Below are positions 1-64,000 of a stretch of DNA of 64,000 nt, piece after piece. The translations under genes were made by a program, and so were the position numbers. Position 1 is the first letter of the stretch, and every line of letters starts with the position of its first letter. The notes beneath the pieces are model-generated. The model searched no databases. It saw only the letters and a list, made by a program, of their open reading frames with translations, and was not told where the DNA came from. This DNA is from Paucidesulfovibrio longus DSM 6739 (GTDB taxonomy: Bacteria; Desulfobacterota; Desulfovibrionia; Desulfovibrionales; Desulfovibrionaceae), in NCBI RefSeq assembly GCF_000420485.1, contig NZ_ATVA01000013.1, positions 139,894-203,893 on the forward strand. The letters are read 5' to 3'.

Positions 1-460
1 GGTTGTGTGAGATGACTTCGGCGTTTATTATCAAGGAGTTACGAGGAGCGCGGGCTTTGAGACTGTTTTGCGGTAGGTCGTCGTTCCCTCCACCATTAAC
101 AAAAGACAAACCCGTCTCTCTGGGGTCATTCTCCGGGGTGACGGGTTTTCTTTTTTCCCTTGTTTCCAAAGGGTTTGCGCCCGTTTCACATCTTTCCAAA
201 GCACCTCTTCGCACCATCGATTCTCCCCATCCTCCCGCCTTTTTTTCTCTGTTTGGCCCCTGATTCTCTGTTTTCTCCGGACCAAGTCCGAAGCTCGTCC
301 GGAAAGCTACATCCTTGATTGATATGGGTTTGCGGCTGGTTGCCGTTTTGGGCGGTTGTCTTAGGTCATCGCTCGATGCCGCAACCGGACGTTTTTTTCG
401 AAATCACCCGCCTCGGCCATGAAAAGAAGCGTGGTCAACTCCGGTTTCCTGCCCCCGAAG
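1..460. other. Gene-free left edge
   Basis: No convincing coding region was found here; open frames on both strands lack ribosome sites and recognisable protein features. The stretch holds a strong terminator at 108-156 and is otherwise T-rich and of lower GC than the phage genes. It lies outside the recombinase operon's own terminator, so it may be host sequence or the edge of the element. No attachment core shared with the right end could be seen by eye. Confidence 0.5.
108..156 (+). terminator. Rho-independent terminator
   Basis: AAACCCGTC (108-116) pairs with GACGGGTTT (140-148), followed by a T-rich run to 156. Within the loop, GGGG/CCGGGG tracts may add structure. It ends an unseen plus-strand transcript entering from the left; the opposite side also has a short T run, so it may work in both directions. 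Confidence 0.75.
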
Positions 461-487
461 AAGAAAAGCCGACGCTGATGGTCGGCT
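461..487 (-). terminator. Terminator of the integration operon
   Basis: Read on the minus strand, AGCCGAC (487-481) and GTCGGCT (73-67 of the 400s block, 473-467) form a perfect 7-bp stem with a 7-nt loop. The stem is followed by a pyrimidine-rich TTTTCTTCTT tract. It lies 27 bp after the stop codon of the last gene of the minus-strand recombinase operon and is well placed to end that transcript. Confidence 0.75.
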
Positions 488-513
488 CTCTGGGGTGGTC
501 TCCGGTCCGGTCG

Positions 514-936
514 TCAGTCGGTGGCGAAGCCGAACTGGCGGCGCTGCTCGGCCCAGTCCTCGGGGAAGGTCTGGGTCAGCTTGGCCAGCGAGAGCCCGTT
601 GGGTTCCTCGCCGTTGATCAGGGCTTCGACGATGTCGGGGGCCAGGGTCGTCAGCTTGAGGATGCGGGCCACATACGAGCCATCGACGTCGAGGGTACGG
701 GCAAGCTCGCTGATGGACTTGATCTGGCCGGATTCGAGGATGTCGGCCCAGGAAAAGGCCCTTGCCAGAGCCTGGAGGACGGCGGACTGTACCGGCTCCT
801 GCGCCCCGGGGATATCTCCATCCAGGGCCTTGGGCGCGATGACCGTCTTGCGGCCGCGCATGCGCCGGATCAGCATCGGGATGTGGATCTGCAGGTTGCC
901 GTTGTCGGCTACGGTAATGGTCGGCTTCATTTTCAT
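514..936 (-). CDS. Small ParB/KorB-type HTH protein of the recombinase module
   Basis: 140 residues. The central part (about 55-100) contains a stretch reading ISELARTLDVDGSYVARILK, a helix-turn-helix like that of ParB/KorB/Noc proteins; no ParB nuclease/CTPase domain is present. The chosen start (936) has GGAGGG about 8 nt upstream and gives an ATGA overlap with the recombinase stop, so the two are translationally coupled. It is the third gene of the DUF2924-recombinase-HTH operon. A role as recombination directionality or control factor is inferred from position only. Confidence 0.75.
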   Translation of the reverse strand: MKMKPTITVADNGNLQIHIPMLIRRMRGRKTVIAPKALDGDIPGAQEPVQSAVLQALARAFSWADILESGQIKSISELARTLDVDGSYVARILKLTTLAPDIVEALINGEEPNGLSLAKLTQTFPEDWAEQRRQFGFATD

Positions 937-2519
937 CGGCTTACCCTCCGTTCGGTGACTTCGCATGCCAGACCAGCCAGCTCGGCGATGAGTGTTGTCA
1001 GCCCGTTGGTGCGCAGCTCCATATCGATTCCGGTCTCGCGGATCTCGACCTTATCCACCAGGAGGCGGATGAGCCGGTTTCGCTCCACCGGGAAAAGGTC
1101 TTCCCAGAAGCCCTCGACATTCTGGAAGGCCTCCGACACATCCTGTTCCGTGATGCTGCTCCCCTGGTAGGCTCTGCATCGCTCGCTCACATGGGTCAGT
1201 TGTTTCGAGAGCTCGACCGCCTGGCGATTGACCGTCGTCAGCATTTCGGTCTTGCCCGACTGATCGCTGCCGGGTTTCATCAGTTCGATGGCTTGCTTCC
1301 GCGCCTGCGACAGCTCCATTTCGAGTTGGGCTTTCTGCTTGAACAGCCGCTCCCGCTCCACCTGCTCGATGTCCCGGGCCGCGAAGTAGGTTTTGGCCAC
1401 CAGCGTCGGCGTGCGGAACACCGCGCTCAACTGCTCGACCACGGCCTGCTCGATGTCCCCGGCGGGAATCCGTTTGAGGGGGCACCGGCTCACGGTCCGC
1501 TTGCTGTCCTTCTGGCAGATGTAATAGGTGTAGTGGCGGCCGTTCTTGCGGGCGTAGGTCGGTCCCATCGCGCATCCGCAGTGGCCGCAGCGGATGACGC
1601 CTTTCAGCGGGGCGACCATTTTGGTTCTTGCCATGGAAACCTTGACCGGTTTGTTGTCCTCCAGGATGGCCTGCACCTTGTCCCAGGTCGTCCGGTCGAT
1701 GATTCCTTCGTGCTCACCGGGGTAGCTGCGATCCTTGTGGGCAATCTCGCCGATATAGACCCGGTTGTTCAGCAGCCGGTAGATGTGGCCTGTATTCCAT
1801 TCTGAGCCCTCGCGAACCTTGCCTTTCTTGGTGGTCCAGGCTTTTGTGCGGTATCCCTGTTCGTTCAATTCCTGGCCCAGCTTCTTGGCCGAGCCGATCT
1901 GGATGAATCGGCGGAAGATGTACTGCACCGTCCTGGCTTCATCCGGGTTGACCAGCAGCTTCTTGTTGTCTCGGTCGACGTCGTATCCAAGAATGGGTAC
2001 GCCGCCGCAGTATTTCCCCCGGCGCTTGGCGGCCGCCACCTTGTCCCGGATGCGCTCGGCGATGACCTCCCGCTCGTACTGGGCGAAGGTGATCAGGATG
2101 CCGAGAAACATTCGGCCGGTGGGGTCGGTGGTGCTGAAGTGCTGGGTGACCGAGACGAAGCTGACACCCTTCTCGTTGAAGAGGTCGATCATCTTCATGA
2201 AGTCCAGCAGCGAGCGGGACAGCCGGTCGACCTTGTAGACCACGATCACGTCAATCTTCCCGGCATCGATGTCCGCCAGCAGGCGACGCAGCCCCGGGCG
2301 CTCCATGTTTCCACCCGAGAATCCACCATCGTCGTAGCGATCCGGCAGAGCCGTCCAGCCACGCATCCTCTGGGCTTCGATATAGTGTTCCGCCGATTCC
2401 CGTTGCGCATCCAACGAGTTGAACTCCTGTTCGAGACCTTCCTCGTGGCTCTTGCGGGTGTAGATGGCACAGCGCAGGGTCTTGTTTTTGCCCGGCGCGA
2501 CATTGCTGTTATCAAGCAT
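933..2519 (-). CDS. Large serine recombinase (phage integrase type)
   Basis: 528 residues, the usual size for large serine integrases. The N-terminal resolvase domain (about 15-165) carries the nucleophile in YTRKS (Ser24), and the DRLSRS motif is present. A recombinase domain follows, then a zinc ribbon (about 305-350) with CGHCGC and a second Cys pair, and a coiled-coil region (about 375-440). It would catalyse cut-and-rotate integration and excision between att sites. It overlaps DUF2924 by 8 bp and the HTH gene by 4 bp. A second, tyrosine-type recombinase lies at 20211-21125; this serine enzyme is the more likely integrase because it sits at the element edge beside the repressor. Confidence 0.93.
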   Translation of the reverse strand: MLDNSNVAPGKNKTLRCAIYTRKSHEEGLEQEFNSLDAQRESAEHYIEAQRMRGWTALPDRYDDGGFSGGNMERPGLRRLLADIDAGKIDVIVVYKVDRLSRSLLDFMKMIDLFNEKGVSFVSVTQHFSTTDPTGRMFLGILITFAQYEREVIAERIRDKVAAAKRRGKYCGGVPILGYDVDRDNKKLLVNPDEARTVQYIFRRFIQIGSAKKLGQELNEQGYRTKAWTTKKGKVREGSEWNTGHIYRLLNNRVYIGEIAHKDRSYPGEHEGIIDRTTWDKVQAILEDNKPVKVSMARTKMVAPLKGVIRCGHCGCAMGPTYARKNGRHYTYYICQKDSKRTVSRCPLKRIPAGDIEQAVVEQLSAVFRTPTLVAKTYFAARDIEQVERERLFKQKAQLEMELSQARKQAIELMKPGSDQSGKTEMLTTVNRQAVELSKQLTHVSERCRAYQGSSITEQDVSEAFQNVEGFWEDLFPVERNRLIRLLVDKVEIRETGIDMELRTNGLTTLIAELAGLACEVTERRVSR

Positions 2520-3036
2520 CCGAACCTCCCTCGGCTTTTCTGCCGTAAACCTTCTTCAGTCCGAAAAAGACCTTGCCGTTCCACCTGGTCCCGGTGATCT
2601 CCCTGGCCACCGCGCTGAGCGACCGGAAGGTGCGGCCTTCGAACTCGTAGCCATCGGCAAGGACGATCACCTCATAGCGCCGGTCGTTCCAGACCCGCAC
2701 CAGTCTGGTCCCGGGCAGGATCGCTTCGTTCGATTTCCGCTCTTCTGGGATGCGTCGATTGACAGTGGCGACCGGGTCCTCCTTGGCGGCCTGCTGGAGA
2801 TGGACCTTGGCCTGTTCGGACAGCCCGCCGTAGAAAAGCTCCTGGATGCGATAGGCCAGCCGCTTGATGAGGAATTGTTTCTTGTACTGGGGTGGCTCTT
2901 CTCCGTAGAGGTCGAGCCATTTTTCCCGGAGCTGTTCCAGGGACATGGATTGCAGCAGGGCCATCTGCCGAAGGACTGAGTTTCGGGTTCGGTCCTGATT
3001 CTTGCCGCCGGTGGCGGCGTTCTGTAACTCATTCAT
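2512..3036 (-). CDS. DUF2924 family protein
   Basis: 174 residues from the ATG at 3036, preceded by AAGGAG 7 nt upstream; in-frame codons further upstream lack such a site. The middle and C-terminal parts (LREKWLDLYGEEPPQYKK, LPGTRLVRVWNDRRYEVIVL, FRSLSAVAREITGTRWNG) are typical of DUF2924 proteins, which are regularly encoded directly before large serine recombinases in prophages. The stop overlaps the recombinase start by 8 bp. Its function is not established; the conserved pairing suggests a role in recombinase DNA binding or direction control. Confidence 0.88.
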   Translation of the reverse strand: MNELQNAATGGKNQDRTRNSVLRQMALLQSMSLEQLREKWLDLYGEEPPQYKKQFLIKRLAYRIQELFYGGLSEQAKVHLQQAAKEDPVATVNRRIPEERKSNEAILPGTRLVRVWNDRRYEVIVLADGYEFEGRTFRSLSAVAREITGTRWNGKVFFGLKKVYGRKAEGGSDA

Positions 3037-3070
3037 TTTCAACTCCTTATTTTGGTTTCCGGACGAGTTG

Positions 3071-3313
3071 TCATGAATGAATGCTCTGTTCCGGCAATGA
3101 ATCAAGTCCTTCTCCGAGCACGGGGGAAGAATCTTCGAAAATCTCTAACTCATTGCCTACACATGCTTTTTTTGCCTTTCGGCGCAGGACCGCCGTGGCC
3201 AGAATCGAGGCGGCTGACTGGAGCCTCGCCTCACTCGACAGGCGGCCGGGTTTGCCGTTTTCGCCAAGGTCATCAAGCCCCGGCCCATCATTCATTTCCT
3301 GTACATCCAACAT
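3071..3313 (-). CDS. Small hypothetical protein, first gene of recombinase operon
   Basis: 80 residues with an ideal GGAGG 7-8 nt before the ATG at 3313 and the same direction as DUF2924, 34 bp downstream. The only recognisable segment is a short alanine-rich basic helix (AASILATAVLRRKAKKA). I do not recognise a family. It is supported by its ribosome site and operon position rather than by homology. Confidence 0.55.
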   Translation of the reverse strand: MLDVQEMNDGPGLDDLGENGKPGRLSSEARLQSAASILATAVLRRKAKKACVGNELEIFEDSSPVLGEGLDSLPEQSIHS

Positions 3314-3449
3314 CGAACACCTCCGGTGGGACCGGGGGGCTGGATGGTGTGGATGCCAGAAAACGGCGGCGGTCGGGATGCGCGTTCGATGGCACCCACA
3401 ACCGCCTCAGCTCCGCCTCTGGTCGGTTATCTGGTTTCTAACTACTCGT

Positions 3450-3464
3450 CCGGTTTCAAACCGG
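3450..3464. promoter_or_regulatory. Perfect 15-bp palindrome between divergent operons
   Basis: CCGGTTT-C-AAACCGG is a perfect inverted repeat with a 1-nt centre. It lies in the 300-bp gap between the minus-strand integration operon and the plus-strand repressor operon. It is a candidate operator or an arm site for the recombinase; nothing in the sequence decides which. Confidence 0.45.
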
Positions 3465-3531
3465 CATTCTTCAATGCCTTACCTACCGAGGGGCTCGTGG
3501 AAGTGTCGGAAATCAGGTGTGAGATTATTTC

Positions 3532-3561
3532 TTGACCTGATATGCATCAGGTTTATATTAT
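3532..3561 (+). promoter_or_regulatory. Repressor promoter with embedded operator
   Basis: TTGACC (3532-3537) and TATTAT (3556-3561) are separated by 18 bp, a good sigma-70 promoter for the repressor gene. Between them lies CCTGAT-N4-ATCAGG (3536-3551), a 6-bp inverted repeat overlapping the -35 end. A further ATCAGG half-site is at 3512-3517. The placement fits autorepression by the S24/LexA-like protein encoded next. Confidence 0.7.
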
Positions 3562-3615
3562 TAGGGTTTGCTGGCGCATTGCGCCTTTTTGTCTTTCAAC
3601 AGAAATGGAGACGCC

Positions 3616-4239
3616 ATGGGCAAAGCGAAGACGGATGAGATAACGCCGTTGCAGCGGAAAACGCTCGAAGCGATATGTCGTTTTGTCAATGCCAAGGGCT
3701 TCCCTCCAACGGTGAAGGAACTGAGCGAGATCTTTGAAATCAGCCCGGCGAGTGCCCACGACCGGATCAACCAACTGGTGCGCAAGGGATACCTGAAGAG
3801 AGAGGACGGGAAGTCTCGCGGCATTGCCGTCGCCCGCCGTCCCAGAGAGATGGCCGCCGCCCTGGTAGCTGTACCGATTGTGGGCGTGGTGCCCGCTGGC
3901 AGCCCCATCCTGGCCGAAGAGAACATCACCGGCCAGGTGCTGGTCGAGTCAGCCGTGGTTCGTTCCGGAAAGCACTTCGCACTCCGTGCGGTGGGTGACA
4001 GCATGGTCGGTGCCGGTATCAACGATGGTGATTTGATCATCGTGCGGCAGCAGCCCATCGCCGAGGACGGAGACATCGTTGTCGCGCTTCTCAACAACGA
4101 GGCAACCGTCAAGCGGCTGAAAATCAAAGACGAGCTCATCGAATTGGTGCCCGAGAACCCGGAGGTACGAAAGATCCGGATCAGGCCGGAGGATGACCTT
4201 CGAGTTTTAGGCAAGGTCGTTGGATGGAAACGGAATTGA
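3616..4239 (+). CDS. LexA-like repressor (S24 family autoprotease)
   Basis: 207 residues. The N-terminal winged HTH (1-65) has the LexA pattern (LQRKTLEAICRFV...FPPTVKELSEIF...). The C-terminal S24 peptidase has an Ala-Gly cleavage site in VPAGSP, the catalytic Ser in GDSM and the catalytic Lys in ATVKRLK. It is therefore expected to bind DNA as a dimer and to self-cleave when RecA is activated by DNA damage, releasing its targets. The start at 3616 has a GGAG site and removes a 16-residue weak extension. It probably maintains lysogeny; a host-type LexA is a less likely alternative given the location inside the element. Confidence 0.9.
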   Translation: MGKAKTDEITPLQRKTLEAICRFVNAKGFPPTVKELSEIFEISPASAHDRINQLVRKGYLKREDGKSRGIAVARRPREMAAALVAVPIVGVVPAGSPILAEENITGQVLVESAVVRSGKHFALRAVGDSMVGAGINDGDLIIVRQQPIAEDGDIVVALLNNEATVKRLKIKDELIELVPENPEVRKIRIRPEDDLRVLGKVVGWKRN

Positions 4240-4285
4240 TCGAGACAGACATGGAAGAGTAACGACAAAACGACAGGAGTAATTG

Positions 4286-5452
4286 ATGGCAACTTTTAAC
4301 CTACGCCGCTTTTCGAAGCCGGAGATGCTCCGGCGAATCGACAGGAAGCATCTCATTGCCTTTCTGGAACCTCATGCCGCTTATTTTTCAGCTCGCGGCG
4401 TAGAGTTGCCACCAGTCCAGCAGGAAGATGGCCTGGACTACAACGCCCTCAGCCACCTTTTGCTGACGCCGGACAGTACGACCCCGGATGATCTGGCCGA
4501 GGCGCTGTTTTATGTGAATGAGGTTTCGACCCCCGAGGGTTTTGACTCCATTCAGGATGAGATCGCCGGAACGGACATCGACGTGGAAATTGGCGAGAAC
4601 GCCGCCCCTGCAGACTTGGCGATCCAGGTTTGGATGGCTGACCGGGAAATCATCGAGAAGGTACACGCCGAGCAGTTCTTCATGAACGTCAGGTCCTTCG
4701 AGTATTTTAAGACCAAGAAAAACCCGCTGCCGGATTTCGTGCTGCCATCCGAGGAAACCCTCGCGGCCCTTGAGTCCGATCTCGACGAATGGTTTTCCAA
4801 GAAACGTCGAGGTAAGTATTCCAAGGTATTCGTCTATCCCAAAGAGGGTCACACATGGTACCTCGTGCGCCATGGCAAGCCCTATGCCCGTGAGGCGGTC
4901 ATTGAGGCCGGTGAGTCCACCAGCCAGTATTTTCGTCCTGAAAAATTCGACGTGCTTGCATACAACCCCGTCATCGGGGAGATCCGTATGAACGCAGAAA
5001 CCAAAGGTGAGAAGGAGCTCTACCGCAAGAAATTTGGATTTCACCTGTTCGGAGACGAAGAGTTCTTCAACGAACGCAGCCGATTTGACCTGGAACCTTT
5101 GCGGCAAATTGGTGAGGACGCGCTCCTATGTGACGACGTCGATGGCATCGAGTATGTCAGGCTCAAGGAAGTTCAGGTCTTTTGGGGCGGCGCTCATAAG
5201 GACGTCGAGATTCGTCGGTCCGAGGATCTGTTTGCCTCCCTTCGTGATCGGGAAAAATCCCTTCCCGCAGGCGGAAAGATCGTGAAGGCAAGCTTCCAGA
5301 TTAAATTCGACGGTTCGAAGACGCCCAGGTCGGTCACCTTGAGTTCAGGCAACCGGGCGCAATTCAAGCGGGATGGTGATGCCGAGGTTATCGAGCGCTG
5401 GCTCGGACTCAGGGGCTTTATTGTCGGAGCCGGAGGGACATCGGATGAGTGA
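4286..5452 (+). CDS. Unrecognised 388-aa protein in the repressor operon
   Basis: I do not recognise a family. The ATG at 4286 follows CAGGAG, 46 bp after the repressor stop, with no terminator between. The protein is acidic, predicted soluble, without signal peptide or membrane segments. Charged stretches near 165-185 (LDEWFSKKRRGKYSK) and the C-terminal third resemble a globular domain. Codon use is AT-richer than in the phage structural genes. It overlaps the next gene by 8 bp, so the two act together. Position beside the lysogeny repressor suggests a lysogenic-expressed (immunity, exclusion or defence) function, which is inference. Confidence 0.7.
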   Translation: MATFNLRRFSKPEMLRRIDRKHLIAFLEPHAAYFSARGVELPPVQQEDGLDYNALSHLLLTPDSTTPDDLAEALFYVNEVSTPEGFDSIQDEIAGTDIDVEIGENAAPADLAIQVWMADREIIEKVHAEQFFMNVRSFEYFKTKKNPLPDFVLPSEETLAALESDLDEWFSKKRRGKYSKVFVYPKEGHTWYLVRHGKPYAREAVIEAGESTSQYFRPEKFDVLAYNPVIGEIRMNAETKGEKELYRKKFGFHLFGDEEFFNERSRFDLEPLRQIGEDALLCDDVDGIEYVRLKEVQVFWGGAHKDVEIRRSEDLFASLRDREKSLPAGGKIVKASFQIKFDGSKTPRSVTLSSGNRAQFKRDGDAEVIERWLGLRGFIVGAGGTSDE

Positions 5453-6509
5453 TCCCTTCTGGGCATATCTGGAGAGATTGCCTGGAAAGTCGGCGGCGCT
5501 GTTCGATTGGGATAAGGCGCTCTCCGGTTGGGACCGATACCCGTTGTTTCGGGATCACTTCCTTCAACTGACCAAGAATCACGCGACCGCCGTGGATTGC
5601 CCAACGGAATGTGGCCTCGGATGCCCACGGAGTGTTGTCACCCATGTGAAGACCAACATCCGGGCCATCTGCAATGAAAAGGAATATCCAGCCGTCCAAC
5701 TCACCACAAGGCAGACCCTGATCTACCGGCTCAAGCAGTCAGCCATCAATGGCGCTATCTGCACGGCCTTGGGAATAGAACACCGAGAGTCGAAACTCGA
5801 TGGACTGCCCCATACATGGAGACTGGGCGATTTCATACCCACGGCGGGGATGGACTTCCCGGTTGTTCTGACGATGCAGGACAGCATGGATGCGCTGGCA
5901 GAGGTCGTTCGATCATTATGTCTCTCGATCCCCAAGCCCTTTGTCCTGATCGCGCCCACGCGCCTTCATCTTAGTCCTGCAGTTGAAACACTGCTGGCGC
6001 AGAGAAGCAGCCCCTTCATTGCGCTGAACGAAGAACTGCACTTGGGAGATGTACCACGGTTTATGACCCGTCGGGACAAGGCCGCAATATTCGCACCCCT
6101 TATCGGCCAGGTGCCTGAGCCGGATTCTGGCGGCACGGTATTTTTTTCAACACCGCCGGGCACCACATGGGCGCAAATCAAGATTCAATTCCGTGATGGC
6201 CATACCGTCACAATATGGGCGGGAGATCAGAGCGGTCGATACACCTATACGCAAATGGGAATGGCGAGCAGGAAGAATGGCAATCCTACCGAACAATGGA
6301 AATTGCTTGAGGGGTTTGCCAACTCCCGTGGCGAGATCGACTGGCACAGCCGATACGCGTCGGACAAACTGAAGAAACAGAAGCAAGAGCTGTCGAAGCA
6401 CCTGCGGGAATTCTTCCGGCTCGATGACGATCCCATCGAATGGATCAAGGACACCAAGACCTACCGGTGTAAGTTCCGCATCCTCCCGGAAGGTGCCGAG
6501 GTTTACTGA
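5445..6509 (+). CDS. Unrecognised 354-aa protein, partner of the preceding gene
   Basis: The start at 5445 overlaps the upstream stop by 8 bp, a coupled arrangement. The N-terminal third has a compact cysteine cluster (CPTECGLGCPR, about residues 48-58) that could bind metal; the C-terminal part is lysine-rich. There is no signal peptide or membrane helix, and I recognise no family. The gene is followed 30 bp later by a strong terminator, so repressor, 4286 and 5445 form one transcription unit. The pair is a candidate lysogenic-conversion or anti-phage module; the sequence alone does not show the activity. Confidence 0.7.
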   Translation: MSDPFWAYLERLPGKSAALFDWDKALSGWDRYPLFRDHFLQLTKNHATAVDCPTECGLGCPRSVVTHVKTNIRAICNEKEYPAVQLTTRQTLIYRLKQSAINGAICTALGIEHRESKLDGLPHTWRLGDFIPTAGMDFPVVLTMQDSMDALAEVVRSLCLSIPKPFVLIAPTRLHLSPAVETLLAQRSSPFIALNEELHLGDVPRFMTRRDKAAIFAPLIGQVPEPDSGGTVFFSTPPGTTWAQIKIQFRDGHTVTIWAGDQSGRYTYTQMGMASRKNGNPTEQWKLLEGFANSRGEIDWHSRYASDKLKKQKQELSKHLREFFRLDDDPIEWIKDTKTYRCKFRILPEGAEVY

Positions 6510-6538
6510 CCACCCTTTTTAGCGCCCGACAAATCTAT

Positions 6539-6572
6539 AGCCCCGATTCAGGATTCTGGATCGGGGCTTTTT
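6539..6572 (+). terminator. Terminator of the repressor operon
   Basis: AGCCCCGAT (6539-6547) pairs perfectly with ATCGGGGCT (6560-6568) around a 12-nt loop and is followed by TTTT. It separates the lysogeny operon from the lytic genes. Confidence 0.88.
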
Positions 6573-6592
6573 GCGTCTTGGAGGCCCGCTCG

Positions 6593-6604
6593 GTGAAATT
6601 TCAC
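6593..6604. promoter_or_regulatory. 12-bp palindrome, candidate operator
   Basis: GTGAAATTTCAC is a perfect palindrome just downstream of the repressor-operon terminator and upstream of the first lytic genes. A related inverted repeat, GTGAAC-N7-GTTCAC, lies at 6746-6764. Two GTGAA/TTCAC sites before the early genes would suit a repressor; they do not match the putative operator at the repressor's own promoter. Confidence 0.4.
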
Positions 6605-6735
6605 TGGGGCCGGGCAAAAAAAGTTAAAAAAGTTTTCCTCTGTAAATCCACCACCAATCAGAGCCTTACGGGCTTTCCTCCTTCTTGAGCCAGGGCGTTT
6701 TTGGGGGTCGCAACGAAAATTCGCCAAAGCAGGGT

Positions 6736-6798
6736 GACAGGTCTGGTGAACACAAAAAGTTCACGACCGCCACCCGGGAAATTCATGCCGGACCTGTC
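6736..6798 (+). promoter_or_regulatory. Nested inverted repeats in early leader
   Basis: GACAGGTC (6736-6743) pairs with GACCTGTC (6791-6798), and inside it GTGAAC (6746-6751) pairs with GTTCAC (6759-6764). The structure ends about 30 bp before the start codon of the 6832 gene. It could be a folded mRNA leader, an operator array or recombinase arm sites. No clear sigma-70 promoter was seen in 6573-6831. Confidence 0.4.
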
Positions 6799-6831
6799 TC
6801 CCGGTCGGTCCAGAAATGAAGGAGGTTCGGC

Positions 6832-7158
6832 ATGAACCAGACAAGCAAAGCACACCTCACCCCACCGAAGCGGCGACTCATCGAGTTGATGCAGGACATC
6901 AACTTCGGCCGCATCACCAACATTCCGGTCCGCGACGGCGAGCCGGAACTCACCCCTGATACGGTCATCGAGCGCGAGATCAAGCTGGGCGGACAGAGCG
7001 GTCCCCGGCCCGAGCGCGACCAGGATGACTTCATCCTCAAGCAAGAGGTCGTGGCGCTGCTGGAGCATCTCGCGCAGATGGGCAGCGGAAAAGTCTGCCT
7101 GCTCGAAATCAAGCACGGTCTCCCGTTCCTGATGCGCATCGAGGAACGGGCAGCCTGA
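6832..7158 (+). CDS. Conserved small phage protein before the sigma gene
   Basis: 108 residues with a strong AAGGAGG site 8 nt before the ATG. The N-terminal half (LIELMQDINFGRI, IPVRDGEP, VIEREIKLGG) looks like a conserved globular module; I believe similar short proteins occur in other deltaproteobacterial genomes, but the function is unknown to me. It precedes the sigma factor by 195 bp in the same direction and may be co-transcribed. There is no HTH motif or membrane segment. Confidence 0.7.
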   Translation: MNQTSKAHLTPPKRRLIELMQDINFGRITNIPVRDGEPELTPDTVIEREIKLGGQSGPRPERDQDDFILKQEVVALLEHLAQMGSGKVCLLEIKHGLPFLMRIEERAA

Positions 7159-7329
7159 ACACGTAACGACCTGAACCCTTAGACACTGGACAACAAGCTG
7201 GACGCATGGCGGAGGCTGTTGTGGGTGTCGCCGAGCCGAATACGGCAATTGGCGGCGTACCTGCGACCCCTTCGCCCACGCGACAGCTTTGTCCTGTGAT
7301 CTGGCCCGTGCCGACACCCACGCGGACCT

Positions 7330-7348
7330 CCTCCTCGCTCCGAGGAGG
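7330..7348 (+). promoter_or_regulatory. Hairpin sequestering the sigma-gene Shine-Dalgarno
   Basis: CCTCCTC (7330-7336) is the exact complement of GAGGAGG (7342-7348), which is the ribosome site of the sigma gene, 5 nt before its ATG at 7354. The loop is GCTCC and can close with one more G-C pair. The entire Shine-Dalgarno is thus inside a perfect 7-8 bp GC-rich stem. This predicts low basal translation unless the stem is opened. The preceding 170 bp (7159-7329) shows no gene that I can support. Confidence 0.65.
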
Positions 7349-7353
7349 CCCCG

Positions 7354-7938
7354 ATGGTTTCACAGAATTCTTACGACGGCATCGACAAGTATGCCGCCAA
7401 CCTCATTCGGCACAAAGCACGTCAACTCGTAGGCAAGGCCGGATTCACCGAGGACGACAGACACGACCTCGAACAGGAACTGATGATCGATCTGCTGCAG
7501 CGGATGCGGCATTTCAATCCCGCCAAGGCCAAGAAGACCACCTTCATGGCCCGGATCGTCGAACGTCACATCTCCACCATTTTGGAGGCCCGGTTCGCCC
7601 AATGCCGGGACTGGCGGCTCTGCCAAACCTCACTCAACGAACCCCTCGACAACGGCGAAGGCGACACCACCGAGCGGATCGACTTCCTGGACAGCGAAGG
7701 CTCTCTGGGAAGCGGCACCCGCGAGACAAGGGAGCGTCTCGCCCATGAGATCCGCATGGATCTCGACCTGGCCATCGCCTCGTTGCCGGAAGAGCTCCGG
7801 AATCTGTGCGTGCGCCTGCACGACAGCACCATGGCCGAAATCGCCCGGGAGATGGGCATCCCCAGAACCACCCTCTACGACCGGCTGAGCAAGCTGCGGG
7901 ACGCGTTCCGCGAGGCCGGGCTTGAGGACTACCTGTGA
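7354..7938 (+). CDS. Phage-encoded sigma-70 family RNA polymerase sigma factor
   Basis: 194 residues, the size of an ECF-type factor. Region 2 (about 10-90) includes DDRHDLEQELMIDLLQRM and TTFMARIVERHISTIL. A linker follows, then region 4 (about 140-190) with a clear HTH (TMAEIAREMGIPRTTLYDRLSKL). It should redirect host core polymerase to special promoters. The element CCGACG-N18-TAAGTAA begins 3 bp after its stop codon and seven more copies precede the other lytic operons, so those are the likely targets. It may therefore be the master lytic regulator. Translation is probably controlled by the hairpin over its ribosome site. Confidence 0.88.
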   Translation: MVSQNSYDGIDKYAANLIRHKARQLVGKAGFTEDDRHDLEQELMIDLLQRMRHFNPAKAKKTTFMARIVERHISTILEARFAQCRDWRLCQTSLNEPLDNGEGDTTERIDFLDSEGSLGSGTRETRERLAHEIRMDLDLAIASLPEELRNLCVRLHDSTMAEIAREMGIPRTTLYDRLSKLRDAFREAGLEDYL

Positions 7939-7941
7939 TCT

Positions 7942-7972
7942 CCGACGCATCGGCTCCGGCTCCGGTAAGTAA
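7942..7972 (+). promoter_or_regulatory. Phage promoter element P1 (replication operon)
   Basis: CCGACG (7942-7947), 18 bp, TAAGTAA (7966-7972), with TCCGG immediately before the second box. It starts just after the sigma-gene stop and 70 bp before the 8043 start. A stem GCCGC/GCGGC (7980-7984/7990-7994) lies in the predicted leader. It would drive the nuclease-recombination-helicase-primase operon through 16647. Confidence 0.8.
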
Positions 7973-8042
7973 GCACCGTGCCGCATGGTGCGGCTATCCG
8001 GGGCCTCGGAAATCTGAACCTGAACGAAAGAGGAGTTCAACC

Positions 8043-8378
8043 ATGACTCACGACACCTACAAGTACCGTTTTGACGAGTCGGTCCCGGCCCAGGAACTGG
8101 AAGACACTTTCATGCTGGCGATGCTGGCCGTCGAAAGCCTGCATGGCCGTTCCCGTGTGCGGATGGAGAGCCGGTTCAATCTGGACAAGGCCCGACGCAC
8201 CTGCGTGATAGACGCCTCCACCGATGTCGGCAGCGACCTCGCCCGCATTTTCACCGGCTTCGCCACCAAGGAATACGGCGAACGCTCGGTCCTGATCGAA
8301 CGTACCCAGCCGTCGGGTTGCGCCTGTGCCTCCAAGCATCGCGCAGCGCCCGCCGCCGAAGCGGGGGTGGCGGTATGA
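8043..8378 (+). CDS. Hypothetical protein, first gene of replication operon
   Basis: 111 residues, ATG at 8043 after AGAGGAG. It is acidic in the first half, with a segment (about 38-85) that looks like a small alpha/beta domain and a Cys/Ala-rich tail (CACASKHRAAPAA). No known family is recognised. Its stop overlaps the next ATG (ATGA), so it is coupled to the PD-(D/E)XK nuclease gene. Likely an early protein by position. Confidence 0.7.
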   Translation: MTHDTYKYRFDESVPAQELEDTFMLAMLAVESLHGRSRVRMESRFNLDKARRTCVIDASTDVGSDLARIFTGFATKEYGERSVLIERTQPSGCACASKHRAAPAAEAGVAV

Positions 8379-9391
8379 GCGAGCTGATGACCACCACCTA
8401 TTCCATGTGGCGGCTGTTCCGCAACTGCCGCATGGCCTGCAAGTGGCGCTACATCGACGAGCTGGTGCCGCTCGAGCGCGACCCCAATCTGGCCTTCGGC
8501 TCGGTCATCCACGACTGCCTGGAGTGCTGGCACGGCGAGCGGAATCTGTCCAAGGTCCTCGACCATATCGACCGGACCTATCCGAACCGGGCGCAGGACG
8601 ACCATCAACAGGCCGACTGGCATCTCGCCCGGGCCATGATGAGCGCCTATGCGGAACACTACCCGGCCGAAGAGTTCGAGGTCGTCGCGCTCGAGAAAAC
8701 CTTCGAAGGTCCCATCGTCAACCCGGCGACCGGGGCGACCTCGCGCAGTTTCATTCTCGCCGGGAAGGTGGACGGCATCGTCCGTCAGGATGGCCAGTAT
8801 TTCCTACTGGAACACAAAACCGCCTCGCAGATCGACGCCAGCTACCTGGAGCGGCTGTGGACCGATTTCCAGATCATCCTCTACGCCTGGTACCTGGAGC
8901 AGACCCTCGGCATCACGGTCAGCGGCATCATCTACAACGTCCTGGTCAAGGCCAAGTTGCGTCAGGGCAAGGGTGAGACCGAAGCCGAATTCGAGGCCCG
9001 GCGGGCGGAGCTGATCGCCAAGTCGAAAACCGGCAAGAGCAGCGCCAAGCGCAAGCTGCCGGAGGACGACGAAACCTTCCAGCAACGGCTCCAGGAGAAG
9101 TACCTCGAGCCGGGCATGTTTCATCGCGAGGTGCTCTACATCTCCCGCGACCAGTTCGAGGAACTGCGGGCGGAGCTGTGGGAACTCTCCAAGGCCATGC
9201 TCGACGCCCGTCGGCGCGACATCTTCTACCGCAACACCAGCTACTGCTTCCAGTACGGAAGGCCCTGCGCCTACTTCCAGCTCTGCCGCTCGGGCGGCAA
9301 CCCCAACGTCATCGAAAACCATTTCCAACGGATCGCCCCGCACGAAGAGCTGCGGGACGGAGCCGGTGAAGACGCCGCTCCGGTGTTCTGA
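8375..9391 (+). CDS. PD-(D/E)XK nuclease (RecB/Cas4-like)
   Basis: 338 residues. The nuclease core shows the conserved pattern: Gly-Ser-Val-Ile-His near residue 38, GKVDGI (about 130) supplying the Asp, and LLEHKTA (about 145) supplying the E-x-K. A C-terminal cysteine set (Cys in YCFQYGRPC and QLC) resembles the iron-sulfur cluster region of RecB/Cas4 exonucleases. It probably processes DNA ends for phage recombination together with the neighbouring Sak4-like ATPase and SSB-like protein. The ATGA overlap with the upstream gene fixes the start. Confidence 0.85.
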   Translation: MSELMTTTYSMWRLFRNCRMACKWRYIDELVPLERDPNLAFGSVIHDCLECWHGERNLSKVLDHIDRTYPNRAQDDHQQADWHLARAMMSAYAEHYPAEEFEVVALEKTFEGPIVNPATGATSRSFILAGKVDGIVRQDGQYFLLEHKTASQIDASYLERLWTDFQIILYAWYLEQTLGITVSGIIYNVLVKAKLRQGKGETEAEFEARRAELIAKSKTGKSSAKRKLPEDDETFQQRLQEKYLEPGMFHREVLYISRDQFEELRAELWELSKAMLDARRRDIFYRNTSYCFQYGRPCAYFQLCRSGGNPNVIENHFQRIAPHEELRDGAGEDAAPVF

Positions 9392-9417
9392 AATCCCAAC
9401 CATAAGGAGACGAAGCC

Positions 9418-10188
9418 ATGCTTCCCAAGACCAAAAGCAAACCCAAACACACGCTCTCGGATCTCACCGCCCTGGTGTACGGCCCGAGCAAGATCGGCAA
9501 GAGCACCTGGTGCTCGAAGGCCGATGACGCACTGTTCCTGGCGACCGAGCCGGGCCTGAACGCCCTGGAGGTGTTCCAGACCCCGATCACCTGCTGGGAC
9601 GACCTCTTGCAGGCCTGCGCCGAGATCGCCGAGGGCAAGCACGAGTTCAAGACCATCGTCGTCGACACGGTGGATAACGCCTACAAGATGTGCTCGGACT
9701 ACGTCTGCAAGAAATTCAAGATCGAGCACGAATCCGACCTGGGCTACGGCAAGGGCTACGCGCTGATCAACAACGAGTTCCAGCGCGTCATCAACAAGCT
9801 CGCCTTCCTGCCCTACGGGCTAATCCTGATTTCCCACTCCCAGGAGCGGGACATCGAGACCCGGACCGGCAAACACACCCGCATCGTGCCGACGCTGCCG
9901 GAAAAGGCGCGGAAGCTGGTCACCGGTCTGGTGGACCTGATCCTGTTCTGCGACCTGGACATGAAAACCGGCGAGGACGGCAAGCCTGTATGGCAGCGCG
10001 TGATGCGCACCAAGCCCAGTCCCAACTACGACGCCGGTGACCGCACCGGTCGCCTCCCCGAAGTCATCCCCCTCGATTTTTCGAGCTTCATGAAAGCCTT
10101 CAACAACACGGCAGCCGGAGCTGCGGCGAGTGCCGCCCGGCCGAAGCCGGAGCCGACCGCGAGTGCGGCGGCGAAACCCCAACAGTAA
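9418..10188 (+). CDS. Sak4-like AAA ATPase (RecA-fold recombination protein)
   Basis: 256 residues. Walker A is GPSKIGKST (about 22-30) and Walker B TIVVDTVD (about 80-87), in the arrangement of the AAA_24/Sak4 family of phage single-strand annealing proteins. The C-terminal 30 residues are Ala/Pro-rich and probably disordered. It would promote strand annealing during phage recombination and is classically found next to an SSB-like protein and an exonuclease, as here. Confidence 0.87.
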   Translation: MLPKTKSKPKHTLSDLTALVYGPSKIGKSTWCSKADDALFLATEPGLNALEVFQTPITCWDDLLQACAEIAEGKHEFKTIVVDTVDNAYKMCSDYVCKKFKIEHESDLGYGKGYALINNEFQRVINKLAFLPYGLILISHSQERDIETRTGKHTRIVPTLPEKARKLVTGLVDLILFCDLDMKTGEDGKPVWQRVMRTKPSPNYDAGDRTGRLPEVIPLDFSSFMKAFNNTAAGAAASAARPKPEPTASAAAKPQQ

Positions 10189-10200
10189 GGAGATCCGACC

Positions 10201-10674
10201 ATGGAACACTACGAAAACCAATCCAACAGCAACCTCGACCTGGCGCAGTTCGACGACGCCTTCGAAACCGCCGAAGTCGAGGAACGTGAGTTCGAGGCCG
10301 TTCCCGACGGCAAGTACCAGGTCAACGTCGACCGGGTCGAACTGACCCGCGCCCAGACCTCGGGCAATCCCATGCTCAAGTGGACCCTGCGCATTCTCGC
10401 GCCGACCCACAAGGGCCGTCTGCTCTGGCGTAACAACGTCATGGCCAGCAACGAGAACATCAAGTGGCTCAAGCAGGACCTCTACACCTGCGGGCTGCAG
10501 CTTCAGAAACTCTCCGACCTGCCGGGCCACCTCGAGCAGCTTCTCAACATCAAGCTGGAGGTGACCAAACGCACTCGTGGTGAAAACGAGAACATCTACT
10601 TCAACCGTCGCATTGTCATGGCCGACGATGCCGGGGCTCCCGGCGCGGCGATGGACGACATGATCCCGTTCTGA
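10201..10674 (+). CDS. DUF669 single-strand DNA binding-like protein
   Basis: 157 residues, the DUF669 pattern (PDGKYQVNVDRVELTRAQTS, MLKWTLRIL, GRLLWRNNVM). The protein ends in an acidic hydrophobic tail, MDDMIPF, closely resembling the protein-docking tip of bacterial SSB. This tail and the neighbours (Sak4-like ATPase, nucleases, primase-helicase) support a role as the phage ssDNA-binding protein. Stop and next start overlap. Confidence 0.85.
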   Translation: MEHYENQSNSNLDLAQFDDAFETAEVEEREFEAVPDGKYQVNVDRVELTRAQTSGNPMLKWTLRILAPTHKGRLLWRNNVMASNENIKWLKQDLYTCGLQLQKLSDLPGHLEQLLNIKLEVTKRTRGENENIYFNRRIVMADDAGAPGAAMDDMIPF

Positions 10675-11156
10675 TGATGGACCGGATCACCGTTGTCGTC
10701 GACACCCGCGAACAGGAGCCCTACAGCTTCGATACAGACAAGGTTTCGGCGGTTCGCAAGGCGCTGCCCGCCGGTGATTACTCGCTGGTCGGCCTCGAGG
10801 AACGGGTGGCGGTGGAGCGTAAATCCCTGACGGATTTCGTCTCCACCGTCATCCGAGGGCGAAAGCGGTTCCATCGCGAACTGGAAAAGCTCTCCGCCTA
10901 CGAATCCGCCTGCGTGGTTGTCGAGTGCAACTTTCGCGATCTGGTCGATGGCCGCTACCGCAGCGATGCCCACCCGCACGCGCTGATCGGAACGGTCGCC
11001 TCCATCGTCGTCGACTTCGGTGTCCCCGTCTACTTCTGCTCGGACCGGCAGGCCGCCTGCCGTTTTGTCGAGGAGTACCTGACACGTTTTCACCGGAGGA
11101 TCGCGAGATGCCAAAAAGAAATGAGAGTAACCCGGCGCGACTCCGGGGAAGAATAG
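10674..11156 (+). CDS. ERCC4-type nuclease
   Basis: 160 residues. The XPF/ERCC4 nuclease motif is present: VDTREQ (8-13), LPAGDYSL (about 34-41) and VAVERKSLTDF (about 50-60, the ERKxxxD signature). There is no helicase or HhH domain, so it is a stand-alone structure-specific nuclease as seen in many phages, probably cutting branched replication or recombination intermediates. The start may be 10674 or the adjacent ATG at 10677. The 3' end overlaps the helicase gene by 49 bp. Confidence 0.88.
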   Translation: MMDRITVVVDTREQEPYSFDTDKVSAVRKALPAGDYSLVGLEERVAVERKSLTDFVSTVIRGRKRFHRELEKLSAYESACVVVECNFRDLVDGRYRSDAHPHALIGTVASIVVDFGVPVYFCSDRQAACRFVEEYLTRFHRRIARCQKEMRVTRRDSGEE

Positions 11157-13336
11157 AGCGCGTTTACTATGCCGGACCCAAGTTCTCCGCAGGCCGACTG
11201 CTCACCCCGACCGGTGAGGAAGTCCAGTTCGCGGGCAATTTGTTCGCCCGTGAAAATCAGCCTGTGGTCCTGCTCGGGTCGTGGTCCACCCATCCCAAAT
11301 ACGGCCGTCAGTTCAAGGTCGACGGGATGGAGCACGATCTCGAACTCGATCCGGAGGGGCTGATCCACTATCTGGCCAACCATCCGGAGATCAAGGGCAT
11401 TGGTCCGGCCAAGGCCAGATTGATCGTCGAGAGTTTCGGCGACGCCTTTGAAGAAACCCTTCTGAGTGACCCCGAACGCATCGCGCTGAAAGCCCGGCTA
11501 CCCATGGACGCGGCCCGGCGGCTGCGCGACGAATGGTTGAAGAACCGCAGCGTCAACGCCGTCATGGCCTGGTTGTCGGCATTCGGCCTGACCCATCATC
11601 AGGTCACCACCCTGGTCGAAAGACTCGGCGGCAACTGCCTCGATATCCTGAAGGAAGACCCGTACATTCTCATTCGGGAGATCCGGGGATTCGGCTTCAA
11701 GAAGGTCGACAAGATTGCCCGCAAGCTGGGAACCCCCAAGGACCATACCCCTCGTATCCGGGCCGGGTTGAATTTCTGCGTCCGTGAAGCCCTGGACAAT
11801 GGCCACTGCTGGATCGAATACGAGGATCTGGTCGACCAGGCCAATCTACTGCTGGTCATGGATGCCCTGGACAGCCGGGTTCGTATCGAGAGCGCCCTCG
11901 ACGCGCTCATCGAAGAACAGGCGCTTTCCTGCGATTCCCACGGCGGGCGTTTCGTGGTCGCTCTGCCGGAGATCGTCCGCATGGAGCGGGAGCTGGCCGC
12001 GCTGTTCGGCCAGGCCGAAACACCCAACCCTCATTTTCAGTCCGTCAAGAAATTCGATGCTCTGATTCGGCGCTGCGCGGCGACGCTGAACGAGAAGCAG
12101 CTCGACGCAGTGCGCTCGGCCCTCCAACACAGCATCAGCCTGATCTCGGGTGGAGCCGGTTCGGGCAAGAGCTACACCATTTCAGTCATCAACACCATCT
12201 GCGAGGAGAGCGATCTGGAGGTCGTGCTCGCCGCGCCGACCGGCAAGGCAGCCAAGCGCCTGGAGGAAGTCAGCGGTCGCAGCGGCACCACCATTCACCG
12301 TCTGCTCGGCTATGACGGCAAGGGTTTCTCGCGCAGCAAGGAGAATCCCATCGATGCCGACGTCTTGGTGGTCGACGAGTTTTCGATGGTCGACGTGCCG
12401 CTGGCCTGGCACCTGTTCGAGGCGGTCGATTTGTCGCGGACCACGGTGCTGCTGGTCGGGGACCACAACCAGCTTCCGCCGGTGGGACCCGGAAACATAC
12501 TGCGCGATCTGATCCAGACACGCGCCATCCCCACGGTCATCCTCGACAAGGTCGTGCGCCAGGCTGGCGTCCTCAAGGAGAACTGCACCGCCGTTCTTAA
12601 GGGCGAGGTGCGCAAGACCAGCGAGGCGTCGGTATCCGGATGCCGGGATTGGTATCTGGTGGATCAGTTCACCGACCCGATGGCGGCACGCTCGTTCCTG
12701 CTGGAGTTGTTTCAGGAGCGGCTCGATGCCCTGGGTTTCGACATCATCAAGGACGTGCAGGTGCTGACGCCGACCCACAAGGGGCCGCTCGGCACCAAAG
12801 AACTGAACGAGGAACTGCAGCGGCTCATCCAGCGCAAACTCTGGAACACCGAAGTACCGCCGGTCGCCATAGGCCGCCGCGCCCCGTTTCTCAAGCACGA
12901 CAAGGTCATCCAGACCCGGAACAACTACGACCTGAACGTGATGAATGGTGCCATCGGCTATGTGGTCGATGTCCTCGCGAACGGCACCCTGGTCATCGAC
13001 TTCGATGGCATGCCGGTGGAGCTGGAGAAAGGGTCGCCCGACCTTCAGGACCTGCAGCTCGCCTATGCGCTCACCATCCACAAAACCCAGGGTTCCGAGT
13101 TCCTCTGCGCCGTGGTGGTGGTCCACAAGGCACATTCCTTCATGCACCACCGCAATCTGCTCTACACAGGAGTGACCCGCGCCCGGCGCACCGCCATTGT
13201 CCTGGGCGACCATTGGGGCATCCAGAATTGCGCCAAGCGTTGCCAGGTGGATGACCGTCGGACCTTTCTGCCCCTGTTTCTGGACGCCGCCCAGCACGCG
13301 GAGGCCGATTTCGCCCGTGTCGCGGAGGTCGAATGA
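11108..13336 (+). CDS. RecD2-like SF1B DNA helicase
   Basis: 742 residues from the ATG at 11108, which has GGAGGA 7 nt upstream. An N-terminal OB-like and helix-hairpin-helix region (IKGIGPAKARLI, about 95-106; IRGFGFKKVDKIA, about 190-202) precedes the helicase core: Walker A GGAGSGKSYT (about 348-357), Walker B VVDEFSM (about 421-427), and the C-terminal YALTIHKTQGSEF motif. This is the architecture of RecD2/TraA-type 5'-3' helicases. It presumably unwinds DNA during phage replication-recombination. It overlaps the ERCC4 nuclease gene by 49 bp and the primase gene by 4 bp. Confidence 0.92.
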   Translation: MPKRNESNPARLRGRIERVYYAGPKFSAGRLLTPTGEEVQFAGNLFARENQPVVLLGSWSTHPKYGRQFKVDGMEHDLELDPEGLIHYLANHPEIKGIGPAKARLIVESFGDAFEETLLSDPERIALKARLPMDAARRLRDEWLKNRSVNAVMAWLSAFGLTHHQVTTLVERLGGNCLDILKEDPYILIREIRGFGFKKVDKIARKLGTPKDHTPRIRAGLNFCVREALDNGHCWIEYEDLVDQANLLLVMDALDSRVRIESALDALIEEQALSCDSHGGRFVVALPEIVRMERELAALFGQAETPNPHFQSVKKFDALIRRCAATLNEKQLDAVRSALQHSISLISGGAGSGKSYTISVINTICEESDLEVVLAAPTGKAAKRLEEVSGRSGTTIHRLLGYDGKGFSRSKENPIDADVLVVDEFSMVDVPLAWHLFEAVDLSRTTVLLVGDHNQLPPVGPGNILRDLIQTRAIPTVILDKVVRQAGVLKENCTAVLKGEVRKTSEASVSGCRDWYLVDQFTDPMAARSFLLELFQERLDALGFDIIKDVQVLTPTHKGPLGTKELNEELQRLIQRKLWNTEVPPVAIGRRAPFLKHDKVIQTRNNYDLNVMNGAIGYVVDVLANGTLVIDFDGMPVELEKGSPDLQDLQLAYALTIHKTQGSEFLCAVVVVHKAHSFMHHRNLLYTGVTRARRTAIVLGDHWGIQNCAKRCQVDDRRTFLPLFLDAAQHAEADFARVAEVE

Positions 13337-16300
13337 GTATGGGCGGAACGGATAACGTCAGGGAGTATTACCGGCTCGTCACCGAGATGGACATCGGTGA
13401 CGTGGCCCGGGCACTCCTGCCGGGACGGATCACCCAAGAGACCGGCCAGCGCTTGATGTGCGACTGCCCCAACCATCAGAGCCAGTCGCGTCTGTCGCTG
13501 CACGTGATGCTCGACAAGCAGGGCTGGTACTGCTTCGGCTGCGGAGTCGGCGGTGATGTGCTGCAGCTCGTTGAGTTCATTCAGACGGGCTCGGTCACCG
13601 CCGGGCAATCCGGTCCGATGCCGGACAGCCACCGTCAGGCCCGGGACTATCTCGCCAAGAAGGCGGGCTTGCCGCCGCTGTCGCGCTATGGCCTCAGCCA
13701 GGAGCGTCTGGCCCAGACAGAGGCCGACCGCGCCTTCGAACTGCGGGTCAAGGACGCGCTGACCGCGCTGGCCAGGCTTTACCACGCCAGGCTCAAGGAG
13801 TCGCCGGAGGTCCTCGACTGGCTGAAATCCAAATACGCCCTGAGCGAGGAGACCATCGACGATCTCCTGATCGGCTACGCGGACAACGCGTCCGGCGCGG
13901 TCGCCCAACTGACCCGGGGCGAAGACGGCTTCTCCAAGCGGGAGCTTGCCGCCACCGGCGCTTTCCGGCCCACGAGCCAGGATGGCCTGACGCCATTTTT
14001 CGAGCGCCGCATCGTCTTTCCCTACTGGAGCCGTGGCCGGGTGGTGTTCATGATCGGCCGCAAGACGCCGTGGACCCCGGACGTGGGCTGGGAGCAAGGG
14101 AAATACAAGAAACTGCCGGTTCACGACGAGCACCAGCGGCCCTACGTCGCCGACTTCATCAACAACGCGCTGCTGTTCAACGAGGACTGCCTGCTGGCCA
14201 GGCCCGGCAAGGTGATCATCACCGAGGGGGTGACCGATTGCCTGGCGCTGATGCAACTGGGCCTGCCCACCGTGTCGCCGGTCACCGTTCGCATCCGGGC
14301 CGCCGATTGGGAGCGCCTGATCCCCAAGCTGCGCGGCGTCGAAACCGTCTACATCTGTCAGGACAACGAACTCTCCCAGGCCGGTCTCAAGGGGGCGCTG
14401 CAAACCGCTCGCACCCTGGCCGAACACAAGATCGACACCCGCCTGGTGACGCTGCCCTTGTCGGAGACACAGATCTCGGCCCGGCAGGAGCTGACCAAAC
14501 GCTTCGGCCTGACGGCGAGCGTGGGGCCGAAGGAGCTGGCCAAGCTGCTGGCGGGACGTCCCGCCGAAGAGATTCAGGCGGCCGAGGCGCTTCTCGCCAC
14601 CGCCAAGATAGACGTCAACGATTACATTGCCGCCGGGCATACCCGGGAGGATTTCGAACGCCTGCTCGCAGAAGCCAGCACGCCCATCGAGTTCGGCGTG
14701 CGCTCGCTACCCGAGGGCGCTGATGAGGAGGAACGCAACCGCCTGCTCGAACCGATCCTGAGGGAGATTTCCGAGCAGTCGCCGCTGGAACAGGCCCGCC
14801 TGCTGAAGCTGGTGCAGGAGCGCATCGGCGGTGGCGTTTCGATGGCCACCCTGAAAGAGCAGATCCGCGCCATCCAGAAGGACCGCAAGGTCGAGTTCCG
14901 TAATGAAAAGAAGAAGGCCAAGCGGATGTCCGGCGCGATGCCCGGATCATGCCGCGCCCGGGTCGACGAGGTGCTGATCGACACGGAACTGGAGAACGGC
15001 GCTCCCGACTACACCCTGGCCGCCGAGGCTGCCTACGACTGGTTCAACGCCAACGGTGCCCAGTTCTTTCACACCCTGCAGGGCGAGCCGTTCATGTATT
15101 TCGACAACGCCATCTACTGGATGGATTCACCGGACCGGGGCCGCAAGCGCCATTACGCGGCCATGCTCTACAAGCACACGGGTATGGTGCCGACCACGGG
15201 CGGCGGACGGACATTTTTCGAGGTGCTGCCCAGCCTGGCCATGATCCGTGGCCAGGTGCGCGACCATTTCTCCTGGCTGCACACCGATGTGGCCTCCTAC
15301 ACCGTCTATTTCAATCTGAACAACCCGGAGCACGAGATCGCCAAGATCACCCCGGACGAGATCCGGATCATGAAGAACGGCGGCAACGAGGACGGCATCA
15401 TCCTGGACGGCTCGCGGAAGATGAAGCCGCTGAAATTCCTGCCCGACGCCGACCTCGAAGAGGCGGACCGGCTCCTGGTCGATCTGCTGGTGGGCAACAT
15501 GACCTGTCCGCAGGGGGATCGCTTTCTCATCCTTTCCTGGCTCTCCTGCTTCCTGCTGATCGATTTCGCCGGGACGCGGCCCATGACCCGCTTCGAGGGC
15601 TCGGCCGGATCGGGCAAGACTACCGCCAGCAAGATCACGTCGACATTGCTTTACGGCGAGCCCCAGCACAAGAAGGCCACCGACGCGGCGAACTACACCG
15701 ATGGCTCGCAGAACCCACTCATCGTCCTCGACAACATCGAGGTCAAGCAGATGACCGAGGATCTGACCACCTTCATGCTGACCAGCATCACCGGCATCGC
15801 CAAGGAGAAACGCAAGAGCGGCACCGACAGCGAGACCATCACCGAGCGGACCAAATGCCTGCTGAACACCACCGGCATCGAGCCGCTGTGCGGGGAACTT
15901 TCGGAGATCCTGTCGAGGTCCTTCGTCATCAACTTCGACCTCGCCAACCAGGCCAGCGACTGCTTTCTGGAATCGGAGGTCATCTCGGCCATCCAGCAGA
16001 ACCGGGATCTGATCATCTCGGCCATCATGAAGCGGACCAGCCATGTGCTGGCGATGATCCGGGACGGAGCCCAGAAACAGGTCATGCGCCTGCTGCACCG
16101 AACCATGCCGACCCATGGCAAGCGCCGTTGCAACGACTATCTGAGCCTGATGTACCTGATGATGCTGGCCGGGTCCGAGGATCACGAGGTGACTACCGGA
16201 CTTGAGGATCTGAGCCCGCTGTTCATCGAGCAGATACATTCCATCAACGACACCAGCCAGGAGATGGCCCGGGAGTCGAACCCCATCGCCACGGCGCTGG

Positions 16301-16647
16301 CGTCGCTCTTCCACGCTTATCGGAACGCGGTGGAGCTGGACGAGAAGGCCCGCTACGGCGAGGACGACCGGGCAAACCATGTGGTGGGGTTCATCGAACG
16401 CTACCAGGTGAGGTTCGAGAACGAGAACACCATGGAACCGGTGTCTGCGGGAAGGCTGCTCGCGGCTCTGCGCAGGGTCGGCCGGGAATTCAACCTCGAG
16501 TTCGAATACAAGAAGCCCGCCCAGCTCGGTCGGCGCATCAGCAACGACCTGGACGTCATCCGGGACGCCGGGTTCGACATCGACCGGCAGCGCAACGCCC
16601 ACACTAAGAACTTCGAGTATTGGATCAGCGCGAACAGGGGGAAATGA
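13333..16647 (+). CDS. Primase-helicase fusion (CHC2 zinc finger, TOPRIM, P-loop)
   Basis: 1104 residues. The N-terminus has a CHC2-type zinc finger (C43, C45, H48, C67, C70), followed by a DnaG-like core with TOPRIM motifs (VIITEGVTDCLAL, about 297-309; VYICQDNEL, about 338-346). The C-terminal half contains a P-loop ATPase (FEGSAGSGKTTAS, about 753-765). One protein could therefore prime and unwind at the phage origin. The start overlaps the helicase stop (ATGA). It is the last gene of the P1 operon and lies directly before the iteron-rich gap. Confidence 0.92.
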   Translation: MSMGGTDNVREYYRLVTEMDIGDVARALLPGRITQETGQRLMCDCPNHQSQSRLSLHVMLDKQGWYCFGCGVGGDVLQLVEFIQTGSVTAGQSGPMPDSHRQARDYLAKKAGLPPLSRYGLSQERLAQTEADRAFELRVKDALTALARLYHARLKESPEVLDWLKSKYALSEETIDDLLIGYADNASGAVAQLTRGEDGFSKRELAATGAFRPTSQDGLTPFFERRIVFPYWSRGRVVFMIGRKTPWTPDVGWEQGKYKKLPVHDEHQRPYVADFINNALLFNEDCLLARPGKVIITEGVTDCLALMQLGLPTVSPVTVRIRAADWERLIPKLRGVETVYICQDNELSQAGLKGALQTARTLAEHKIDTRLVTLPLSETQISARQELTKRFGLTASVGPKELAKLLAGRPAEEIQAAEALLATAKIDVNDYIAAGHTREDFERLLAEASTPIEFGVRSLPEGADEEERNRLLEPILREISEQSPLEQARLLKLVQERIGGGVSMATLKEQIRAIQKDRKVEFRNEKKKAKRMSGAMPGSCRARVDEVLIDTELENGAPDYTLAAEAAYDWFNANGAQFFHTLQGEPFMYFDNAIYWMDSPDRGRKRHYAAMLYKHTGMVPTTGGGRTFFEVLPSLAMIRGQVRDHFSWLHTDVASYTVYFNLNNPEHEIAKITPDEIRIMKNGGNEDGIILDGSRKMKPLKFLPDADLEEADRLLVDLLVGNMTCPQGDRFLILSWLSCFLLIDFAGTRPMTRFEGSAGSGKTTASKITSTLLYGEPQHKKATDAANYTDGSQNPLIVLDNIEVKQMTEDLTTFMLTSITGIAKEKRKSGTDSETITERTKCLLNTTGIEPLCGELSEILSRSFVINFDLANQASDCFLESEVISAIQQNRDLIISAIMKRTSHVLAMIRDGAQKQVMRLLHRTMPTHGKRRCNDYLSLMYLMMLAGSEDHEVTTGLEDLSPLFIEQIHSINDTSQEMARESNPIATALASLFHAYRNAVELDEKARYGEDDRANHVVGFIERYQVRFENENTMEPVSAGRLLAALRRVGREFNLEFEYKKPAQLGRRISNDLDVIRDAGFDIDRQRNAHTKNFEYWISANRGK

Positions 16648-16662
16648 AGGAGAACTGGTGAG

Positions 16663-16989
16663 TTATGCCTGTAATAGACGACGTTGCAGCAAGGTCTGCA
16701 TATCACGGCGGCCGTCGGCAATCACCATGACATAAACATTTTCGGCCATGACTCGATAGATGATGCGGTAGGGTTTGAAAAATATCTCACGGTACTCGCG
16801 AAGCCCTATGGCCAGCAGTTCTTTTGGATAGGCTCCTCGCTCCGGGTTCTCGGAGAGGCTCGAAAAGGCCTTCTCTATTTGATCGAGAACGTAATCCGCT
16901 TTTCCCGGCGCGTCGTGGGATGCAATGTAGTCGTACAACTCCTCCAAATCCCGTGACGCATCGTCGGTCAGAAATATCTGGAAGGTCAT
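16663..16989 (-). CDS. ParE/RelE-superfamily toxin
   Basis: 108 residues with the ParE/RelE fold pattern: N-terminal FLTDDASRDLEELYDYIA, a central LSENPERGAYPKEL, and the C-terminal REIFFKPYRIIYRVM strand pair ending in VIADGRRD. ParE-type toxins attack gyrase and RelE-type cleave mRNA; the sequence favours ParE. It is translated from an ATG overlapping the antitoxin stop by 1 nt and is antisense to the phage early and late genes. Confidence 0.87.
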   Translation of the reverse strand: MTFQIFLTDDASRDLEELYDYIASHDAPGKADYVLDQIEKAFSSLSENPERGAYPKELLAIGLREYREIFFKPYRIIYRVMAENVYVMVIADGRRDMQTLLQRRLLQA

Positions 16990-17264
16990 CAGCGACTCTT
17001 GCTCCGGTCGCGAAGCCGCTGGATGACATCACCGGCGGGCTGGACTTTGCCTTCCTCGATCTGACGCGAGCCGAGCGCGAGGATCTTCAGAAGGGCCATG
17101 GTCTCCTGGGTCTGCTCATAGCTTTCGATGTCCTGCATCACGACCTTGGCTTCGCCATTCTGAGTGATGACCAGGGGTTCACCTTGCCCGGACATGTTGC
17201 GCACGATTTCTGCGGCATGGGCTTTCAGGTAACTGATCGGTTTGATTTGGCTCGATAGCTTCAT
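16989..17264 (-). CDS. Phd/YefM-type antitoxin
   Basis: 91 residues from the ATG at 17264, chosen because AGGAGG lies 6 nt upstream; the ATG at 17270 is too close to that site. The N-terminal KPISYLKAHAAEIVRNM and EPLVITQNGEAKVVMQDIESYEQ are the hallmark of Phd/YefM antitoxins, which bind their own promoter and cap the toxin with the C-terminus. It precedes the ParE-like toxin in the usual order. Confidence 0.9.
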   Translation of the reverse strand: MKLSSQIKPISYLKAHAAEIVRNMSGQGEPLVITQNGEAKVVMQDIESYEQTQETMALLKILALGSRQIEEGKVQPAGDVIQRLRDRSKSR

Positions 17265-17287
17265 ATCCATCCTCCTTTGTATGACCA

Positions 17288-17317
17288 AATATAGTCCGAA
17301 AACAGGTCAACTGTCAA
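17288..17317 (-). promoter_or_regulatory. Sigma-70 promoter of the toxin-antitoxin pair
   Basis: On the minus strand, TTGACA (17317-17312) and TATATT (17293-17288) are separated by 18 bp, a near-consensus promoter. An ACAG-N5-CTGT inverted repeat overlaps the -35 side, suiting Phd autoregulation. The module can thus be expressed in the lysogen independently of phage promoters. Confidence 0.75.
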
Positions 17318-17390
17318 TCTGAAACGCTCCGAGTCGCCACCGTGGTGGCTTGGAAAATCATCCAGGACGCTCTCGGGCGTCCTTTTCTTT

Positions 17391-17919
17391 TGCGGTGGTG
17401 CGGTGATCACCGCTCTCTCTTGCGGTGGATGGCCACCGCACGCCAAACCCTTGCCAGATAAGGCTTTCATGCCTTTTGCGGTGGTTGCGGTGGTAAATCC
17501 AGAGGTCTCACCCCCTATGGGTTGAAATATTTTTTCTACCTACCAACCCGACATCCCACGCCAGGCAAATTCCGGCCCAGCGTGAGAGACATTCCCCAAA
17601 TACCACCGCAACCACCGCACTCTCTCTTCTCTTTCTTCATAACTATCTAAAAACAAATAACAAACAAAGAACTACCCCCTGCGGTGGGACAAGAAAACCT
17701 TCCACCGCACGACCACCGCAACCACCGCACATATCCACCGCAGCGGGTGGTCACCGACGGTTTCAGGGCAGCTCCGGTAAGTAACGGGAAAAGCGATTAA
17801 CCCGTATTTCTGGAGCCCGAAGCCATGAGCCTTCTGAAAACCATGATCAAGCACACCGCCGGAGGGCAGGAAGCCTCGGCCGGATGTGAAACCCCATTAT
17901 TACCACCGCAACCACCGCA
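17391..17919. repeat. Iteron-like cluster of CCACCGCA octamers; candidate origin
   Basis: Fourteen exact octamers. TGCGGTGG starts at 17391, 17421, 17477, 17486 and 17680. CCACCGCA starts at 17433, 17603, 17612, 17702, 17713, 17722, 17735, 17903 and 17912. The 17-mer CCACCGCAACCACCGCA occurs at 17603, 17713 and 17903, and inverted at 17477. Two hyphenated palindromes add to this: TGCGGTGG-N4-CCACCGCA at 17421-17440, and GCGGTGATCACCGC at 17400-17413. The clusters flank AT-rich stretches (around 17525-17540 and 17640-17672). The gap follows the primase-helicase gene, so a replication origin is the leading reading; a regulator-binding array is the alternative. The last two copies lie inside the 17825 gene. 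Confidence 0.75.
17754..17784 (+). promoter_or_regulatory. Phage promoter element P2
   Basis: CCGACG (17754-17759), 18 bp, TAAGTAA (17778-17784), with TCCGG before the second box. It lies immediately downstream of the last intergenic CCACCGCA octamer and 40 bp before the 17825 gene. ACGGG/CCCGT (17784-17788/17801-17805) can form a stem in the leader. Confidence 0.78.
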
Positions 17920-18595
17920 GCCCGCCATCTATGTCTCCACCGGGCTCGACATCCACGAGATCGAAGACGCCCGCGACTGGCCTGAAGACATGGAGATCGA
18001 CGGCACGCTGTGTCGCCGTCTGTCGCCTGAATACTTTGCCTGGCTACGTTCCCGCATGGTCACCGCCCAAACCGCGCACAAGGCCGGAAAGCTCCCCGAG
18101 GATGCCTGGAATACGCTGCGGCAGCGATTCAACGCCATGCAGGAACTGTCCATCCGGGAGTTCGGCAAGGAACACTTGCAGGAGGTCCTGCAGTCCTTTT
18201 CCCCGAAGAACTACCGGCCACCCGCGCTTCGTCCCGAGTCCCAGGAGAAACCCGTCGAAGCTCCCAGAAAGGACTGGATTTATCCCGGGAACCAAGCTTG
18301 GAAATGTAAGCAGCCGGTGACTTCCCAGGCTGTCGCCAAGGTCGACGCCATCCGTGAGGAGGCCATGGCCAAGGGCTGGTCCGAGGCACGCCTCTATCAG
18401 AACCAGGGCCGGTTTCGGTTTCCCTGCGGCGAGGACTACGGCCTGGTCTGCTTCGTCGATGGCGATCAGGAGATTGGCGAGGTCACCGAGCGTTCTATCG
18501 AAATTATCCATGGGCCGAAGTCCGGGCGTCCCAGCACGCTGCGGTTCTACAACCCGGACGTGCCGCAGCCGTGGATGAAGAAAGTGGAGGATTGA
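17825..18595 (+). CDS. Hypothetical phage protein with iteron-encoded PPQPPQP segment
   Basis: 256 residues. The two in-gene CCACCGCA copies encode PPQPPQP (about 27-33), indicating that the repeat array runs into the reading frame. The remainder is soluble and charged, with a C-terminal part (about 165-255) that looks like a small folded domain. No family is recognised. It lies 40 bp after promoter element P2 and 3 bp before the HTH gene. A role in replication initiation or late regulation is possible from position only. Confidence 0.7.
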   Translation: MSLLKTMIKHTAGGQEASAGCETPLLPPQPPQPAIYVSTGLDIHEIEDARDWPEDMEIDGTLCRRLSPEYFAWLRSRMVTAQTAHKAGKLPEDAWNTLRQRFNAMQELSIREFGKEHLQEVLQSFSPKNYRPPALRPESQEKPVEAPRKDWIYPGNQAWKCKQPVTSQAVAKVDAIREEAMAKGWSEARLYQNQGRFRFPCGEDYGLVCFVDGDQEIGEVTERSIEIIHGPKSGRPSTLRFYNPDVPQPWMKKVED

Positions 18596-18598
18596 GCC

Positions 18599-18877
18599 GT
18601 GAAGAAAAAGAAACGTTACGCCAACGCCAAGGATGTCCTGCCCGAGGAACTCTTCGAGCAGATCCAGAAGCACTACACCGGAATTCTCTGGGTTTCAGCA
18701 CCGAGCCGGTTTTACCAGGAACGCCGTGACCTTGTGCTTGCCCTTCATATACAGGGGATCAGCAGCCAGGAGATCTCCAACCTCGCCGGTGTGACCACCC
18801 GCCGGGTCAACCAGATCATCGCCGCCGAACGAAAAAACTGCCAGGAGCAGTTTTTCGCGCAAGCCCCGGAGGGGTGA
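18599..18877 (+). CDS. Small HTH protein (Mor/CD3324-like)
   Basis: 92 residues, GTG start. The N-terminal DVLPEELFEQIQKHYTG is the typical opening of Mor-like and CD3324-like DNA-binding proteins, and a C-terminal HTH (ISSQEISNLAGVTTRRVNQI) is clear. Mor of phage Mu activates middle transcription, so a regulatory function is reasonable, though the phage sigma factor seems to supply the main switch here. It is co-transcribed with 17825. Confidence 0.75.
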   Translation: MKKKKRYANAKDVLPEELFEQIQKHYTGILWVSAPSRFYQERRDLVLALHIQGISSQEISNLAGVTTRRVNQIIAAERKNCQEQFFAQAPEG

Positions 18878-18912
18878 GCCCCAGGGATGGGGTGAACAAA
18901 ACAGGATCGGGA

Positions 18913-18943
18913 CCGACAGTTGGCCGCCGCTTCCGGTAAGTAA
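18913..18943 (+). promoter_or_regulatory. Phage promoter element P3 (small terminase)
   Basis: CCGACA (18913-18918), 18 bp, TAAGTAA (18937-18943), with TCCGG in front of the second box. It is followed by a perfect 8-bp stem, GGCGGGAG (18954-18961) with CTCCCGCC (18984-18991). The small terminase start is 91 bp downstream. Confidence 0.8.
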
Positions 18944-19034
18944 CCCCTGAACCGGCGGGAGCGCGTTTGGAGGCTAAATTGGTCTCCCGCCCCGCATCCC
19001 GGCATAAAAGAACAAACATTGGCAGGAAATCGAT

Positions 19035-19535
19035 GTGACTTTGAGCAAACCTGACAAAGAGACAATGGACCGCTGGCACCGCAACGAGGGCAAGACAGAA
19101 CCGCCCCGGCGCGGCCCTGGTGCGCCTGAAGGCAATCAGAACCGCCTGCGTCACGGCATCTTTGCCGACCGCTGTCTGACCCCGGAAGAGAAGGTCATGT
19201 TCGACGTGATCATCGAGCGTCTCAACCAGGACTTCGTGTTCAACAAGTCCAGTGACTTCCTTCAGGTCGAACTGGTGGGCGTCTACTCCGTCAAGCTGGT
19301 CCGCGCCCAGATCGAAGGGAACACCCAAGCGGCCGAGAGCCTCGACCGCATGATCCGCTGCCACATGAAGGATCTCAAGACCACCAAGATCGCCCGCGAG
19401 GGTGAGGAGCCGCAAGGTCCCCAGACCTCTCCGGCGGAATGGGCGGCGGCGCTGCTCGAGAAAGTGGCCGAGGCTGCCAACGCCCCGGGCGCGAAACCCT
19501 CCGGCCGCAAGAAACGCGGAAAGAATTGCGGATAA
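19035..19535 (+). CDS. Probable terminase small subunit
   Basis: 166 residues, GTG start. The N-terminal GAPEGNQNRLRHGIF (about 29-43) is the signature opening of many phage small terminase or packaging proteins. The middle is helical (MFDVIIERLNQDF...) as expected for oligomerisation, and the tail is Lys/Arg-rich. It would bind the packaging site and hand DNA to the large subunit at 22395. Unusually, a 2.2-kb minus-strand recombinase cassette separates it from the large subunit. Confidence 0.7.
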   Translation: MTLSKPDKETMDRWHRNEGKTEPPRRGPGAPEGNQNRLRHGIFADRCLTPEEKVMFDVIIERLNQDFVFNKSSDFLQVELVGVYSVKLVRAQIEGNTQAAESLDRMIRCHMKDLKTTKIAREGEEPQGPQTSPAEWAAALLEKVAEAANAPGAKPSGRKKRGKNCG

Positions 19536-20210
19536 CACCATGGAGGGCTTTTCCGATGACCCCGGCACACGGCGACTTGCAGCAGACAACTTCACGTGGA
19601 ATTGCGGATAAGACGTGTTCCTTGCACTTTCGGAATCGGCATTCTCCGGCTGCCGATCATCATTTCCACTCCTCGATTTCTTCCTGCAGCTCTCGATATC
19701 CGCTTGGCATGTGTGCGCATAAGCCGAGCCGCATAACCCAAGTAGATATTGGCATGTTCGCGCCGGAGTTCTCTCACACAACCCAAGTAAATATTGGCAT
19801 GTCGAGCCCCAGGCAGAACCGGCCAGGCCCCGCAAACAGCCATTCCTTCGGCAGCGGCCCTCACATAAGCCAAGCAGATATTGCCATGTGTGTTCCGCGC
19901 CTGGAGCGCACAAGCCAAGCAGTTATAGCCATGTGCGGCCGACAGACAGCGAAGGAGAAATTACGGTCAATCGATATTTCATGTCGCACATCCCTGTGCT
20001 CCACCCCTCCGGGGCGGCCTGCGGCCGTGCAAAACGGCTGTCCTGCCGTTTTGTCCCGCTCCGCCCGGGAGGAAGAGACCCTCCGTCATGATCATTCATC
20101 ATCGGCGGATGTGTTCTTCTGCGGGCACTGTCATTCACTGTCTTCGACACTGTCTCGGCCAACGAAAACAGGAGCAGCCGAGGCCGCTCCCATCGTCGGG
20201 TCCGGAAGGA
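19536..20210. other. Non-coding gap with repeats and a hairpin
   Basis: No gene can be supported in these 675 bp. Contents are four 26-bp degenerate direct repeats at 19732-19934 and a perfect 8-bp hairpin, AAAACGGC (20031-20038) with GCCGTTTT (20045-20052), which may end transcription from either side. Minus-strand frames over the repeats give a 15-residue periodic peptide but lack a start site. Base composition is lower in GC than the neighbours. Confidence 0.55.
19732..19934 (+). repeat. Two pairs of 26-bp repeats at 45-bp spacing
   Basis: Copies at 19732-19757, 19777-19802, 19864-19889 and 19909-19934. All share CCAAG, then Y-A-R-W-TAT, then G-S-CATGT. Starts are 45, 87 and 45 bp apart, so the repeats form two pairs. 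Copies 1 and 2 share GTA(G/A)ATATTGGCATGT, while copies 3 and 4 share AAGCCAAGCAG, which suggests stepwise duplication. In copies 1 and 2 the core has a CCAA-N7-TTGG inverted repeat. They lie just beyond the 3' end of the tyrosine-recombinase gene and could be its target or accessory sites. Confidence 0.65.
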
Positions 20211-21125
20211 TCAGAGGCGTTCGAGGGCTTCCTCGAGCTGACCGTCCACGAGGTGGGTATAGATCTGGGTGGTGGACACGTCCCGGTGCCCCAAGGCCCG
20301 TTGCACCACGAGCAGGTCATTGGTCGCGCTGTAGAGGTGGGTGGCGAAGGTATGCCGTAGCCCGTGCGGCGTCAGTTCCTTTTCGATCCCGGCTTTTTGC
20401 AGCCAGTGGGCGAGCCGGTTGGCAATCTGCCGCTGGCAGAGTCTGCCGTCCCGGTTCGACAGGAACAGGGCTTCCATTTCCGGACGGCCATGTCGGCGGC
20501 GCTCGGCCAGGTAACGGCGCAGCAATGTGCGGAGGTCGGTCTTGATGAACTTGACCTGCGGTACATTCCCCTTGGCCCGCACCCGCAGATGTTTGGCGTC
20601 GAGGTCGATGTCATCCATGTCGAGCGCGGCCAGCTCGCCAAGCCTGATCCCGGTGCCCAGCAGCACCTCGATCATGGCGCGGTCGCGCAGAGCGGAGAAG
20701 TCGGTCCGTCCCTTGAGTTCCTTGAGCAGTCGTTTCTTTTCGGCGGTGGTCAGGAACACCGGCAGCTTTCTCGGCAGCCGATGCATGCGGATGGACCGGG
20801 CCGGATTGTCATCGACCACGCCAGCCTCGGAGGCCCAGGCGAAAAAGGCCCGCACCGCCGCCTTCATCCGATGGAGCGAGGCCGCCGAGCGTGGGCCGCG
20901 CCCGCTCTCGGTGACCGCCCCGGCGGAGAACGCCCGGTCGAGGAGCCCGGCCGTGATCGCCCGGCAGATGATGCCCGGGGCCAGCTCATCGGCAACGCGG
21001 GCCACCAGGGCAAGGTCCCGGCGGTATGCGGCTATGGTCGCCGGGGAGCGTCCTTCGGCCGACAGGCGGGCACAGAACGCCTCTGTCGCGCCCGTCAGGT
21101 CGAGGTCAGCCGTTCGGTTGCTCAT
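20211..21125 (-). CDS. Tyrosine recombinase (XerC/D-like)
   Basis: 304 residues. A core-binding SAM-like domain (about 10-110) precedes the catalytic domain with the full signature: Arg in GTGIRLGEL, HGLRHTFATHL (H-x-x-R), GHRDVSTTQIYTH (His and nucleophilic Tyr). It lies on the minus strand between the small and large terminase genes, i.e. inside the packaging module, and is the last gene of a three-gene minus operon. Integrase, resolvase of phage multimers, or the mobility enzyme of a small inserted cassette are all possible. Confidence 0.92.
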   Translation of the reverse strand: MSNRTADLDLTGATEAFCARLSAEGRSPATIAAYRRDLALVARVADELAPGIICRAITAGLLDRAFSAGAVTESGRGPRSAASLHRMKAAVRAFFAWASEAGVVDDNPARSIRMHRLPRKLPVFLTTAEKKRLLKELKGRTDFSALRDRAMIEVLLGTGIRLGELAALDMDDIDLDAKHLRVRAKGNVPQVKFIKTDLRTLLRRYLAERRRHGRPEMEALFLSNRDGRLCQRQIANRLAHWLQKAGIEKELTPHGLRHTFATHLYSATNDLLVVQRALGHRDVSTTQIYTHLVDGQLEEALERL

Positions 21126-21480
21126 CGCTGGACTCCTTCACCCTGCTGTGACCCATGGGTGTGCTCTTGGGCAGCGGCAGCTCCTCGATGCGCCCCGATT
21201 CCCTGGCCCATACCATCATCATGCGGAACACCCGGACGGTCTTGGCGACGGTGCGTTCAGCCCGCTCCTTGCCGTCGGGGAGTTTGAGCAGCAGATCCGA
21301 CTTGTAGAACTTGCCGACCTGGGGAAGCCGGATCTCGGTGAGCTGGCGATCCGCCCCAAAGAAGACCTCCACTACATCGAGGTCCTTCCGGTAGGTGTAA
21401 AGGGTCCGCTCTTTCTTTCCGGATTCCCGCAGGTGGCCGATGAAAGCCTCGGCGGCTTGATGCACGGTGCATTCGGTCAT
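21106..21480 (-). CDS. Core-binding-domain-only tyrosine recombinase partner
   Basis: 124 residues. The whole protein matches the N-terminal SAM-like DNA-binding domain of phage integrases (AAEAFIGHLRESGKKERTLYTYRKDL ... VRVFRMMMVWARESGRIEELP) and then stops; none of the catalytic motifs is present. The frame is intact with a good ribosome site (GGAGAC) upstream, and its end overlaps the full recombinase start by 20 bp. It is therefore probably a functional DNA-binding accessory rather than a pseudogene. The downstream frame is not continuous with a lost catalytic domain. Confidence 0.75.
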   Translation of the reverse strand: MTECTVHQAAEAFIGHLRESGKKERTLYTYRKDLDVVEVFFGADRQLTEIRLPQVGKFYKSDLLLKLPDGKERAERTVAKTVRVFRMMMVWARESGRIEELPLPKSTPMGHSRVKESSDEQPNG

Positions 21481-21513
21481 GTCGATGTCTCCTTTGTCGG
21501 TGGCCCGGTGTGT

Positions 21514-21708
21514 TCAGGACAGGAACTCGTCCAGCTCCCGCAGCAGTTCCTCGACGTGACCGAGGGAGCCGACGCTCGCCCAGGTGATGTCCGGCTGCTT
21601 CGCGTCTGCTTCGAGCTTGCCGCGAATGCCCTCGATCAGCCGGGCGATATTCTCCTGCTTTTCTCGGTACGCCTTGAGTGCCTGCTGGCGGTTTCTGTCG
21701 TAGGTCAT
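21514..21708 (-). CDS. Small hypothetical protein of the recombinase cassette
   Basis: 64 residues from the ATG at 21708, which has GGAGG 7 nt upstream. It is predicted to be almost wholly helical (ALKAYREKQENIARLIEGI, VEELLRELDEF). No family is recognised. It opens the minus-strand operon, 33 bp before the core-binding-domain protein. Confidence 0.55.
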   Translation of the reverse strand: MTYDRNRQQALKAYREKQENIARLIEGIRGKLEADAKQPDITWASVGSLGHVEELLRELDEFLS

Positions 21709-21737
21709 GGCCTGCCTCCGGTTCCGTTTTCGTGGAT

Positions 21738-21752
21738 GCGGGACCATCCCGC
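21738..21752. promoter_or_regulatory. Inverted repeat in divergent intergenic region
   Basis: GCGGGA-CCA-TCCCGC is a perfect 6-bp inverted repeat between the minus-strand cassette and the plus-strand lipoprotein gene. It lies about 30 bp before the cassette's first start codon and is a candidate operator. Confidence 0.4.
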
Positions 21753-21847
21753 GTCACATCCAATGACGCTTCTATTTCGTTGGAAATCAAGTGTTTGCAG
21801 AGATCTTTCTGCATGTGCCCCAAACCCATAACCCAAAGGAGATCAAC

Positions 21848-22120
21848 ATGTTGAAGAAGACCCTCGAATGGACCATCCCACTGGCGCTGGCCGGGATCAT
21901 GACCGGCTGCGCCACCTACCGGCCTCCGGCCCAGATCCAGTCGGCGGTGGCCACCGTCAACCGCCACACGCCCGAGTACGTGACCGAGGCCAACAAGGCG
22001 CTGCGCGAGGTCGGCCACCCGGACGCCGAGCGCCTGACCGGAGTCGGTCTGCGCCTGCAGACCGCCGTGGACGCCCTTGACCAGTGGGCCAACGGCTCGA
22101 ACCGGGAGGCAGGCCAATGA
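21848..22120 (+). CDS. Small phage lipoprotein
   Basis: 90 residues from the ATG at 21848, preceded by AAAGGAG. The N-terminus is a lipoprotein signal: two lysines, a hydrophobic stretch and the lipobox IMTGC with the modified Cys at 21. The mature part is helical and polar. It should be anchored in the inner or outer membrane. A spanin-type role is possible but the holin and endolysin are far away at 46-48 kb. Stop and next start overlap (ATGA). Confidence 0.75.
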   Translation: MLKKTLEWTIPLALAGIMTGCATYRPPAQIQSAVATVNRHTPEYVTEANKALREVGHPDAERLTGVGLRLQTAVDALDQWANGSNREAGQ

Positions 22121-22395
22121 AAGAGATCCTTCAGGAAAACAGCGATGCCGTTCGCCAGGCCGGTGAGGCCCTGGTCGAAATCGGCACCGAACTGGCGGCG
22201 GGACGGATCGAGAACGCCCTCGGCCGTCTGGAAGCGGCCCAGCAGCAGTACCGGGCCTGGGCGGAGTTGGACCAGGCCATCATCGACATTCAGGAGGCTG
22301 TCCACGACAGGAAGAACACTCTGGCTGTGCAGCAGATCCTGACGGAACTGGTGGGCACCATCCTCGGCAGCGCCTTGAGGACGGGAATGCACTGA
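22117..22395 (+). CDS. Small coiled-coil protein before large terminase
   Basis: 92 residues, acidic and helical throughout (DAVRQAGEALVEIG, LEAAQQQYRAWAELDQAI), suggesting a coiled coil. No membrane segment or known family. It is coupled to the lipoprotein (4-bp overlap) and to the large terminase (1-bp overlap). Function unknown. Confidence 0.65.
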   Translation: MKEILQENSDAVRQAGEALVEIGTELAAGRIENALGRLEAAQQQYRAWAELDQAIIDIQEAVHDRKNTLAVQQILTELVGTILGSALRTGMH

Positions 22396-23918
22396 TGGCG
22401 GTAACCGACAAGGAGCGCAAACTTGCGGCGACCCTGAGCGATCCCGTGTTGTGGGGGCAAGCCTACCTCTACAACCGGGATGGCTCAGGCCGCGACTATT
22501 GGCCGCATCAGGTGGAGGACCTGCGCTGCCCGGCCAAGAACATCATCCACCTCGACGGCCGGGACGTGGGCAAGTCCATCGTTCTCTCGACCGACGCGCT
22601 CCATTACGCCTTCACCACCCGAGGCGGCCAGGGCCTCGTCGCGGCTCCGCACCAGGGGCACCTCGATACCATCATCGAGGAGATCGAGTTCCAGCTCGAC
22701 ACCAACCCGGATCTGATGAACAGCATTGCCCTGACCAAGTACGGCAAGCCCAAGATCCACCGCAAACCCTACTTCAGGCTGGAGTTCACCAACGGTTCGG
22801 TTCTCTATTTCCGCCCGGCCGGGGCCTATGGCGACGCCTTCCGGTCCTTGCATGTCGGCCGCGTCTGGGTCGATGAAGGAGCCTGGCTGACCGAACGGGC
22901 CTGGAAGGCGCTGCGCCAGTGCCTCAAGGCCGGGGGAACCCTGCGCATCTACTCCACGCCCAACGGCCTGCGCGACACCACCTATTACCGGCTCACCTCG
23001 TCGGATCAGTTCCATGTGTTCCGCTGGCCGTCCTGGCTCAATCCCCTGTGGACCGAAGACCGCGAAGCCGAACTGCTGGAGTTCTACGGCGGCCGCGACA
23101 GCTCCGGCTGGCAGCACGAGGTGGCCGGTGAACACGGCAAGCCCTCCTACGGGGCCTTCAATGTCGAGCAGTTCAACCTCTGTCGGCAGGATCTGCTGGA
23201 GTATCAGAAGATCGTCATCACCGATTCCGAGCTACGCGATTGCGACACCGAGGAAGCGGCCCACGACCGGCTGGAGATGCTGCTCAACCTCACTCCCCGC
23301 AGCGGGCAGTTCTGGGTCGGCGGCGACCTGGGCTACACCAACGACCCCACCGAGATCGTCGTATTTCAGGAGATGGAGATCGGCGAGCGGACGCTGCTGA
23401 AGATGATCCTGCGCGTGCATCTTGAACACGTTTCCTATCCGCACATCGCCCAGATCATCGCGCTGCTGGAGCGTTACTACACCCCGGCTGGCATCGGCGT
23501 GGACAACGGCGGGAACGGTCTGGCGGTGGTTCAGGAATTGCTCACGCTGGACAAGTACAAAGGGCTGGAGCTGGAAGGCAGGCTCAAGGGATACGACTTC
23601 GGCGGCATGACCCGGCTGGCGGTGCGAGACGGCAAGGAAATCAAGAAACGGACCAAGGAGCTGATGACCAGCCTCATCAACGGAGCCCTGCAGCGTAAGC
23701 AGGTCATTTTCCCCTCGGACGACCTGGAGGTGGAAGACCAGTTCACCACCCACACCTACACCCTGCGGGACGGCAAGATCATCTATTCCAAGGGCAACGA
23801 CCACATCATCGACGCGGTGCGCTGCGCCATGCTGATCCGGGAGGAAGGCAACCTCGACCCGGTCGGTGAAGAGGTGGTCTCGCTCAAGCCGGTGCTCACC
23901 AATCCGGTCTTCATCTGA
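22395..23918 (+). CDS. Terminase large subunit
   Basis: 507 residues. The ATPase half has a Walker A-like GRDVGKS (about 56-62) and a Walker B segment VWVDEGAW (about 156-163). The nuclease half has GGDLGYTNDP (about 313-322), GIGVDNGGNG (about 368-377) and DHIIDAVRCA (about 475-484), supplying the acidic residues of the RNase H-like fold. It powers DNA translocation into the prohead and cuts concatemers. It is followed by element P4 and the portal gene. Confidence 0.92.
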   Translation: MAVTDKERKLAATLSDPVLWGQAYLYNRDGSGRDYWPHQVEDLRCPAKNIIHLDGRDVGKSIVLSTDALHYAFTTRGGQGLVAAPHQGHLDTIIEEIEFQLDTNPDLMNSIALTKYGKPKIHRKPYFRLEFTNGSVLYFRPAGAYGDAFRSLHVGRVWVDEGAWLTERAWKALRQCLKAGGTLRIYSTPNGLRDTTYYRLTSSDQFHVFRWPSWLNPLWTEDREAELLEFYGGRDSSGWQHEVAGEHGKPSYGAFNVEQFNLCRQDLLEYQKIVITDSELRDCDTEEAAHDRLEMLLNLTPRSGQFWVGGDLGYTNDPTEIVVFQEMEIGERTLLKMILRVHLEHVSYPHIAQIIALLERYYTPAGIGVDNGGNGLAVVQELLTLDKYKGLELEGRLKGYDFGGMTRLAVRDGKEIKKRTKELMTSLINGALQRKQVIFPSDDLEVEDQFTTHTYTLRDGKIIYSKGNDHIIDAVRCAMLIREEGNLDPVGEEVVSLKPVLTNPVFI

Positions 23919-23927
23919 TCGCATCCT

Positions 23928-23958
23928 CCGACGCTTTCCACCCCGCTCCGGTAAGTAA
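23928..23958 (+). promoter_or_regulatory. Phage promoter element P4 (portal operon)
   Basis: CCGACG (23928-23933), 18 bp, TAAGTAA (23952-23958), with TCCGG before the second box. The leader holds two stems: CCGGC/GCCGG (23959-23963/23969-23973) and CGGCCC/GGGCCG (23977-23982/23987-23992). The portal start is 74 bp downstream. Confidence 0.8.
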
Positions 23959-24032
23959 CCGGCATCGAGCCGGATTCGGCCCACACGGGCCGGATGTGCG
24001 GCTGTCATGGCCGAAACTACCGAGAGGATCAC

Positions 24033-25541
24033 GTGGAAAGCACCGCCCATCAGGACGAACAACCCGAAAGCCTGGACACCACCGGCTTTGTCATCGCGCC
24101 GATGGCAGCAGCGGCCGCGCTCGACTCGGCCGCCTTCGCCAAGGTGAACGCCGCCGAAGCGATTCCGGCCACCTGGGAAGAACGCGCCCGTAAGGCCTGG
24201 GAATACTACGTCGAGGAGCCGCTGGTGAAGAACTGCGTCAACTCCTGGCGCACCTTCGCCGTGGGCGACGAGATCAAAATCACCAGCGATGACGAGACCC
24301 TCAAGGAGCAGGCCCTGGAGGCCGCCTGGCGGCTGAACGTCTCGCAGTTCATCAAAGACATGGTTCTTCAGCTCCTGGTGAAAGGCGACGCCATCGGCTT
24401 CAAACGCTTCACCAAGTCCGGCCAGGACATCGAGGAGCTGGTCTGCGTCAACCCGGTTTCGGTCAAGGTCAAATACGCCCAGGGCGAGCTGATCGAGGCC
24501 CGGCAATTTCCCGAGGACACACCCGGCGGCGGCGAATCCATTCCGCTGCCCGTCGAGCAGGTGGTCCACCTCAAATGGGACGCACCGGCCTTCTCGCCCC
24601 GAGGCAACTCCCTCGTGCTTCCCGCCTTTCAAGCCATCGAACTGCTGCGCGACTACCGCCGGGCCGAACAGGCCATCGCCAAGCGCTGGGCCACGCCGTT
24701 CCGCCTGCTCAAGGTGGGTGGCGCGTTCGGCCAGAAGATGGTGATGCCGGACCAGCGGATGCTCGAACAGGTCCGCGACATGGTCAACAAGATGGACATG
24801 AAAAGCGGCCTGGTGGTCCCGTTCTACGTCAACGTCGAAACCCACGGCACCGACGGCCAGGTCCTCAACGTCGAGGACAAGGTCAAGGAGGTGAAGGAAG
24901 ACATCGTGGTGGCCTTGGGGCTGTCACGCTCGCTGGTGACCGGCGACGGTCCGAACTTCGCCACCGCCTCGGTGAGCATGCAGAAGATGATGGTCATGAT
25001 CCGCGAGATCAAACAGGCCGCTCGAAAGCTCCTCGACTGGGTGTTCGACGACTGGATGGAACTGAACGGCCACGGCGACAAGAGCATCCAGTTTATCTTC
25101 AACGACCTCGACCCCAGCGACGCGGTCGATTTCAAGAAGCTCCTCATCGAACTCTACGACCGCAAACTCATCAGCCGCTCCAGCCTCCAGCTCAAGATGG
25201 ACCTGGACCCGGACATCGAGGCCGCCAACCGCGAGACCGAACGCAAACAGATCGACCTGATGGACGAGAAACAGGTGAAGCCGGTGGTGGATATGGTCGT
25301 CTCCGGCATTCTCAGCGTGCCTCGCGCCCGGAAGATGCTCGGGATTCCGGCCGAGGATAATGAACCCACGGCGGAGGCGGCATTGGTCTGGTCGGGCGAC
25401 CTGGAGTCCACCGGCATTGCTGCCGTATGCGACGAGTGCAGCCACTTCATTGCTGACACCAACCACTGCCGGGTCCACAACAGCGAGCGCACCTTCGACG
25501 CCCCGGCCTGTCGTTTCATCGACCGCCGGGAGCCCCGCTGA
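24033..25541 (+). CDS. Portal protein
   Basis: 502 residues from a GTG at 24033 with a GAGAGG site; an upstream in-frame ATG at 23994 falls inside the leader hairpin and is less likely. Typical portal features are visible: ARKAWEYYVEEPLVKNCVNSW near the start, VVHLKWDAPAFSPRGNS, and the stem/clip region around ALGLSRSLVTGDGPNFATAS. A C-terminal Cys/His cluster (CDECSHFIADTNHCRVH) may bind zinc. It forms the dodecameric DNA gateway. The stop overlaps the next start. Confidence 0.87.
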   Translation: MESTAHQDEQPESLDTTGFVIAPMAAAAALDSAAFAKVNAAEAIPATWEERARKAWEYYVEEPLVKNCVNSWRTFAVGDEIKITSDDETLKEQALEAAWRLNVSQFIKDMVLQLLVKGDAIGFKRFTKSGQDIEELVCVNPVSVKVKYAQGELIEARQFPEDTPGGGESIPLPVEQVVHLKWDAPAFSPRGNSLVLPAFQAIELLRDYRRAEQAIAKRWATPFRLLKVGGAFGQKMVMPDQRMLEQVRDMVNKMDMKSGLVVPFYVNVETHGTDGQVLNVEDKVKEVKEDIVVALGLSRSLVTGDGPNFATASVSMQKMMVMIREIKQAARKLLDWVFDDWMELNGHGDKSIQFIFNDLDPSDAVDFKKLLIELYDRKLISRSSLQLKMDLDPDIEAANRETERKQIDLMDEKQVKPVVDMVVSGILSVPRARKMLGIPAEDNEPTAEAALVWSGDLESTGIAAVCDECSHFIADTNHCRVHNSERTFDAPACRFIDRREPR

Positions 25542-28500
25542 TGCCGTCGGACCTCAAGCAACGCATCCAGGCGGCCACACTGAAGAGTCTGACGGCCCGC
25601 AACCGCTACAACGACCAGGTCACGGCCCAGCTCACCCAGGCGCTGAAACAGGCCGAAGACGAGGTCGCCCGCGCCATCCTCCAGTACCGCTCTCTCGGCT
25701 CCCTGCCGGACAACAAGCTCGCCGCTCTCAAGGGGCTGGAAAAGCTCCAGCTCGAACTCGACGACACCATGAAGCGGCTCAAACGGGAGCAGACCCTGGT
25801 CTTTCGCAAGACGACCAAGGACTCCTTCAAACTCGGCATCCAACAGGGAATTGGAGAGCTCGCCGACGCGGCGCTGCCGTTCTACGCTGACCTGAAGCCC
25901 GAGGGCATCGACAAGTTGGCCACCAAGGTGTTCACCATCGTCGACACCAACGCCCTCGACTTCATGGCGCAGTACAACCTCACACTCGCCGGTGACGTCC
26001 ACCGCGAACTCGCAGACGGCATCAAGCGCACCATCCTGAACGGCGTCGCCACGGGCAAGGGAGCCGACGACATCGTCCGGGACATGGGCAAGGTGATCAT
26101 CGACAAGGACTCCTTTCGCCAGGCCGGAAGCCGGGTGTTCAGCAAGGCGCAGTACCGCATGGAGATGATCGCCCGCACTGAGGTCCTCCGCGCCCACAAC
26201 ATGGGCAGGCTCAAGTTCCACGAGCGTGTCGGCATCCAGAAACTGGAATGGCTGGCCATGGAGGACGAGCGCATGTGCCCGGTCTGCGGCGGCCTGGACG
26301 GCAAGACCTTTCCCATCGACAAGTTCCCCCAGCAACCCGCGCATCCGCACTGCCGCTGCACCAATATCGTGGCGTGGCCGATGACCGTCTGCGGCAGCGA
26401 GATGGTCGCCAAGGCCGCAGCCCAGGCATCGCAGGGGGACGCCTGCATTCTCCCGCCCCATGTGCTGGAAGGCATGGCCGACGCCCAGGCCAAGGAGAAC
26501 GCCAAGCTCAAGAGCGCCTTTGAAAACGGCGACATCGCCGACCTCGGCTCGCTGACGGTTAAACAGCTCCAGACCCTGGCGAAGCAGAACGGCGTGGCCA
26601 TTGCCCGGACCAAGGCCGATTTCATCAAGCTGCTCGACCTGGCCGAACCCGGGATCGATCACGGTGACCTGGCCGGAGCGGCGCTCAGCGCCAAGCTCAA
26701 GGAACACAAGATCGGCCTGCTGCGGACCAAGGAAGAACTGGTCGAGCTGCTCGGACTGAAACAGGCGGAACTCAAACAGGCCAAGCTGCTCGCCGCCCAG
26801 ATGGCGAAGATCCCTCCCGCCGAGGGGCTGGAGGGCATGACCGCCCAGCAGCTCAAGGAGATGGCGAAGGAGAACGGCATCTCCCTCAACATGACCAAAC
26901 AGGAGACCATTGAGCTGTTGGACAAGCTGGAACCCGGCGTGGACCACAGCGGCCTGATGGGCAAGGAACTCGCGGCGGCCAAACAGAAGCACGGCATTGG
27001 CATCCTCAAGAACAAGCAGCAGCTCGTCGAGGCGCTGCAGAAGAAGGCCGGTGCCGACATGGCCGAGTCGGTCAAGAAAAAGGCGGTCGACGAGGCCAAG
27101 CTGAAGCTGATTCTGAAACAGAAAACGGCCCTCGAAGACGCCGCCAAGGCCGTCGTCGTTCCCGACACGCCGAGCAGCTACAAGGATTTCCTCGACGCGA
27201 TTGCCAAGGCGGAACAGGCGGTTTCCGGCGGCACAGATCTGCCCCAGGAGCTGCTCGCGGCCCACAGCAAGGAAATCGCCCTCAAAAAACAGCTCTTCCA
27301 GGATCAGGTCGGCAAACTGAAATCGGCGGAGCTCAAGACGCTCGCCAAGGAGACCAAGGTCCAGTATTGGCAGTGGGCCAACAAAGACGAGCTGACCACG
27401 CTCTTCACCGAGACCGATCCCGCGAAAATCAAAGCGGTTCAGGCCAGCATCGACACCAAGCACGCAGCCTGGGCCGAAAAGCATGGCGGCAAAAAGAAAA
27501 CCGCTCCGGCCAAGCCCGCCACGCCGAAGAAAGAGCCACCGAAACCGGCTCCGCAGCCGATCCCGGTCAAGCCGCCCGAGCCCAAGATCGGCAAGAAAGG
27601 CGCGGAGTTCGCCACCGTCGATACCGCGTGGCAGCAGAAGGGTCTGTCTTCGAAATTCAAGAAATCCGGCAAGGCCGCTGTCGGCGGCGCACACGAAAAG
27701 GAATTCTGGACCGATGAGAACGGCGACAAATGGCTGTTCAAGCCCATTGGCCGCAAGGACGATGAGTTCATCGCCTTCGGAGAGGAAGCCGCCTACAAGA
27801 TCGGCCGCCTGATCGACCCCCATTCCATCGAGGTGCACACCATCCAATTGAATGGCCGCACCGGCTCCATCCAGAAATGGCGCACCGATCTGCGGGAAGA
27901 CTTCGATTTTCGCAACATCCTGCCCCAGGATCTGACCACCATCGAACTGGAGCAGATCCAGCGCGAGCATGTGGTCGACTGGCTGATCGCCAATCACGAC
28001 GGACATTCCAAGCAGTTCATCCGTGCCCGGGACGGTCGCGTCTACGGAATCGACAAAGGCCAGGCCTTCAAGTTTCTGGGCCAGGACAAGCTCTCGCTCG
28101 ACTATCACCCCAACGGCGTCTGCGGCGAGGAAGAGCCGTTTTACAACAAGGTCTTCCGGGCGGCCAAGGAAGGGAAGGTACGGGTCGATCCGAACGCGAC
28201 CCTTCGCTACATCCAGGAAGTCGAAAAGATCGCCGACGAGGATTACCTCGATCTGTTGCGGCCCTACGCCGAGGGACGGTTCGCCAAGGACCCGGCCGGG
28301 CTGCGGCATTTCTACGACCTGGCCCTGGAGCGAAAACACAATCTCCGGCGGGACTTCGAGGGCTATTACGCCGATGTGCTGGGGGATCGGGGTTTCCGCT
28401 TCGACAAGCTGAGTACCGCCACCGGCAAGAAAAAGCTGCTCTCCGCCGCCGAAGAGACCCTGGTCGAGGAGGCCCGCAAACTCGGCTGGCAGGGCAAGAC

Positions 28501-30130
28501 GCTGCCCTTCGACAGCGGCGACGTGGAGGACCAAAACGCGCTGATCTTCACCGAGAGCTTCAAGGGGAAGAAGCGTACCGTGGTCAAGATGAAGATCCGG
28601 CCGGACACCGACCGCCGCATCGACGAGGTGCTGCGCAGGTATGTGCAGACGGCGGCCGGGGAAAAGGGACAACCGCTGGTCGAAGACAGCTTCTATCCGA
28701 CGATTCTGGACGCCGTCAAAAACGTCAACTTCCACGTGGGCGACGGCAAGTACAACCGGACCAAGATCGACAAGGCCCTGCGCCTGCGCAAGAAACTGGA
28801 GACTCTGCAGAAGAGCGCCGACCCCAAGGTCAAGGAGATGGCGGACCACTATCTGAAATGGGTGAAGGAGATTGAGGAGTCCGTCGATTGGGACCGGGCC
28901 ACCAATGGCGTTTTCGAACAGTATCTGCCCAAGCTCGACGCGCAGAAACCCAAGGAGAAACCGCCGTTCAAGGTGGAGCGCGGCAAGGTGACCCACACCA
29001 AGCGCAGGATCGGTTCCGGCACCATCACTGTAGAGGCCGACGACATCGACAATCGGGCGCTGTTCAATCACAACTCCCGCATGCAGGACGGACACCAGTA
29101 CACCGTCACCTTCGAGGACGGCACCCGGGTCCGCTATCGCCCCTGGTCGGACACCAACCTCTATGCCCAGCGCGGCGAGCTGGAAATGATCCTGGAAGGC
29201 GACGCCACCCCCGGACGGGTCGAGGCGATGCTGGAAAAGCTCGAACAGCTCGGCATCGATACCCGGGTGGCCACGGCGGAAAACGCCGAGCAGATGTATC
29301 TCGAAAAGCTCGCCTACATCCGCAAGACCGACAAGAGCGCCGACTTCAAACGGCTGCAGAAATCCCTCGACGACCGCAACGCCACCACCACCGAGCGGGT
29401 TCAGGCTCTGCGCGGCTATTGGCAAAAGGAACTGGGTGTCCAGGACATCACCCAGCTTTCCGGGTACAACCCGCTGGGCGAATACCAGGCGGGCTTTCTG
29501 GACCGCGACGCCAAGGGCGGATACCGGCACCAGTTCCGGTTCGACATCACCGAGGAGGACCTGGAAAAACAGATGAAGGGCTACTCGCTGGTCCACGATC
29601 TGACCAACGGCGAGAGCATGTCCGGCTTTATCGACTCGATCATGGAAAACAACGGAGCCATGGTCAGCACGGTCGAGAAGATGCGCATGGGCGTGGCTCC
29701 GGGCGGAATGTCCCCGGTGGCCGACATGCAGACCGGTGGTGCGAGCTATTTCTTCACCCGAATCAAGAAGCAACCGGCCAGCGACGCCTCACCGGCCCTC
29801 TACTTCAAGAAACAGATGCTGCGGCGCATGGACGCCATCAGCTATGACCATGACGCCTACGGCAAGGTGATCGACGACTACGTGCAGCGCAACCGGGGAG
29901 CCAGCATCGATGATTGGAAGCGGTTCTCGCAACGCCATGGCAACGAAACCATCTTCAAATACTCGGTGACGCTGCTGGACAACATCGAGTTCATCGTGGC
30001 CAGAAGCGACAACGAACGCCGGGAGATCATCCAGAGTTTCACCCGGCGTGGCATCAAGAAACTGCCCGACGGGCGCAAGGTGGAGGACATCGTCCATACC
30101 TCGCAAAGCTGGAGCAAACGCAAACAATGA
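25541..30130 (+). CDS. Giant MuF-type head protein fused to kinase-like and other domains
   Basis: 1529 residues in one intact frame. About 150-290: MuF head-morphogenesis domain with the CPVC pair (246-249) and HPHCRC. About 335-520: repeated helical SAP/Rho-N-like modules (LTVKQLQTLAKQNGV; MTAQQLKEMAKENGI). About 640-690: Pro/Lys linker. About 710-900: HipA/PI-kinase-like fold, with a nucleotide-binding Lys in WLFKP (K734), catalytic-loop-like DWLIANHDGHSK (813-824) and metal-binding-like YGIDKG (D838). About 900-1529: unassigned, with a conserved-looking GGASYFFTRI segment. MuF proteins are minor capsid components that can carry C-terminal effectors into the cell; kinase activity here is inferred from motifs only. 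Confidence 0.85.
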   Translation: MPSDLKQRIQAATLKSLTARNRYNDQVTAQLTQALKQAEDEVARAILQYRSLGSLPDNKLAALKGLEKLQLELDDTMKRLKREQTLVFRKTTKDSFKLGIQQGIGELADAALPFYADLKPEGIDKLATKVFTIVDTNALDFMAQYNLTLAGDVHRELADGIKRTILNGVATGKGADDIVRDMGKVIIDKDSFRQAGSRVFSKAQYRMEMIARTEVLRAHNMGRLKFHERVGIQKLEWLAMEDERMCPVCGGLDGKTFPIDKFPQQPAHPHCRCTNIVAWPMTVCGSEMVAKAAAQASQGDACILPPHVLEGMADAQAKENAKLKSAFENGDIADLGSLTVKQLQTLAKQNGVAIARTKADFIKLLDLAEPGIDHGDLAGAALSAKLKEHKIGLLRTKEELVELLGLKQAELKQAKLLAAQMAKIPPAEGLEGMTAQQLKEMAKENGISLNMTKQETIELLDKLEPGVDHSGLMGKELAAAKQKHGIGILKNKQQLVEALQKKAGADMAESVKKKAVDEAKLKLILKQKTALEDAAKAVVVPDTPSSYKDFLDAIAKAEQAVSGGTDLPQELLAAHSKEIALKKQLFQDQVGKLKSAELKTLAKETKVQYWQWANKDELTTLFTETDPAKIKAVQASIDTKHAAWAEKHGGKKKTAPAKPATPKKEPPKPAPQPIPVKPPEPKIGKKGAEFATVDTAWQQKGLSSKFKKSGKAAVGGAHEKEFWTDENGDKWLFKPIGRKDDEFIAFGEEAAYKIGRLIDPHSIEVHTIQLNGRTGSIQKWRTDLREDFDFRNILPQDLTTIELEQIQREHVVDWLIANHDGHSKQFIRARDGRVYGIDKGQAFKFLGQDKLSLDYHPNGVCGEEEPFYNKVFRAAKEGKVRVDPNATLRYIQEVEKIADEDYLDLLRPYAEGRFAKDPAGLRHFYDLALERKHNLRRDFEGYYADVLGDRGFRFDKLSTATGKKKLLSAAEETLVEEARKLGWQGKTLPFDSGDVEDQNALIFTESFKGKKRTVVKMKIRPDTDRRIDEVLRRYVQTAAGEKGQPLVEDSFYPTILDAVKNVNFHVGDGKYNRTKIDKALRLRKKLETLQKSADPKVKEMADHYLKWVKEIEESVDWDRATNGVFEQYLPKLDAQKPKEKPPFKVERGKVTHTKRRIGSGTITVEADDIDNRALFNHNSRMQDGHQYTVTFEDGTRVRYRPWSDTNLYAQRGELEMILEGDATPGRVEAMLEKLEQLGIDTRVATAENAEQMYLEKLAYIRKTDKSADFKRLQKSLDDRNATTTERVQALRGYWQKELGVQDITQLSGYNPLGEYQAGFLDRDAKGGYRHQFRFDITEEDLEKQMKGYSLVHDLTNGESMSGFIDSIMENNGAMVSTVEKMRMGVAPGGMSPVADMQTGGASYFFTRIKKQPASDASPALYFKKQMLRRMDAISYDHDAYGKVIDDYVQRNRGASIDDWKRFSQRHGNETIFKYSVTLLDNIEFIVARSDNERREIIQSFTRRGIKKLPDGRKVEDIVHTSQSWSKRKQ

Positions 30131-30639
30131 CCATGAAGGACTTTATCGAACAGGAGAAACGGCGGCTGCAGGAATCGCTGCACTGGTTCAACAGTCGGGG
30201 CAGCCGCATGACGGTCAGAGAATCCGGGGATCTCTTTCTGGATACCCTGGTGGACAGCTTCACCGTCACCCGGATCGCACCCCATTTCGACGCTGCTGGC
30301 AACCATCTGCGCACCGATTTCTGGCTGTTGTGGAAGGCGCTCGGTTACGACGAGGGCTTCCAGCACGCCCACACCATCAAGGTGGTGGATGTCCGGGTCG
30401 AAGATACCCTGACGGACGAACATGACGACACGGAGGTCGAAGGCTGGCTGATTGTCGATATGACCGACGACCTGGGCCGCATTCACCATGTCGAAATGAT
30501 CGAGCCGGTCTCGGAGCCCGAACTCGCGGCGGACTGGCAATGCTGGATCGCCTACCGCCAGAAAAACGCCGAAAGATTCCACCGGCTCGACGCCCAGCTT
30601 CTGACCGAGCATCTCCGGATCGCGGAGGACTGGTCATGA
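30127..30639 (+). CDS. Hypothetical protein downstream of MuF fusion
   Basis: 170 residues; the ATG at 30127 overlaps the MuF stop. Acidic, with a beta-rich middle (HTIKVVDVRVEDTL, EVEGWLIVDMTDDLGRIHHVEMI). No family is recognised. Tight coupling on both sides (ATGA overlaps) suggests a product working with the MuF protein, for example as chaperone or immunity partner; that is inference. Confidence 0.65.
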   Translation: MTMKDFIEQEKRRLQESLHWFNSRGSRMTVRESGDLFLDTLVDSFTVTRIAPHFDAAGNHLRTDFWLLWKALGYDEGFQHAHTIKVVDVRVEDTLTDEHDDTEVEGWLIVDMTDDLGRIHHVEMIEPVSEPELAADWQCWIAYRQKNAERFHRLDAQLLTEHLRIAEDWS

Positions 30640-30989
30640 AACTGCGCTATATGATCGACTCAATAATGGCCGACCGGCAAGCCACCGTGCCGGAATACGT
30701 GCCCGTGGGCGTCTGGGTTCAGGGACCGGGTCCCGGTCTGGATGTGGAGATGTACTACCTCGACCGGGGACCGAACGGGCTTGCCGACCGCAAGGATGAG
30801 GCTGCCTGGGTGGTCAACCGTCTGGTCGAGGTCGGGGCCACCTCGCTTCCGGCGGATTTTCTCGAATACCACCGGCTGTCCCGCTCTCCCTACGACGGGG
30901 TCTTTTCCGAGATCACCGAGACCGACGAATACCCCTCCATCGACGCCTGCGGCAAGGCCGTTCTGGCCCGGCTGAACCCCGCCCGCTGA
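30636..30989 (+). CDS. Hypothetical protein, end of portal operon
   Basis: 117 residues, ATG overlapping the previous stop by 4 bp. Two hydrophobic beta-like strands (YVPVGVWVQGPG, VEMYYLDRGP) and no membrane segment. No family is recognised. It is the last gene before promoter element P5. Confidence 0.6.
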   Translation: MKLRYMIDSIMADRQATVPEYVPVGVWVQGPGPGLDVEMYYLDRGPNGLADRKDEAAWVVNRLVEVGATSLPADFLEYHRLSRSPYDGVFSEITETDEYPSIDACGKAVLARLNPAR

Positions 30990-31005
30990 AATTCGCCGTC
31001 ACCCT

Positions 31006-31036
31006 CCGACACATCGCCGACGCTTCCGGTAAGTAA
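31006..31036 (+). promoter_or_regulatory. Phage promoter element P5 (methyltransferase-capsid operon)
   Basis: CCGACA (31006-31011), 18 bp, TAAGTAA (31030-31036), with CTTCCGG before the second box. The leader has a 9-bp stem with one mismatch, GCTCCCCGC (31046-31054) with GCGGAGAGC (31060-31068). The next start is 56 bp downstream. Confidence 0.82.
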
Positions 31037-31092
31037 CCGCTGAACGCTCCCCGCAGGTCGCGGAGAGCACAGCAAACTGACCGGAGACGTTG

Positions 31093-33483
31093 ATGGAACT
31101 GTTCGCCACAGACCTGGAAAGGCTGGCGTTTCTACTGGAGGCCGATGCGGCGCTGACTCTCGATCCCGATGCGCTCGGGTCTGAGGCCGCCGAACAGTCC
31201 GCTCCTGAAGAGCTCCCTCCCGAGAAACGCCCCAAGTACATCACCAACTACATCGGCAGTAAGCAGAAGCTCGTCGACTGGATCTGGAAGCATACCCCGG
31301 AAGGCGTTGGCACCGTGCTCGACGCCTTTTCGGGGTCTGCGGTCGTGGCCTACATGTACAAGACCAAGGGCCTCCAGGTCATCGCCAACGACCGGCTCCG
31401 CTACTGCCACCATGCCGCCAAGGCGATCATCGAGAACAACTCGGTTCGCCTGAGCGAGGACGAGATCGAGGCACTCCTGGCCGACAACGCCAAGGCGGGC
31501 AGCTTCGTTCAGGACAACTTCAAGGGCATCTTCTTCGCCAAGGGTGTCCATGCGCTGATCGACACTATCCGCGCCAACTGCGACAAGCTCTCCGGCTTCA
31601 AGAAAGACATCGCTCTGTTCGGCCTCGGCAAGACCTGCATGAGCGGCAAGGGCGGTTTCGGACACTTCTCGTCCTCCACCGACTATGGCCGCCGCCAGGA
31701 CACCCCAGACGAATTCAAGGATCGTCTGCGCAAGAACCTGCAGCGCATCAACGCCCTGGTCTTCGACAACGACAAGGAGAACAAGGCCCACCGGCAGGAC
31801 ATCAACGACCTGCTGCCGAAAGCCAAGGCGGATCTGGCCTACTTCGATCCGCCCTACGCCACCGAGTTTTCGACTACCAACTACGAGCGGGCCTACCACT
31901 TCGTGGAAGGGCTCATGACCTATTGGGAAGGGCTCGAAATCAAGGCCGACACCAAGGTCAAGTATTACGAGACCGACCACAAGACCGTCACCAAGGCCAA
32001 CGCCAGCGAGTTCTTCCAGACCTTTCTCGGCAACGCCAAGCACATCCCGCACTGGCTGATCTCCTACCGCGATCACGCCTATCCCAACGAGCAGCAGATG
32101 AAGCGGATCATCGGCTCCTTCGGCAAGCAGAGCCGGATGAAATCCAAGGATCATCACTACGCCATAACCTCCAAGCACGGCGAGGCTTCCAACGCCAAGG
32201 AGCGTCTGTTCGTCTGCGCTCCCGGAGCCAAGGCCAGCGCCGAGCGGGAGGAGAAACCCGTTCCGATGGCCGCCGCAGCGAACTTCCACACCAGCATCCC
32301 CGTGGACATCCGGCTGGGCGAAGGCGAACGTCTCGCGACCGAGGCCATGGATGTCGGCTCGGCGGGCGACCCCCAGTTCAGCTTCGTGCTCTGCCGCACC
32401 GGGACCAACAAGAACGGCGACCACTTCACCGCCGAGGAGTTGTCCGGTCGGCACATGACGGCCGTAAACAAGAAGGTCGATCTGCAGCATTCGCAGGAGT
32501 TCAACGACATCGTCGGTGGCATCGTCGCCGCCGACTACCTGGAGGACGACAACGGCGGCCGCGTGGAATGCGTCGGCGAGCTGTACGTCCACGACACCCC
32601 GGCCGCCCGGCTGGCCTACAAGCTGATGAAGCGCGGGATCATCTCCCAGGTCTCCATGGAGTGCGATTACCAGGAGGGCGAATGCTCGGTTTGCCACAAG
32701 CGCTTCCAGAACAAGGCCGACTACTGCACCCACCTGCGTAAATTCAAGGGCCGTGATGTGGGCGGCCAACCCGTTTTCGAGATTCTGCACGGCGTCACTT
32801 TCACCGGACTGGGACTGCTCGACCGCAAAGGCGCGGACGAGAACGCCAGGATTCTGCAGGTGGCGTCCCTTCAGAGCCAGCCCGACCAATCCCAACCCGA
32901 AGGAGATTCCACGATGGAAGACAAAACCAAACCTACCGATGAACCGGCCGTCGAAGCGGCCAAGAAGAAACCGGCCCAGCAGGAAGGCGATCCCGCTCGC
33001 GTTACCGACCTGGAAAAGGAAAACCGGCAGCTCAAGGCCCAGGTCGCCGAGCTGCAGAAACGCGTCCAGGAACTGGAAGCCGAACAAAAGGCGGCCGCCT
33101 GCCGCTCCCGGGCCAAGAAGCTGCTCACCCGGCTGGAGAAGCAAGGGCTCTCCTTCGCTTCCGATGAGAACCGGGAAGCCGAGCTGAAACGCCTGGCCGA
33201 ACTGTCCGACGAAGCCTTCGCCGCCACCGAGGCCGCTTACGAGCGCCTGCCCAAGTCGGCCAAAGCGGACAAGGAAGAGAAACCCGCCGACAGCGACCAG
33301 GGCGGCAAGCCCGCCGCCAAGGCATCGACGGAAACCCCGCTACGCAGCGACGCCGGTGTCCGGCCCCACGATGTGGACGACCGCAAGGTGTCGCTCGAAG
33401 ACCGTCTGCGCGACGGGTTCATGGCCGCTTACCGCAACCGTGTCGGCGAGGACTCTCCCGAACACTCGCAAATCAACGCATAA
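31093..33483 (+). CDS. Fusion: Dam-type adenine methyltransferase, prohead protease, scaffold
   Basis: 796 residues, one continuous frame. About 45-370: D12-class N6-adenine methyltransferase in the Dam order, with YIGSKQKL (motif X, about 53-60), FSGSAVVA (motif I, from 79) and DPPY (252-255). About 400-590: prohead protease-like domain with His in VDLQHSQ (466) and Ser in ISQVSME (518/521), and an inserted Cys/His cluster (CSVCHKRFQNKADYCTH). About 608-796: acidic coiled-coil scaffold (DLEKENRQLKAQVAELQKRV). Protease plus scaffold before the capsid gene is normal; the amino-terminal methyltransferase is not. It may protect phage DNA or be cut off during maturation. Confidence 0.85.
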   Translation: MELFATDLERLAFLLEADAALTLDPDALGSEAAEQSAPEELPPEKRPKYITNYIGSKQKLVDWIWKHTPEGVGTVLDAFSGSAVVAYMYKTKGLQVIANDRLRYCHHAAKAIIENNSVRLSEDEIEALLADNAKAGSFVQDNFKGIFFAKGVHALIDTIRANCDKLSGFKKDIALFGLGKTCMSGKGGFGHFSSSTDYGRRQDTPDEFKDRLRKNLQRINALVFDNDKENKAHRQDINDLLPKAKADLAYFDPPYATEFSTTNYERAYHFVEGLMTYWEGLEIKADTKVKYYETDHKTVTKANASEFFQTFLGNAKHIPHWLISYRDHAYPNEQQMKRIIGSFGKQSRMKSKDHHYAITSKHGEASNAKERLFVCAPGAKASAEREEKPVPMAAAANFHTSIPVDIRLGEGERLATEAMDVGSAGDPQFSFVLCRTGTNKNGDHFTAEELSGRHMTAVNKKVDLQHSQEFNDIVGGIVAADYLEDDNGGRVECVGELYVHDTPAARLAYKLMKRGIISQVSMECDYQEGECSVCHKRFQNKADYCTHLRKFKGRDVGGQPVFEILHGVTFTGLGLLDRKGADENARILQVASLQSQPDQSQPEGDSTMEDKTKPTDEPAVEAAKKKPAQQEGDPARVTDLEKENRQLKAQVAELQKRVQELEAEQKAAACRSRAKKLLTRLEKQGLSFASDENREAELKRLAELSDEAFAATEAAYERLPKSAKADKEEKPADSDQGGKPAAKASTETPLRSDAGVRPHDVDDRKVSLEDRLRDGFMAAYRNRVGEDSPEHSQINA
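32914..33483 (+). CDS. Nested in-frame scaffold protein
   Basis: An internal ATG at 32914, in frame with the 31093 gene (codon 608), has a perfect AAGGAG 8 nt upstream, which is much stronger than chance inside a coding region. It would yield a 189-residue acidic, coiled-coil protein equal to the scaffold domain. This is the arrangement known from phage lambda C and Nu3, where scaffold is made in excess over protease from a nested start. Confidence 0.7.
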   Translation: MEDKTKPTDEPAVEAAKKKPAQQEGDPARVTDLEKENRQLKAQVAELQKRVQELEAEQKAAACRSRAKKLLTRLEKQGLSFASDENREAELKRLAELSDEAFAATEAAYERLPKSAKADKEEKPADSDQGGKPAAKASTETPLRSDAGVRPHDVDDRKVSLEDRLRDGFMAAYRNRVGEDSPEHSQINA

Positions 33484-33495
33484 GGAGGAAACACC

Positions 33496-33858
33496 ATGTC
33501 ATTCATCAATCCGTGTCACCGCAGTCTCGCCTATGGCGACGGCCACATCCAGGGCGACGGCCAGCTCGGCCAGGTGGTCCGCGTGGTCGGCGACGACCTG
33601 TTCGCCGTTAACACCGATCCCACGAAGCGCTCCTTCGGCATCCTGATCAAGGACTACGCCGGTGGCGAAATGCCCGGCATCTACTGTGACGGCGGCGTCT
33701 ACGAGACCGACGCCTTCGAAGGAACCGTCGTCGCCGGAGACGACCTGAAAGTTTCAGCAGGCGGTCGCCTGACCAACGGCGTCGCGGCCGGAGAGCACGT
33801 CGTCGCCCACGCCATTTCCGTACAGAGCGGCGTCCTCAAATTCCGCCTGCTCGTCTAA
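33496..33858 (+). CDS. Head decoration-like protein
   Basis: 120 residues, GGAGGAAA before the ATG. It is beta-rich and glycine-rich (YGDGHIQGDGQLGQVVRVVGDD, FEGTVVAGDDLKVSAGGRL), and sits between scaffold and major capsid genes, the usual position of a capsid decoration/cement protein. The assignment rests on position and composition. Confidence 0.65.
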   Translation: MSFINPCHRSLAYGDGHIQGDGQLGQVVRVVGDDLFAVNTDPTKRSFGILIKDYAGGEMPGIYCDGGVYETDAFEGTVVAGDDLKVSAGGRLTNGVAAGEHVVAHAISVQSGVLKFRLLV

Positions 33859-33876
33859 CCCAAGGAGCCAACGCAC

Positions 33877-34740
33877 ATGAAAACCAATCAGTTGAAGATC
33901 CATTCCCAGGAGTACATGGAAACCATGGCGCGGCTCATGAGCGAGGCTCTCGAGTCGCCCGAAGGCATGCGGGCACTTGCCGCCGCCATCGCCGCGCCCA
34001 TCGAACAGGAGATCAAGCGTAAGGAGATCTCCTCGCTCCTGCTCACCAAGCACACGCTGCCCAAGGGCGAACGTCCGGTCTATCAGAAGAAACCGACCGT
34101 CAAGGCCCACTGGATCAGCAAGGACGGCGACGCCCAGGAGCAGGAGGTGGGCAAGGACGAGGTCGAGTTCCCCACCAACCGCATCCACTCCAACCCGATG
34201 GTGGACGTTTCCGTCCTCAAGAACGGCAACATCGGCACGCTGATGGACATCCAGACCAGCGCCGCCGACGCCATCCGCAAGGAGATGGACCGCCGCACCA
34301 TCTCGGTGCTCTCCTCGGCCATCCCGGCGACCAACACCATCGAGGTTACCGGCGACCTGCTCACCGAGGATGCGCTGAACGAGGCCATCTCGATCATCGA
34401 GGATCTGGAGCTGTCGGTGAAGTACATCGTCATGCGCGGCCGCCGATTCAACGACATGCGCGGCTGGAACCTCGATCCCCAGACCAAGCTCGAGCTGCGC
34501 CAGAAGGGTGTCATCAAGAACTACGGCACCGGCGGCATCCTGTTGACCGCCTCCATGCCGCTGGACGAGATCATCATCGTCCCGGATGAAGAGGTCGGAA
34601 AGATGCCGGTGCGCGAAAACCTGAAGACGGAGTCCATCGATCAGAAGACCCGCTTCAAGACCGGCTGGCTGGTGTGGTCCGAAATCGGCCAGGGCATTAC
34701 CCGCCCTGACATCATGGCCAAGGTCAAACTGGTTCCGTAA
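33877..34740 (+). CDS. Major capsid protein
   Basis: 287 residues following protease/scaffold and decoration genes. The predicted alpha/beta pattern, an N-terminal helical arm (EYMETMARLMSEALESPEGMRALA), the DRRTISVLSSAIP helix and the C-terminal DEIIIVPDEEVGKMPVRENLK fit an HK97-fold capsid protein. It should be the most abundant virion protein. The Shine-Dalgarno (AAGGAG) is strong. Confidence 0.82.
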   Translation: MKTNQLKIHSQEYMETMARLMSEALESPEGMRALAAAIAAPIEQEIKRKEISSLLLTKHTLPKGERPVYQKKPTVKAHWISKDGDAQEQEVGKDEVEFPTNRIHSNPMVDVSVLKNGNIGTLMDIQTSAADAIRKEMDRRTISVLSSAIPATNTIEVTGDLLTEDALNEAISIIEDLELSVKYIVMRGRRFNDMRGWNLDPQTKLELRQKGVIKNYGTGGILLTASMPLDEIIIVPDEEVGKMPVRENLKTESIDQKTRFKTGWLVWSEIGQGITRPDIMAKVKLVP

Positions 34741-34758
34741 TCCGGGAGGTGACGTGAG

Positions 34759-35118
34759 ATGAATCGAATCAAGAACATCCGTCCCGGCGTTCTGGTGATC
34801 CCCGACGCCGGGCTGAAACTCAAGCCCGGCCAGGTGGTCGAGGTGGAACGCCTCACCAAGCAGATCCAGGCGGCGCTCAAGAACGGCCGCCTGGCCATGG
34901 CCGACAAACCGAAGCAGGAACCGCTCGCCCCTCCAGAGCCAGACCAGGACGCGGAACCGGTGGACCTGAGCAAGCTCTCCGCCACCGACGCGATTTCCAA
35001 GGTCAACGAGGAGGCCAATCCGGAGACCCTCAAGGGCTACATGGAAACCGAAAAACGCCGCACGGTGATCGACGCGCTCAAGAGCCGTTTGGAGGGTCTG
35101 CAAGGTGTTGCTGAGTGA
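34759..35118 (+). CDS. Hypothetical neck-region protein
   Basis: 119 residues. The N-terminal 45 residues (VLVIPDAGLKLKPGQVVEVERLTKQIQAAL) form a small beta-helix module, followed by a Pro/Asp-rich linker and a helical tail. No family is recognised. It lies directly after the capsid gene and overlaps the next gene by 14 bp, so a head-completion or capsid-associated role is likely. Confidence 0.6.
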   Translation: MNRIKNIRPGVLVIPDAGLKLKPGQVVEVERLTKQIQAALKNGRLAMADKPKQEPLAPPEPDQDAEPVDLSKLSATDAISKVNEEANPETLKGYMETEKRRTVIDALKSRLEGLQGVAE

Positions 35119-35569
35119 CCTGATCGCCGACCTGCGGCTCGACTTGTCCGATCCGGGCGCATCTCTCTTCGAAGACCAGACTCTGGAGAGATGCGTCCGG
35201 AAGGCCGTTTTTCGGGTCGGCCGTGACCTCGACCAATCGCTGACGATCACGGCCGGAGAGATCACCCCCGATCCCACCGGCGAGGTCCGCGAGCTCCTGG
35301 TGATCATGGCGCAGATCCACGCCTGCCAGGTCATGCGTTCGGCCACCGCCAACGCCTTCTCCTTTTCCAGCGGCGACAAGCGGGTGGATAAAACCGGCCA
35401 GCCCGGCCACTGGGCCAAGCTCGAGGCCGATCTGCTCGCCGACTACCGACAACGTCTCACCGAGCTACGTCCGGCCACCCAGCTCGATCAGGAAGCCTAC
35501 ATCCTGACTCCGAGCGGCCTTACGCCGGTCATCTACGAACAAGGGATAGACCTCGATGTTGTTGAATGA
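35105..35569 (+). CDS. Head-tail adaptor-like protein
   Basis: 154 residues, GTG start at 35105 with GGAGGG 9 nt upstream. It has the helical N-terminus LLSDLIADLRLDLSD...FEDQTLERCVRKAV typical of connector proteins of the HK97 gp6/SPP1 gp15 type. The position right after the capsid genes supports a connector that docks on the portal. Confidence 0.65.
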   Translation: MLLSDLIADLRLDLSDPGASLFEDQTLERCVRKAVFRVGRDLDQSLTITAGEITPDPTGEVRELLVIMAQIHACQVMRSATANAFSFSSGDKRVDKTGQPGHWAKLEADLLADYRQRLTELRPATQLDQEAYILTPSGLTPVIYEQGIDLDVVE

Positions 35570-35915
35570 CCGGGAACGCGCCGAAGCCGTGGCCGACGTC
35601 GCCCGGCTGATCCTCTCCTCGGGCCAGACTGCACGCGTCCTGCGCGTGGTTCCCGGCGAACGGCTCTACGGCACCGACGATGCCGAATACACGGAAATCT
35701 CCGTCATCCCCCTCGAACTGAACGAAACCCCGCCGGAGGAGCTGAGCGGCAAGATCGACGCGCTCGCCTGTGTCCTTCCGGATGCCGATGTCCGGGGTGA
35801 AGACCGCCTGGCTTCAGACAGGGAAACCTATCGCATACAGAGTGTGGAAGAAGAACACTTCTTCGGCACCGTCACTCACAAGAACCTGCAACTGGTGAAG
35901 CTCAATGGGCGTTAG
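35556..35915 (+). CDS. Head-closure-like protein
   Basis: 119 residues, overlapping both neighbours by 11-14 bp. A helical start (RERAEAVADVARLILSSG) is followed by beta strands (TEISVIPLELNETP, YRIQSVEEEHFFGTVTHKNLQLVKL), which resembles small head-closure/stopper proteins. The call is from position and shape. Confidence 0.55.
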   Translation: MLLNDRERAEAVADVARLILSSGQTARVLRVVPGERLYGTDDAEYTEISVIPLELNETPPEELSGKIDALACVLPDADVRGEDRLASDRETYRIQSVEEEHFFGTVTHKNLQLVKLNGR

Positions 35916-36390
35916 GCGGACCGGTGACTGGGACAAGGCACGCGCCAAGCTGACCACCGGCATGGGGCCACGCCTGGCCACGGCCCTGCGTCAGGCCACG
36001 ATCCGCAACGCCCTTTTTCTGGTGCGCGAGATCCAGCGGGGGATTCGCTCCCAGGCCCCGGGCGGACAGGCCTTCGTGAAACTCGCCGAGAGCACCACCC
36101 TGCGCAAAGGCTCCAGCAAGGCGCTCATCGACACCGGCTTTCTCGTCAACGCCATCACCCAGAAGATCATGACCGACAAGGCGTTCGTCGGCCTGCTGCG
36201 CGGCACCGTCAACAAGGACGGGGAAGACATGGTGAACATCGGTGCCGTCATGGAGTACGGGGCCACCATCAAACATCCGAACGGCGCGACCATCATCATC
36301 CCCGCCAGACCCTTTCTGCATCCGGTGATGGATAAGTACCGCGAGCAGATCCTCCAGAACTATCGCGAGGCGATCCGCTCCGCGCTTTGA
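35905..36390 (+). CDS. Tail-completion protein (HK97 gp10-like)
   Basis: 161 residues. The pattern of an N-terminal amphipathic helix, RQATIRNALFLVREIQRGI, then LIDTGFLVNAITQKI, VGLLRGT, and the C-terminal RPFLHPVMDKYREQI is characteristic of gp10-like/virion morphogenesis proteins that join tail to head. It closes the P5 operon; element P6 starts 5 bp after the stop. Confidence 0.75.
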   Translation: MGVRRTGDWDKARAKLTTGMGPRLATALRQATIRNALFLVREIQRGIRSQAPGGQAFVKLAESTTLRKGSSKALIDTGFLVNAITQKIMTDKAFVGLLRGTVNKDGEDMVNIGAVMEYGATIKHPNGATIIIPARPFLHPVMDKYREQILQNYREAIRSAL

Positions 36391-36394
36391 GCCT

Positions 36395-36425
36395 CCGACA
36401 CATCGCCAGCGCTTCCGGTAAGTAA
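36395..36425 (+). promoter_or_regulatory. Phage promoter element P6 (sheath-tail operon)
   Basis: CCGACA (36395-36400), 18 bp, TAAGTAA (36419-36425), with CTTCCGG before the second box. The first start (TTG 36450) is 24 bp downstream, the shortest leader of the set, and no leader stem is seen here. Confidence 0.8.
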
Positions 36426-36449
36426 CCAGGCAGAAAACGGAGGCGTCCC

Positions 36450-36998
36450 TTGAGCACGATACAGACCGTCACAGAAACCCTGATCCGCCTGGCCAAGCAG
36501 GCCATCCACCCGGACACCGTGCTGGTGTTCCCGGATGACCTGTTCGAGGTCCAGCGCACCCCCAGCGTCATCCTCCAGGGGCCGAAGCTGGCGGAAGACC
36601 GTTTCCGCCGCAGCCAGAGCCGCCTGTTCGAGAAGAATGTCGCGGAGCTGAGTTTCGAGGAGTGCCGGTTTCCCCGGCTCTATCACCTCGATTTCGACCT
36701 GGTGGTGACCGTGGACCGGGAGGCCGAACTGCTTGGTTTTCACGAATCGGTGTCGCGGTTCCTCCAGCTTTACCCGGAGGTCGCCATCGCCGACCAGGGC
36801 AGCCTGAACCTTACCGAACTGGTTCCTCTGGGCGGCCTGGCCCGGGTGAACCTCTCCAACCTCCGGCAAAGCTCCGGACGCATCCGCATCGAATCCTGCC
36901 CGGTGTACGACGGCGACCTGCGCGACGGTCGGCTGATCCGGGACCGGACCTTCCAGTTTCACGGCGACGTGACAGAGCAACGAACCATTCAACCGTAA
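36450..36998 (+). CDS. Tail terminator/neck-like protein
   Basis: 182 residues from a TTG with GGAGG nearby. It has a long helix at the start (TVTETLIRLAKQAI) and beta strands in LYHLDFDLVVTVDREAELLGF, resembling tail-terminator or neck proteins. It immediately precedes the sheath genes. No firm family is assigned. Confidence 0.55.
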   Translation: MSTIQTVTETLIRLAKQAIHPDTVLVFPDDLFEVQRTPSVILQGPKLAEDRFRRSQSRLFEKNVAELSFEECRFPRLYHLDFDLVVTVDREAELLGFHESVSRFLQLYPEVAIADQGSLNLTELVPLGGLARVNLSNLRQSSGRIRIESCPVYDGDLRDGRLIRDRTFQFHGDVTEQRTIQP

Positions 36999-37010
36999 AG
37001 GAGAACAACC

Positions 37011-37268
37011 GTGATCGAGATCAGAAACCTGCAGTTTCAACCCCTGACGTTCAACCTCTCCGGCCAGGGAACCCTCCACCTCGGGCCGCGAGAACGCAAG
37101 AGCATCGCCCGCAAGGACCTCTCCGCCGAGATCAAGACAGCCGGAAAACGCGGCCTGGTGCGCATCACCGACCTGACCGGCGGCGCGGAACCGGAGCCGG
37201 AAAAGCCCACGGCGACCGATGACGCCGGAACCGATGAGGCCAAGACCACCAGCAAGCGGAGGAAATAA
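37011..37268 (+). CDS. Small hypothetical protein before tail sheath
   Basis: 85 residues, GTG start with AAAGGAG. It has an N-terminal small beta domain (LQFQPLTFNLSGQGTLHLGP) and a charged, low-complexity C-terminal tail (EPEPEKPTATDDAG...TSKRRK). Function unknown; its position between neck and sheath suggests a virion component. Confidence 0.6.
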   Translation: MIEIRNLQFQPLTFNLSGQGTLHLGPRERKSIARKDLSAEIKTAGKRGLVRITDLTGGAEPEPEKPTATDDAGTDEAKTTSKRRK

Positions 37269-37270
37269 CC

Positions 37271-38800
37271 ATGCCGACCTATCTATCGCCCGGGATTTAC
37301 ACCCGGGAAACGGACTTCAGTTTCTATGTAAAGCAGATCTCAACCTCGTCGGCCGCCATGGTCGGGGTGGCCGAGAAAGGTCCGATCAACAAGCCCGTGC
37401 TGGTGACGAGCTGGGAGCAGTTCATCAACCGTTTCGGCTCCTATATCAACGAGAGCTATCTGGCCTACGCCGCCCGGGCGTTTTTCGACAACGGCGGCTC
37501 GGTCCTCTATGTCACCCGCATCGCCCATCTCACCGATCCCACCGACCGGGACACCCTGACGGCGCTCAAATCTTCCATCGTGCTGCAGAACCGGGAGGCG
37601 ACGCCCGCCGACGCCCTGCGGATCGAGGCCGTGAACGAAGGCGTCTGGGGGGACCGGCTCTCCGTCTCCATTGAGGATGGCTCGCTCGACCCGGCCAACC
37701 ATTTCAACCTGGTGGTCCGGCATAAAGGCGATGTGGTCGAGGTGTTCAAGGATCTGAGCATGGACGAGACGCTGCCCAACCATGTGGAGCTGGCGATCAA
37801 CGACCGTTCGGATTTCATCCTGGTCCAGGATCTGGCCTCCGCAACGGGAGCGCCCGGCGACCGTCCGGCATTGGGCGTGTTCACACTCACCGGCGGTGAC
37901 AACGGGCTGACCGACCTGGCCGATGCCGATTTCATCGGCGATCCCTCGCAGCATACAGGCATCTATGGCTTTGACGAGATCGACGCCCTGAACCTGCTGA
38001 TGGTCCCCGGCGTCACCACAGTGCCGGTGATCAACGCCGGAATCGCCTATGCCGAGGGGCGCAAGGATCTGCTGTTCATCGCCGACACGCCCATGCACCT
38101 GGAGCCGCTCGAAGCGGTCGACTTCCGCAAGGGACAAGGGATGTACAGCCACGCGGCCTTCAACTCCTCCTACGCGGCGCTCTACTACCCCTGGCTGGAG
38201 ATCAGCGATCCGGTCAACTCGCGCAAGAAGCTGGTGCCGCCCTGCGGCGCGGTGGCGGGATGCATCGCCCGCAGCGACCAGAAGACCAACGTCTGGAACG
38301 CGCCCGCCGGTATCGACCGTGGCCGCATCTTCAACACGCTCTCCCTGGCCTACAAAACCAGCCGTGGCGAGCGCGATGTGCTCTATCCGGAAGGGGTCAA
38401 CGCCATCGCCGTGTTCCCCGACACCGGCATCAACATCTGGGGCCAGAAGACGCTGCAAAGCCAGCCCTCGGCCGTGGACCGCATCAACGTGCGCCGTCTG
38501 ATGATGTTCATGGAGGAAGCCATCTCGGAATCCTCCCGCTTCGTGGTGTTCGAGCCGAACCATCCCCAGACCTGGCGTGCCCTCGGCCGCCTGATCAACC
38601 CCTTCCTGCAGGACATCAAGGACAAGGGTGGCCTCTACGACTTCGCCTTTCAGTGCGACGAGGAGACCAATACCCCGGCGGTCATCGACCGCAACGAAAT
38701 GGTGGCCCGCGTGTTCGTCAAGCCGACCAAGACGGCGGAGTTCATCGAGCTGAACTTCATCCTGACCAGCACCGGCGCGGACTTCAAAGAAATCATCTAA
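37271..38800 (+). CDS. Tail sheath protein
   Basis: 509 residues. It opens with YLSPGIYTRE and continues with VGVAEKGPINKPVLVTSWEQF and FFDNGGSVLYVTRI, classic sheath motifs. The C-terminal third has the conserved sheath core (VNVRRLMMFMEEAISESSRF, FEPNHPQTWRALGRLINPFL). It identifies the phage as having a contractile tail. The protein assembles around the tube encoded next and contracts on infection. Confidence 0.95.
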   Translation: MPTYLSPGIYTRETDFSFYVKQISTSSAAMVGVAEKGPINKPVLVTSWEQFINRFGSYINESYLAYAARAFFDNGGSVLYVTRIAHLTDPTDRDTLTALKSSIVLQNREATPADALRIEAVNEGVWGDRLSVSIEDGSLDPANHFNLVVRHKGDVVEVFKDLSMDETLPNHVELAINDRSDFILVQDLASATGAPGDRPALGVFTLTGGDNGLTDLADADFIGDPSQHTGIYGFDEIDALNLLMVPGVTTVPVINAGIAYAEGRKDLLFIADTPMHLEPLEAVDFRKGQGMYSHAAFNSSYAALYYPWLEISDPVNSRKKLVPPCGAVAGCIARSDQKTNVWNAPAGIDRGRIFNTLSLAYKTSRGERDVLYPEGVNAIAVFPDTGINIWGQKTLQSQPSAVDRINVRRLMMFMEEAISESSRFVVFEPNHPQTWRALGRLINPFLQDIKDKGGLYDFAFQCDEETNTPAVIDRNEMVARVFVKPTKTAEFIELNFILTSTGADFKEII

Positions 38801-38815
38801 CGGGAGAACACGGCT

Positions 38816-39277
38816 ATGAGAAGCGGAAACATGCCCAAAAGCCTTTACCAGAACTGGCAATTCGCCATCGAGGTAAACGGCTTCGACGTGGCCCTGTTCC
38901 ACAAGGGACAGGAGCCAAAAACAGAATTCGAGGAAGTGGCCTTTGCCCCGGCTGGATCGATGTTCGACCAGAAGGTGGCGGGGCGGGTCAAGTTCGAGGA
39001 CATCACCCTCGAGAAAGGCACCCTGCAGGACGGCTCCGACGAGGCGGCACGCGAATGGATCAAGAAACAGGTGGACGTGAACGCCGTCACCGGCGGCCTT
39101 CCGGCCGACTACATGCGCGACATCGACGTTGTCCGCTACGACCGCACCGGCAACGAGACCCGCCGCTGGACCCTGCACGGGGCCTGGGTGAAGGCGCTCG
39201 AATACGACGAGCTCGAAGGCGGCAACACCGAGAACACCATCGAGAAGCTCACCATCTGCTTCCAATACTGGACCTAA
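38816..39277 (+). CDS. Tail tube protein (T4 gp19-like)
   Basis: 153 residues. QNWQFAIEVNGFDVALFHKG and the C-terminal GAWVKALEYDELEGGNTENTI match the T4 gp19/eCIS-type tube family. It stacks as hexamer rings inside the sheath. It lies directly after the sheath gene, as usual. Confidence 0.9.
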   Translation: MRSGNMPKSLYQNWQFAIEVNGFDVALFHKGQEPKTEFEEVAFAPAGSMFDQKVAGRVKFEDITLEKGTLQDGSDEAAREWIKKQVDVNAVTGGLPADYMRDIDVVRYDRTGNETRRWTLHGAWVKALEYDELEGGNTENTIEKLTICFQYWT

Positions 39278-39292
39278 ACCGGAGGATCGACC

Positions 39293-39970
39293 ATGTACAG
39301 CTTTGAACTGCCAAGCGGCACTGAACTCGAGCTTCGGGAAATGACCGGGGCCGAGGAAGAACTGCTCACCAACCAGCGCCTGATCCGCTCCGGAGACGCG
39401 ATCAACCAGGTGCTCCGCAACTGTTTTGTCCGGCTGGGCGAGAAGACCGACCCCGATCTTTCCGAGGTGATGAATCTGCTCTCGGGTGACCGGTTGTTCG
39501 CCCTGGTCCGCCTGCGCCAGATTTCCCTCGGTGACGAGGTTGAACTGGAGCTGAGCTGCCCGAACAGCGCCTGCCGCATGACCAATTTCGTGACCGTCAA
39601 TCTCGAGGATCTCAAGGTTACCCCCTACGGCGAGGAGCGCGAGTTCACCTTCAAGCTGCCCGGCTCGAAAAAAACCGTGCGCTTCGGATATCTCGACGGC
39701 CACAAGGAAAAGCGTTTGGCCAGCCTGCGCGAGCCCAACATCACCTCGGCCATGCTCATCCGCCTCCTCGACATCGACGGCAAAGCTCCCTCCAAGAAGA
39801 GCCTGGCGGAAATGTCGATGCGCGACCGCAACGCGCTGCGGCAGGAGATGTCGCGGGTCGACGCGGGAATCGACACCTCGGTCGAGACCGAATGCGATGG
39901 CTGCAGCACCAAAATCCGTACCCGTCTGGAGGCAGAACCGGCTTTTTTGTTCCCCGGAGTTCGCTTGTAA
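39293..39970 (+). CDS. Tail assembly chaperone (short, zero-frame form)
   Basis: 225 residues. N-terminal LPSGTELELREMTGAEEELLTN is characteristic of contractile-tail assembly chaperones. Two Cys pairs (CPNSAC about 94-99; CDGC about 202-205) may bind a metal. Near the end, the slippery sequence T-TTT-TTG (39943-39949) permits a -1 shift into a 54-codon extension. The gene lies between tube and tape measure, where chaperones with frameshifts are expected. Confidence 0.85.
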   Translation: MYSFELPSGTELELREMTGAEEELLTNQRLIRSGDAINQVLRNCFVRLGEKTDPDLSEVMNLLSGDRLFALVRLRQISLGDEVELELSCPNSACRMTNFVTVNLEDLKVTPYGEEREFTFKLPGSKKTVRFGYLDGHKEKRLASLREPNITSAMLIRLLDIDGKAPSKKSLAEMSMRDRNALRQEMSRVDAGIDTSVETECDGCSTKIRTRLEAEPAFLFPGVRL

Positions 39971-40113
39971 GCGACGCATTTTTTCTCGCTTACGGCGGAC
40001 TGCACTGGGGCTGGTCGGAAACCCGCTCGCTGCCGCTCAGGGTCCGGCGTCAGTTCGTCGAGGCCCTCGAGCGGCAGCTTGATTTTGAACGTGAGCAAAC
40101 GGAACGGCGATAG
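39943..40113 (+). other. Candidate -1 programmed frameshift and extension
   Basis: At T-TTT-TTG (39943-39949) the zero frame reads GCT TTT TTG. Slipping back 1 nt continues in an open frame to the TAG at 40111-40113, adding 54 residues for a 273-residue product. The extension (FFLAYGGLHWGWSETRSLPL... RRQFVEALERQ) has a conserved look, like the HW-x(n)-RERRRW domain encoded after chaperones of contractile systems. It lacks its own ribosome site. The tape measure ATG follows the TAG directly. Confidence 0.7.
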
Positions 40114-43100
40114 ATGAACGGCGATCTCGGACTGGGCATAGTGGTATCGATGAAGGATGCGTTCTCGCAGAACGCGCAGCGCATCCGTGGCTCCATGATG
40201 GACCTCGATTCCACCGTGGCGGATGCCAGTGAGCGGATGACCCGCAACCTGGACCGCATCCAGCAAGGCACCATGATGCTGGGGGCGGGACTGGCCCTGA
40301 TGGCGGTGCCCGCCGCCCTGGTCGCCTCCACCGCCGCGACCCAGAAGGCCCTGGGAGAGCTGGCGTCCCTCGGCGTGCAGGATCTCCGGGCCATCGAGGA
40401 CGCCGCCGAATCCTTCACTAACCAATGGTCCGGTGCCGACAAGGCCGCCTTCATCACCGCCACCTACGATGTGAAATCGGCCCTGTCCAACCTCAGCGAC
40501 GAGGCGGTGGGCGTCTTCACCTCCATGGCCGCCATGACCGCCAAGGCGACCAAGGCCACCACCCAGGAGATGGTTGGCACCTTCACCACGGCCTACGGGA
40601 TCTTCAAGCCCATCATGGCCGACATGAACGACATGGAATGGGCGACCGCCTTTTCCGGAGCCATGGCGCAGACAGTGGCCTCGTTCAAGACCAACGGCAC
40701 CCAGATGGCCGACGCCATCAAGAACATCGGCGCGGTGGCGGCCGCGAGCAACATTCCCCTGAACGAGCAGCTCGCCGTGCTCGGCCAGCTCCAGACCACC
40801 ATGCCCGGCTCCGAGGCGGGCACGCTGTACAAGGCGTTCATCATGAAGGCGGCCGAGGCCGGTGACGAGCTTGGCCTGTCCTTCACCGACACCAGTGGCC
40901 GTCTCAAGGGCGTGGTTCCCATCCTGCAGGAGATCAAGCGCCAGTTCCCCGATCTCTCCAACGCAGCCGCCCAGGTGAAGCTGAAGAAGGCCTTCGGCTC
41001 CGACGAGGCGGTCAAGTTCCTGCTGCAGATGTCGGCGGGCACGGAGAGCCTCGAAGGCAATATCCAGTCGGTGGGCCGAGCCATGAAGACCGGCACGGCG
41101 GTCACCGAACAGATGGCCGACGCCATGAACCAGGACATCGGAGCCCGGTTCCTGCTCCTGCGCCAGCAGGTGGCCAACCTCAGCGAAATCCTGGGACGCA
41201 CTCTGCTACCGGTGGTGACGCCGGTGATCAACGGCGTCTCCCGCTTCATTCTGTTCCTGCAACGCATGGCCAAATCGATGCCGGGCGTGACCCGGGTTGT
41301 CCTGGGACTGTCCATGGCCCTCGGCACCATTCTGGTCGTAGCCGGAGCCGTCACCGCCGCCGTAGGCATGGTGGGACTCATGCTGCCCGCCATCAAGGCC
41401 GGATTCGTGGCCATCAGCGCCGCGCTCGCCGGAGTGGGTTCGGCGGTCGCGACCTATTTTCTGCCCGTCACCGCGATTATCGCTGGCGTGATCCTCTCGG
41501 TGTATTTGCTAAAACGCGCCTGGGAAACCAATTTCGGCGGCATCCAGGATGTCATCACCGGGGCCTGGAACAAGGTCTCGCTGGTCTTCCGGGGGATCAG
41601 GGAGCTGGTGGGCTCGCTCAGCGGCGGCGTCGGGCAGATGTCGGCCGAACTGGCCCATAAGCTCGAATCCGCCGGACTGCTGGGCTTCGTGGTCACCGTC
41701 TTCAAAGCCTATTATCGCGTTCGCGAAGCCTTGGCCGGATTGTGGGGCGCTTTTTCCCATGCCTTTGGCCGCATCCGCGCCATCCTCGAACCGACCGTCC
41801 GCACCCTGATGAGCGCCTATGCGGCGCTGGCCAGCGCGGTCTTTTCGGTGGTGGAGATCTTCGGCGTGGCCGCCAGCGCCACCGATGGGTCGTCCTGGCG
41901 CACCTTCGGCACGGTTATCGGCACCGTCGCCGGTGTGCTTCTGCAGGGGTTGGCATTCGCGCTGAAGATCGTGGCCTGGAACCTGTCGCTCATCGTCCGA
42001 GCCTTGGCGGTGGTGGTGCGCAGCGTGGTCTGGGTCGGCAAGATCATCGTCGGGTCTCTAGTCGGAGCGGCCAAGTTCATCTACAAGTTCCTGTTGCCCG
42101 TGCGCATGATCGGCGAGGCCTTCATGGCCACCGGGAAGATTGTCTATGCGGTCTGGCAGGTGCTGACCGGTGACATTTCCCTGCTGGACGGTCTCAAGGT
42201 CATCGGCGGCGCGGTCTACGATTTTCTCGCCACCCCGTTCCGGTGGGCGCGGGATGTGGTGGTCGGTGTCTGGAATTTCATTTCCGGGATCTTCACCTCC
42301 ATCGGACGCCTGGTGGCCGACGCCGCCGGACAGATCGGCCAGGCGATTCTCAATCTGCCGATCATCAGCACCCTGCGGGATCTGTTTGCCACCGTGCGCT
42401 CCTTCTTCGCCGGGGACACCACCTTCTTTGAGGCGGGCAAGAAGCTACTGATCACCCTTGGCGAAGGGATCTGGTCGGCGGTGACCTATCCCTTCACCAT
42501 GCTCAAGAACGCCTTGGGCAAGCTGCGCAATCTGCTGCCGTTCTCCGATGCCCGCGAGGGACCACTCGCCAGCCTGACCGCCTCCGGTTCCGCGCTGCTC
42601 AAGACCCTCGCCGACGGCATGAGCCTTACCCAGTCGCTGCCCGCGAAAGTGTTCGGCTTCGCCGCTCGCGGGATTCTCTCGGCCGCTGCGGGAGCGTGGC
42701 AGCAGGTCAAAACGGCGGGCGGAAACCTCATGGACGCCGCCTCGGCTCCTTTCCGGATGGCCGGAAAACTCTGGGACGGTCTGACCTCCGGCGCACAAAC
42801 CGTCGCGGCCAAGGCCGGTGCCATCTTCGAAGGTCTCAAACAATCCCTGTTTGGCGGCACGCCTGAGCTGGCGATCACGCCGCCCCAGGTCAATGCCTGG
42901 GACGCGCTGGCCACGGGAGCCGTCACTGTTCGCGACCGGATCGTTGCCACGCTGTCTGCCGTCCCCGGGGCTGTGGGCCGAATCTTTGCCAGTGCCGGTA
43001 CCGAGGGTCAATCTCTCTGGCAGAGGCTTTCCAGTGGCGCGAGCGCGGGCATTCAGGCGATCAAGGATCGCAGCGCCGGGATCGCCAATGGTTTGCTCTC

Positions 43101-43749
43101 CTCCGCTCGCGCCATGCTGGGAGTCCAGACCCCGGTCCCGCAGGTGGCCGAGCAGAAACAACCGCTCGGAGCTGCGCCGCCCGCCGAATCGATTGGGCAA
43201 CGCATCATCGAAAGCGTGCTCAGTCTCGTGCCGCGTCTGGACGAACGCCTGGTGCCCAAGGCCCTGAGCGCCATGCTGATGCTCCAGCCAGTCATGGCCA
43301 CGGCCGCGCCACCCCCACAACCGATGAGCGGCACCGTGCAGACCGTCGCGGCGGCCGTCGAGCCGGTAAGTAAGAGCTACATCCAGCCGTTTGCGGTGGA
43401 ACCGGCACCGGAAATCGGAAGTGCCTCTCCCGCTCCGGCCGGGATCGAGCGGCCCAAGACGGCCGCGCCGACTCCGATAGCGAAGCCCCTGCAATCCGGA
43501 CTGACCGAGACGGTGCCTTCCGAACGCTTGATCGCTCCGGCCCGCACCGCTCCCGCGACACCCCTGCGGGCAGAGGACGCCGGTCCGGGTCTGCGCGAGC
43601 TTCTGGAATCGCTGCTCTCGCGCCTCGATGGCCTGGCCGACCGCCCGGTGGAACTGAGCGTGACCACCAACATCGATGGCCGGAAGGTGGCCGAGGCCGT
43701 CTACAAGGATCTTCGGGAGCGGAAGATCAGAAACTACGAAACCCTGTGA
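40114..43749 (+). CDS. Tape measure protein
   Basis: 1211 residues. The N-terminal region (about 80-310) matches phage minor tail/TP901-type tape measure domains (LASLGVQDLRAIEDAAESF, FKTNGTQMADAIKNIGAVAAASN). Several hydrophobic segments follow around 395-470 (LGTILVVAGAVTAAVGMVGL, TYFLPVTAIIAGVILSVYLL) and more between 590 and 720. The C-terminal third is Ala/Pro-rich. Its length sets tail length and it threads through the tube. A promoter-like element lies inside the 3' end at 43343. Confidence 0.9.
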   Translation: MNGDLGLGIVVSMKDAFSQNAQRIRGSMMDLDSTVADASERMTRNLDRIQQGTMMLGAGLALMAVPAALVASTAATQKALGELASLGVQDLRAIEDAAESFTNQWSGADKAAFITATYDVKSALSNLSDEAVGVFTSMAAMTAKATKATTQEMVGTFTTAYGIFKPIMADMNDMEWATAFSGAMAQTVASFKTNGTQMADAIKNIGAVAAASNIPLNEQLAVLGQLQTTMPGSEAGTLYKAFIMKAAEAGDELGLSFTDTSGRLKGVVPILQEIKRQFPDLSNAAAQVKLKKAFGSDEAVKFLLQMSAGTESLEGNIQSVGRAMKTGTAVTEQMADAMNQDIGARFLLLRQQVANLSEILGRTLLPVVTPVINGVSRFILFLQRMAKSMPGVTRVVLGLSMALGTILVVAGAVTAAVGMVGLMLPAIKAGFVAISAALAGVGSAVATYFLPVTAIIAGVILSVYLLKRAWETNFGGIQDVITGAWNKVSLVFRGIRELVGSLSGGVGQMSAELAHKLESAGLLGFVVTVFKAYYRVREALAGLWGAFSHAFGRIRAILEPTVRTLMSAYAALASAVFSVVEIFGVAASATDGSSWRTFGTVIGTVAGVLLQGLAFALKIVAWNLSLIVRALAVVVRSVVWVGKIIVGSLVGAAKFIYKFLLPVRMIGEAFMATGKIVYAVWQVLTGDISLLDGLKVIGGAVYDFLATPFRWARDVVVGVWNFISGIFTSIGRLVADAAGQIGQAILNLPIISTLRDLFATVRSFFAGDTTFFEAGKKLLITLGEGIWSAVTYPFTMLKNALGKLRNLLPFSDAREGPLASLTASGSALLKTLADGMSLTQSLPAKVFGFAARGILSAAAGAWQQVKTAGGNLMDAASAPFRMAGKLWDGLTSGAQTVAAKAGAIFEGLKQSLFGGTPELAITPPQVNAWDALATGAVTVRDRIVATLSAVPGAVGRIFASAGTEGQSLWQRLSSGASAGIQAIKDRSAGIANGLLSSARAMLGVQTPVPQVAEQKQPLGAAPPAESIGQRIIESVLSLVPRLDERLVPKALSAMLMLQPVMATAAPPPQPMSGTVQTVAAAVEPVSKSYIQPFAVEPAPEIGSASPAPAGIERPKTAAPTPIAKPLQSGLTETVPSERLIAPARTAPATPLRAEDAGPGLRELLESLLSRLDGLADRPVELSVTTNIDGRKVAEAVYKDLRERKIRNYETL
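43343..43373 (+). promoter_or_regulatory. Possible internal promoter element (variant copy)
   Basis: CCGTCG (43343-43348), 18 bp, TAAGTAA (43367-43373), with GCCGG rather than TCCGG before the second box. It differs from the consensus at one position in each conserved block yet keeps the exact 18-bp spacing. It lies inside the tape-measure coding sequence, 385 bp before the 43758 gene, and could add transcription of the hub genes, or be a chance match. Confidence 0.35.
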
Positions 43750-43757
43750 GAGGACCG

Positions 43758-44063
43758 ATGAAACGCATCTTTGTCTGCAGCCCGTTCGCGGGTGACATAG
43801 CCCGAAACGTGAAGGTCGCCGAGGCGCTTTGCCGACGGGTCATGAGAAACGGTCACGCGCCGTTCGCGCCGCACCTGTTGTATCCAACCTTCACCGATGA
43901 CAGCGTTCCCGAGCAGCGGGAGACTGGCATCGCCTGCGGCCTGGCCTACATGGAATGTTGCGACGAGGTGTGGGCGTTCACCGGCAACGGCATTTCCAGC
44001 GGCATGCGGCTGGAACTCGACCGGGCCGGACAACTGGGCAAGCCGATCATCGAGATCGCCTAG
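43758..44063 (+). CDS. DUF4406/nucleoside deoxyribosyltransferase-like protein
   Basis: 101 residues, GAGAGG before the ATG. The start KRIFVCSPFAGDIARNVKVAEALC and the GLAYMECCDEVWAFTGNGISSGM segment match the Rossmann-like DUF4406/DUF7768 and nucleoside 2-deoxyribosyltransferase superfamily, which act on nucleotides. Its place between tape measure and hub genes is unusual, and it is probably a moron gene. Enzyme activity cannot be confirmed. Confidence 0.78.
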   Translation: MKRIFVCSPFAGDIARNVKVAEALCRRVMRNGHAPFAPHLLYPTFTDDSVPEQRETGIACGLAYMECCDEVWAFTGNGISSGMRLELDRAGQLGKPIIEIA

Positions 44064-44072
44064 GTGTAAGGA

Positions 44073-44543
44073 ATGGCCTGGGATCAACAGCCCATCAAGG
44101 GATATCTGGTGGACGCCGACACGGGGGAGCGGCTCGAATTCCAGTACAACCCCAACTCCATCAGCGACGAGAAGTCGACCGACTACGCGACGATCAAAAT
44201 CCCCGGCATGAGCCATCCGCGCTACCAGTACGTCGCCGGGGAACCGCGCCGGATCGCCTTCAAGGTCGAGCTGTTCAAGGGGCCGGTGAAGCAGAAGGTC
44301 GACTGGCTCCGCTCGCTGCAATATCCGGAACACGCCGGAACCATGCTCAAGAACGCGCCGCATCGTGTGCTACTGATTTTCGGCGATCTCTACCCGGGCG
44401 TGACCTGCATCGTCCGGCAGGTGAAGGCGCGTTTCTTCGGCCTGTTCGACCGGGACAATCTGCTGCCGCAACGGGCCGAGGTGGACATCGTCCTCGAGGA
44501 ATATGTGGACCGTTCCATCAACTGGTCGGAGGTGCGCTCATGA
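44073..44543 (+). CDS. Tube-initiator / CIS tube-like baseplate protein
   Basis: 156 residues. GYLVDADTGERLEFQYNPNSI and the C-terminal FDRDNLLPQRAEVDIVLEEYVD match the CIS-tube family, which caps the tube at the baseplate in contractile systems and is usually followed by a LysM/gpX-type gene, as here. The stop overlaps the next start (ATGA). Confidence 0.85.
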   Translation: MAWDQQPIKGYLVDADTGERLEFQYNPNSISDEKSTDYATIKIPGMSHPRYQYVAGEPRRIAFKVELFKGPVKQKVDWLRSLQYPEHAGTMLKNAPHRVLLIFGDLYPGVTCIVRQVKARFFGLFDRDNLLPQRAEVDIVLEEYVDRSINWSEVRS

Positions 44544-44830
44544 TCGGCCGCGATTCCCGATACGCCCGCTGCGTTCTCTACCGGGACAGCGACGGCACCT
44601 CCCTCGGCATGCGCCAGCGCATCGACACCACCCCCAGACACGACGACCGCCTGCACACCGTGGTCGAGGGCGACCGCCTGGATCTGCTCGCGCACCGCTA
44701 TCTGGGTGACGCCCGGCTCTGGTGGATCATCTGCGACTACAACGACCTCTTTTTCCCGTTGGCGCTCGAGCCGGGTCTGGCGCTGCGCATTCCCTCCCGC
44801 GAACACGTCCAGATGCGCCTGCTCGACTGA
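44540..44830 (+). CDS. LysM/gpX-like tail protein
   Basis: 96 residues. HTVVEGDRLDLLAHRYLGDARLWWIICDYND is the LysM-like fold of tail protein X, followed by PLALEPGLALRIPSREHV. It binds at the hub between tube initiator and spike. It is coupled to the upstream gene and ends 5 bp before element P7. Confidence 0.87.
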   Translation: MIGRDSRYARCVLYRDSDGTSLGMRQRIDTTPRHDDRLHTVVEGDRLDLLAHRYLGDARLWWIICDYNDLFFPLALEPGLALRIPSREHVQMRLLD

Positions 44831-44835
44831 AGCGT

Positions 44836-44866
44836 CCGACACCTCGCCATGCCTTCCGGTAAGTAA
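44836..44866 (+). promoter_or_regulatory. Phage promoter element P7 (hub operon)
   Basis: CCGACA (44836-44841), 18 bp, TAAGTAA (44860-44866), with CTTCCGG before the second box. The start of the hub gene is 30 bp further. A small GCAG-GGAA-CTGC stem (44867-44878) lies in the leader. Confidence 0.8.
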
Positions 44867-44896
44867 GCAGGGAACTGCGAACTACCGGAGAGACGC

Positions 44897-46180
44897 ATGG
44901 ATCTGGATACCTTCAAGCCGACATTTCTGATTCAGATCGAGGGGCAAGACCTCTCGAAGGACATCACCCAGGAGATCACCTCGTTCGTTTTCACCGACAA
45001 CGAGGAGGAGTTGGATGTCCTCGAACTGTCGGTGACCGACCGCAACCTGCAGTTCGTCGACGATCCGCTGTTCCAGGAAGGCAACGAGATCGTGGCCCGC
45101 TTCGGCTACGTGGGGAACCTCTCTCCGCGCAAGAAAGCGGTCATCAAGGACATCGATTACGACTTCCCGGAAAACGGCGATCCGACCATCCGCATCAAGG
45201 CCTACGACAAGGGCTTCAAACTCGCGGGCAAGGAAAACCAGAAGGTCTGGCAAAAACCTGCTCCCGGCATCCTCTATTCGGAAATCGCCGAACAAGTCGC
45301 CGCCGCCAACGGCCTCACGCCGGTGGTCACGGCCACCAAGGGGACCCATCTCCGCGTCACCCAGAGCAACATCTCGGACGCCCAGTTCCTCAAGGAGCTG
45401 GCGGAAAAGGCCCGCGACCGCGATGGCGACGGCGTCAGCGGCTATGTCTTCTACATCCAGGACGACGAACTCCATTTCCATCCCCGCGAACTCGACCAAA
45501 CGCCGCTGCTGACCCTCGAATATTTCACCGACACCAAGGGCCTGCTGCGCTCGTTCCGCCCCAGCACCCAATCCCAGGGAGCCAAGGGCGCGGGTGTCGA
45601 GACCAAGACGGTCGGCGTCGACCCGCGCAAGAAGGACGTAGTCGAGCACAAGGCCAACAACGCCACCACGCCCGAGCGGACGGCCCTGGGCAAGCAGACC
45701 TATCTGGTCGACGGCAACACCGGCGAAGGCAGCTTCAAGGAACAGGAGACGGGGCAGATCGTGCCCTGCTTCGACCGTTCCGAAGGCTTTCACGAAGAGC
45801 CGCGCCAGGAGCCCGCCCAGGACAGCGCCGAAGGCAAGTTCCGCGAGGCCGAGCTGCGCCAGGTCGAGGCGGACGCCGCCACCATTGGCATTCCCCAGCT
45901 ACGCGCCAAGAAAAACGTCGAGATCAAGGGCGTGGGCCAGAAGTTTTCCGGCATCTACTACTGCCACTCGGTGCGCCACAGCATCAGCAGCGCAGGCTAT
46001 CTCTGCGAACTCAAACTCAAGAAGAACGCCCTCGGCAAGGGCGCGGGCGACAAGTCCGCCGAGTCCCAGGGCAAACCCAACGACAAGGAGGCCCCGCCCA
46101 CGCCGCAAAACGAGCCGCCAGCCATGGTGACCATCGACGCGGATTCCGGCGCGGTCACACAAGGAGGCGGCAATGGGTGA
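44897..46180 (+). CDS. Baseplate hub protein (gpD-like)
   Basis: 427 residues. The N-terminus (FLIQIEGQDLSKDITQEITSF, LELSVTDRNLQF, RFGYVGN) and the central RVTQSNISDAQFLKELAEKA...GYVFYIQDDELHFHP follow the phage gpD/VgrG hub pattern. The last 60 residues are Pro/Lys-rich and probably disordered. It forms the trimeric hub that carries the spike. The end overlaps the endolysin gene by 8 bp. Confidence 0.9.
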   Translation: MDLDTFKPTFLIQIEGQDLSKDITQEITSFVFTDNEEELDVLELSVTDRNLQFVDDPLFQEGNEIVARFGYVGNLSPRKKAVIKDIDYDFPENGDPTIRIKAYDKGFKLAGKENQKVWQKPAPGILYSEIAEQVAAANGLTPVVTATKGTHLRVTQSNISDAQFLKELAEKARDRDGDGVSGYVFYIQDDELHFHPRELDQTPLLTLEYFTDTKGLLRSFRPSTQSQGAKGAGVETKTVGVDPRKKDVVEHKANNATTPERTALGKQTYLVDGNTGEGSFKEQETGQIVPCFDRSEGFHEEPRQEPAQDSAEGKFREAELRQVEADAATIGIPQLRAKKNVEIKGVGQKFSGIYYCHSVRHSISSAGYLCELKLKKNALGKGAGDKSAESQGKPNDKEAPPTPQNEPPAMVTIDADSGAVTQGGGNG

Positions 46181-46547
46181 TCTCAGCAAGAATTTCAACC
46201 GTTCGGAATTCGCCTGCAAGGGCACGAACTGCTGCGGCCATTCGGCTGCGGTCCATCCCGACCTGGTCGACGCCCTGCAGACGCTGCGCGACCGCATCGG
46301 CAAACCGCTGTCCATCACCAGCGGCTTCCGCTGCAACAGGCACAACAAGGCGGTGGGCGGCGCGGAGCAGAGTTTCCACACGTTGGGCATGGCGGCCGAC
46401 GTGAGCTGTCCCGCAGGCGTTTCACCCGAGGAACTGGCGGTCATCGCCGAGGAGATTCCGCTCTTTTGCGAGGGCGGCATCGGCGTCTATGCCTCCTGGG
46501 TCCATCTCGACGTGCGCCAGTCGGGCAAGGCGAGGTGGCGGTCATGA
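46173..46547 (+). CDS. Peptidase M15-type endolysin
   Basis: 124 residues, the compact M15/VanY D,D- or L,D-peptidase fold. Zinc ligands are visible in SFHTLGMAADV (His and Asp) and VHLDVR (His). An N-terminal Cys pair and SGFRCNRHN are typical of peptidase M15A. It cleaves peptidoglycan stem peptides. No signal peptide is seen, so it needs the holin-like protein at 48018 for release, or may be tail-associated since it lies among hub genes. Confidence 0.88.
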   Translation: MGDLSKNFNRSEFACKGTNCCGHSAAVHPDLVDALQTLRDRIGKPLSITSGFRCNRHNKAVGGAEQSFHTLGMAADVSCPAGVSPEELAVIAEEIPLFCEGGIGVYASWVHLDVRQSGKARWRS

Positions 46548-46963
46548 GCGCCGAAAACAAGACCCTGTTTTCGGGCACCGCGCTGGGTCTCTCGGGGCCG
46601 CTTCGGGTGGAGATCCTTCCCAATGGAATGACCGCCAGGCTGACCCAGCCGTTCCGTGTCCGTACCGGCGCTGGCCGCATCATCGAAGTGCCAGCCGGGT
46701 TCGAGACCGACTTCGCCTCGGTGCCGCGCCTGTTCTGGCGCGTGGTGCCGCCCTGGGGGAGATATTCCCCGGCTGCTGTCGTTCACGACTACCTCTACCA
46801 CACCGGCAAGGTCTCGCGGCTTGCGGCCGACCGCGTCTTTCTCGAACTGATGGCGGCCCTGGGCGTGCCTCTATGGAAACGCCAGATCATGTATTGGGCG
46901 GTTCGCCTGGGCGGCTGGCTGGCCTGGAACGCCAGTCGAAAGCGGGAGGCAGAGCATGCTTGA
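46544..46963 (+). CDS. DUF1353 protein
   Basis: 139 residues, coupled to the endolysin (ATGA). The VPAGFETDFASVPRLFWRVVPPWGRYSPAAVVHDYLYHTG segment is the DUF1353 signature, found in phage lysis/tail regions. Function is unknown; its regular pairing with lysis enzymes suggests a cell-envelope role. A weak hydrophobic stretch occurs near the C-terminus. Confidence 0.87.
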   Translation: MSAENKTLFSGTALGLSGPLRVEILPNGMTARLTQPFRVRTGAGRIIEVPAGFETDFASVPRLFWRVVPPWGRYSPAAVVHDYLYHTGKVSRLAADRVFLELMAALGVPLWKRQIMYWAVRLGGWLAWNASRKREAEHA

Positions 46964-48005
46964 AACCCGCGACCGTCAATCCGAAGAGCGCTACCGCAAC
47001 CGCTGGTACGGCAAGTACCGGGCCTTCGTGCGCGACAACAACGACCCCGAACGCCTCGGCCGTATCCGCCTGGAAATCCCCGCCGTACTCGGCAGCGGGC
47101 GGGAGAACTGGTCCGAATGGGCCGCGCCCTGTTTTCCCTACGGCGGCAACGATGACACCGGCATGTTCCTGATCCCCGAGGAAGGAGCTTCGGTCTGGGC
47201 CGAGTTCGAGGGCGGCGTCGTTCAGTATCCGATCTGGATCGGCGTCTGGCTGGCCAAGAGCAATCCCGGTGAGCAGCCCGAGGAATCGAAGCGCACCTGC
47301 GCGAATGCCTTCTGTCATGACTGTGAGGACAAGGTTGAGCATCAGGCCAACCGGCACGACGATCTCGAACACAAGAAGTACCACGGCCATCCGCCGTATT
47401 ACTGCCCGCGCCTGAAGGTCCTGCTCAAGACCGAAACCGGCCACACCATCCTGGCCGATGACCGCGACGGCGACGAGCTGCTGCGGATCATCGACCGCGC
47501 CGGACAGATCCTCACCATGGAAGGGAAGGTGAAGCCGGAAATGCAGAGCGGCAACGCCCTGCGGCGCGGCACGAAGGACGCCGAGAAAGGCGACCAGCTC
47601 GACATCGCCTCGCAGATCGTCGGCTCCCGCGCCCGCATCCAGCTCACCGACCTCTGTCGCCAGCAGGTGATCCTCGAAGCCTGGCAGGACAAGGAGAAGG
47701 TCCACATCCTCTCGTGCGACAAGGGCCGCTCCCGCTGGCAGAAGATCCTCATCGATACCACTAAGGGCCGGGAGAAGGTTCACATCTGGGGACTCAACGG
47801 CACTCAGGAAATCCTGGTCGATTCCACCGCCGCCGCCGAACAGATACGGCTCACAGACAAGGCCGGTCAGGTGGTGCGCATGAACGCCGCGCCCGGCCAG
47901 GAGAGCATCAGCGCCACCGATAAGTCCGGCAGCCTCGTGTTCATGGATGGGGTGGCCGGAAACATCATCATTCGCTCGACGAACACCGTCTTGATCAACA
48001 CCTGA
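46956..48005 (+). CDS. Baseplate spike protein (gp5/gpV OB-fold, VgrG-like)
   Basis: 349 residues. The N-terminal OB-fold segment (YRAFVRDNNDPERLGRIRLEIP, PYGGNDDTGMFLIPEEGASVWAEFEGG) is the gp5/gpV hallmark. The C-terminal half is a repetitive beta-strand region as expected for a spike needle. A Cys/His-rich insertion (CANAFCHDCEDKVEHQ, about 110-125) is uncommon and may bind metal. It pierces the outer membrane together with the PAAR tip. Confidence 0.9.
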   Translation: MLETRDRQSEERYRNRWYGKYRAFVRDNNDPERLGRIRLEIPAVLGSGRENWSEWAAPCFPYGGNDDTGMFLIPEEGASVWAEFEGGVVQYPIWIGVWLAKSNPGEQPEESKRTCANAFCHDCEDKVEHQANRHDDLEHKKYHGHPPYYCPRLKVLLKTETGHTILADDRDGDELLRIIDRAGQILTMEGKVKPEMQSGNALRRGTKDAEKGDQLDIASQIVGSRARIQLTDLCRQQVILEAWQDKEKVHILSCDKGRSRWQKILIDTTKGREKVHIWGLNGTQEILVDSTAAAEQIRLTDKAGQVVRMNAAPGQESISATDKSGSLVFMDGVAGNIIIRSTNTVLINT

Positions 48006-48017
48006 AGGAAGCATCGC

Positions 48018-48392
48018 ATGGGAGAAAGAACAACAACGCCCTCCGGACTCTCGGCCAGCGAGGAATTGCTGGCCCGGACCTTCGATCATTGGCGGGAGGA
48101 ATTCCGCAGCATCCTCGAAAACCACCGCCGGGAAATCCAGGACCGACTCGAGAAGATCGAGCGTGAAATCGAGAAGAAATCGGACAAGGAAAACGTCGAG
48201 GTACTGGTCCGCTCGATCTATTCCGATCTGCACCGGCACGCCGAGGAGATCGACCGGCTGCACGCCCGGGTCGGCTCCAAGATGGGGACCGAGACCATGT
48301 GGAAGATCGTCGGCCTGGTGCTGACCATCGGCAGCACCATCGGCGGACTCGTCGGCTTTCTGATCCATCTGCTGCTGAAGGTAAACCCATGA
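48018..48392 (+). CDS. Holin-like protein with coiled coil and one TM helix
   Basis: 124 residues. A long charged coiled coil (about 20-85: FRSILENHRREIQDRLEKI) precedes a single C-terminal membrane segment (about 93-120, IVGLVLTIGSTIGGLVGFL). One transmembrane helix with a coiled coil fits several small phage holin or pinholin-like proteins. It lies near the M15 endolysin, separated by two genes. The alternative is a membrane-anchored tail accessory. Confidence 0.6.
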   Translation: MGERTTTPSGLSASEELLARTFDHWREEFRSILENHRREIQDRLEKIEREIEKKSDKENVEVLVRSIYSDLHRHAEEIDRLHARVGSKMGTETMWKIVGLVLTIGSTIGGLVGFLIHLLLKVNP

Positions 48393-48652
48393 GCTCCCAG
48401 GCGCGACTCGGCGACATCAGCAGTCACGGCGGCGTCATCATCACCGGAGCGAGCCGGACGCTGGACAACGGCATGCCGGTGGCCCGCATGGGGGATCTGC
48501 ACGTCTGTCCCATCCCGGGGCATGGCGTGACGCCCATCGTGACCGGCAGCTTCGATACCATCACCGAAGGATTGCCCAACGCCCGCATCGGCGACATCAC
48601 CGCCTGCGGAGCCATCATCGTCACCGGCAGTCCCGACACCATCGACAACTGA
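48389..48652 (+). CDS. PAAR-domain spike tip protein
   Basis: 87 residues. Typical PAAR repeats are visible: ARLGDISSHGGVIITG, GMPVARMGDLHVCPIPGHGVTPIVTGS and GLPNARIGDITACGAIIVTGS, with the His/Cys ligands for the tip metal. It caps the spike encoded at 46956. The start overlaps the holin-like gene stop (ATGA). Confidence 0.92.
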   Translation: MSSQARLGDISSHGGVIITGASRTLDNGMPVARMGDLHVCPIPGHGVTPIVTGSFDTITEGLPNARIGDITACGAIIVTGSPDTIDN

Positions 48653-48662
48653 GGAGGCCGCC

Positions 48663-48971
48663 ATGAACACTCTCGAACAGCCGCAGGAACCGCACTACTG
48701 GGATGTCTTCCCGAAGCTGATCCGCGTCTCGCGATCCCCATTCGTCCAGCGCATTCCGCTCTCGATCCGTGGCCTACCCGAAACACCGGTGTTCGAATCG
48801 TCCAATCCCGACGTGGCCAGTGTCGATGAAGACGGCAATGTCGAATGCGGCTTCGTTCCCGGAGCGGCCATGATTCTGGTCTGGGATTCGCCCGAGCGGC
48901 TCAGCCTGCGGCACGTTCAGGTCGAGGTCTATGGCGGCGGCGTCTCCGCACCGGTGGAGGTCCCTTCATGA
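48663..48971 (+). CDS. Ig-like tail protein, short tandem paralogue
   Basis: 102 residues. A single Ig-like (BIG2-type) module, with FESSNPDVASVDEDGNVECG as the typical loop. By hand alignment about half of its residues match the N-terminal module of the next gene, so the two arose by tandem duplication. It probably decorates the baseplate or spike. The stop overlaps the next start. Confidence 0.78.
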   Translation: MNTLEQPQEPHYWDVFPKLIRVSRSPFVQRIPLSIRGLPETPVFESSNPDVASVDEDGNVECGFVPGAAMILVWDSPERLSLRHVQVEVYGGGVSAPVEVPS

Positions 48972-49978
48972 CGGATGCCCCGCCAACCTTTTGCCACTGG
49001 GAGGTACAGCCTCGCTCCATCCGCCTCTCCGCTGGCGAGTTCGAGCAACGGGTTCCGCTCTCCCTGCGCGGCGACGTGGACGCCCCGGTCTTTGCCTCCA
49101 GCAATCCGGAGGTCGCGGAGATCGGGCCGGACGGCGTCATTCGCTGCGGCTGGACCATCGGCAACGCCGTGCTCATGGTCTGGCGATCCTCGGTCCGGGA
49201 CAGCCTCCGCCATGTTCTGGTGGAGGTCCGCGATCCGTCCTGGTTCGCCGACCACCCGGACTTTGCCAGCGGAGCATCGGTCTTCCTCAGCGGCATGGTG
49301 GTCAACGCCCTCAACACCAGCGGCGTCGGCAACGCGCTGATCGAATTCCGCCGCTCGGAAACCGGCCCGGCGGCGTTCCAGACCTTCGCCAACGCCTATG
49401 GCGGGTTCGAGCTGACCGTGCCCGAGGGGTTCTATTACGTGGAGGTCACCGCGCCGGGATACATCGCCTGGCATGGCTGGGTGAACGCCGACACCAACAC
49501 CTCCGGCGACATCCAGATCGTTCTCTCGCCCGAACTCGACGGCCAGGTCGCCCGCATCGTGTTGCAGTGGGGGCTCAACCCCCGGGATCTCGATTCCCAT
49601 CTCACCGGACCGACGCCATCGGGCGGTCGCTTCCATGTGTTCTATTCCCACACCATCGAAAACGAGGCGGCGGAATTGGACGTGGACGACACCAGCTCCT
49701 ACGGGCCGGAGACCATCACCATCCATCGGCTCATCCCCGGCGTCTACCGCTACGCGGTCCACGACTACACCAACCGCAACACCAATCCGAGCACCGGCCT
49801 GGCGCAGTCCGGAGCCACGGTGAAAGTGTTCCTGAGCGATGGCCGTGAGCAGACCTTCACCGTTCCCAACGCCCCGGGTACGGTCTGGACCGTGTTCGAA
49901 ATCGACGGCGCGACTGGAACAGTGACGCCGGTCAACGCCATGAGCTATCAATCCCAACCCGCCAATGTCGGCATGTAA
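48968..49978 (+). CDS. Ig-like tail protein with carboxypeptidase-regulatory-like module
   Basis: 336 residues. N-terminal Ig-like module (about 1-90) paralogous to the preceding protein. A middle module (about 100-180: ALIEFRRSETGPAAFQTFANAYGGFELTVPEGFYYVEVTAPGY) looks like a carboxypeptidase regulatory/Cna-B-like fold. A C-terminal module (about 190-336) contains WGLNPRDLDSHLTGPTPSGG, resembling DUF2135/YfaP-type domains. Likely a baseplate-associated surface-binding protein. Confidence 0.75.
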   Translation: MTDAPPTFCHWEVQPRSIRLSAGEFEQRVPLSLRGDVDAPVFASSNPEVAEIGPDGVIRCGWTIGNAVLMVWRSSVRDSLRHVLVEVRDPSWFADHPDFASGASVFLSGMVVNALNTSGVGNALIEFRRSETGPAAFQTFANAYGGFELTVPEGFYYVEVTAPGYIAWHGWVNADTNTSGDIQIVLSPELDGQVARIVLQWGLNPRDLDSHLTGPTPSGGRFHVFYSHTIENEAAELDVDDTSSYGPETITIHRLIPGVYRYAVHDYTNRNTNPSTGLAQSGATVKVFLSDGREQTFTVPNAPGTVWTVFEIDGATGTVTPVNAMSYQSQPANVGM

Positions 49979-49990
49979 TGGAGGTTGTCC

Positions 49991-50881
49991 ATGATTTCCG
50001 AAGAACCCTCCGAATTGCAGGCCACTATCGAGCAGACCGATTCCGGCGAACAGCAGTATGTTTTACGGGCGCTCTGCGATCACCTGTCCGGCATCCGTGA
50101 AGAGCTTTCCGGCATCCGCACGCTGCTGGAAGCCGGTCACGCCGCTTCGGAGGCGATGCGCGGCCAGGCCCAGGCCTATCTGGAGGCCCAGCAGGCCAGG
50201 ACCCAGGAGTACCTGGACCAGGTACAGATCGAGCCGGAGCCCGATTTCTATCCCTTCGTCGAACTGCCTGTGGGCACCGAACCCCGGGATCTGCCGGACG
50301 GCAACCGGCTCTTCACCTTGCCCGACGGCATGATCCTGCGGACCACTGACGACCAGCGAATCTGCGTCATCGACGCCGGGGAGCAGCAGGTCGTCACCCC
50401 CGGACCCGGCACGGCCGTCGAGGTCGCCCCGGGACGCCTTTACACCCTGGTCGAGTCCTATCTGAGCGCGACCCGGGAGGCAGCCGGTATCAGCGGACTG
50501 CCCGCCGGGATCGATCCGACCGCCATGGGCGCGGAACGCTTCGCGGTGGATCTGCCCGAGGGCATCCGTCTCGACGTCGATCACCGGGAGCGGTTCATCA
50601 CCCTGATCAACCCGGCCGGACCAATCGACATCATCGGCATCGGCCGCATCGAGGGCATCGGCGAGACCATCACCGTTCGTCTGCTTTCCGGGGGAGCCAA
50701 GGGATTCCAGTGCGGCAAGTCCGGCCACGGCGGGCTGATCGAGGCGGACGGAACCATTCACCTGGGGCTCAAGAGCGGCCTGGATCTGGTGATCCGTTTC
50801 CAGGGAGAAGCTATCGACGACGACACTTCGGAAAGCGGCTGCTCGGGACAGTGCGGCATCGACTGCGAGGAGCGTACCTGA
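49991..50881 (+). CDS. Hypothetical baseplate-region protein
   Basis: 296 residues, ATG with GGAGG upstream. An N-terminal helical segment (about 20-75, with LSGIREELSGIRTLLEAG and a QAQAYLEAQQARTQEYLDQ repeat) precedes a beta-rich C-terminal part. A Cys-rich terminus (SGCSGQCGIDCEE) is notable. No family is recognised; its place before gp25 suggests a virion or assembly protein. Confidence 0.6.
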   Translation: MISEEPSELQATIEQTDSGEQQYVLRALCDHLSGIREELSGIRTLLEAGHAASEAMRGQAQAYLEAQQARTQEYLDQVQIEPEPDFYPFVELPVGTEPRDLPDGNRLFTLPDGMILRTTDDQRICVIDAGEQQVVTPGPGTAVEVAPGRLYTLVESYLSATREAAGISGLPAGIDPTAMGAERFAVDLPEGIRLDVDHRERFITLINPAGPIDIIGIGRIEGIGETITVRLLSGGAKGFQCGKSGHGGLIEADGTIHLGLKSGLDLVIRFQGEAIDDDTSESGCSGQCGIDCEERT

Positions 50882-51798
50882 TGAGCTATGACTTTCTCGG
50901 CAAGGGATTGCGCTACCCGTTCCGGTTTCAGTCGGTATCCGGCGGCACCCAGATCTCGGCCGCCACCTCGCGGGAGCACGAACATATCCGCGAAAGCATC
51001 CTGCAGATCCTCGGCACCCGGATCGGCGAACGGTTCATGAATCCGGAGTTCGGCTCCAGGCTGAAGGATCTGGTGTTCGAACAGAACGACGAGGTGCTCA
51101 AGGGTCTGCTGCGCCATTACGTGATCGACGCCATCAAGCGCTGGGAAAAGCGGGTGATCATCACGGAGGTGCGCTTCGACGACCGGCCGCTGAACATCGA
51201 CGGCAACCTGCTGCTGGTGCATATCGCCTACCGGGTGATCCAGAGCCAGGTGGACGGCAACCTGGTCTATCCCTTCTACAGAGAAGACCCGAACAATCCC
51301 GCGCCCAGCTATCCCCAGCCGGAACCAGAGCCGGAACCGCCGCCGGTGCGCAGCGTGCGCCTGTCGCCGGACGTGCGCTCACTGTTCAATCTGCTCTGGT
51401 TCGACGCGGCCGAAATGAGTCCCGATCCGGACGATTCCTTCATCTGGCCAGCCGGAGAATACGAGATCGCCTACATCGAGGGAGCCTTTCAGGACCGCAA
51501 CGGCAAATGGATCGTCAGCGATCCGGGTGACAATCACGGCCATTATCTGGTCTTCGAGGGAGCGCCTGAAACGGAAGCGCCCCAGGCCGAGCATGCCCTC
51601 TATCTGGCTGCGAGCGGTCTGGGCTTCAACACCCAGAGCCAGGCGGAAGACAACGCCGCTGGCACCGTTCACCGGATCACCACGTCGGAGCCGGGTCGCA
51701 TCGGCCTGTTCTATTTCGAGGGCAAGAAGGAATCCCACTACCTCAACAACACCTCCGGGCAGCCCAATCCCGTCTGGCAACTGCGCGGCCCGCTCTGA
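50881..51798 (+). CDS. Baseplate wedge protein (gp25/gpW-like) with C-terminal extension
   Basis: 305 residues. The first 125 residues match gp25 (ISAATSREHEHIRESILQIL, RIGERFMNPEFGSRLKDLVFE), the wedge lysozyme-like sheath initiator. A Pro/Glu linker (PQPEPEPEPPPV) is followed by about 150 extra residues of unknown type. Ordinary gp25 proteins are 100-150 aa, so this is an unusual fusion. It ends the P7 operon. Confidence 0.85.
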   Translation: MSYDFLGKGLRYPFRFQSVSGGTQISAATSREHEHIRESILQILGTRIGERFMNPEFGSRLKDLVFEQNDEVLKGLLRHYVIDAIKRWEKRVIITEVRFDDRPLNIDGNLLLVHIAYRVIQSQVDGNLVYPFYREDPNNPAPSYPQPEPEPEPPPVRSVRLSPDVRSLFNLLWFDAAEMSPDPDDSFIWPAGEYEIAYIEGAFQDRNGKWIVSDPGDNHGHYLVFEGAPETEAPQAEHALYLAASGLGFNTQSQAEDNAAGTVHRITTSEPGRIGLFYFEGKKESHYLNNTSGQPNPVWQLRGPL

Positions 51799-51810
51799 GG
51801 CATCCCGCCT

Positions 51811-51841
51811 CCGACACATCCAGGCCCCTTCCGGTAAGTAA
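51811..51841 (+). promoter_or_regulatory. Phage promoter element P8 (baseplate/fibre operon)
   Basis: CCGACA (51811-51816), 18 bp, TAAGTAA (51835-51841), with CTTCCGG before the second box. It is followed by a perfect 8-bp stem, GCGAGAGC (51850-51857) with GCTCTCGC (51865-51872). The baseplate-J gene starts 56 bp after the element. Confidence 0.82.
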
Positions 51842-51897
51842 CCGGCGTGGCGAGAGCATCAGGCGCTCTCGCATAACCGCCGAAAACCGGAGAGACC

Positions 51898-53307
51898 ATG
51901 GGCCGCGCAAGCATCGGATACATCAACAAGGATTACGAATCGATCCGTCAGGAGCTGCTGGCGAAGATCCCGCAGCTCACCGACCGCTGGACCGATTTTA
52001 ATCACTCCGATCTCGGCGTCGTCCTGCTCGATCTGTTCTGCGGAGTGGGCGACATGCTGGCCTACTACCTGGATGCCCAGGCGGCGGAGGCCTTTCTGCC
52101 CACGGCCCGCCAGCGCCAGAACGTCATCAACCTCTGCAAGCTCATCGGCTACCGGCTGGACTCGCCGGTGGCCTCCACCACCACGCTGCGTTTCCGGCTC
52201 TCCGCCCCGCTTGGCAAGGATCTGACCATTCCGGCGGGGACGGCCTGCCGCGCCTTGCTGAATGACGGCGAGGCGGATTTCGAGACGGTCGAGGACGGTC
52301 TGATCCCGCGAGGCGTGCTCTCGGTGGACATCCCGGCCCGTCAAGGCGTGCGCCGCACCGAGACCTTCACTTCCACGGGGCTGCCATTCCAGCGCATCCG
52401 CCTGACCGGCGACGTCATCGCCCAGGGCACCATCACCGTTACGGTGGGGGACGACGCCTGGAGCGAGGTCGATCATTTCCAGGACAGCCTGGCCGACAGC
52501 CGCCATTTCATGGCCGACCTGGACGCCCTCGACATCTCCACCCTGATTTTCGGCGACGGGCAAAGCGGCGCTGTACCCGCTCAGGGAAGCGCCATCGCCG
52601 TCAGCTATCTGCAGACCATCGGGGATCAGGGAAATCTCGGTCCGAACCGGATCACCCAACTGCTGAGCCCGATCTACCTCGACGGAGGCCAGGTCTCCCT
52701 GACCGTCACCAACCCGGTGCCCGCCACCGGCGGCGCTTCGCGGGAAGCCCTCGAACACGCTCGCAGACAGGCACCGGCGGAGTTGCGCAGTCTCTGGAAG
52801 GCCGTCACTCTGGAGGATTACCAGGCCCTCGCCGAAGGTTACCCCGGCGTCGCCAAGGCCAAGGTGCTCGACACCAATGCCTGCCAGAACATTCGCTATT
52901 ACAACGTCCAACTGGCCATCGCCCCCAACGGCGGCGGAATGCCCTCGGCGCTGCTCAAGCGGGACCTCGCGGAGTTTCTCGAACGCCGCAAGGTCATCAC
53001 GGTCGAGATCAACCTGTTTGACCCGATCTACCGCCCCGTTTCCATCGACGCCGAGGTCTACATCTGGCCCGGTGAACCGCTGGAAAACGTGCGCAGCCGC
53101 ATCGAAGCCGCGCTCTCCGATTTCTTTTCCTTCGACGAGGTCTCCTTCGGTCAGACCATTCACTTCTCCGACCTGGTGGCCCTGATCGACGGCGTGCGCG
53201 GGGTCAGCCATATGCACCTCTACGCGCCGCAGCAGGATATCGAGCTGCGCCATGGCGAAATCCCGGTTCTCGGCAGCGTCAACCTCGATCTGCGGAGGGC
53301 CGGTTGA
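51898..53307 (+). CDS. Baseplate J family protein (gp6-like)
   Basis: 469 residues. The N-terminal RQELLAKIPQLTDRWTDFNHSDLGVVLLDLF and middle SREALEHARRQAPAELRSLWKAVTLEDYQALAEGYPGVAKAKV are standard baseplate-J/gp6 features. The C-terminus (FSFDEVSFGQTIHFSDLVALIDGVRGV) is the usual dimerisation region. It forms the wedge ring. It overlaps the next gene by 1 bp. Confidence 0.92.
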   Translation: MGRASIGYINKDYESIRQELLAKIPQLTDRWTDFNHSDLGVVLLDLFCGVGDMLAYYLDAQAAEAFLPTARQRQNVINLCKLIGYRLDSPVASTTTLRFRLSAPLGKDLTIPAGTACRALLNDGEADFETVEDGLIPRGVLSVDIPARQGVRRTETFTSTGLPFQRIRLTGDVIAQGTITVTVGDDAWSEVDHFQDSLADSRHFMADLDALDISTLIFGDGQSGAVPAQGSAIAVSYLQTIGDQGNLGPNRITQLLSPIYLDGGQVSLTVTNPVPATGGASREALEHARRQAPAELRSLWKAVTLEDYQALAEGYPGVAKAKVLDTNACQNIRYYNVQLAIAPNGGGMPSALLKRDLAEFLERRKVITVEINLFDPIYRPVSIDAEVYIWPGEPLENVRSRIEAALSDFFSFDEVSFGQTIHFSDLVALIDGVRGVSHMHLYAPQQDIELRHGEIPVLGSVNLDLRRAG

Positions 53308-54881
53308 TGTCGGATTGGTTCAAGGACAATCTGCTCGGCCTGCTGCCGCCGCTTTACGAGCACAACGACGAGGCCGGTGACCTGCGCACCTTTCTGAGCC
53401 TTCCCGCCGGAACGCTCGACGAGCTCAAGCAGGCCATCGACGACTTCCCGATCATCTTCGACGTCGATCATTGCGACGAACGCTTCTTGCCGCTGCTGGC
53501 GAGGCTCGTCGGCCTCGAAGTGGACGGCACCTGTTCGCCGGACTGCCAGCGCCGCCGCGTGCGGGAGGCGGTCGAAATCTATCGACGCAAGGGCACCATT
53601 CCGGCCATCGAACGCGACTTTGACGCGCTCGGTTGGCAGGGGGAACTGCAGGAGACCTTCCGCTCGGCTCTTCGTCTCAATGCCCGTTCCAGACTCAGCA
53701 ACGCCAAGCTGCCCGGGCTGGTGTTCAGCCTCGGCGTGTTTCGCGTGCTGTGTCTCAACCAGACCGAGGGGCTGCGCGACGCCCTGGTGTTTCACCACCC
53801 GGCGGGCACGCGCTGTTTCTGGCTCCAGTTTCTGCTCGAATGGATCGAAGGCGGCGCGATGCTCGACTTCGGGCATGCCAACGCCGTGCGCCGGATCGTG
53901 CTGGCATTTCTCGACGAAACCTTCGTCCTCGGACGTTCCTCGCTCGGTTCCTGTCGTCACCTGACCAACAAGCAGAGGGCCTGGGAGTTGCTGCAGCTCA
54001 CCAGCACCACGGAGATGATCCCGGAGATCGACCGGGCCGCCGTGAAGGTTTCCCGTTTTCACGGCCGCCAGAACCGGATGCGCCTGAACCACAAGGCCCT
54101 CAACGACTGGCGGCTGCCGTACACCCGCGTGGGCGAGGATCGGGTTTCCTTCTGCACGCCCATCTATACCGGCCGCGATTTCGAAGGCGATGTGCTGGAA
54201 AGCGGCTTCGGGCTGGGTGAGAGCCATCTCAACCGCAAGCCGCTGACCCATGGCGAGACCGCGCTGCGCTACTGCTTCCGGCAGAAGGATTTCTTTTTCG
54301 ACACACAGGCGGAACCGGTCGAGCGGGCGGAGGCCAAGTACGACCTGCGCCTGCCCTTGGAATCCCGGCACCGCCTCTGCTTTCAGCTTGGCCGCGCCAG
54401 GCTCAACGAAGGTCTCGATCTCACCGCCAACCAGGGCGGCATCAGCAATCTGCTGCTCGCCTCCACCGCTGGCTGCGACGCGGACGTCACCCTGGCCGTC
54501 GACCGGATCGACCGATGGCGGCGGAGAGGGCCTGTGTTCCGGCTCAACGCGAACACCCTGAACACCCGGTATCTGAGCAATGCGAATCTGACCGGCGAAC
54601 GGGCTTCGCTTGAAGTCTACGTGGACACGGGCTCTCTCCAGCGCCATCGAGTCGAGACCATGAAGCTGGGCGCGAGCCCGCTCAACACCACCGGCCTGCG
54701 CCTTTCCGTGGATCGGACCCGACCCATGCGCGTCAGCCGCATGCGCCTCAACCAGGCTGGATTCCGCTGGTCGCGGCCTTCCTACCGCTGGCTGTTCCGT
54801 CAGCAGGATCTGCACGCGCCCACGCAGGCCGGGTTCGAGGCCGCCACCAACAACTATCGCGCCACCCAGTGGCCCACCTGA
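53307..54881 (+). CDS. Tail protein I (gpI-like) with long C-terminal extension
   Basis: 524 residues. The first 150 residues (LLGLLPPLYEHNDEAGDLRTFL, LLARLVGLEVDG, RRRVREAVEIYRRKGTIPAIERDF) match tail protein I of contractile phages. The remaining 370 residues are repeated short beta-strand motifs (LNTRYLSNANLTG, LNTTGLRLSVDRTRPMRVSRMRL), suggesting a fibrous extension or fibre-docking region. Typical gpI proteins are near 180-200 aa. Confidence 0.82.
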   Translation: MSDWFKDNLLGLLPPLYEHNDEAGDLRTFLSLPAGTLDELKQAIDDFPIIFDVDHCDERFLPLLARLVGLEVDGTCSPDCQRRRVREAVEIYRRKGTIPAIERDFDALGWQGELQETFRSALRLNARSRLSNAKLPGLVFSLGVFRVLCLNQTEGLRDALVFHHPAGTRCFWLQFLLEWIEGGAMLDFGHANAVRRIVLAFLDETFVLGRSSLGSCRHLTNKQRAWELLQLTSTTEMIPEIDRAAVKVSRFHGRQNRMRLNHKALNDWRLPYTRVGEDRVSFCTPIYTGRDFEGDVLESGFGLGESHLNRKPLTHGETALRYCFRQKDFFFDTQAEPVERAEAKYDLRLPLESRHRLCFQLGRARLNEGLDLTANQGGISNLLLASTAGCDADVTLAVDRIDRWRRRGPVFRLNANTLNTRYLSNANLTGERASLEVYVDTGSLQRHRVETMKLGASPLNTTGLRLSVDRTRPMRVSRMRLNQAGFRWSRPSYRWLFRQQDLHAPTQAGFEAATNNYRATQWPT

Positions 54882-54891
54882 AGGAGAACCC

Positions 54892-55485
54892 ATGGCGATA
54901 CATCTCTATCTTGACGAAGCGCTGACCCAGCAGATTTCCGAGGGGGATTTCAGCCGCCCCGAGGCCGAGAGCTACAACGGCACCGACGGCGACATCAAGG
55001 ATCGGCAACTCTACGTCGCCAACGAGCAGACGAGCCTCGCTTCGGCCATCGATGCGGCGCAGACCGCCATCGCTCTGGCCGAACCGCGCTTTGCCGACGG
55101 TGAGCTCATCATCATCGACGGCGAGCAGATGCTCGTCGAAAGCGGCTGCGGCACCGTCAATCTCACCGTGCAGCGGGGCGTGGCCAACACCGCTGCGGCC
55201 GCGCACGACGCGGGGACGACCGTCTATTCCGGCTACGACTACACCGGGTTGGTGCTCGATCCCATCGACGAAACCGGCACCGACGAAGCGGTCTGGTACC
55301 GCCTGGCCCTGACTCAGGCCGAACTCGACACCGCCACCCAGGGCGCACCGCTCAATCTCGGCGACAAGGCATTTCAGCAGACGTTGTCTTTCTGGCGGCG
55401 CTGCACCGTGCTCCCGGGCACCCCAGTGCAAAACAAACTCGACATCAAGCTGCGCCTGACCGGCACGGAAAACCCGATTCTCTAA
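54892..55485 (+). CDS. Hypothetical tail protein
   Basis: 197 residues, GGAGA before the ATG. Beta-rich, with ADGELIIIDGEQMLVESG and VNLTVQRGVANT segments as in some tail-fibre base or baseplate-associated proteins. No family is confirmed. It lies between tail protein I and the fibre cluster. Confidence 0.6.
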   Translation: MAIHLYLDEALTQQISEGDFSRPEAESYNGTDGDIKDRQLYVANEQTSLASAIDAAQTAIALAEPRFADGELIIIDGEQMLVESGCGTVNLTVQRGVANTAAAAHDAGTTVYSGYDYTGLVLDPIDETGTDEAVWYRLALTQAELDTATQGAPLNLGDKAFQQTLSFWRRCTVLPGTPVQNKLDIKLRLTGTENPIL

Positions 55486-55495
55486 AGGCGCATAG

Positions 55496-55999
55496 ATGGC
55501 TGGCATCACGATTGATATCGATATTTCCGCAAGGGTGACCCGGCCTTGGGCAAGCGACCTGGACACACGTCAAGTGCTCCTGGGCTCAATCCTGGTGGAT
55601 ACGGATACCGCCAACCGGGTGGTTTGCGCTTTCGAAGCTGAGGTGGATGCGGCGTGCCGTATTCATCAGCCCGTCAATGTGCTGGCGCGGATTCAGGCTG
55701 TCGTGTTTGCCGAAATCACCAGGCTGCTCGCCACCGGCCAGGCAGTCCACAACCACCTGAACCGGAACGCCGACCTTTGGCTCGTCGTCCATGGCCGTCT
55801 GGGCGTCGATGTTGACGCGGCGGTGCGGGTCACGCGCCCCTGGCTGCGGAGCATCGATTCCAGCGTCCGGACATCCGGCGCACACATCAGCCGATCCGAC
55901 ACCGTTCAGCGCATCGCGATCCCGGCCGGGCTGCTGGCCGACACGCGCCAGATCCTGTTCGCGGTGCTCATCGATCAAGACCACGAAATTCAGACCTAA
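55496..55999 (+). CDS. Hypothetical tail protein with internal repeat
   Basis: 167 residues. The two halves show related segments (VTRPWASDLDTRQVLLGSIL and VTRPWLRSID...DTRQILFAVLI), which suggests an internal duplication. Beta-rich and without membrane helices. Function unknown; co-directional with fibre genes. Confidence 0.55.
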   Translation: MAGITIDIDISARVTRPWASDLDTRQVLLGSILVDTDTANRVVCAFEAEVDAACRIHQPVNVLARIQAVVFAEITRLLATGQAVHNHLNRNADLWLVVHGRLGVDVDAAVRVTRPWLRSIDSSVRTSGAHISRSDTVQRIAIPAGLLADTRQILFAVLIDQDHEIQT

Positions 56000-56011
56000 A
56001 GGAGAACAGCA

Positions 56012-56545
56012 ATGGCACTGGGACTCATCGTCAAAACCGGCCGAATACTGACGGCCAAACTCCTCCTCGGCCAGGCCGTGGACGGCATCACCCACTGCGC
56101 CATCGGCGACGGGGATGCCAGCTTTACCGACCCGCAGAATCCGCCCGCGCCGGACATCGGCCAGATCGGGCTCAGAAACGAACGCGCCCGCAAGCGCTAC
56201 TACAAGCGAACCTTCCTCAAGGAGGACGCCGAAGGGGCGCTGCTGGTCAACGGCGTGCGCTACCTGGAAACCGGCGAGGAGACTAACACCATCGGCATCT
56301 TCTTTCGCTTCGACGAGGCCGAGGCCAACGGCATCACCATCCGCGAATACGGCTTCTTCGGCGGCGACGTGCAGTACGTGCAAAGCGTCACCGGGGATCT
56401 CGCCATGGGCGGCGTGTTCCATCAGGACACCAACCCGACCGGCGAGGTGCTGCGCCCGGGCTACCTGTACGAGGTGAAGAACATTCCCGACTTCAACAAG
56501 ATTTCCGACACCCGCGTGGAGCTGGTCGGGATCATCAAGATCTAA
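56012..56545 (+). CDS. Tail fibre/collar-type protein
   Basis: 177 residues, AAGGAGA upstream. ITHCAIGDGDASFTDPQNPPAP followed by IREYGFFGGDVQYVQ resembles the conserved N-terminal domain of phage tail-collar/fibre proteins that dock on the baseplate. There is no long fibre shaft, so it is probably a connector for the large fibre protein encoded next. Confidence 0.72.
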   Translation: MALGLIVKTGRILTAKLLLGQAVDGITHCAIGDGDASFTDPQNPPAPDIGQIGLRNERARKRYYKRTFLKEDAEGALLVNGVRYLETGEETNTIGIFFRFDEAEANGITIREYGFFGGDVQYVQSVTGDLAMGGVFHQDTNPTGEVLRPGYLYEVKNIPDFNKISDTRVELVGIIKI

Positions 56546-56560
56546 CTGGAGGATTCAAAC

Positions 56561-59500
56561 ATGAGCATCTCACGCGAGACATTCGACCCGACCAAGAACT
56601 ACAAGCGCATCCGCTATCATCAGGATCGCGACCTGCTGGATTCCGAACTCAACGAGCAGCAGGACATCATCAACCTGGAGCGGCGCAAGATCGCCGACAT
56701 CCTGTTCAAGGAAGGCTCCATCATCATGGGCCTCGAGGTCAGCGCGGCCGCCAACGTCCTGACCCTGGCCCCGGGCGTGGTCTACATCGACGGCCATCTG
56801 GAACAGGTGAGTGGCGCGACCCTGACCTATGACCCGGCCACCACCAGCGGAGCCGATTACGTTTACGTGGAGCTGCTGAAGTACAACTACGGCTACACCC
56901 AGGACCCGGCCCTGATCAATCCGGCCACCGGCGAGCCCACTGCCGAGCGGGAAAAATGGGCGCTCTCTCTCAAGGCGACGGATACCAGCGGCCAGACGCT
57001 GCCCAACAACGTGACCGAGCGCCGGGTGATCCCGATTTACAAGTTCGACCGCGAGAGCGGAGACGTCACGCCCACGGTGCAGGAGAAGTCCAACCTCTAC
57101 CTACGTGATCTGCTGGGCACGCTGCCGGGCAGCCGGATCACCGTCTCCTCGATCACCGAGGACCAGCTCTCCTTCGCCGCCGCCGAGGGTCTCAACTCAC
57201 TGATTCAGAACCTGGCCGAGCGCACCTTCGACCAGGCAGGAAGCTACCTGGTGCGGGGATTCGACACCTTTATCGGCGGGGTCGATGACGACAGTGTGGA
57301 GGCGATCACCAACGCCGGACGCGCCTACATCCAGGGCTTCCGGCATCAGCGCGATCTGCCCACCTCGACCCTGGTGCCCAAATCCATCGCCACCAAATCG
57401 GTGCGCGGCGAGCAGAAGACCTTCGACATCAACAAGCGCCGCTATCCGGTCAACTCCACGCCGCTCAAGGAGACGACCCAGGTGGAGGCCATCGTCGAGA
57501 TTACCCGCAACGTCACTCGTGGCTCGGTGGGCGGCGGCGAAGACCTGCTCGACCCCAATCCGGTAGTGGACATCCTCGAGGTCAGCCAGGGAGCGACCAT
57601 CTTCCAAGAGGGCGTGGACTGGCAGCAGTCGGGCAACCATGTCGACTGGCTCGGCTCCGGTAACGAACCGGCCATCGGCACCACCTACACGGTGCGCTGG
57701 ACCTACACCAAGCAGATGGTCAAGGGCACCGACTACGTGGACAGCGGCTGGTTCGGACAGGCCAACCATCCGGCGGCCGGAAACTATTTCTATCTGGTGA
57801 CCGCCTACAACGCCACCGGCGAGACGGCCTTCAACGCCGCTGCGGTCGTTGCCCGGGCCACCACCGCCGGGGAGATGAACAAGCTCTCCTGGTTGCCGGT
57901 CAGCGGCGCGACCGGCTATCGCGTCTACCGGGCCGCCACCAACGGCGCACGCACCGACTACAAGCGACTGATGGAACTGGGCAGCGAGGCGCTCTCCTAC
58001 GTCGACGACGGCGTCGAGGAAACCACCACCGCTTCGCCTCCGGCCACCAACACGGCCGGGCTCACCATGTCGCCGGTCCAGCTCGAGCTGGGCAACCTCA
58101 ACGTGATCAACTTCGGACGCGGCAGCCTCGGCGACCAGCCGGTGAACGGCTCCAACTGCAGCCTGGATTACGACTATTACCTTGGCCGCCGCGACATCGT
58201 TTACGCCACCACCACCGAGATCAAGCGCCTCGAAGGGGCTCCGGCGGATTTTCCGAAGCTGCCTATCGTGCAGGAAAACGCCCTGGGGCTGTGCAGTATC
58301 GATTGCCCGCCCAACTCCACCGACATGGAGATCCGCAACTTCGGCCTGACCCGCATCACCATGGACCAGATCCACGACATCATTCAGGACGTCGAGGACC
58401 TGAAGTACAACGATGCCCAGTACCAGATGAACAACGAGCTACAGAACCGGGACGCCCAGACCAAGAAAGGCATCTACTCGGACGACTTTTCGAACACCGC
58501 TCAGTCGGACATCTACCACGCCGAATGGGACGCCCGGGTCAATGAGATCGCCCGGTTCGTCGCGCCGGACCGTATTCCGCACTCCACGGTGCTCTCGGTC
58601 GATCAGGCGGGCAGCAACGCGAGCTTCTTCGGCAGCCTGGCGCTGTTGCCGGGCAACGAGACCGTGCTGGTGGAGCAGAACGATTGGTCCGAGGAGCGCA
58701 ACATCAACCCTTACGCCGTGTTCGACAAGCCTCCGGCCATGCTGCAGAGTACGCCCAACCTCGGGCGGCGCGGGCAGACCGGCATTGCCGTCACCGGCAT
58801 CAACTTCACCCCAAGCAAATCCGGCATCGTGCTGCGCTGTGACGGCCAGGTAATGGCCAGCAACCTGATCAGCGACGAAGCCGGTCGGGTCAGCGCCTCC
58901 TTCACCATTCCGACCAACGCCCGCAACGGCAACCGGATCGTGGAGATGAACGACGGCGTTTACTCGGCTCGGACCAGCCTGCAGATCAACGATCCGCTGG
59001 TTATCACCCGCATCGAGCGCATCATCGAGAACCGCATTATCCGCGTGCCGGTGGTGCAGGTGGTCTGGCGCACCCAGACCATCTTCGTGCCTCGCGATCC
59101 ACTGGCCCAGACCTTCAGCTTCACCCAGAACCAGGTGATCTCCAGCATCGGTCTGCAGTTCACCGCCAGGGACCCGAGCATTCCGGTCACGGTACAGATT
59201 CGCGGCGTCACCACCGGTCTGCCCAACGGCGTGGTGTTCGCCGAGAAGGTGCTGGCCCCGAACGAGATCAGCCTGAGCGGCGAGACCCGCATTCGCTTCG
59301 ACGACCCGTTCTACGCCGAGGCCAACACCAGCTACGCCGTGGTGCTGCTGACCAACAGCACCAATTACAAGGTGCGCACCGCCACCCTCGGCAAGATGGG
59401 CCGCTGGGGCATCATCACCCGGCAGACCTACATGGAGGGCGTGCTGCTGGAGAGCTCCAACGCCGAGACCTGGACGCCGCTCAACGGCTCCGACCTGGCG

Positions 59501-60109
59501 ATGAAGATCTACGGCTACAACTTCCAGTCCGATGGGATGATCCGCTTCCAGCCGATCACCGGCGTGCAGTTCTCCGACATCAACCTCGACGAGTACTCGG
59601 CCATCCCGCAGGGCACCGGTCTCGACTGGGAATACTCCACCGACGGCGGCGTGACCTGGGACGCCATGGTTCCCGCCGAGGAGGAACGGCTGCCCAACCT
59701 CGCCACCCGGGTTCAGATCCGCGTGCGCCTGAGCAGCTCGCTTTCTAACGACACCCCGGCCATAAACTTCCGCGACGTCAACCTGGTGGGCTACCTCAAT
59801 AAGACCACCGGGGCCTACCTGACCCGCGAGAACGAGCTGACCCAGGGAGTGGAATCGACCAAGGCCTATGTGCAGATGCAGATCCCCAGCGGCACCACCC
59901 TGCAATGGTTCGCCAGCAACGACGGCGGCCTGACCTGGGAGGCGATGACCATCCAGGACACCCGGCCCATCGACGAGAACTGGACCGAGTACACCCTGGT
60001 GCGCACCTTCACCGACAACACCGGCAACAAGGTCCGTTACAAGGCCGAGATGACCGGCACGCCGCTGATCTACCCGCGCATCCATTCGCTGGGCGCGACC
60101 CTGAGCTAA
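56561..60109 (+). CDS. Large tail fibre protein (DUF4815)
   Basis: 1182 residues. The first 300 residues (YKRIRYHQDRDLLDSELNEQQDIINLERRKIADILF, GSRITVSSITEDQLSF) match DUF4815. The middle contains a fibronectin-like segment (about 405-490, ATTAGEMNKLSWLPVSGATGY) and the C-terminal part has repeated beta domains with WTPLNGSDLAMKIYGY and WFASNDGGLTWEAM. It is likely the host-contacting fibre or its shaft. Confidence 0.87.
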   Translation: MSISRETFDPTKNYKRIRYHQDRDLLDSELNEQQDIINLERRKIADILFKEGSIIMGLEVSAAANVLTLAPGVVYIDGHLEQVSGATLTYDPATTSGADYVYVELLKYNYGYTQDPALINPATGEPTAEREKWALSLKATDTSGQTLPNNVTERRVIPIYKFDRESGDVTPTVQEKSNLYLRDLLGTLPGSRITVSSITEDQLSFAAAEGLNSLIQNLAERTFDQAGSYLVRGFDTFIGGVDDDSVEAITNAGRAYIQGFRHQRDLPTSTLVPKSIATKSVRGEQKTFDINKRRYPVNSTPLKETTQVEAIVEITRNVTRGSVGGGEDLLDPNPVVDILEVSQGATIFQEGVDWQQSGNHVDWLGSGNEPAIGTTYTVRWTYTKQMVKGTDYVDSGWFGQANHPAAGNYFYLVTAYNATGETAFNAAAVVARATTAGEMNKLSWLPVSGATGYRVYRAATNGARTDYKRLMELGSEALSYVDDGVEETTTASPPATNTAGLTMSPVQLELGNLNVINFGRGSLGDQPVNGSNCSLDYDYYLGRRDIVYATTTEIKRLEGAPADFPKLPIVQENALGLCSIDCPPNSTDMEIRNFGLTRITMDQIHDIIQDVEDLKYNDAQYQMNNELQNRDAQTKKGIYSDDFSNTAQSDIYHAEWDARVNEIARFVAPDRIPHSTVLSVDQAGSNASFFGSLALLPGNETVLVEQNDWSEERNINPYAVFDKPPAMLQSTPNLGRRGQTGIAVTGINFTPSKSGIVLRCDGQVMASNLISDEAGRVSASFTIPTNARNGNRIVEMNDGVYSARTSLQINDPLVITRIERIIENRIIRVPVVQVVWRTQTIFVPRDPLAQTFSFTQNQVISSIGLQFTARDPSIPVTVQIRGVTTGLPNGVVFAEKVLAPNEISLSGETRIRFDDPFYAEANTSYAVVLLTNSTNYKVRTATLGKMGRWGIITRQTYMEGVLLESSNAETWTPLNGSDLAMKIYGYNFQSDGMIRFQPITGVQFSDINLDEYSAIPQGTGLDWEYSTDGGVTWDAMVPAEEERLPNLATRVQIRVRLSSSLSNDTPAINFRDVNLVGYLNKTTGAYLTRENELTQGVESTKAYVQMQIPSGTTLQWFASNDGGLTWEAMTIQDTRPIDENWTEYTLVRTFTDNTGNKVRYKAEMTGTPLIYPRIHSLGATLS

Positions 60110-60121
60110 GGAGGCACGGCC

Positions 60122-60379
60122 ATGATCGTTCGACGCAAAGGCGGCCTGACCGAGTTCATTCCCACGCCGCAGGAGAAGCGCGACGGCCTGATCCGCGACC
60201 ACGCCCTGGGCCTGCTGGAGAATCTGCACCAGCGCCTGGCGAGGCTGGAACGGGCGTCAAAGCTCCCGGCCGCCGAAGCGGAGGCCTTCACGGCGCTGCT
60301 GGCGCGGATGCGGGCCGACGAGTCGCGCAACCTCGAGCTGCACGCCAGCCTGATCACCTCTGATACCGCCTCCGGCTGA
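60122..60379 (+). CDS. Small fibre-associated protein
   Basis: 85 residues, GGAGG before the ATG. Strongly helical (LIRDHALGLLENLHQRLARLE, EAFTALLARMRADESRNLEL). Position after the fibre suggests a fibre-assembly chaperone or attachment factor. It is the last gene of the P8 operon. Confidence 0.6.
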   Translation: MIVRRKGGLTEFIPTPQEKRDGLIRDHALGLLENLHQRLARLERASKLPAAEAEAFTALLARMRADESRNLELHASLITSDTASG

Positions 60380-60403
60380 CCGGCTCACTGCCACCGCCAA
60401 CAT

Positions 60404-60441
60404 AGAACCCCCGGATACGGCCAGCCCGTTCCGGGGGTTCT
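60404..60441 (+). terminator. Strong hairpin closing the late operon
   Basis: AGAACCCCCGGA (60404-60415) pairs perfectly over 12 bp with TCCGGGGGTTCT (60430-60441). No T run follows, so it may act as a processing or Rho-linked terminator. The remaining 187 bp to 60628 shows no gene; AT-rich sequence near 60480-60535 may hold a promoter for the next operon, but no clear one was identified. Confidence 0.65.
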
Positions 60442-60628
60442 GCCGCCTGTGCGCCGCCCAATCCGGCCAAGTTCGCAAGTCATTGAAAATAAACGTGTTA
60501 AATGTCGGCTTCGGCTGTTCTTCTACTTGATTTGTGTCCGGAAAGAAGCATTCATTCATGGTGTAAGCGGAGGCTAAAAAGCCTTGCCAGACAACGACTT
60601 AGAAGCGCCATGAGCGACGGAGGCACGC

Positions 60629-61591
60629 ATGAACCTGAAAGAGATCCACTACGGGATCGAGATTGAGACCGTAAAACGCACCCGGGAACAGATCGCCTGG
60701 GCCATCCACTCGGTGGTGGGCGGCACGGTCCGCCATGTCGGCATCCCCAGCAGCTATGACCCCTGGGAGGTCGAGGACCTGCGCGGCCGCGTCTGGAAGG
60801 TGGTGGGGGACGCCTCCCTGACCAGCGTCCCGGCCCATCTGCGGGCCGAGGTGGTCAGCCCGGTGCTCGGCTACGACGACATCCCGCAACTGCAGGAGGC
60901 GGTCCGGGCCATCCGCCGCGCCGGTGGCAAGATCAACAGCCAGTGCGGCATCCACATCCATATCGACGCCGCGCCCTTCGACGGCAGGCACCTGGGCAAC
61001 CTGGCCAAGATCGTCTACAAGCAGGAACCGCTGATCCTCCACGCCCTCGGCATCAGCCGCGACCGGCTCAACCGCTACACCCGGCCGGTCAGCGACGAGC
61101 TGATCCAACGCATCGAACAGCATCGCCCGCGCACCAAGGACCAGCTCAACCGCATCTGGTACGGCTACCACAACCGCCAGCCCCAGCACTACGACAACAG
61201 CCGCTACCACGGGGTCAACCTGCACAACGTCTGGTACCGGGGCACGGTGGAGTTCCGCTGGTTCGAGGCGACCCTTCACGCGGGGCGGATCAAGGCCTAC
61301 CTGCAGTTCTGCCTTGCGGTCGCCGCCAAGGCGCTCAATGGAAGGGCCGCCTCCAGCCGCAAGCGGGATTTCGATCCCCAGAGCGCCAAATACGACTTCC
61401 GGGTCTTCCTGCTCCACCTCGGCCTGATCGGCGACGAGTTCAAGACTGCCCGCAAGCATCTGATGGCCAACATGCCAGGTGACGCCGCCTTCAAGAACGG
61501 ACGCCCTAAACCGGAGGAGGTCCTGCTGGACGAAACCGAAACCACCACTCTCACCAACGAGGCCGGGCAAGTTCCCGGCCTCACTGTTTAA
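60629..61591 (+). CDS. Amidoligase family enzyme
   Basis: 320 residues. The amidoligase (glutamine synthetase/COOH-NH2 ligase-like) signature is visible: HYGIEIE (7-13), GIHIHIDA (107-114) and [14 protein letters not shown] (about 207-220). Such enzymes form amide bonds using ATP, e.g. linking amino acids to a target carboxylate. The ATG has a GGAGG site 8 nt before. It leads a four-gene operon with a class-II glutamine amidotransferase and a gamma-glutamylcyclotransferase, a known partnership. The substrate is unknown. Confidence 0.87.
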
Positions 61592-61602
61592 GGAGGTGCC
61601 CC

Positions 61603-62124
61603 ATGAAGATTCTGATCCGCTCCACCACGCTGGACGGCGAACCGATCCCCGGCAGCGGGGAAACCATCCAGGCCAATGACTGCCTCGAAGTTGTCGAGCT
61701 GATGCGCGGCCAGACGCCGTTCACCGCCAGCCGAGCGCCCCGGGACTACATGACCGAGGTGCTCTCCGGCATCCAAGGCGGGCCGACCCAACCATTGCCG
61801 GAGGACGCCACCGCTGCAGCCGCCGAGTTTCTCACCCGCCTGGCCCGGCACGGCCTGATCGAATTCCTGCCCGACGACAAGGCCAGCGATCCCTGGCCGG
61901 ACCGCTTCCTCGAAGCCCTGGAGACGGTACGGCTCTCCGGGCGCACCAACATGCTCGACCACCCGGAGGTGACCCGCCTGACCGCCGAGATGGGCTACCC
62001 GGAGGTGGCCGAGTGGCTGGCCGACCACCGGCGTGAATACGCGGCCTTCGTTCTCGAAGGGACAAGACTGCTCGGCAAGAACTTCGGCGGCAAGGGGGAC
62101 CCGGCTCCATGTGCGGACAAGTAG
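61603..62124 (+). CDS. Hypothetical protein of the amidoligase operon
   Basis: 173 residues, AAGGAGG upstream. An N-terminal strand (MKILIRSTTLDGEPIPGSG) resembles small peptide-substrate-like or binding domains; the rest is helical (ATAAAAEFLTRLARHGLIEF, VAEWLADHRREYAAFVLEG). No family is recognised. It overlaps the amidotransferase gene by 16 bp, so it is part of the same unit. Confidence 0.65.
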   Translation: MKILIRSTTLDGEPIPGSGETIQANDCLEVVELMRGQTPFTASRAPRDYMTEVLSGIQGGPTQPLPEDATAAAAEFLTRLARHGLIEFLPDDKASDPWPDRFLEALETVRLSGRTNMLDHPEVTRLTAEMGYPEVAEWLADHRREYAAFVLEGTRLLGKNFGGKGDPAPCADK

Positions 62125-62906
62125 GCATCATCTTCGGCCGCAAGCGCAGACGGCCCGACGAGCAGGATTACCTGCGCGAGGTCTTCATCCGCATGCTGTT
62201 GCACAGCGAGGAACGCGGCCCACACGCCTCCGGTCTGGCCTGGCTCAAGACCGACGGCAGCCATCGCATCTTCAAGCGTCCGATGCGGGCACACGAGCTG
62301 GTCTACGAGAAGCCGTTTCAGGAGCTGCTCGGACAGGTCGACAACGAGACTACCGTTCTCATGGGGCATACCCGCTGGCGCACCCGGGGCAACGAGTTCA
62401 ACAACCGCAACAACCATCCGATCCGGGCCGGGATCGTCATCGGCACCCACAACGGCACCATCTACAACGCCGATTATCTGTTCCGCCGCCTCCGGCTACC
62501 GCGCTACGCCGAAGTGGACAGCGAACTGATTTTCCGCTTGGCCGACCGCTTCGCGCCCGGAGGCCCCATCGACCAGGAGGGGCTGAAGAAGGCGCTTGCC
62601 CTCTGTCGCGGCCAGATGAGCGCCGTGCTGGCCTCACGGCTCGACCCCGGCACCATCACCGTGCTCAAGGGCAACAAGCCGCTCTGCCTGCGCATCCACC
62701 GCCAGCACCGGGTGGTGCTCTACGCCTCGGACGACGCCTTTATCGACTTTGCCCTGGACAACGAGAAGGGCTGGCGCGAGCTGGAAGTACCGCCCATGAC
62801 CATGCTCACCATCCGTCACGAGGATGTGCGGGTCATCGAAAACAGCGAATTCCGCTTCATCCCCCAGGAGCGCAAAGGGACACTGCCCGAAGGAGTGAAT
62901 GCATGA
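62109..62906 (+). CDS. Class-II glutamine amidotransferase
   Basis: 265 residues. The N-terminal nucleophile Cys2 (MCGQVGIIFG) is directly after the initiator Met as in GlmS, PurF and GATase_6. The motifs RGPHASGLAW, MGHTRWRTRG and THNGTIYN complete the glutamine-binding site. It hydrolyses glutamine to supply ammonia or transfers glutaminyl groups. No synthetase domain is present in the same protein; the amidoligase is the likely partner. Confidence 0.9.
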   Translation: MCGQVGIIFGRKRRRPDEQDYLREVFIRMLLHSEERGPHASGLAWLKTDGSHRIFKRPMRAHELVYEKPFQELLGQVDNETTVLMGHTRWRTRGNEFNNRNNHPIRAGIVIGTHNGTIYNADYLFRRLRLPRYAEVDSELIFRLADRFAPGGPIDQEGLKKALALCRGQMSAVLASRLDPGTITVLKGNKPLCLRIHRQHRVVLYASDDAFIDFALDNEKGWRELEVPPMTMLTIRHEDVRVIENSEFRFIPQERKGTLPEGVNA

Positions 62907-63427
62907 ACATTGGAGACACCGCGAAGCTGAACACAAGCCCGGAAGACAGTCCCGAGACCATCCTCCGGCTCTTCGTCTACGGCACCCTGAAACGGGGCTA
63001 CTGGAACCATCAACGTTTCTGCGCCCAGGCCCGCAGCATCGAACCGGCCGTGGTTTGGGGCAGGCTCTACCACCTCCACGCCGGTTTTCCGGCCCTCGAA
63101 GTGCCGGAGGGTCTGATCCTGGCCCGAGGCAGCGCCGATCCACTGGCCGACGCCAGCAGACAGCAGGAGATCGGCACACCGCGTTTCGGCCGCCCGACCG
63201 GAGACTGGGATCTGATCCATGGGGAACTGGTGACCTTCACCGATCCGCAGCGCGATCTGCCGCCCATCGACCGGCTGGAAGGATTTCGGCCCGGCGGGCA
63301 CAGCATGTACAAGCGGGTGATGGTGGCGGTGCTGTGCGGGCGCACCTCGATTCCTGCCTGGATCTACTGGATGCCCCGTGTTGAAAACGGCACCCGGCTT
63401 GACTCCGGCGTCTGGCATCGAGCGTGA
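62903..63427 (+). CDS. Gamma-glutamylcyclotransferase-like (AIG2) protein
   Basis: 174 residues, ATG overlapping the previous stop by 4 bp. FVYGTLKRGYWNH (24-36) is the substrate-binding loop of the AIG2/GGCT fold and IDRLEGFRPGG matches the conserved IDxLEGY region. Members cleave or remove gamma-glutamyl groups as 5-oxoproline. In this operon it could reverse or trim the product of the amidoligase. It ends the operon. Confidence 0.88.
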   Translation: MNIGDTAKLNTSPEDSPETILRLFVYGTLKRGYWNHQRFCAQARSIEPAVVWGRLYHLHAGFPALEVPEGLILARGSADPLADASRQQEIGTPRFGRPTGDWDLIHGELVTFTDPQRDLPPIDRLEGFRPGGHSMYKRVMVAVLCGRTSIPAWIYWMPRVENGTRLDSGVWHRA

Positions 63428-63461
63428 TAGAAAATAATCGGCTCAAATCGGTAAAGATCGT

Positions 63462-63491
63462 TTGACATAGCACATAGCGCCTTTGTATATT
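63462..63491 (+). promoter_or_regulatory. Sigma-70-type promoter of HTH-hsdM operon
   Basis: TTGACA (63462-63467) and TATATT (63486-63491), 18 bp apart. It is near-consensus and quite unlike the phage CCGAC/TAAGTAA elements, consistent with constitutive host-type expression of the restriction-modification genes. Confidence 0.75.
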
Positions 63492-63509
63492 GATGAAGTT
63501 TTTTAACCT

Positions 63510-63534
63510 GGGAGAGGTGCGTCCAGTCTCTCCC
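63510..63534 (+). promoter_or_regulatory. Leader hairpin before the HTH gene
   Basis: GGGAGAG (63510-63516) pairs with CTCTCCC (63528-63534) over an 11-nt loop, about 50 bp upstream of the HTH start codon. It may be a leader structure, an operator or a weak terminator. Confidence 0.4.
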
Positions 63535-63587
63535 GTTTCGCCTCTGGCGGACGTGGCAAACAACCAAAACGCCCGTGGAGCAAGAGA

Positions 63588-63803
63588 ATGAACGAAATGG
63601 AAGACCGTTGGTTATCAATAACCGAGATTTGCAAACACCTCGGAGTCAGCAATGACACCGTTTACAAGTGGATCGACAAGCATGGTATGCCCGCCCACCG
63701 CATGGGTCGTCTTTGGAAGTTCAAGAAAGATGAAGTCGACGCCTGGGTCAAGGCTGGCGGCGCGGCCGAGCCTGCGGAAACCGACAAGAAGCGCAAGGAG
63801 TAA
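63588..63803 (+). CDS. Excisionase/MerR-type HTH protein
   Basis: 71 residues. WLSITEICKHLGVSNDTVYKWIDKHGMPAHRMGRLWKFKKDEVDAWVKAG is a standard excisionase-type winged HTH. Such small proteins are often encoded immediately before type I restriction-modification genes, as here, and are thought to regulate them; an excision factor is the alternative. It has its own sigma-70 promoter. Confidence 0.85.
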   Translation: MNEMEDRWLSITEICKHLGVSNDTVYKWIDKHGMPAHRMGRLWKFKKDEVDAWVKAGGAAEPAETDKKRKE

Positions 63804-63812
63804 TAACGGGCT

Positions 63813-64000
63813 ATGAACCATGTGATCCACAACAGCATCGTCAATTTTATCTGGGGTATCGCCGACGACGTGCTGCGCGATGTCTACGTGCGCGGCAAGT
63901 ACCGCGACGTGATCTTGCCGATGACGGTCATCCGCCGTCTCGACGCGCTTTTGGAGCCGAGCAAGGAAAAGGTGCTCGGCATGAAGAAGCAGCTCGACGG
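63813..64000 (+). CDS. hsdM: Type I restriction-modification methyltransferase subunit, partial
   Basis: 62 full codons are visible before the window ends. NFIWGIADDVLRDVYVRGKYRDVILPMTVIRRLDALLEPSKEKVL is the N-terminal domain of HsdM (type I N6-adenine methyltransferase). The start at 63813 lies 9 bp after the HTH stop. The rest of the gene, and any hsdS or hsdR, lie outside the window. It may be host DNA or prophage cargo. Confidence 0.88.
   Translation, partial: MNHVIHNSIVNFIWGIADDVLRDVYVRGKYRDVILPMTVIRRLDALLEPSKEKVLGMKKQLD

What the first reader, a model, noticed from the sequence alone, without database searches (positions are those of the whole stretch)
7942..51841. Eight identical-spacing phage promoters plus a phage sigma factor: a dedicated lytic regulon
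Seen directly: CCGAC(A/G), exactly 18 bp, TAAGTAA, with TCCGG always before TAAGTAA (so TCCGGTAAGTAA is invariant), at 7942, 17754, 18913, 23928, 31006, 36395, 44836 and 51811. Every copy is intergenic, starts soon after an upstream stop and precedes an operon start by 24-91 bp. The set covers replication, packaging, capsid, tail and baseplate operons and is absent, by eye, from the repressor, toxin-antitoxin and hsd promoters. Known: ECF-type sigma factors read short bipartite promoters with fixed spacing. Inference: the 194-aa sigma factor at 7354-7938 recognises CCGAC as -35 and GGTAAGTAA as -10 and alone drives the lytic programme. I know of no described example with this motif.
Basis: partly seen in the sequence, partly recalled or inferred. 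Interest (0 to 1): 0.92.

Follow-up and report, generated by a model that had tools for sequence, protein, structure and literature searches.

The report
Phage sigma regulon with twin RNA leaders
A family of bacterial viruses seems to carry its own master switch protein that turns on about ten near-identical promoters for its growth genes, and the genes for that switch and for the virus's integrase are preceded by the same folded RNA, which we found in no catalogue.

Summary
In detail: eight exact CCGACR-N18-TAAGTAA copies, none in 100 shuffles, and none elsewhere in the 3.70-Mb host genome. Two more were missed: 43343 (CCGTCG, inside the tape-measure ORF) and a minus-strand copy at 3509-3479 heading a DUF2924/serine-integrase operon.

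The sigma interpretation is well supported by comparison, not by experiment. Of 81 distinct sigma homologues, 72 have an element beside the gene whose best spacer is exactly 18 when 12-24 was allowed. The letters drift with the sigma lineage, and further copies in the same phage share the drift (19 of 25 records; 75 forward, 4 reverse). Of 22 records picked by the motif, 12 hold the sigma; nine of the other ten stop short of its place.

New: the sigma leader (7193-7356) and the integrase-operon leader (3430-3311, minus) carry the same structured RNA, held by a covarying long-range helix and without an Rfam match. It is probably a cis-regulatory switch; its signal is unknown.

Phage sigmas with about eight bipartite promoters are known (phage 7-11): a new variant of a known kind.

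The parts
7354..7938 (+). phage sigma factor gene (194 aa; sigma2-sigma4)
   Evidence: Pfam Sigma70_r2 1.7e-5; PHROG 1740 2e-25; TIGR02937 7.6e-16, above cut-off; AlphaFold pLDDT 76.9, pTM 0.42; fold hits are sigma factors
7193..7356 (+). structured RNA leader of the sigma gene (hairpin 1, long-range helix, Shine-Dalgarno hairpin)
   Evidence: fold z -5.3 (on 7159-7370); A3 pair counts; R1 103.9 bits (the window is in the training set)
7942..7972 (+). element 1, CCGACG-N18-TAAGTAA, before the recombination/replication operon
17754..17784 (+). element 2, CCGACG-N18-TAAGTAA, before ORF 17825
18913..18943 (+). element 3, CCGACA-N18-TAAGTAA, before ORF 19035 and the following genes (terminase at 22395)
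23928..23958 (+). element 4, CCGACG-N18-TAAGTAA, before portal 23994-25541
31006..31036 (+). element 5, CCGACA-N18-TAAGTAA, before the methyltransferase/capsid operon
36395..36425 (+). element 6, CCGACA-N18-TAAGTAA, before ORF 36450 and the tail sheath/tube genes
44836..44866 (+). element 8, CCGACA-N18-TAAGTAA, before a tail protein operon
51811..51841 (+). element 9, CCGACA-N18-TAAGTAA, before the baseplate operon
   Evidence: integrase-operon leaders elsewhere have one in 16 of 17 loci
3311..3430 (-). second copy of the structured RNA, leader of the integrase operon
   Evidence: R1 weak hit 18.5 bits, E 0.27; R2 116.8 bits (in the training set)
3071..3313 (-). 80-aa ORF, first gene of the integrase operon, no Pfam family
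   Evidence: relatives
2512..3030 (-). DUF2924 protein
   Evidence: Pfam PF11149 6e-53
933..2519 (-). large serine recombinase (probable integrase)
   Evidence: Pfam Resolvase 1e-39, Recombinase, Zn_ribbon
3568..4239 (+). LexA-like repressor
   Evidence: TIGR00498 175 bits, above cut-off; Pfam S24 and LexA
6832..7158 (+). 108-aa ORF before the sigma leader, conserved beside sigma
   Evidence: 38-49% relatives in the seven sigma loci; no family
8043..8378 (+). 111-aa ORF, first gene after element 1
   Evidence: no family

Best explanation
The window holds a temperate myophage whose lytic and integrase genes form one regulon of a phage-encoded, ECF-like sigma factor. The sigma joins the host core RNA polymerase and reads a bipartite promoter: CCGACR as the -35 element (region 4) and GGTAAGTAA as an extended -10 (region 2), exactly 18 bp apart. 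It does so at nine + strand places (replication, packaging, capsid, tail, baseplate) and one - strand place (integrase operon). The sigma gene lies downstream of a phage LexA-like repressor and is presumably started by an early, repressor-controlled promoter (inference). Its mRNA carries a structured leader in which one strand (GUGGGUGUCG) can pair either inside hairpin 1 or with CGACACCCAC next to the Shine-Dalgarno hairpin. The same RNA class precedes the integrase operon, so one signal probably gates translation of both the lytic master regulator and the integrase. Shown by comparison: co-occurrence, fixed spacing, lineage-specific co-drift, helix covariation, two RNA copies. Inferred: binding, promoter activity, switch direction, signal. 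Probabilities: the sigma reads the elements 0.9; the leader is a functional RNA 0.85; it gates translation 0.6.
For: Eight exact copies, zero in shuffles, none elsewhere in 3.70 Mb. All 20 close sigma loci, the own one included, carry the element beside the sigma gene. With spacers 12-24 allowed, 72 of 81 distinct sigma loci are best at 18, one at 23, eight have none. Lineage-specific letters (TAAGTAA, TAGGTAT, TATATAT, TACGTAT, CCGTCA..TAAGTAT, GCGTCA..TAGGTCT) recur at other places of the same phage: 75 forward at spacer 18, 0 at 17, 19 and 20, 4 reverse; the 22, 11 and 8 at spacers 21, 22 and 10 reuse the -10 of 18-bp elements. Of 22 motif-picked records 12 hold sigma; 9 of the other 10 end before its place and G486 is undecided. 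In G492 the sigma has moved, yet the 8043 homologue keeps its own element. No sigma-70-type site at the elements. RNA: the long-range helix is 96.9% paired, the structure holding it 90.4% against 36-54% when slid; hairpin 1 is 89.2%. R1 finds 16 places in 395 genomes: 15 before sigma genes, one before DUF2924/recombinase. R2, built only from integrase leaders, finds sigma leaders.
Against: No transcript 5' end or biochemistry. Homologues share ancestry, so part of the sigma-proximal conservation is descent; the residue associations are not corrected for phylogeny. Six of 25 records show no second copy. Eight of 81 sigma loci have no element; one is cut by a contig end, the rest are mostly the most distant homologues. 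In the pair counts two of five measures did not exceed shuffles (pairs changed on both sides 5 against a mean of 5.9, further pair types 20 against 22.2; 136 and 66 of 500 shuffles reached them). In five genomes with an integrase leader no sigma was found; contig ends can explain three of the seven places, not the other four. The sigma leader RNA was not found in ten diverged sigma loci (L168, L209, L210, L218-L220, L223, L224, L227, L239) nor in WO. The two RNA states are nearly equal in predicted energy and the Shine-Dalgarno stays mostly paired in both, so the direction of the switch is weakly supported.
Confidence: 0.85

Rival explanations
1. The elements are sites of a phage DNA-binding activator (Mu C, Ogr, RinA/Ltr type) that recruits host sigma-70 holoenzyme; the sigma-like protein does something else.
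For: [quoted passage not shown] The 18599-18877 ORF is HTH-like (E 6e-4).
Against: By eye no palindrome or direct repeats; both halves are fixed at one spacing; no sigma-70-type site at the elements. The letters drift with the sigma lineage. I did not score the HTH ORF for co-drift.
Confidence: 0.07
2. The elements are promoters of a host alternative sigma factor that the phage borrows.
For: The own genome has four matches to the phage sigma profile PHROG 1740, so host sigma genes are likely among them.
Against: No copy in the 3.70-Mb host genome outside the prophage. The element class occurs with the phage sigma in assemblies of Desulfobacterota, Ectothiorhodospira, Methylococcus and Planctomycetota.
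Confidence: 0.02
3. The repeated element is not a promoter but a DNA site (partition, packaging, recombination) or an RNA-processing signal placed at operon heads.
For: It is unusually uniform; one copy (43343) lies inside an ORF.
Against: Oriented with the genes that follow: eight copies 24-91 bp before a start, and the inverted copy before the inverted integrase operon. A packaging or partition site would not need that orientation.
Confidence: 0.04
4. The conserved leader is a DNA site (serine-integrase attachment site, origin or operator) and not an RNA.
For: It is adjacent to the integrase operon and present twice in the phage.
Against: Compensatory changes in the long-range helix in both leader classes; the copies end at start codons; in the integrase operon it lies downstream of a promoter element (16 of 17).
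Confidence: 0.15

Closest known systems
Salmonella phage 7-11 sigma SaPh711_gp47 and its eight late promoters (PMC8948821, passages)
   Same: A phage sigma reads eight bipartite promoters in front of late genes; consensus GTAAtg-(16)-aCTA; [quoted passage not shown]
   Different: Other motif and spacing; no integrase operon (lytic phage, recalled); no RNA leader mentioned in the passages I read. Relatedness of the two sigmas was not tested.
phiEco32 gp36 promoters (tAATGTAtA; PMC8948821, passages)
   Same: Phage sigma for middle and late genes.
   Different: Single-element promoters without a -35; that sigma lacks homology to region 4.
PBSX prophage Xpf of Bacillus subtilis (PMC10141391, passages)
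   Same: A prophage-linked group IV-type (sigma2, sigma4) positive control factor.
   Different: Defective prophage of a Gram-positive; no shared multi-promoter motif or RNA leader known to me (recalled).
Wolbachia phage WO sigma (H1-H7)
   Same: 24-28% identical sigma; in KX522565 it is followed by a gene noted AAA24, as AAA_24 follows here; an own repeated element [CT]GGACGAATT..CGT(GT/AC)ATATAT stands after the sigma and at the head of the divergent operon. The three papers that name DUF2924 are all on Wolbachia by title.
   Different: Different letters, spacer varies by one (counted by eye), no RNA leader found by R1.
RinA/Ltr late regulators of staphylococcal phages (PMC13123087, passages)
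   Same: Late-gene regulator gene placed directly before its target promoter in temperate phages.
   Different: Activators that need repeats upstream of a host-type promoter.

Membership tests
sigma-70 family, ECF-like (group IV) sigma | sigma region 2 | tested here: met
   Pfam PF04542 24.9 bits against cut-off 24
sigma-70 family, ECF-like (group IV) sigma | sigma-70/ECF superfamily model over regions 2 and 4 | tested here: met
   TIGR02937 58.2 against 42.9, residues 16-187
sigma-70 family, ECF-like (group IV) sigma | ECF region 4 by Pfam Sigma70_r4_2 | tested here: inconclusive
   22.3 bits against cut-off 25.7; fold hits led by ECF sigma complexes, but global TM only 0.27-0.32
sigma-70 family, ECF-like (group IV) sigma | binds core polymerase and directs initiation | not testable with these tools
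   needs in vitro transcription
ECF sigma promoter | GGAAC -35 and CGTC -10 (consensus recalled) | tested here: not met
   elements are CCGACR/TAAGTAA
phage late-sigma regulon of the 7-11 kind | several copies of one bipartite motif at fixed spacing before late operons | tested here: met
phage late-sigma regulon of the 7-11 kind | motif occurs and drifts with the sigma lineage | tested here: met
phage late-sigma regulon of the 7-11 kind | transcription starts 6-9 bp from the element | not testable with these tools
   no transcript data
Ltr/RinA, Mu C type activator | repeats upstream of a host-type promoter | tested here: not met
   single asymmetric bipartite element (by eye); no sigma-70-type site at the elements
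known Rfam family | match at or near gathering score | tested here: not met
   no match at gathering in the window; at E<=5 only one chance-level reverse-strand match, E 1.2
cis-regulatory structured RNA | conserved helices with compensatory changes | tested here: met
   two of five measures not above shuffles
cis-regulatory structured RNA | signal or ligand changes expression | not testable with these tools
   needs reporter fusions

The most novel reading that the evidence does not exclude
A previously undescribed RNA switch family occurs twice in the phages of a broad temperate family: in front of the lytic sigma factor and, behind a sigma-dependent promoter, in front of the DUF2924/serine-integrase operon. 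A common signal would then set both the lytic master regulator and the integration/excision machinery at the level of translation: a lysis-lysogeny decision made by twin RNA leaders inside a phage sigma regulon.
Probability: 0.5. Interest if true: 0.88.

Novelty: new variant of a known kind. Interest (0 to 1): 0.76.

Why it matters
Known late regulators of temperate phages are mostly antiterminators and activators (recalled). Here a whole family in Desulfobacterota, with relatives in gammaproteobacterial and planctomycete assemblies, appears to use a dedicated sigma factor with about ten near-identical promoters. Many sigma-promoter pairs have drifted together at one fixed spacing, which is a natural data set for sigma-promoter co-evolution and a source of candidate orthogonal pairs. 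The twin structured RNA leaders, without an Rfam match, tie the lytic sigma and the integrase to one likely post-transcriptional signal and make the lysis-lysogeny decision of these phages testable. A related sigma with its own repeated element in Wolbachia phage WO suggests how WO transcription may be controlled.

Tried and rejected
PHROG 1740 as a marker of this sigma family: rejected, it rings in 234 of 297 genomes and 8 of 14 control genomes.

Rfam for the leader: nothing at gathering over the whole window; at E<=5 only a chance reverse-strand lncRNA match.

Host-regulon reading: rejected, no host copies. Host sigma-70 promoters: scans of 3400-52200 gave four sites, none at an element; two of the four are the repressor promoter at 3532; 4, 0 and 0 found against 3.8, 2.5 and 1.2 in shuffles.

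Spacing control: besides 75 at 18, forward counts were 22 at 21, 11 at 22 and 8 at 10; all 41 reuse the -10 of an 18-bp element with sloppy -35 letters. Spacers 25-30 gave 32 in all and 11-16, 24 gave 0-2 each; these were not traced.

Residue-letter association (71 elements, 24 clusters at 75% identity): Y175 in the recognition helix is Tyr in 18 of 18 CGAC lineages and 2 of 6 CGTC lineages. Kept only as a hint; no correction for phylogeny.

Switch direction by forced folds: hairpin 1 is more stable in 19 of 33 leaders, the mean favours the long-range helix by 0.3 kcal/mol; mean unpaired Shine-Dalgarno 0.11 with hairpin 1 and 0.28 with the long-range helix. Weak, so the direction is left open.

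The + strand ORFs 319-3638 that I first listed as genes overlap the minus-strand integrase operon and its leader and are now taken as antisense shadows. The HTH-like ORF 18599-18877 was not followed up as a co-regulator.

Literature: nine searches of the open PMC library listed no paper that I recognised as describing this motif, sigma family or RNA leader; most listed papers were not opened, and subscription papers and preprints are not in that library. Opened, as passages only: PMC13123087, PMC10141391, PMC12558409, PMC7397232, PMC9429907, PMC8948821.


Full report
1. Observation. The motif CCGACR-N18-TAAGTAA occurs exactly eight times in the window, at the stated coordinates, all on the + strand, against zero in 100 shuffles. 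In the whole own genome (3,701,832 bases, 19 contigs) CCGAC-N19-TAAGTAA gives the same eight forward places and none in reverse. Allowing CCGNC and one mismatch gives ten places, all in the window: nine forward and one reverse, with control counts of 2 and 3. The extra + copy (43343) lies inside the tape-measure ORF; the sister phages G462 and G463 have a full-consensus copy 1.54 kb before the next element (1.49 kb here). The extra - copy (3509-3479) heads the integrase operon. The eight end 24-91 bp before a start codon. No sigma-70-type site was found at the elements.

2. The sigma. The 194-aa protein is a sigma2-sigma4 protein: Pfam region 2 above cut-off and region 4 below, TIGR02937 above cut-off, AlphaFold model pLDDT 76.9 and pTM 0.42. 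The four fold matches with E<=0.001 are all sigma factors, three of them ECF sigma complexes, with low global TM (0.27-0.29), as expected if the two domains are placed differently. Relatives: 16 distinct loci in viral contigs at 67-96%; 4 of 59 related genomes including the own one; 20 loci in GTDB genome contigs at 35-97%, two of them partial genes, from Desulfobacterota, Ectothiorhodospira, Methylococcus and Planctomycetota; 64 viral loci at 26-96% with the profile; 11 of 395 genomes of the phylum, 15 genes.

3. Sigma and element go together. All 20 close loci carry the element. In diverged homologues it stands at the same place with drifted letters. Scoring 81 distinct sigma loci with the spacer free from 12 to 24, 72 were best at 18, one (L219) at 23, and eight had no element; in 11 of the 72 the element overlaps the end of the sigma gene. 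The scoring matrix was written after seeing examples, but it does not favour a spacer. To ask whether the drift is shared within a phage, I used each record's sigma-proximal element as a query on that record. Three of 28 records (G466, G476, G461) had no such element and were set aside. In the other 25 there were 75 further forward matches at spacer 18 (two mismatches allowed over 15 letters), 0 at 17, 19 and 20, and 4 on the reverse strand. Forward matches at 21, 22 and 10 (41) all reuse the -10 of an 18-bp element; 32 at spacers 25-30 and a few at others were not traced. 19 of 25 records have at least one further copy and six have none. Variants include TAGGTAT (G428, G189), TATATAT three times (G454), CCGTCA..TAAGTAT twice (G453), TA(C/T)GTAT (G334, G073b, G469) and GCGTCA..TAGGTCT twice (G467).

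4. The reverse test. Of the other ten, nine begin or end beyond the sigma's place; G486 is undecided. In G492 the sigma lies away from the homologue of gene 8043, which still has its own element.

5. Wolbachia phage WO, 24-28% identical in the sigma, has its own repeated element after the sigma and at the head of the divergent operon (L332 8521+ and 7674-; L331 6534+, 5496- and 12152+), with a spacer that varies by one. In KX522565 the sigma gene is followed by a gene noted AAA24 (window AAA_24). The passages seen on Wolbachia transcription report sigma-70-like motifs and a TAAAAT motif of unknown function and name no role for the phage sigma.

6. The RNA leader. The stretch between ORF 6832-7158 and the sigma start folds with z = -5.3 and has no Rfam match. 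Thirty-three leaders (A3), chosen because they show the GTGGGT-type motif or a near form of it (58 of 81 leaders matched the pattern; three further leaders were too short), share hairpin 1 (GCGGAGG..GUUGUGGGUG..CUCGCAAC..CCUCCGC, 89.2% of cells paired), a long-range helix GUGGGUGUCG:CGACACCCAC (96.9%) and a Shine-Dalgarno hairpin (77.2%). RNAalifold on its own chose the long-range helix, with compensatory changes (UA to CG in 8 sequences at one pair, UA to AU in one). Slid controls fall to 36-54%. Cells changed on both sides (28) and covariation score exceed all 500 shuffles, but pairs changed on both sides and further pair types do not. Hairpin 1 and the long-range helix use the same strand, so they exclude each other. 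Forced folds put them at nearly equal energy, with the Shine-Dalgarno somewhat freer when the long-range helix forms.

7. A second copy. R1, built from sigma leaders, finds 16 places in 395 genomes. Fifteen lead into the 15 sigma genes (in G396 with a gap of about 100 nt); the sixteenth leads into DUF2924 and a serine recombinase. Some of the 15 were in the training alignment, so the telling result is the absence elsewhere. In 80 sources R1 gives 26 matches of 43 bits or more and weak ones at the integrase-operon leader (window 3311-3427 -, L303, L299, L302, L295; 16-20 bits, E 0.13-0.71); antisense echoes of sigma leaders score as high (17-24 bits), so those weak hits alone prove nothing. R2, built from six integrase leaders, gives 35 matches in 16 of 395 genomes, including sigma leaders it was not trained on. 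Of the 25 matched loci that I read (of 30 fetched), 17 lead into DUF2924/recombinase (16 with an element just upstream), 7 into sigma, and 1 (L403) lies at a contig start. An alignment of 16 integrase leaders again gives the long-range helix, with compensatory changes. Five genomes with an integrase leader have no detectable sigma (0 of 5). Of the seven places there, contig ends can explain three (G447 C64, G447 C168 of which 10,000 of 12,272 bases were read, and G398, a 6.4-kb contig); four they do not (G123, G218, G447 C47, G405). These look like prophage remnants, since few or no other phage relatives lie beside them, but I did not prove that.

8. Model. A phage LexA-like repressor presumably holds an early promoter; release gives the 6832-sigma mRNA; the leader gates sigma translation; the sigma then opens about ten promoters, including the one for the integrase operon, whose mRNA carries the same gate. 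'Sigma reads the elements' and 'the leader is a structured RNA' rest on comparison; the repressor control, the gate's direction and its signal are inference.

9. Novelty. Phage 7-11 already shows a phage sigma with eight bipartite late promoters (PMC8948821, passages), and PBSX Xpf is a prophage-linked sigma (PMC10141391, passages). So the regulon is a new variant of a known kind; the motif, the width of the family, the inclusion of the integrase operon and above all the twin RNA leaders were not found in print in nine searches.

Noticed in passing
window 7193-7356 + and 3430-3311 -: Two copies of a structured RNA without an Rfam match, leaders of the sigma gene and of the DUF2924/serine-integrase operon.
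   Followed up: yes
window 3535-3552: ACCTGATATGCATCAGGT, a palindromic operator-like site overlapping the sigma-70-like promoter (3532) in front of the LexA-like repressor gene.
   Followed up: no
window 6746-6764: GTGAAC-N7-GTTCAC palindrome in the region before ORF 6832; possible early operator.
   Followed up: no
window 17317-17288, minus strand: A strong sigma-70-like site (TTGACA-18-TATATT, 11 of 12) pointing leftwards, against the late genes.
   Followed up: no
L331 6534+, 5496-, 12152+; L332 8521+, 7674-: Wolbachia phage WO carries its own repeated bipartite element around its sigma gene and at operon heads.
   Followed up: partly
G454 (L269) 6602: A consensus element directly before the sigma leader in one phage; possible autoregulation, but its -10 (TAAGTAA) differs from that phage's own TATATAT type.
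   Followed up: no
G123 C6, G218 C1 near 701787, G447 C47, G405 C19: Integrase-type RNA leader but no sigma: remnants, or satellites that might depend on a helper phage's sigma.
   Followed up: partly
window 6832-7158 and 8043-8378: Two small family-less proteins conserved next to the sigma; candidate anti-sigma or RNA-binding partners.
   Followed up: no
G452 and G073: An 83-kb viral record with two sigma copies, and one genome with three sigma genes.
   Followed up: no
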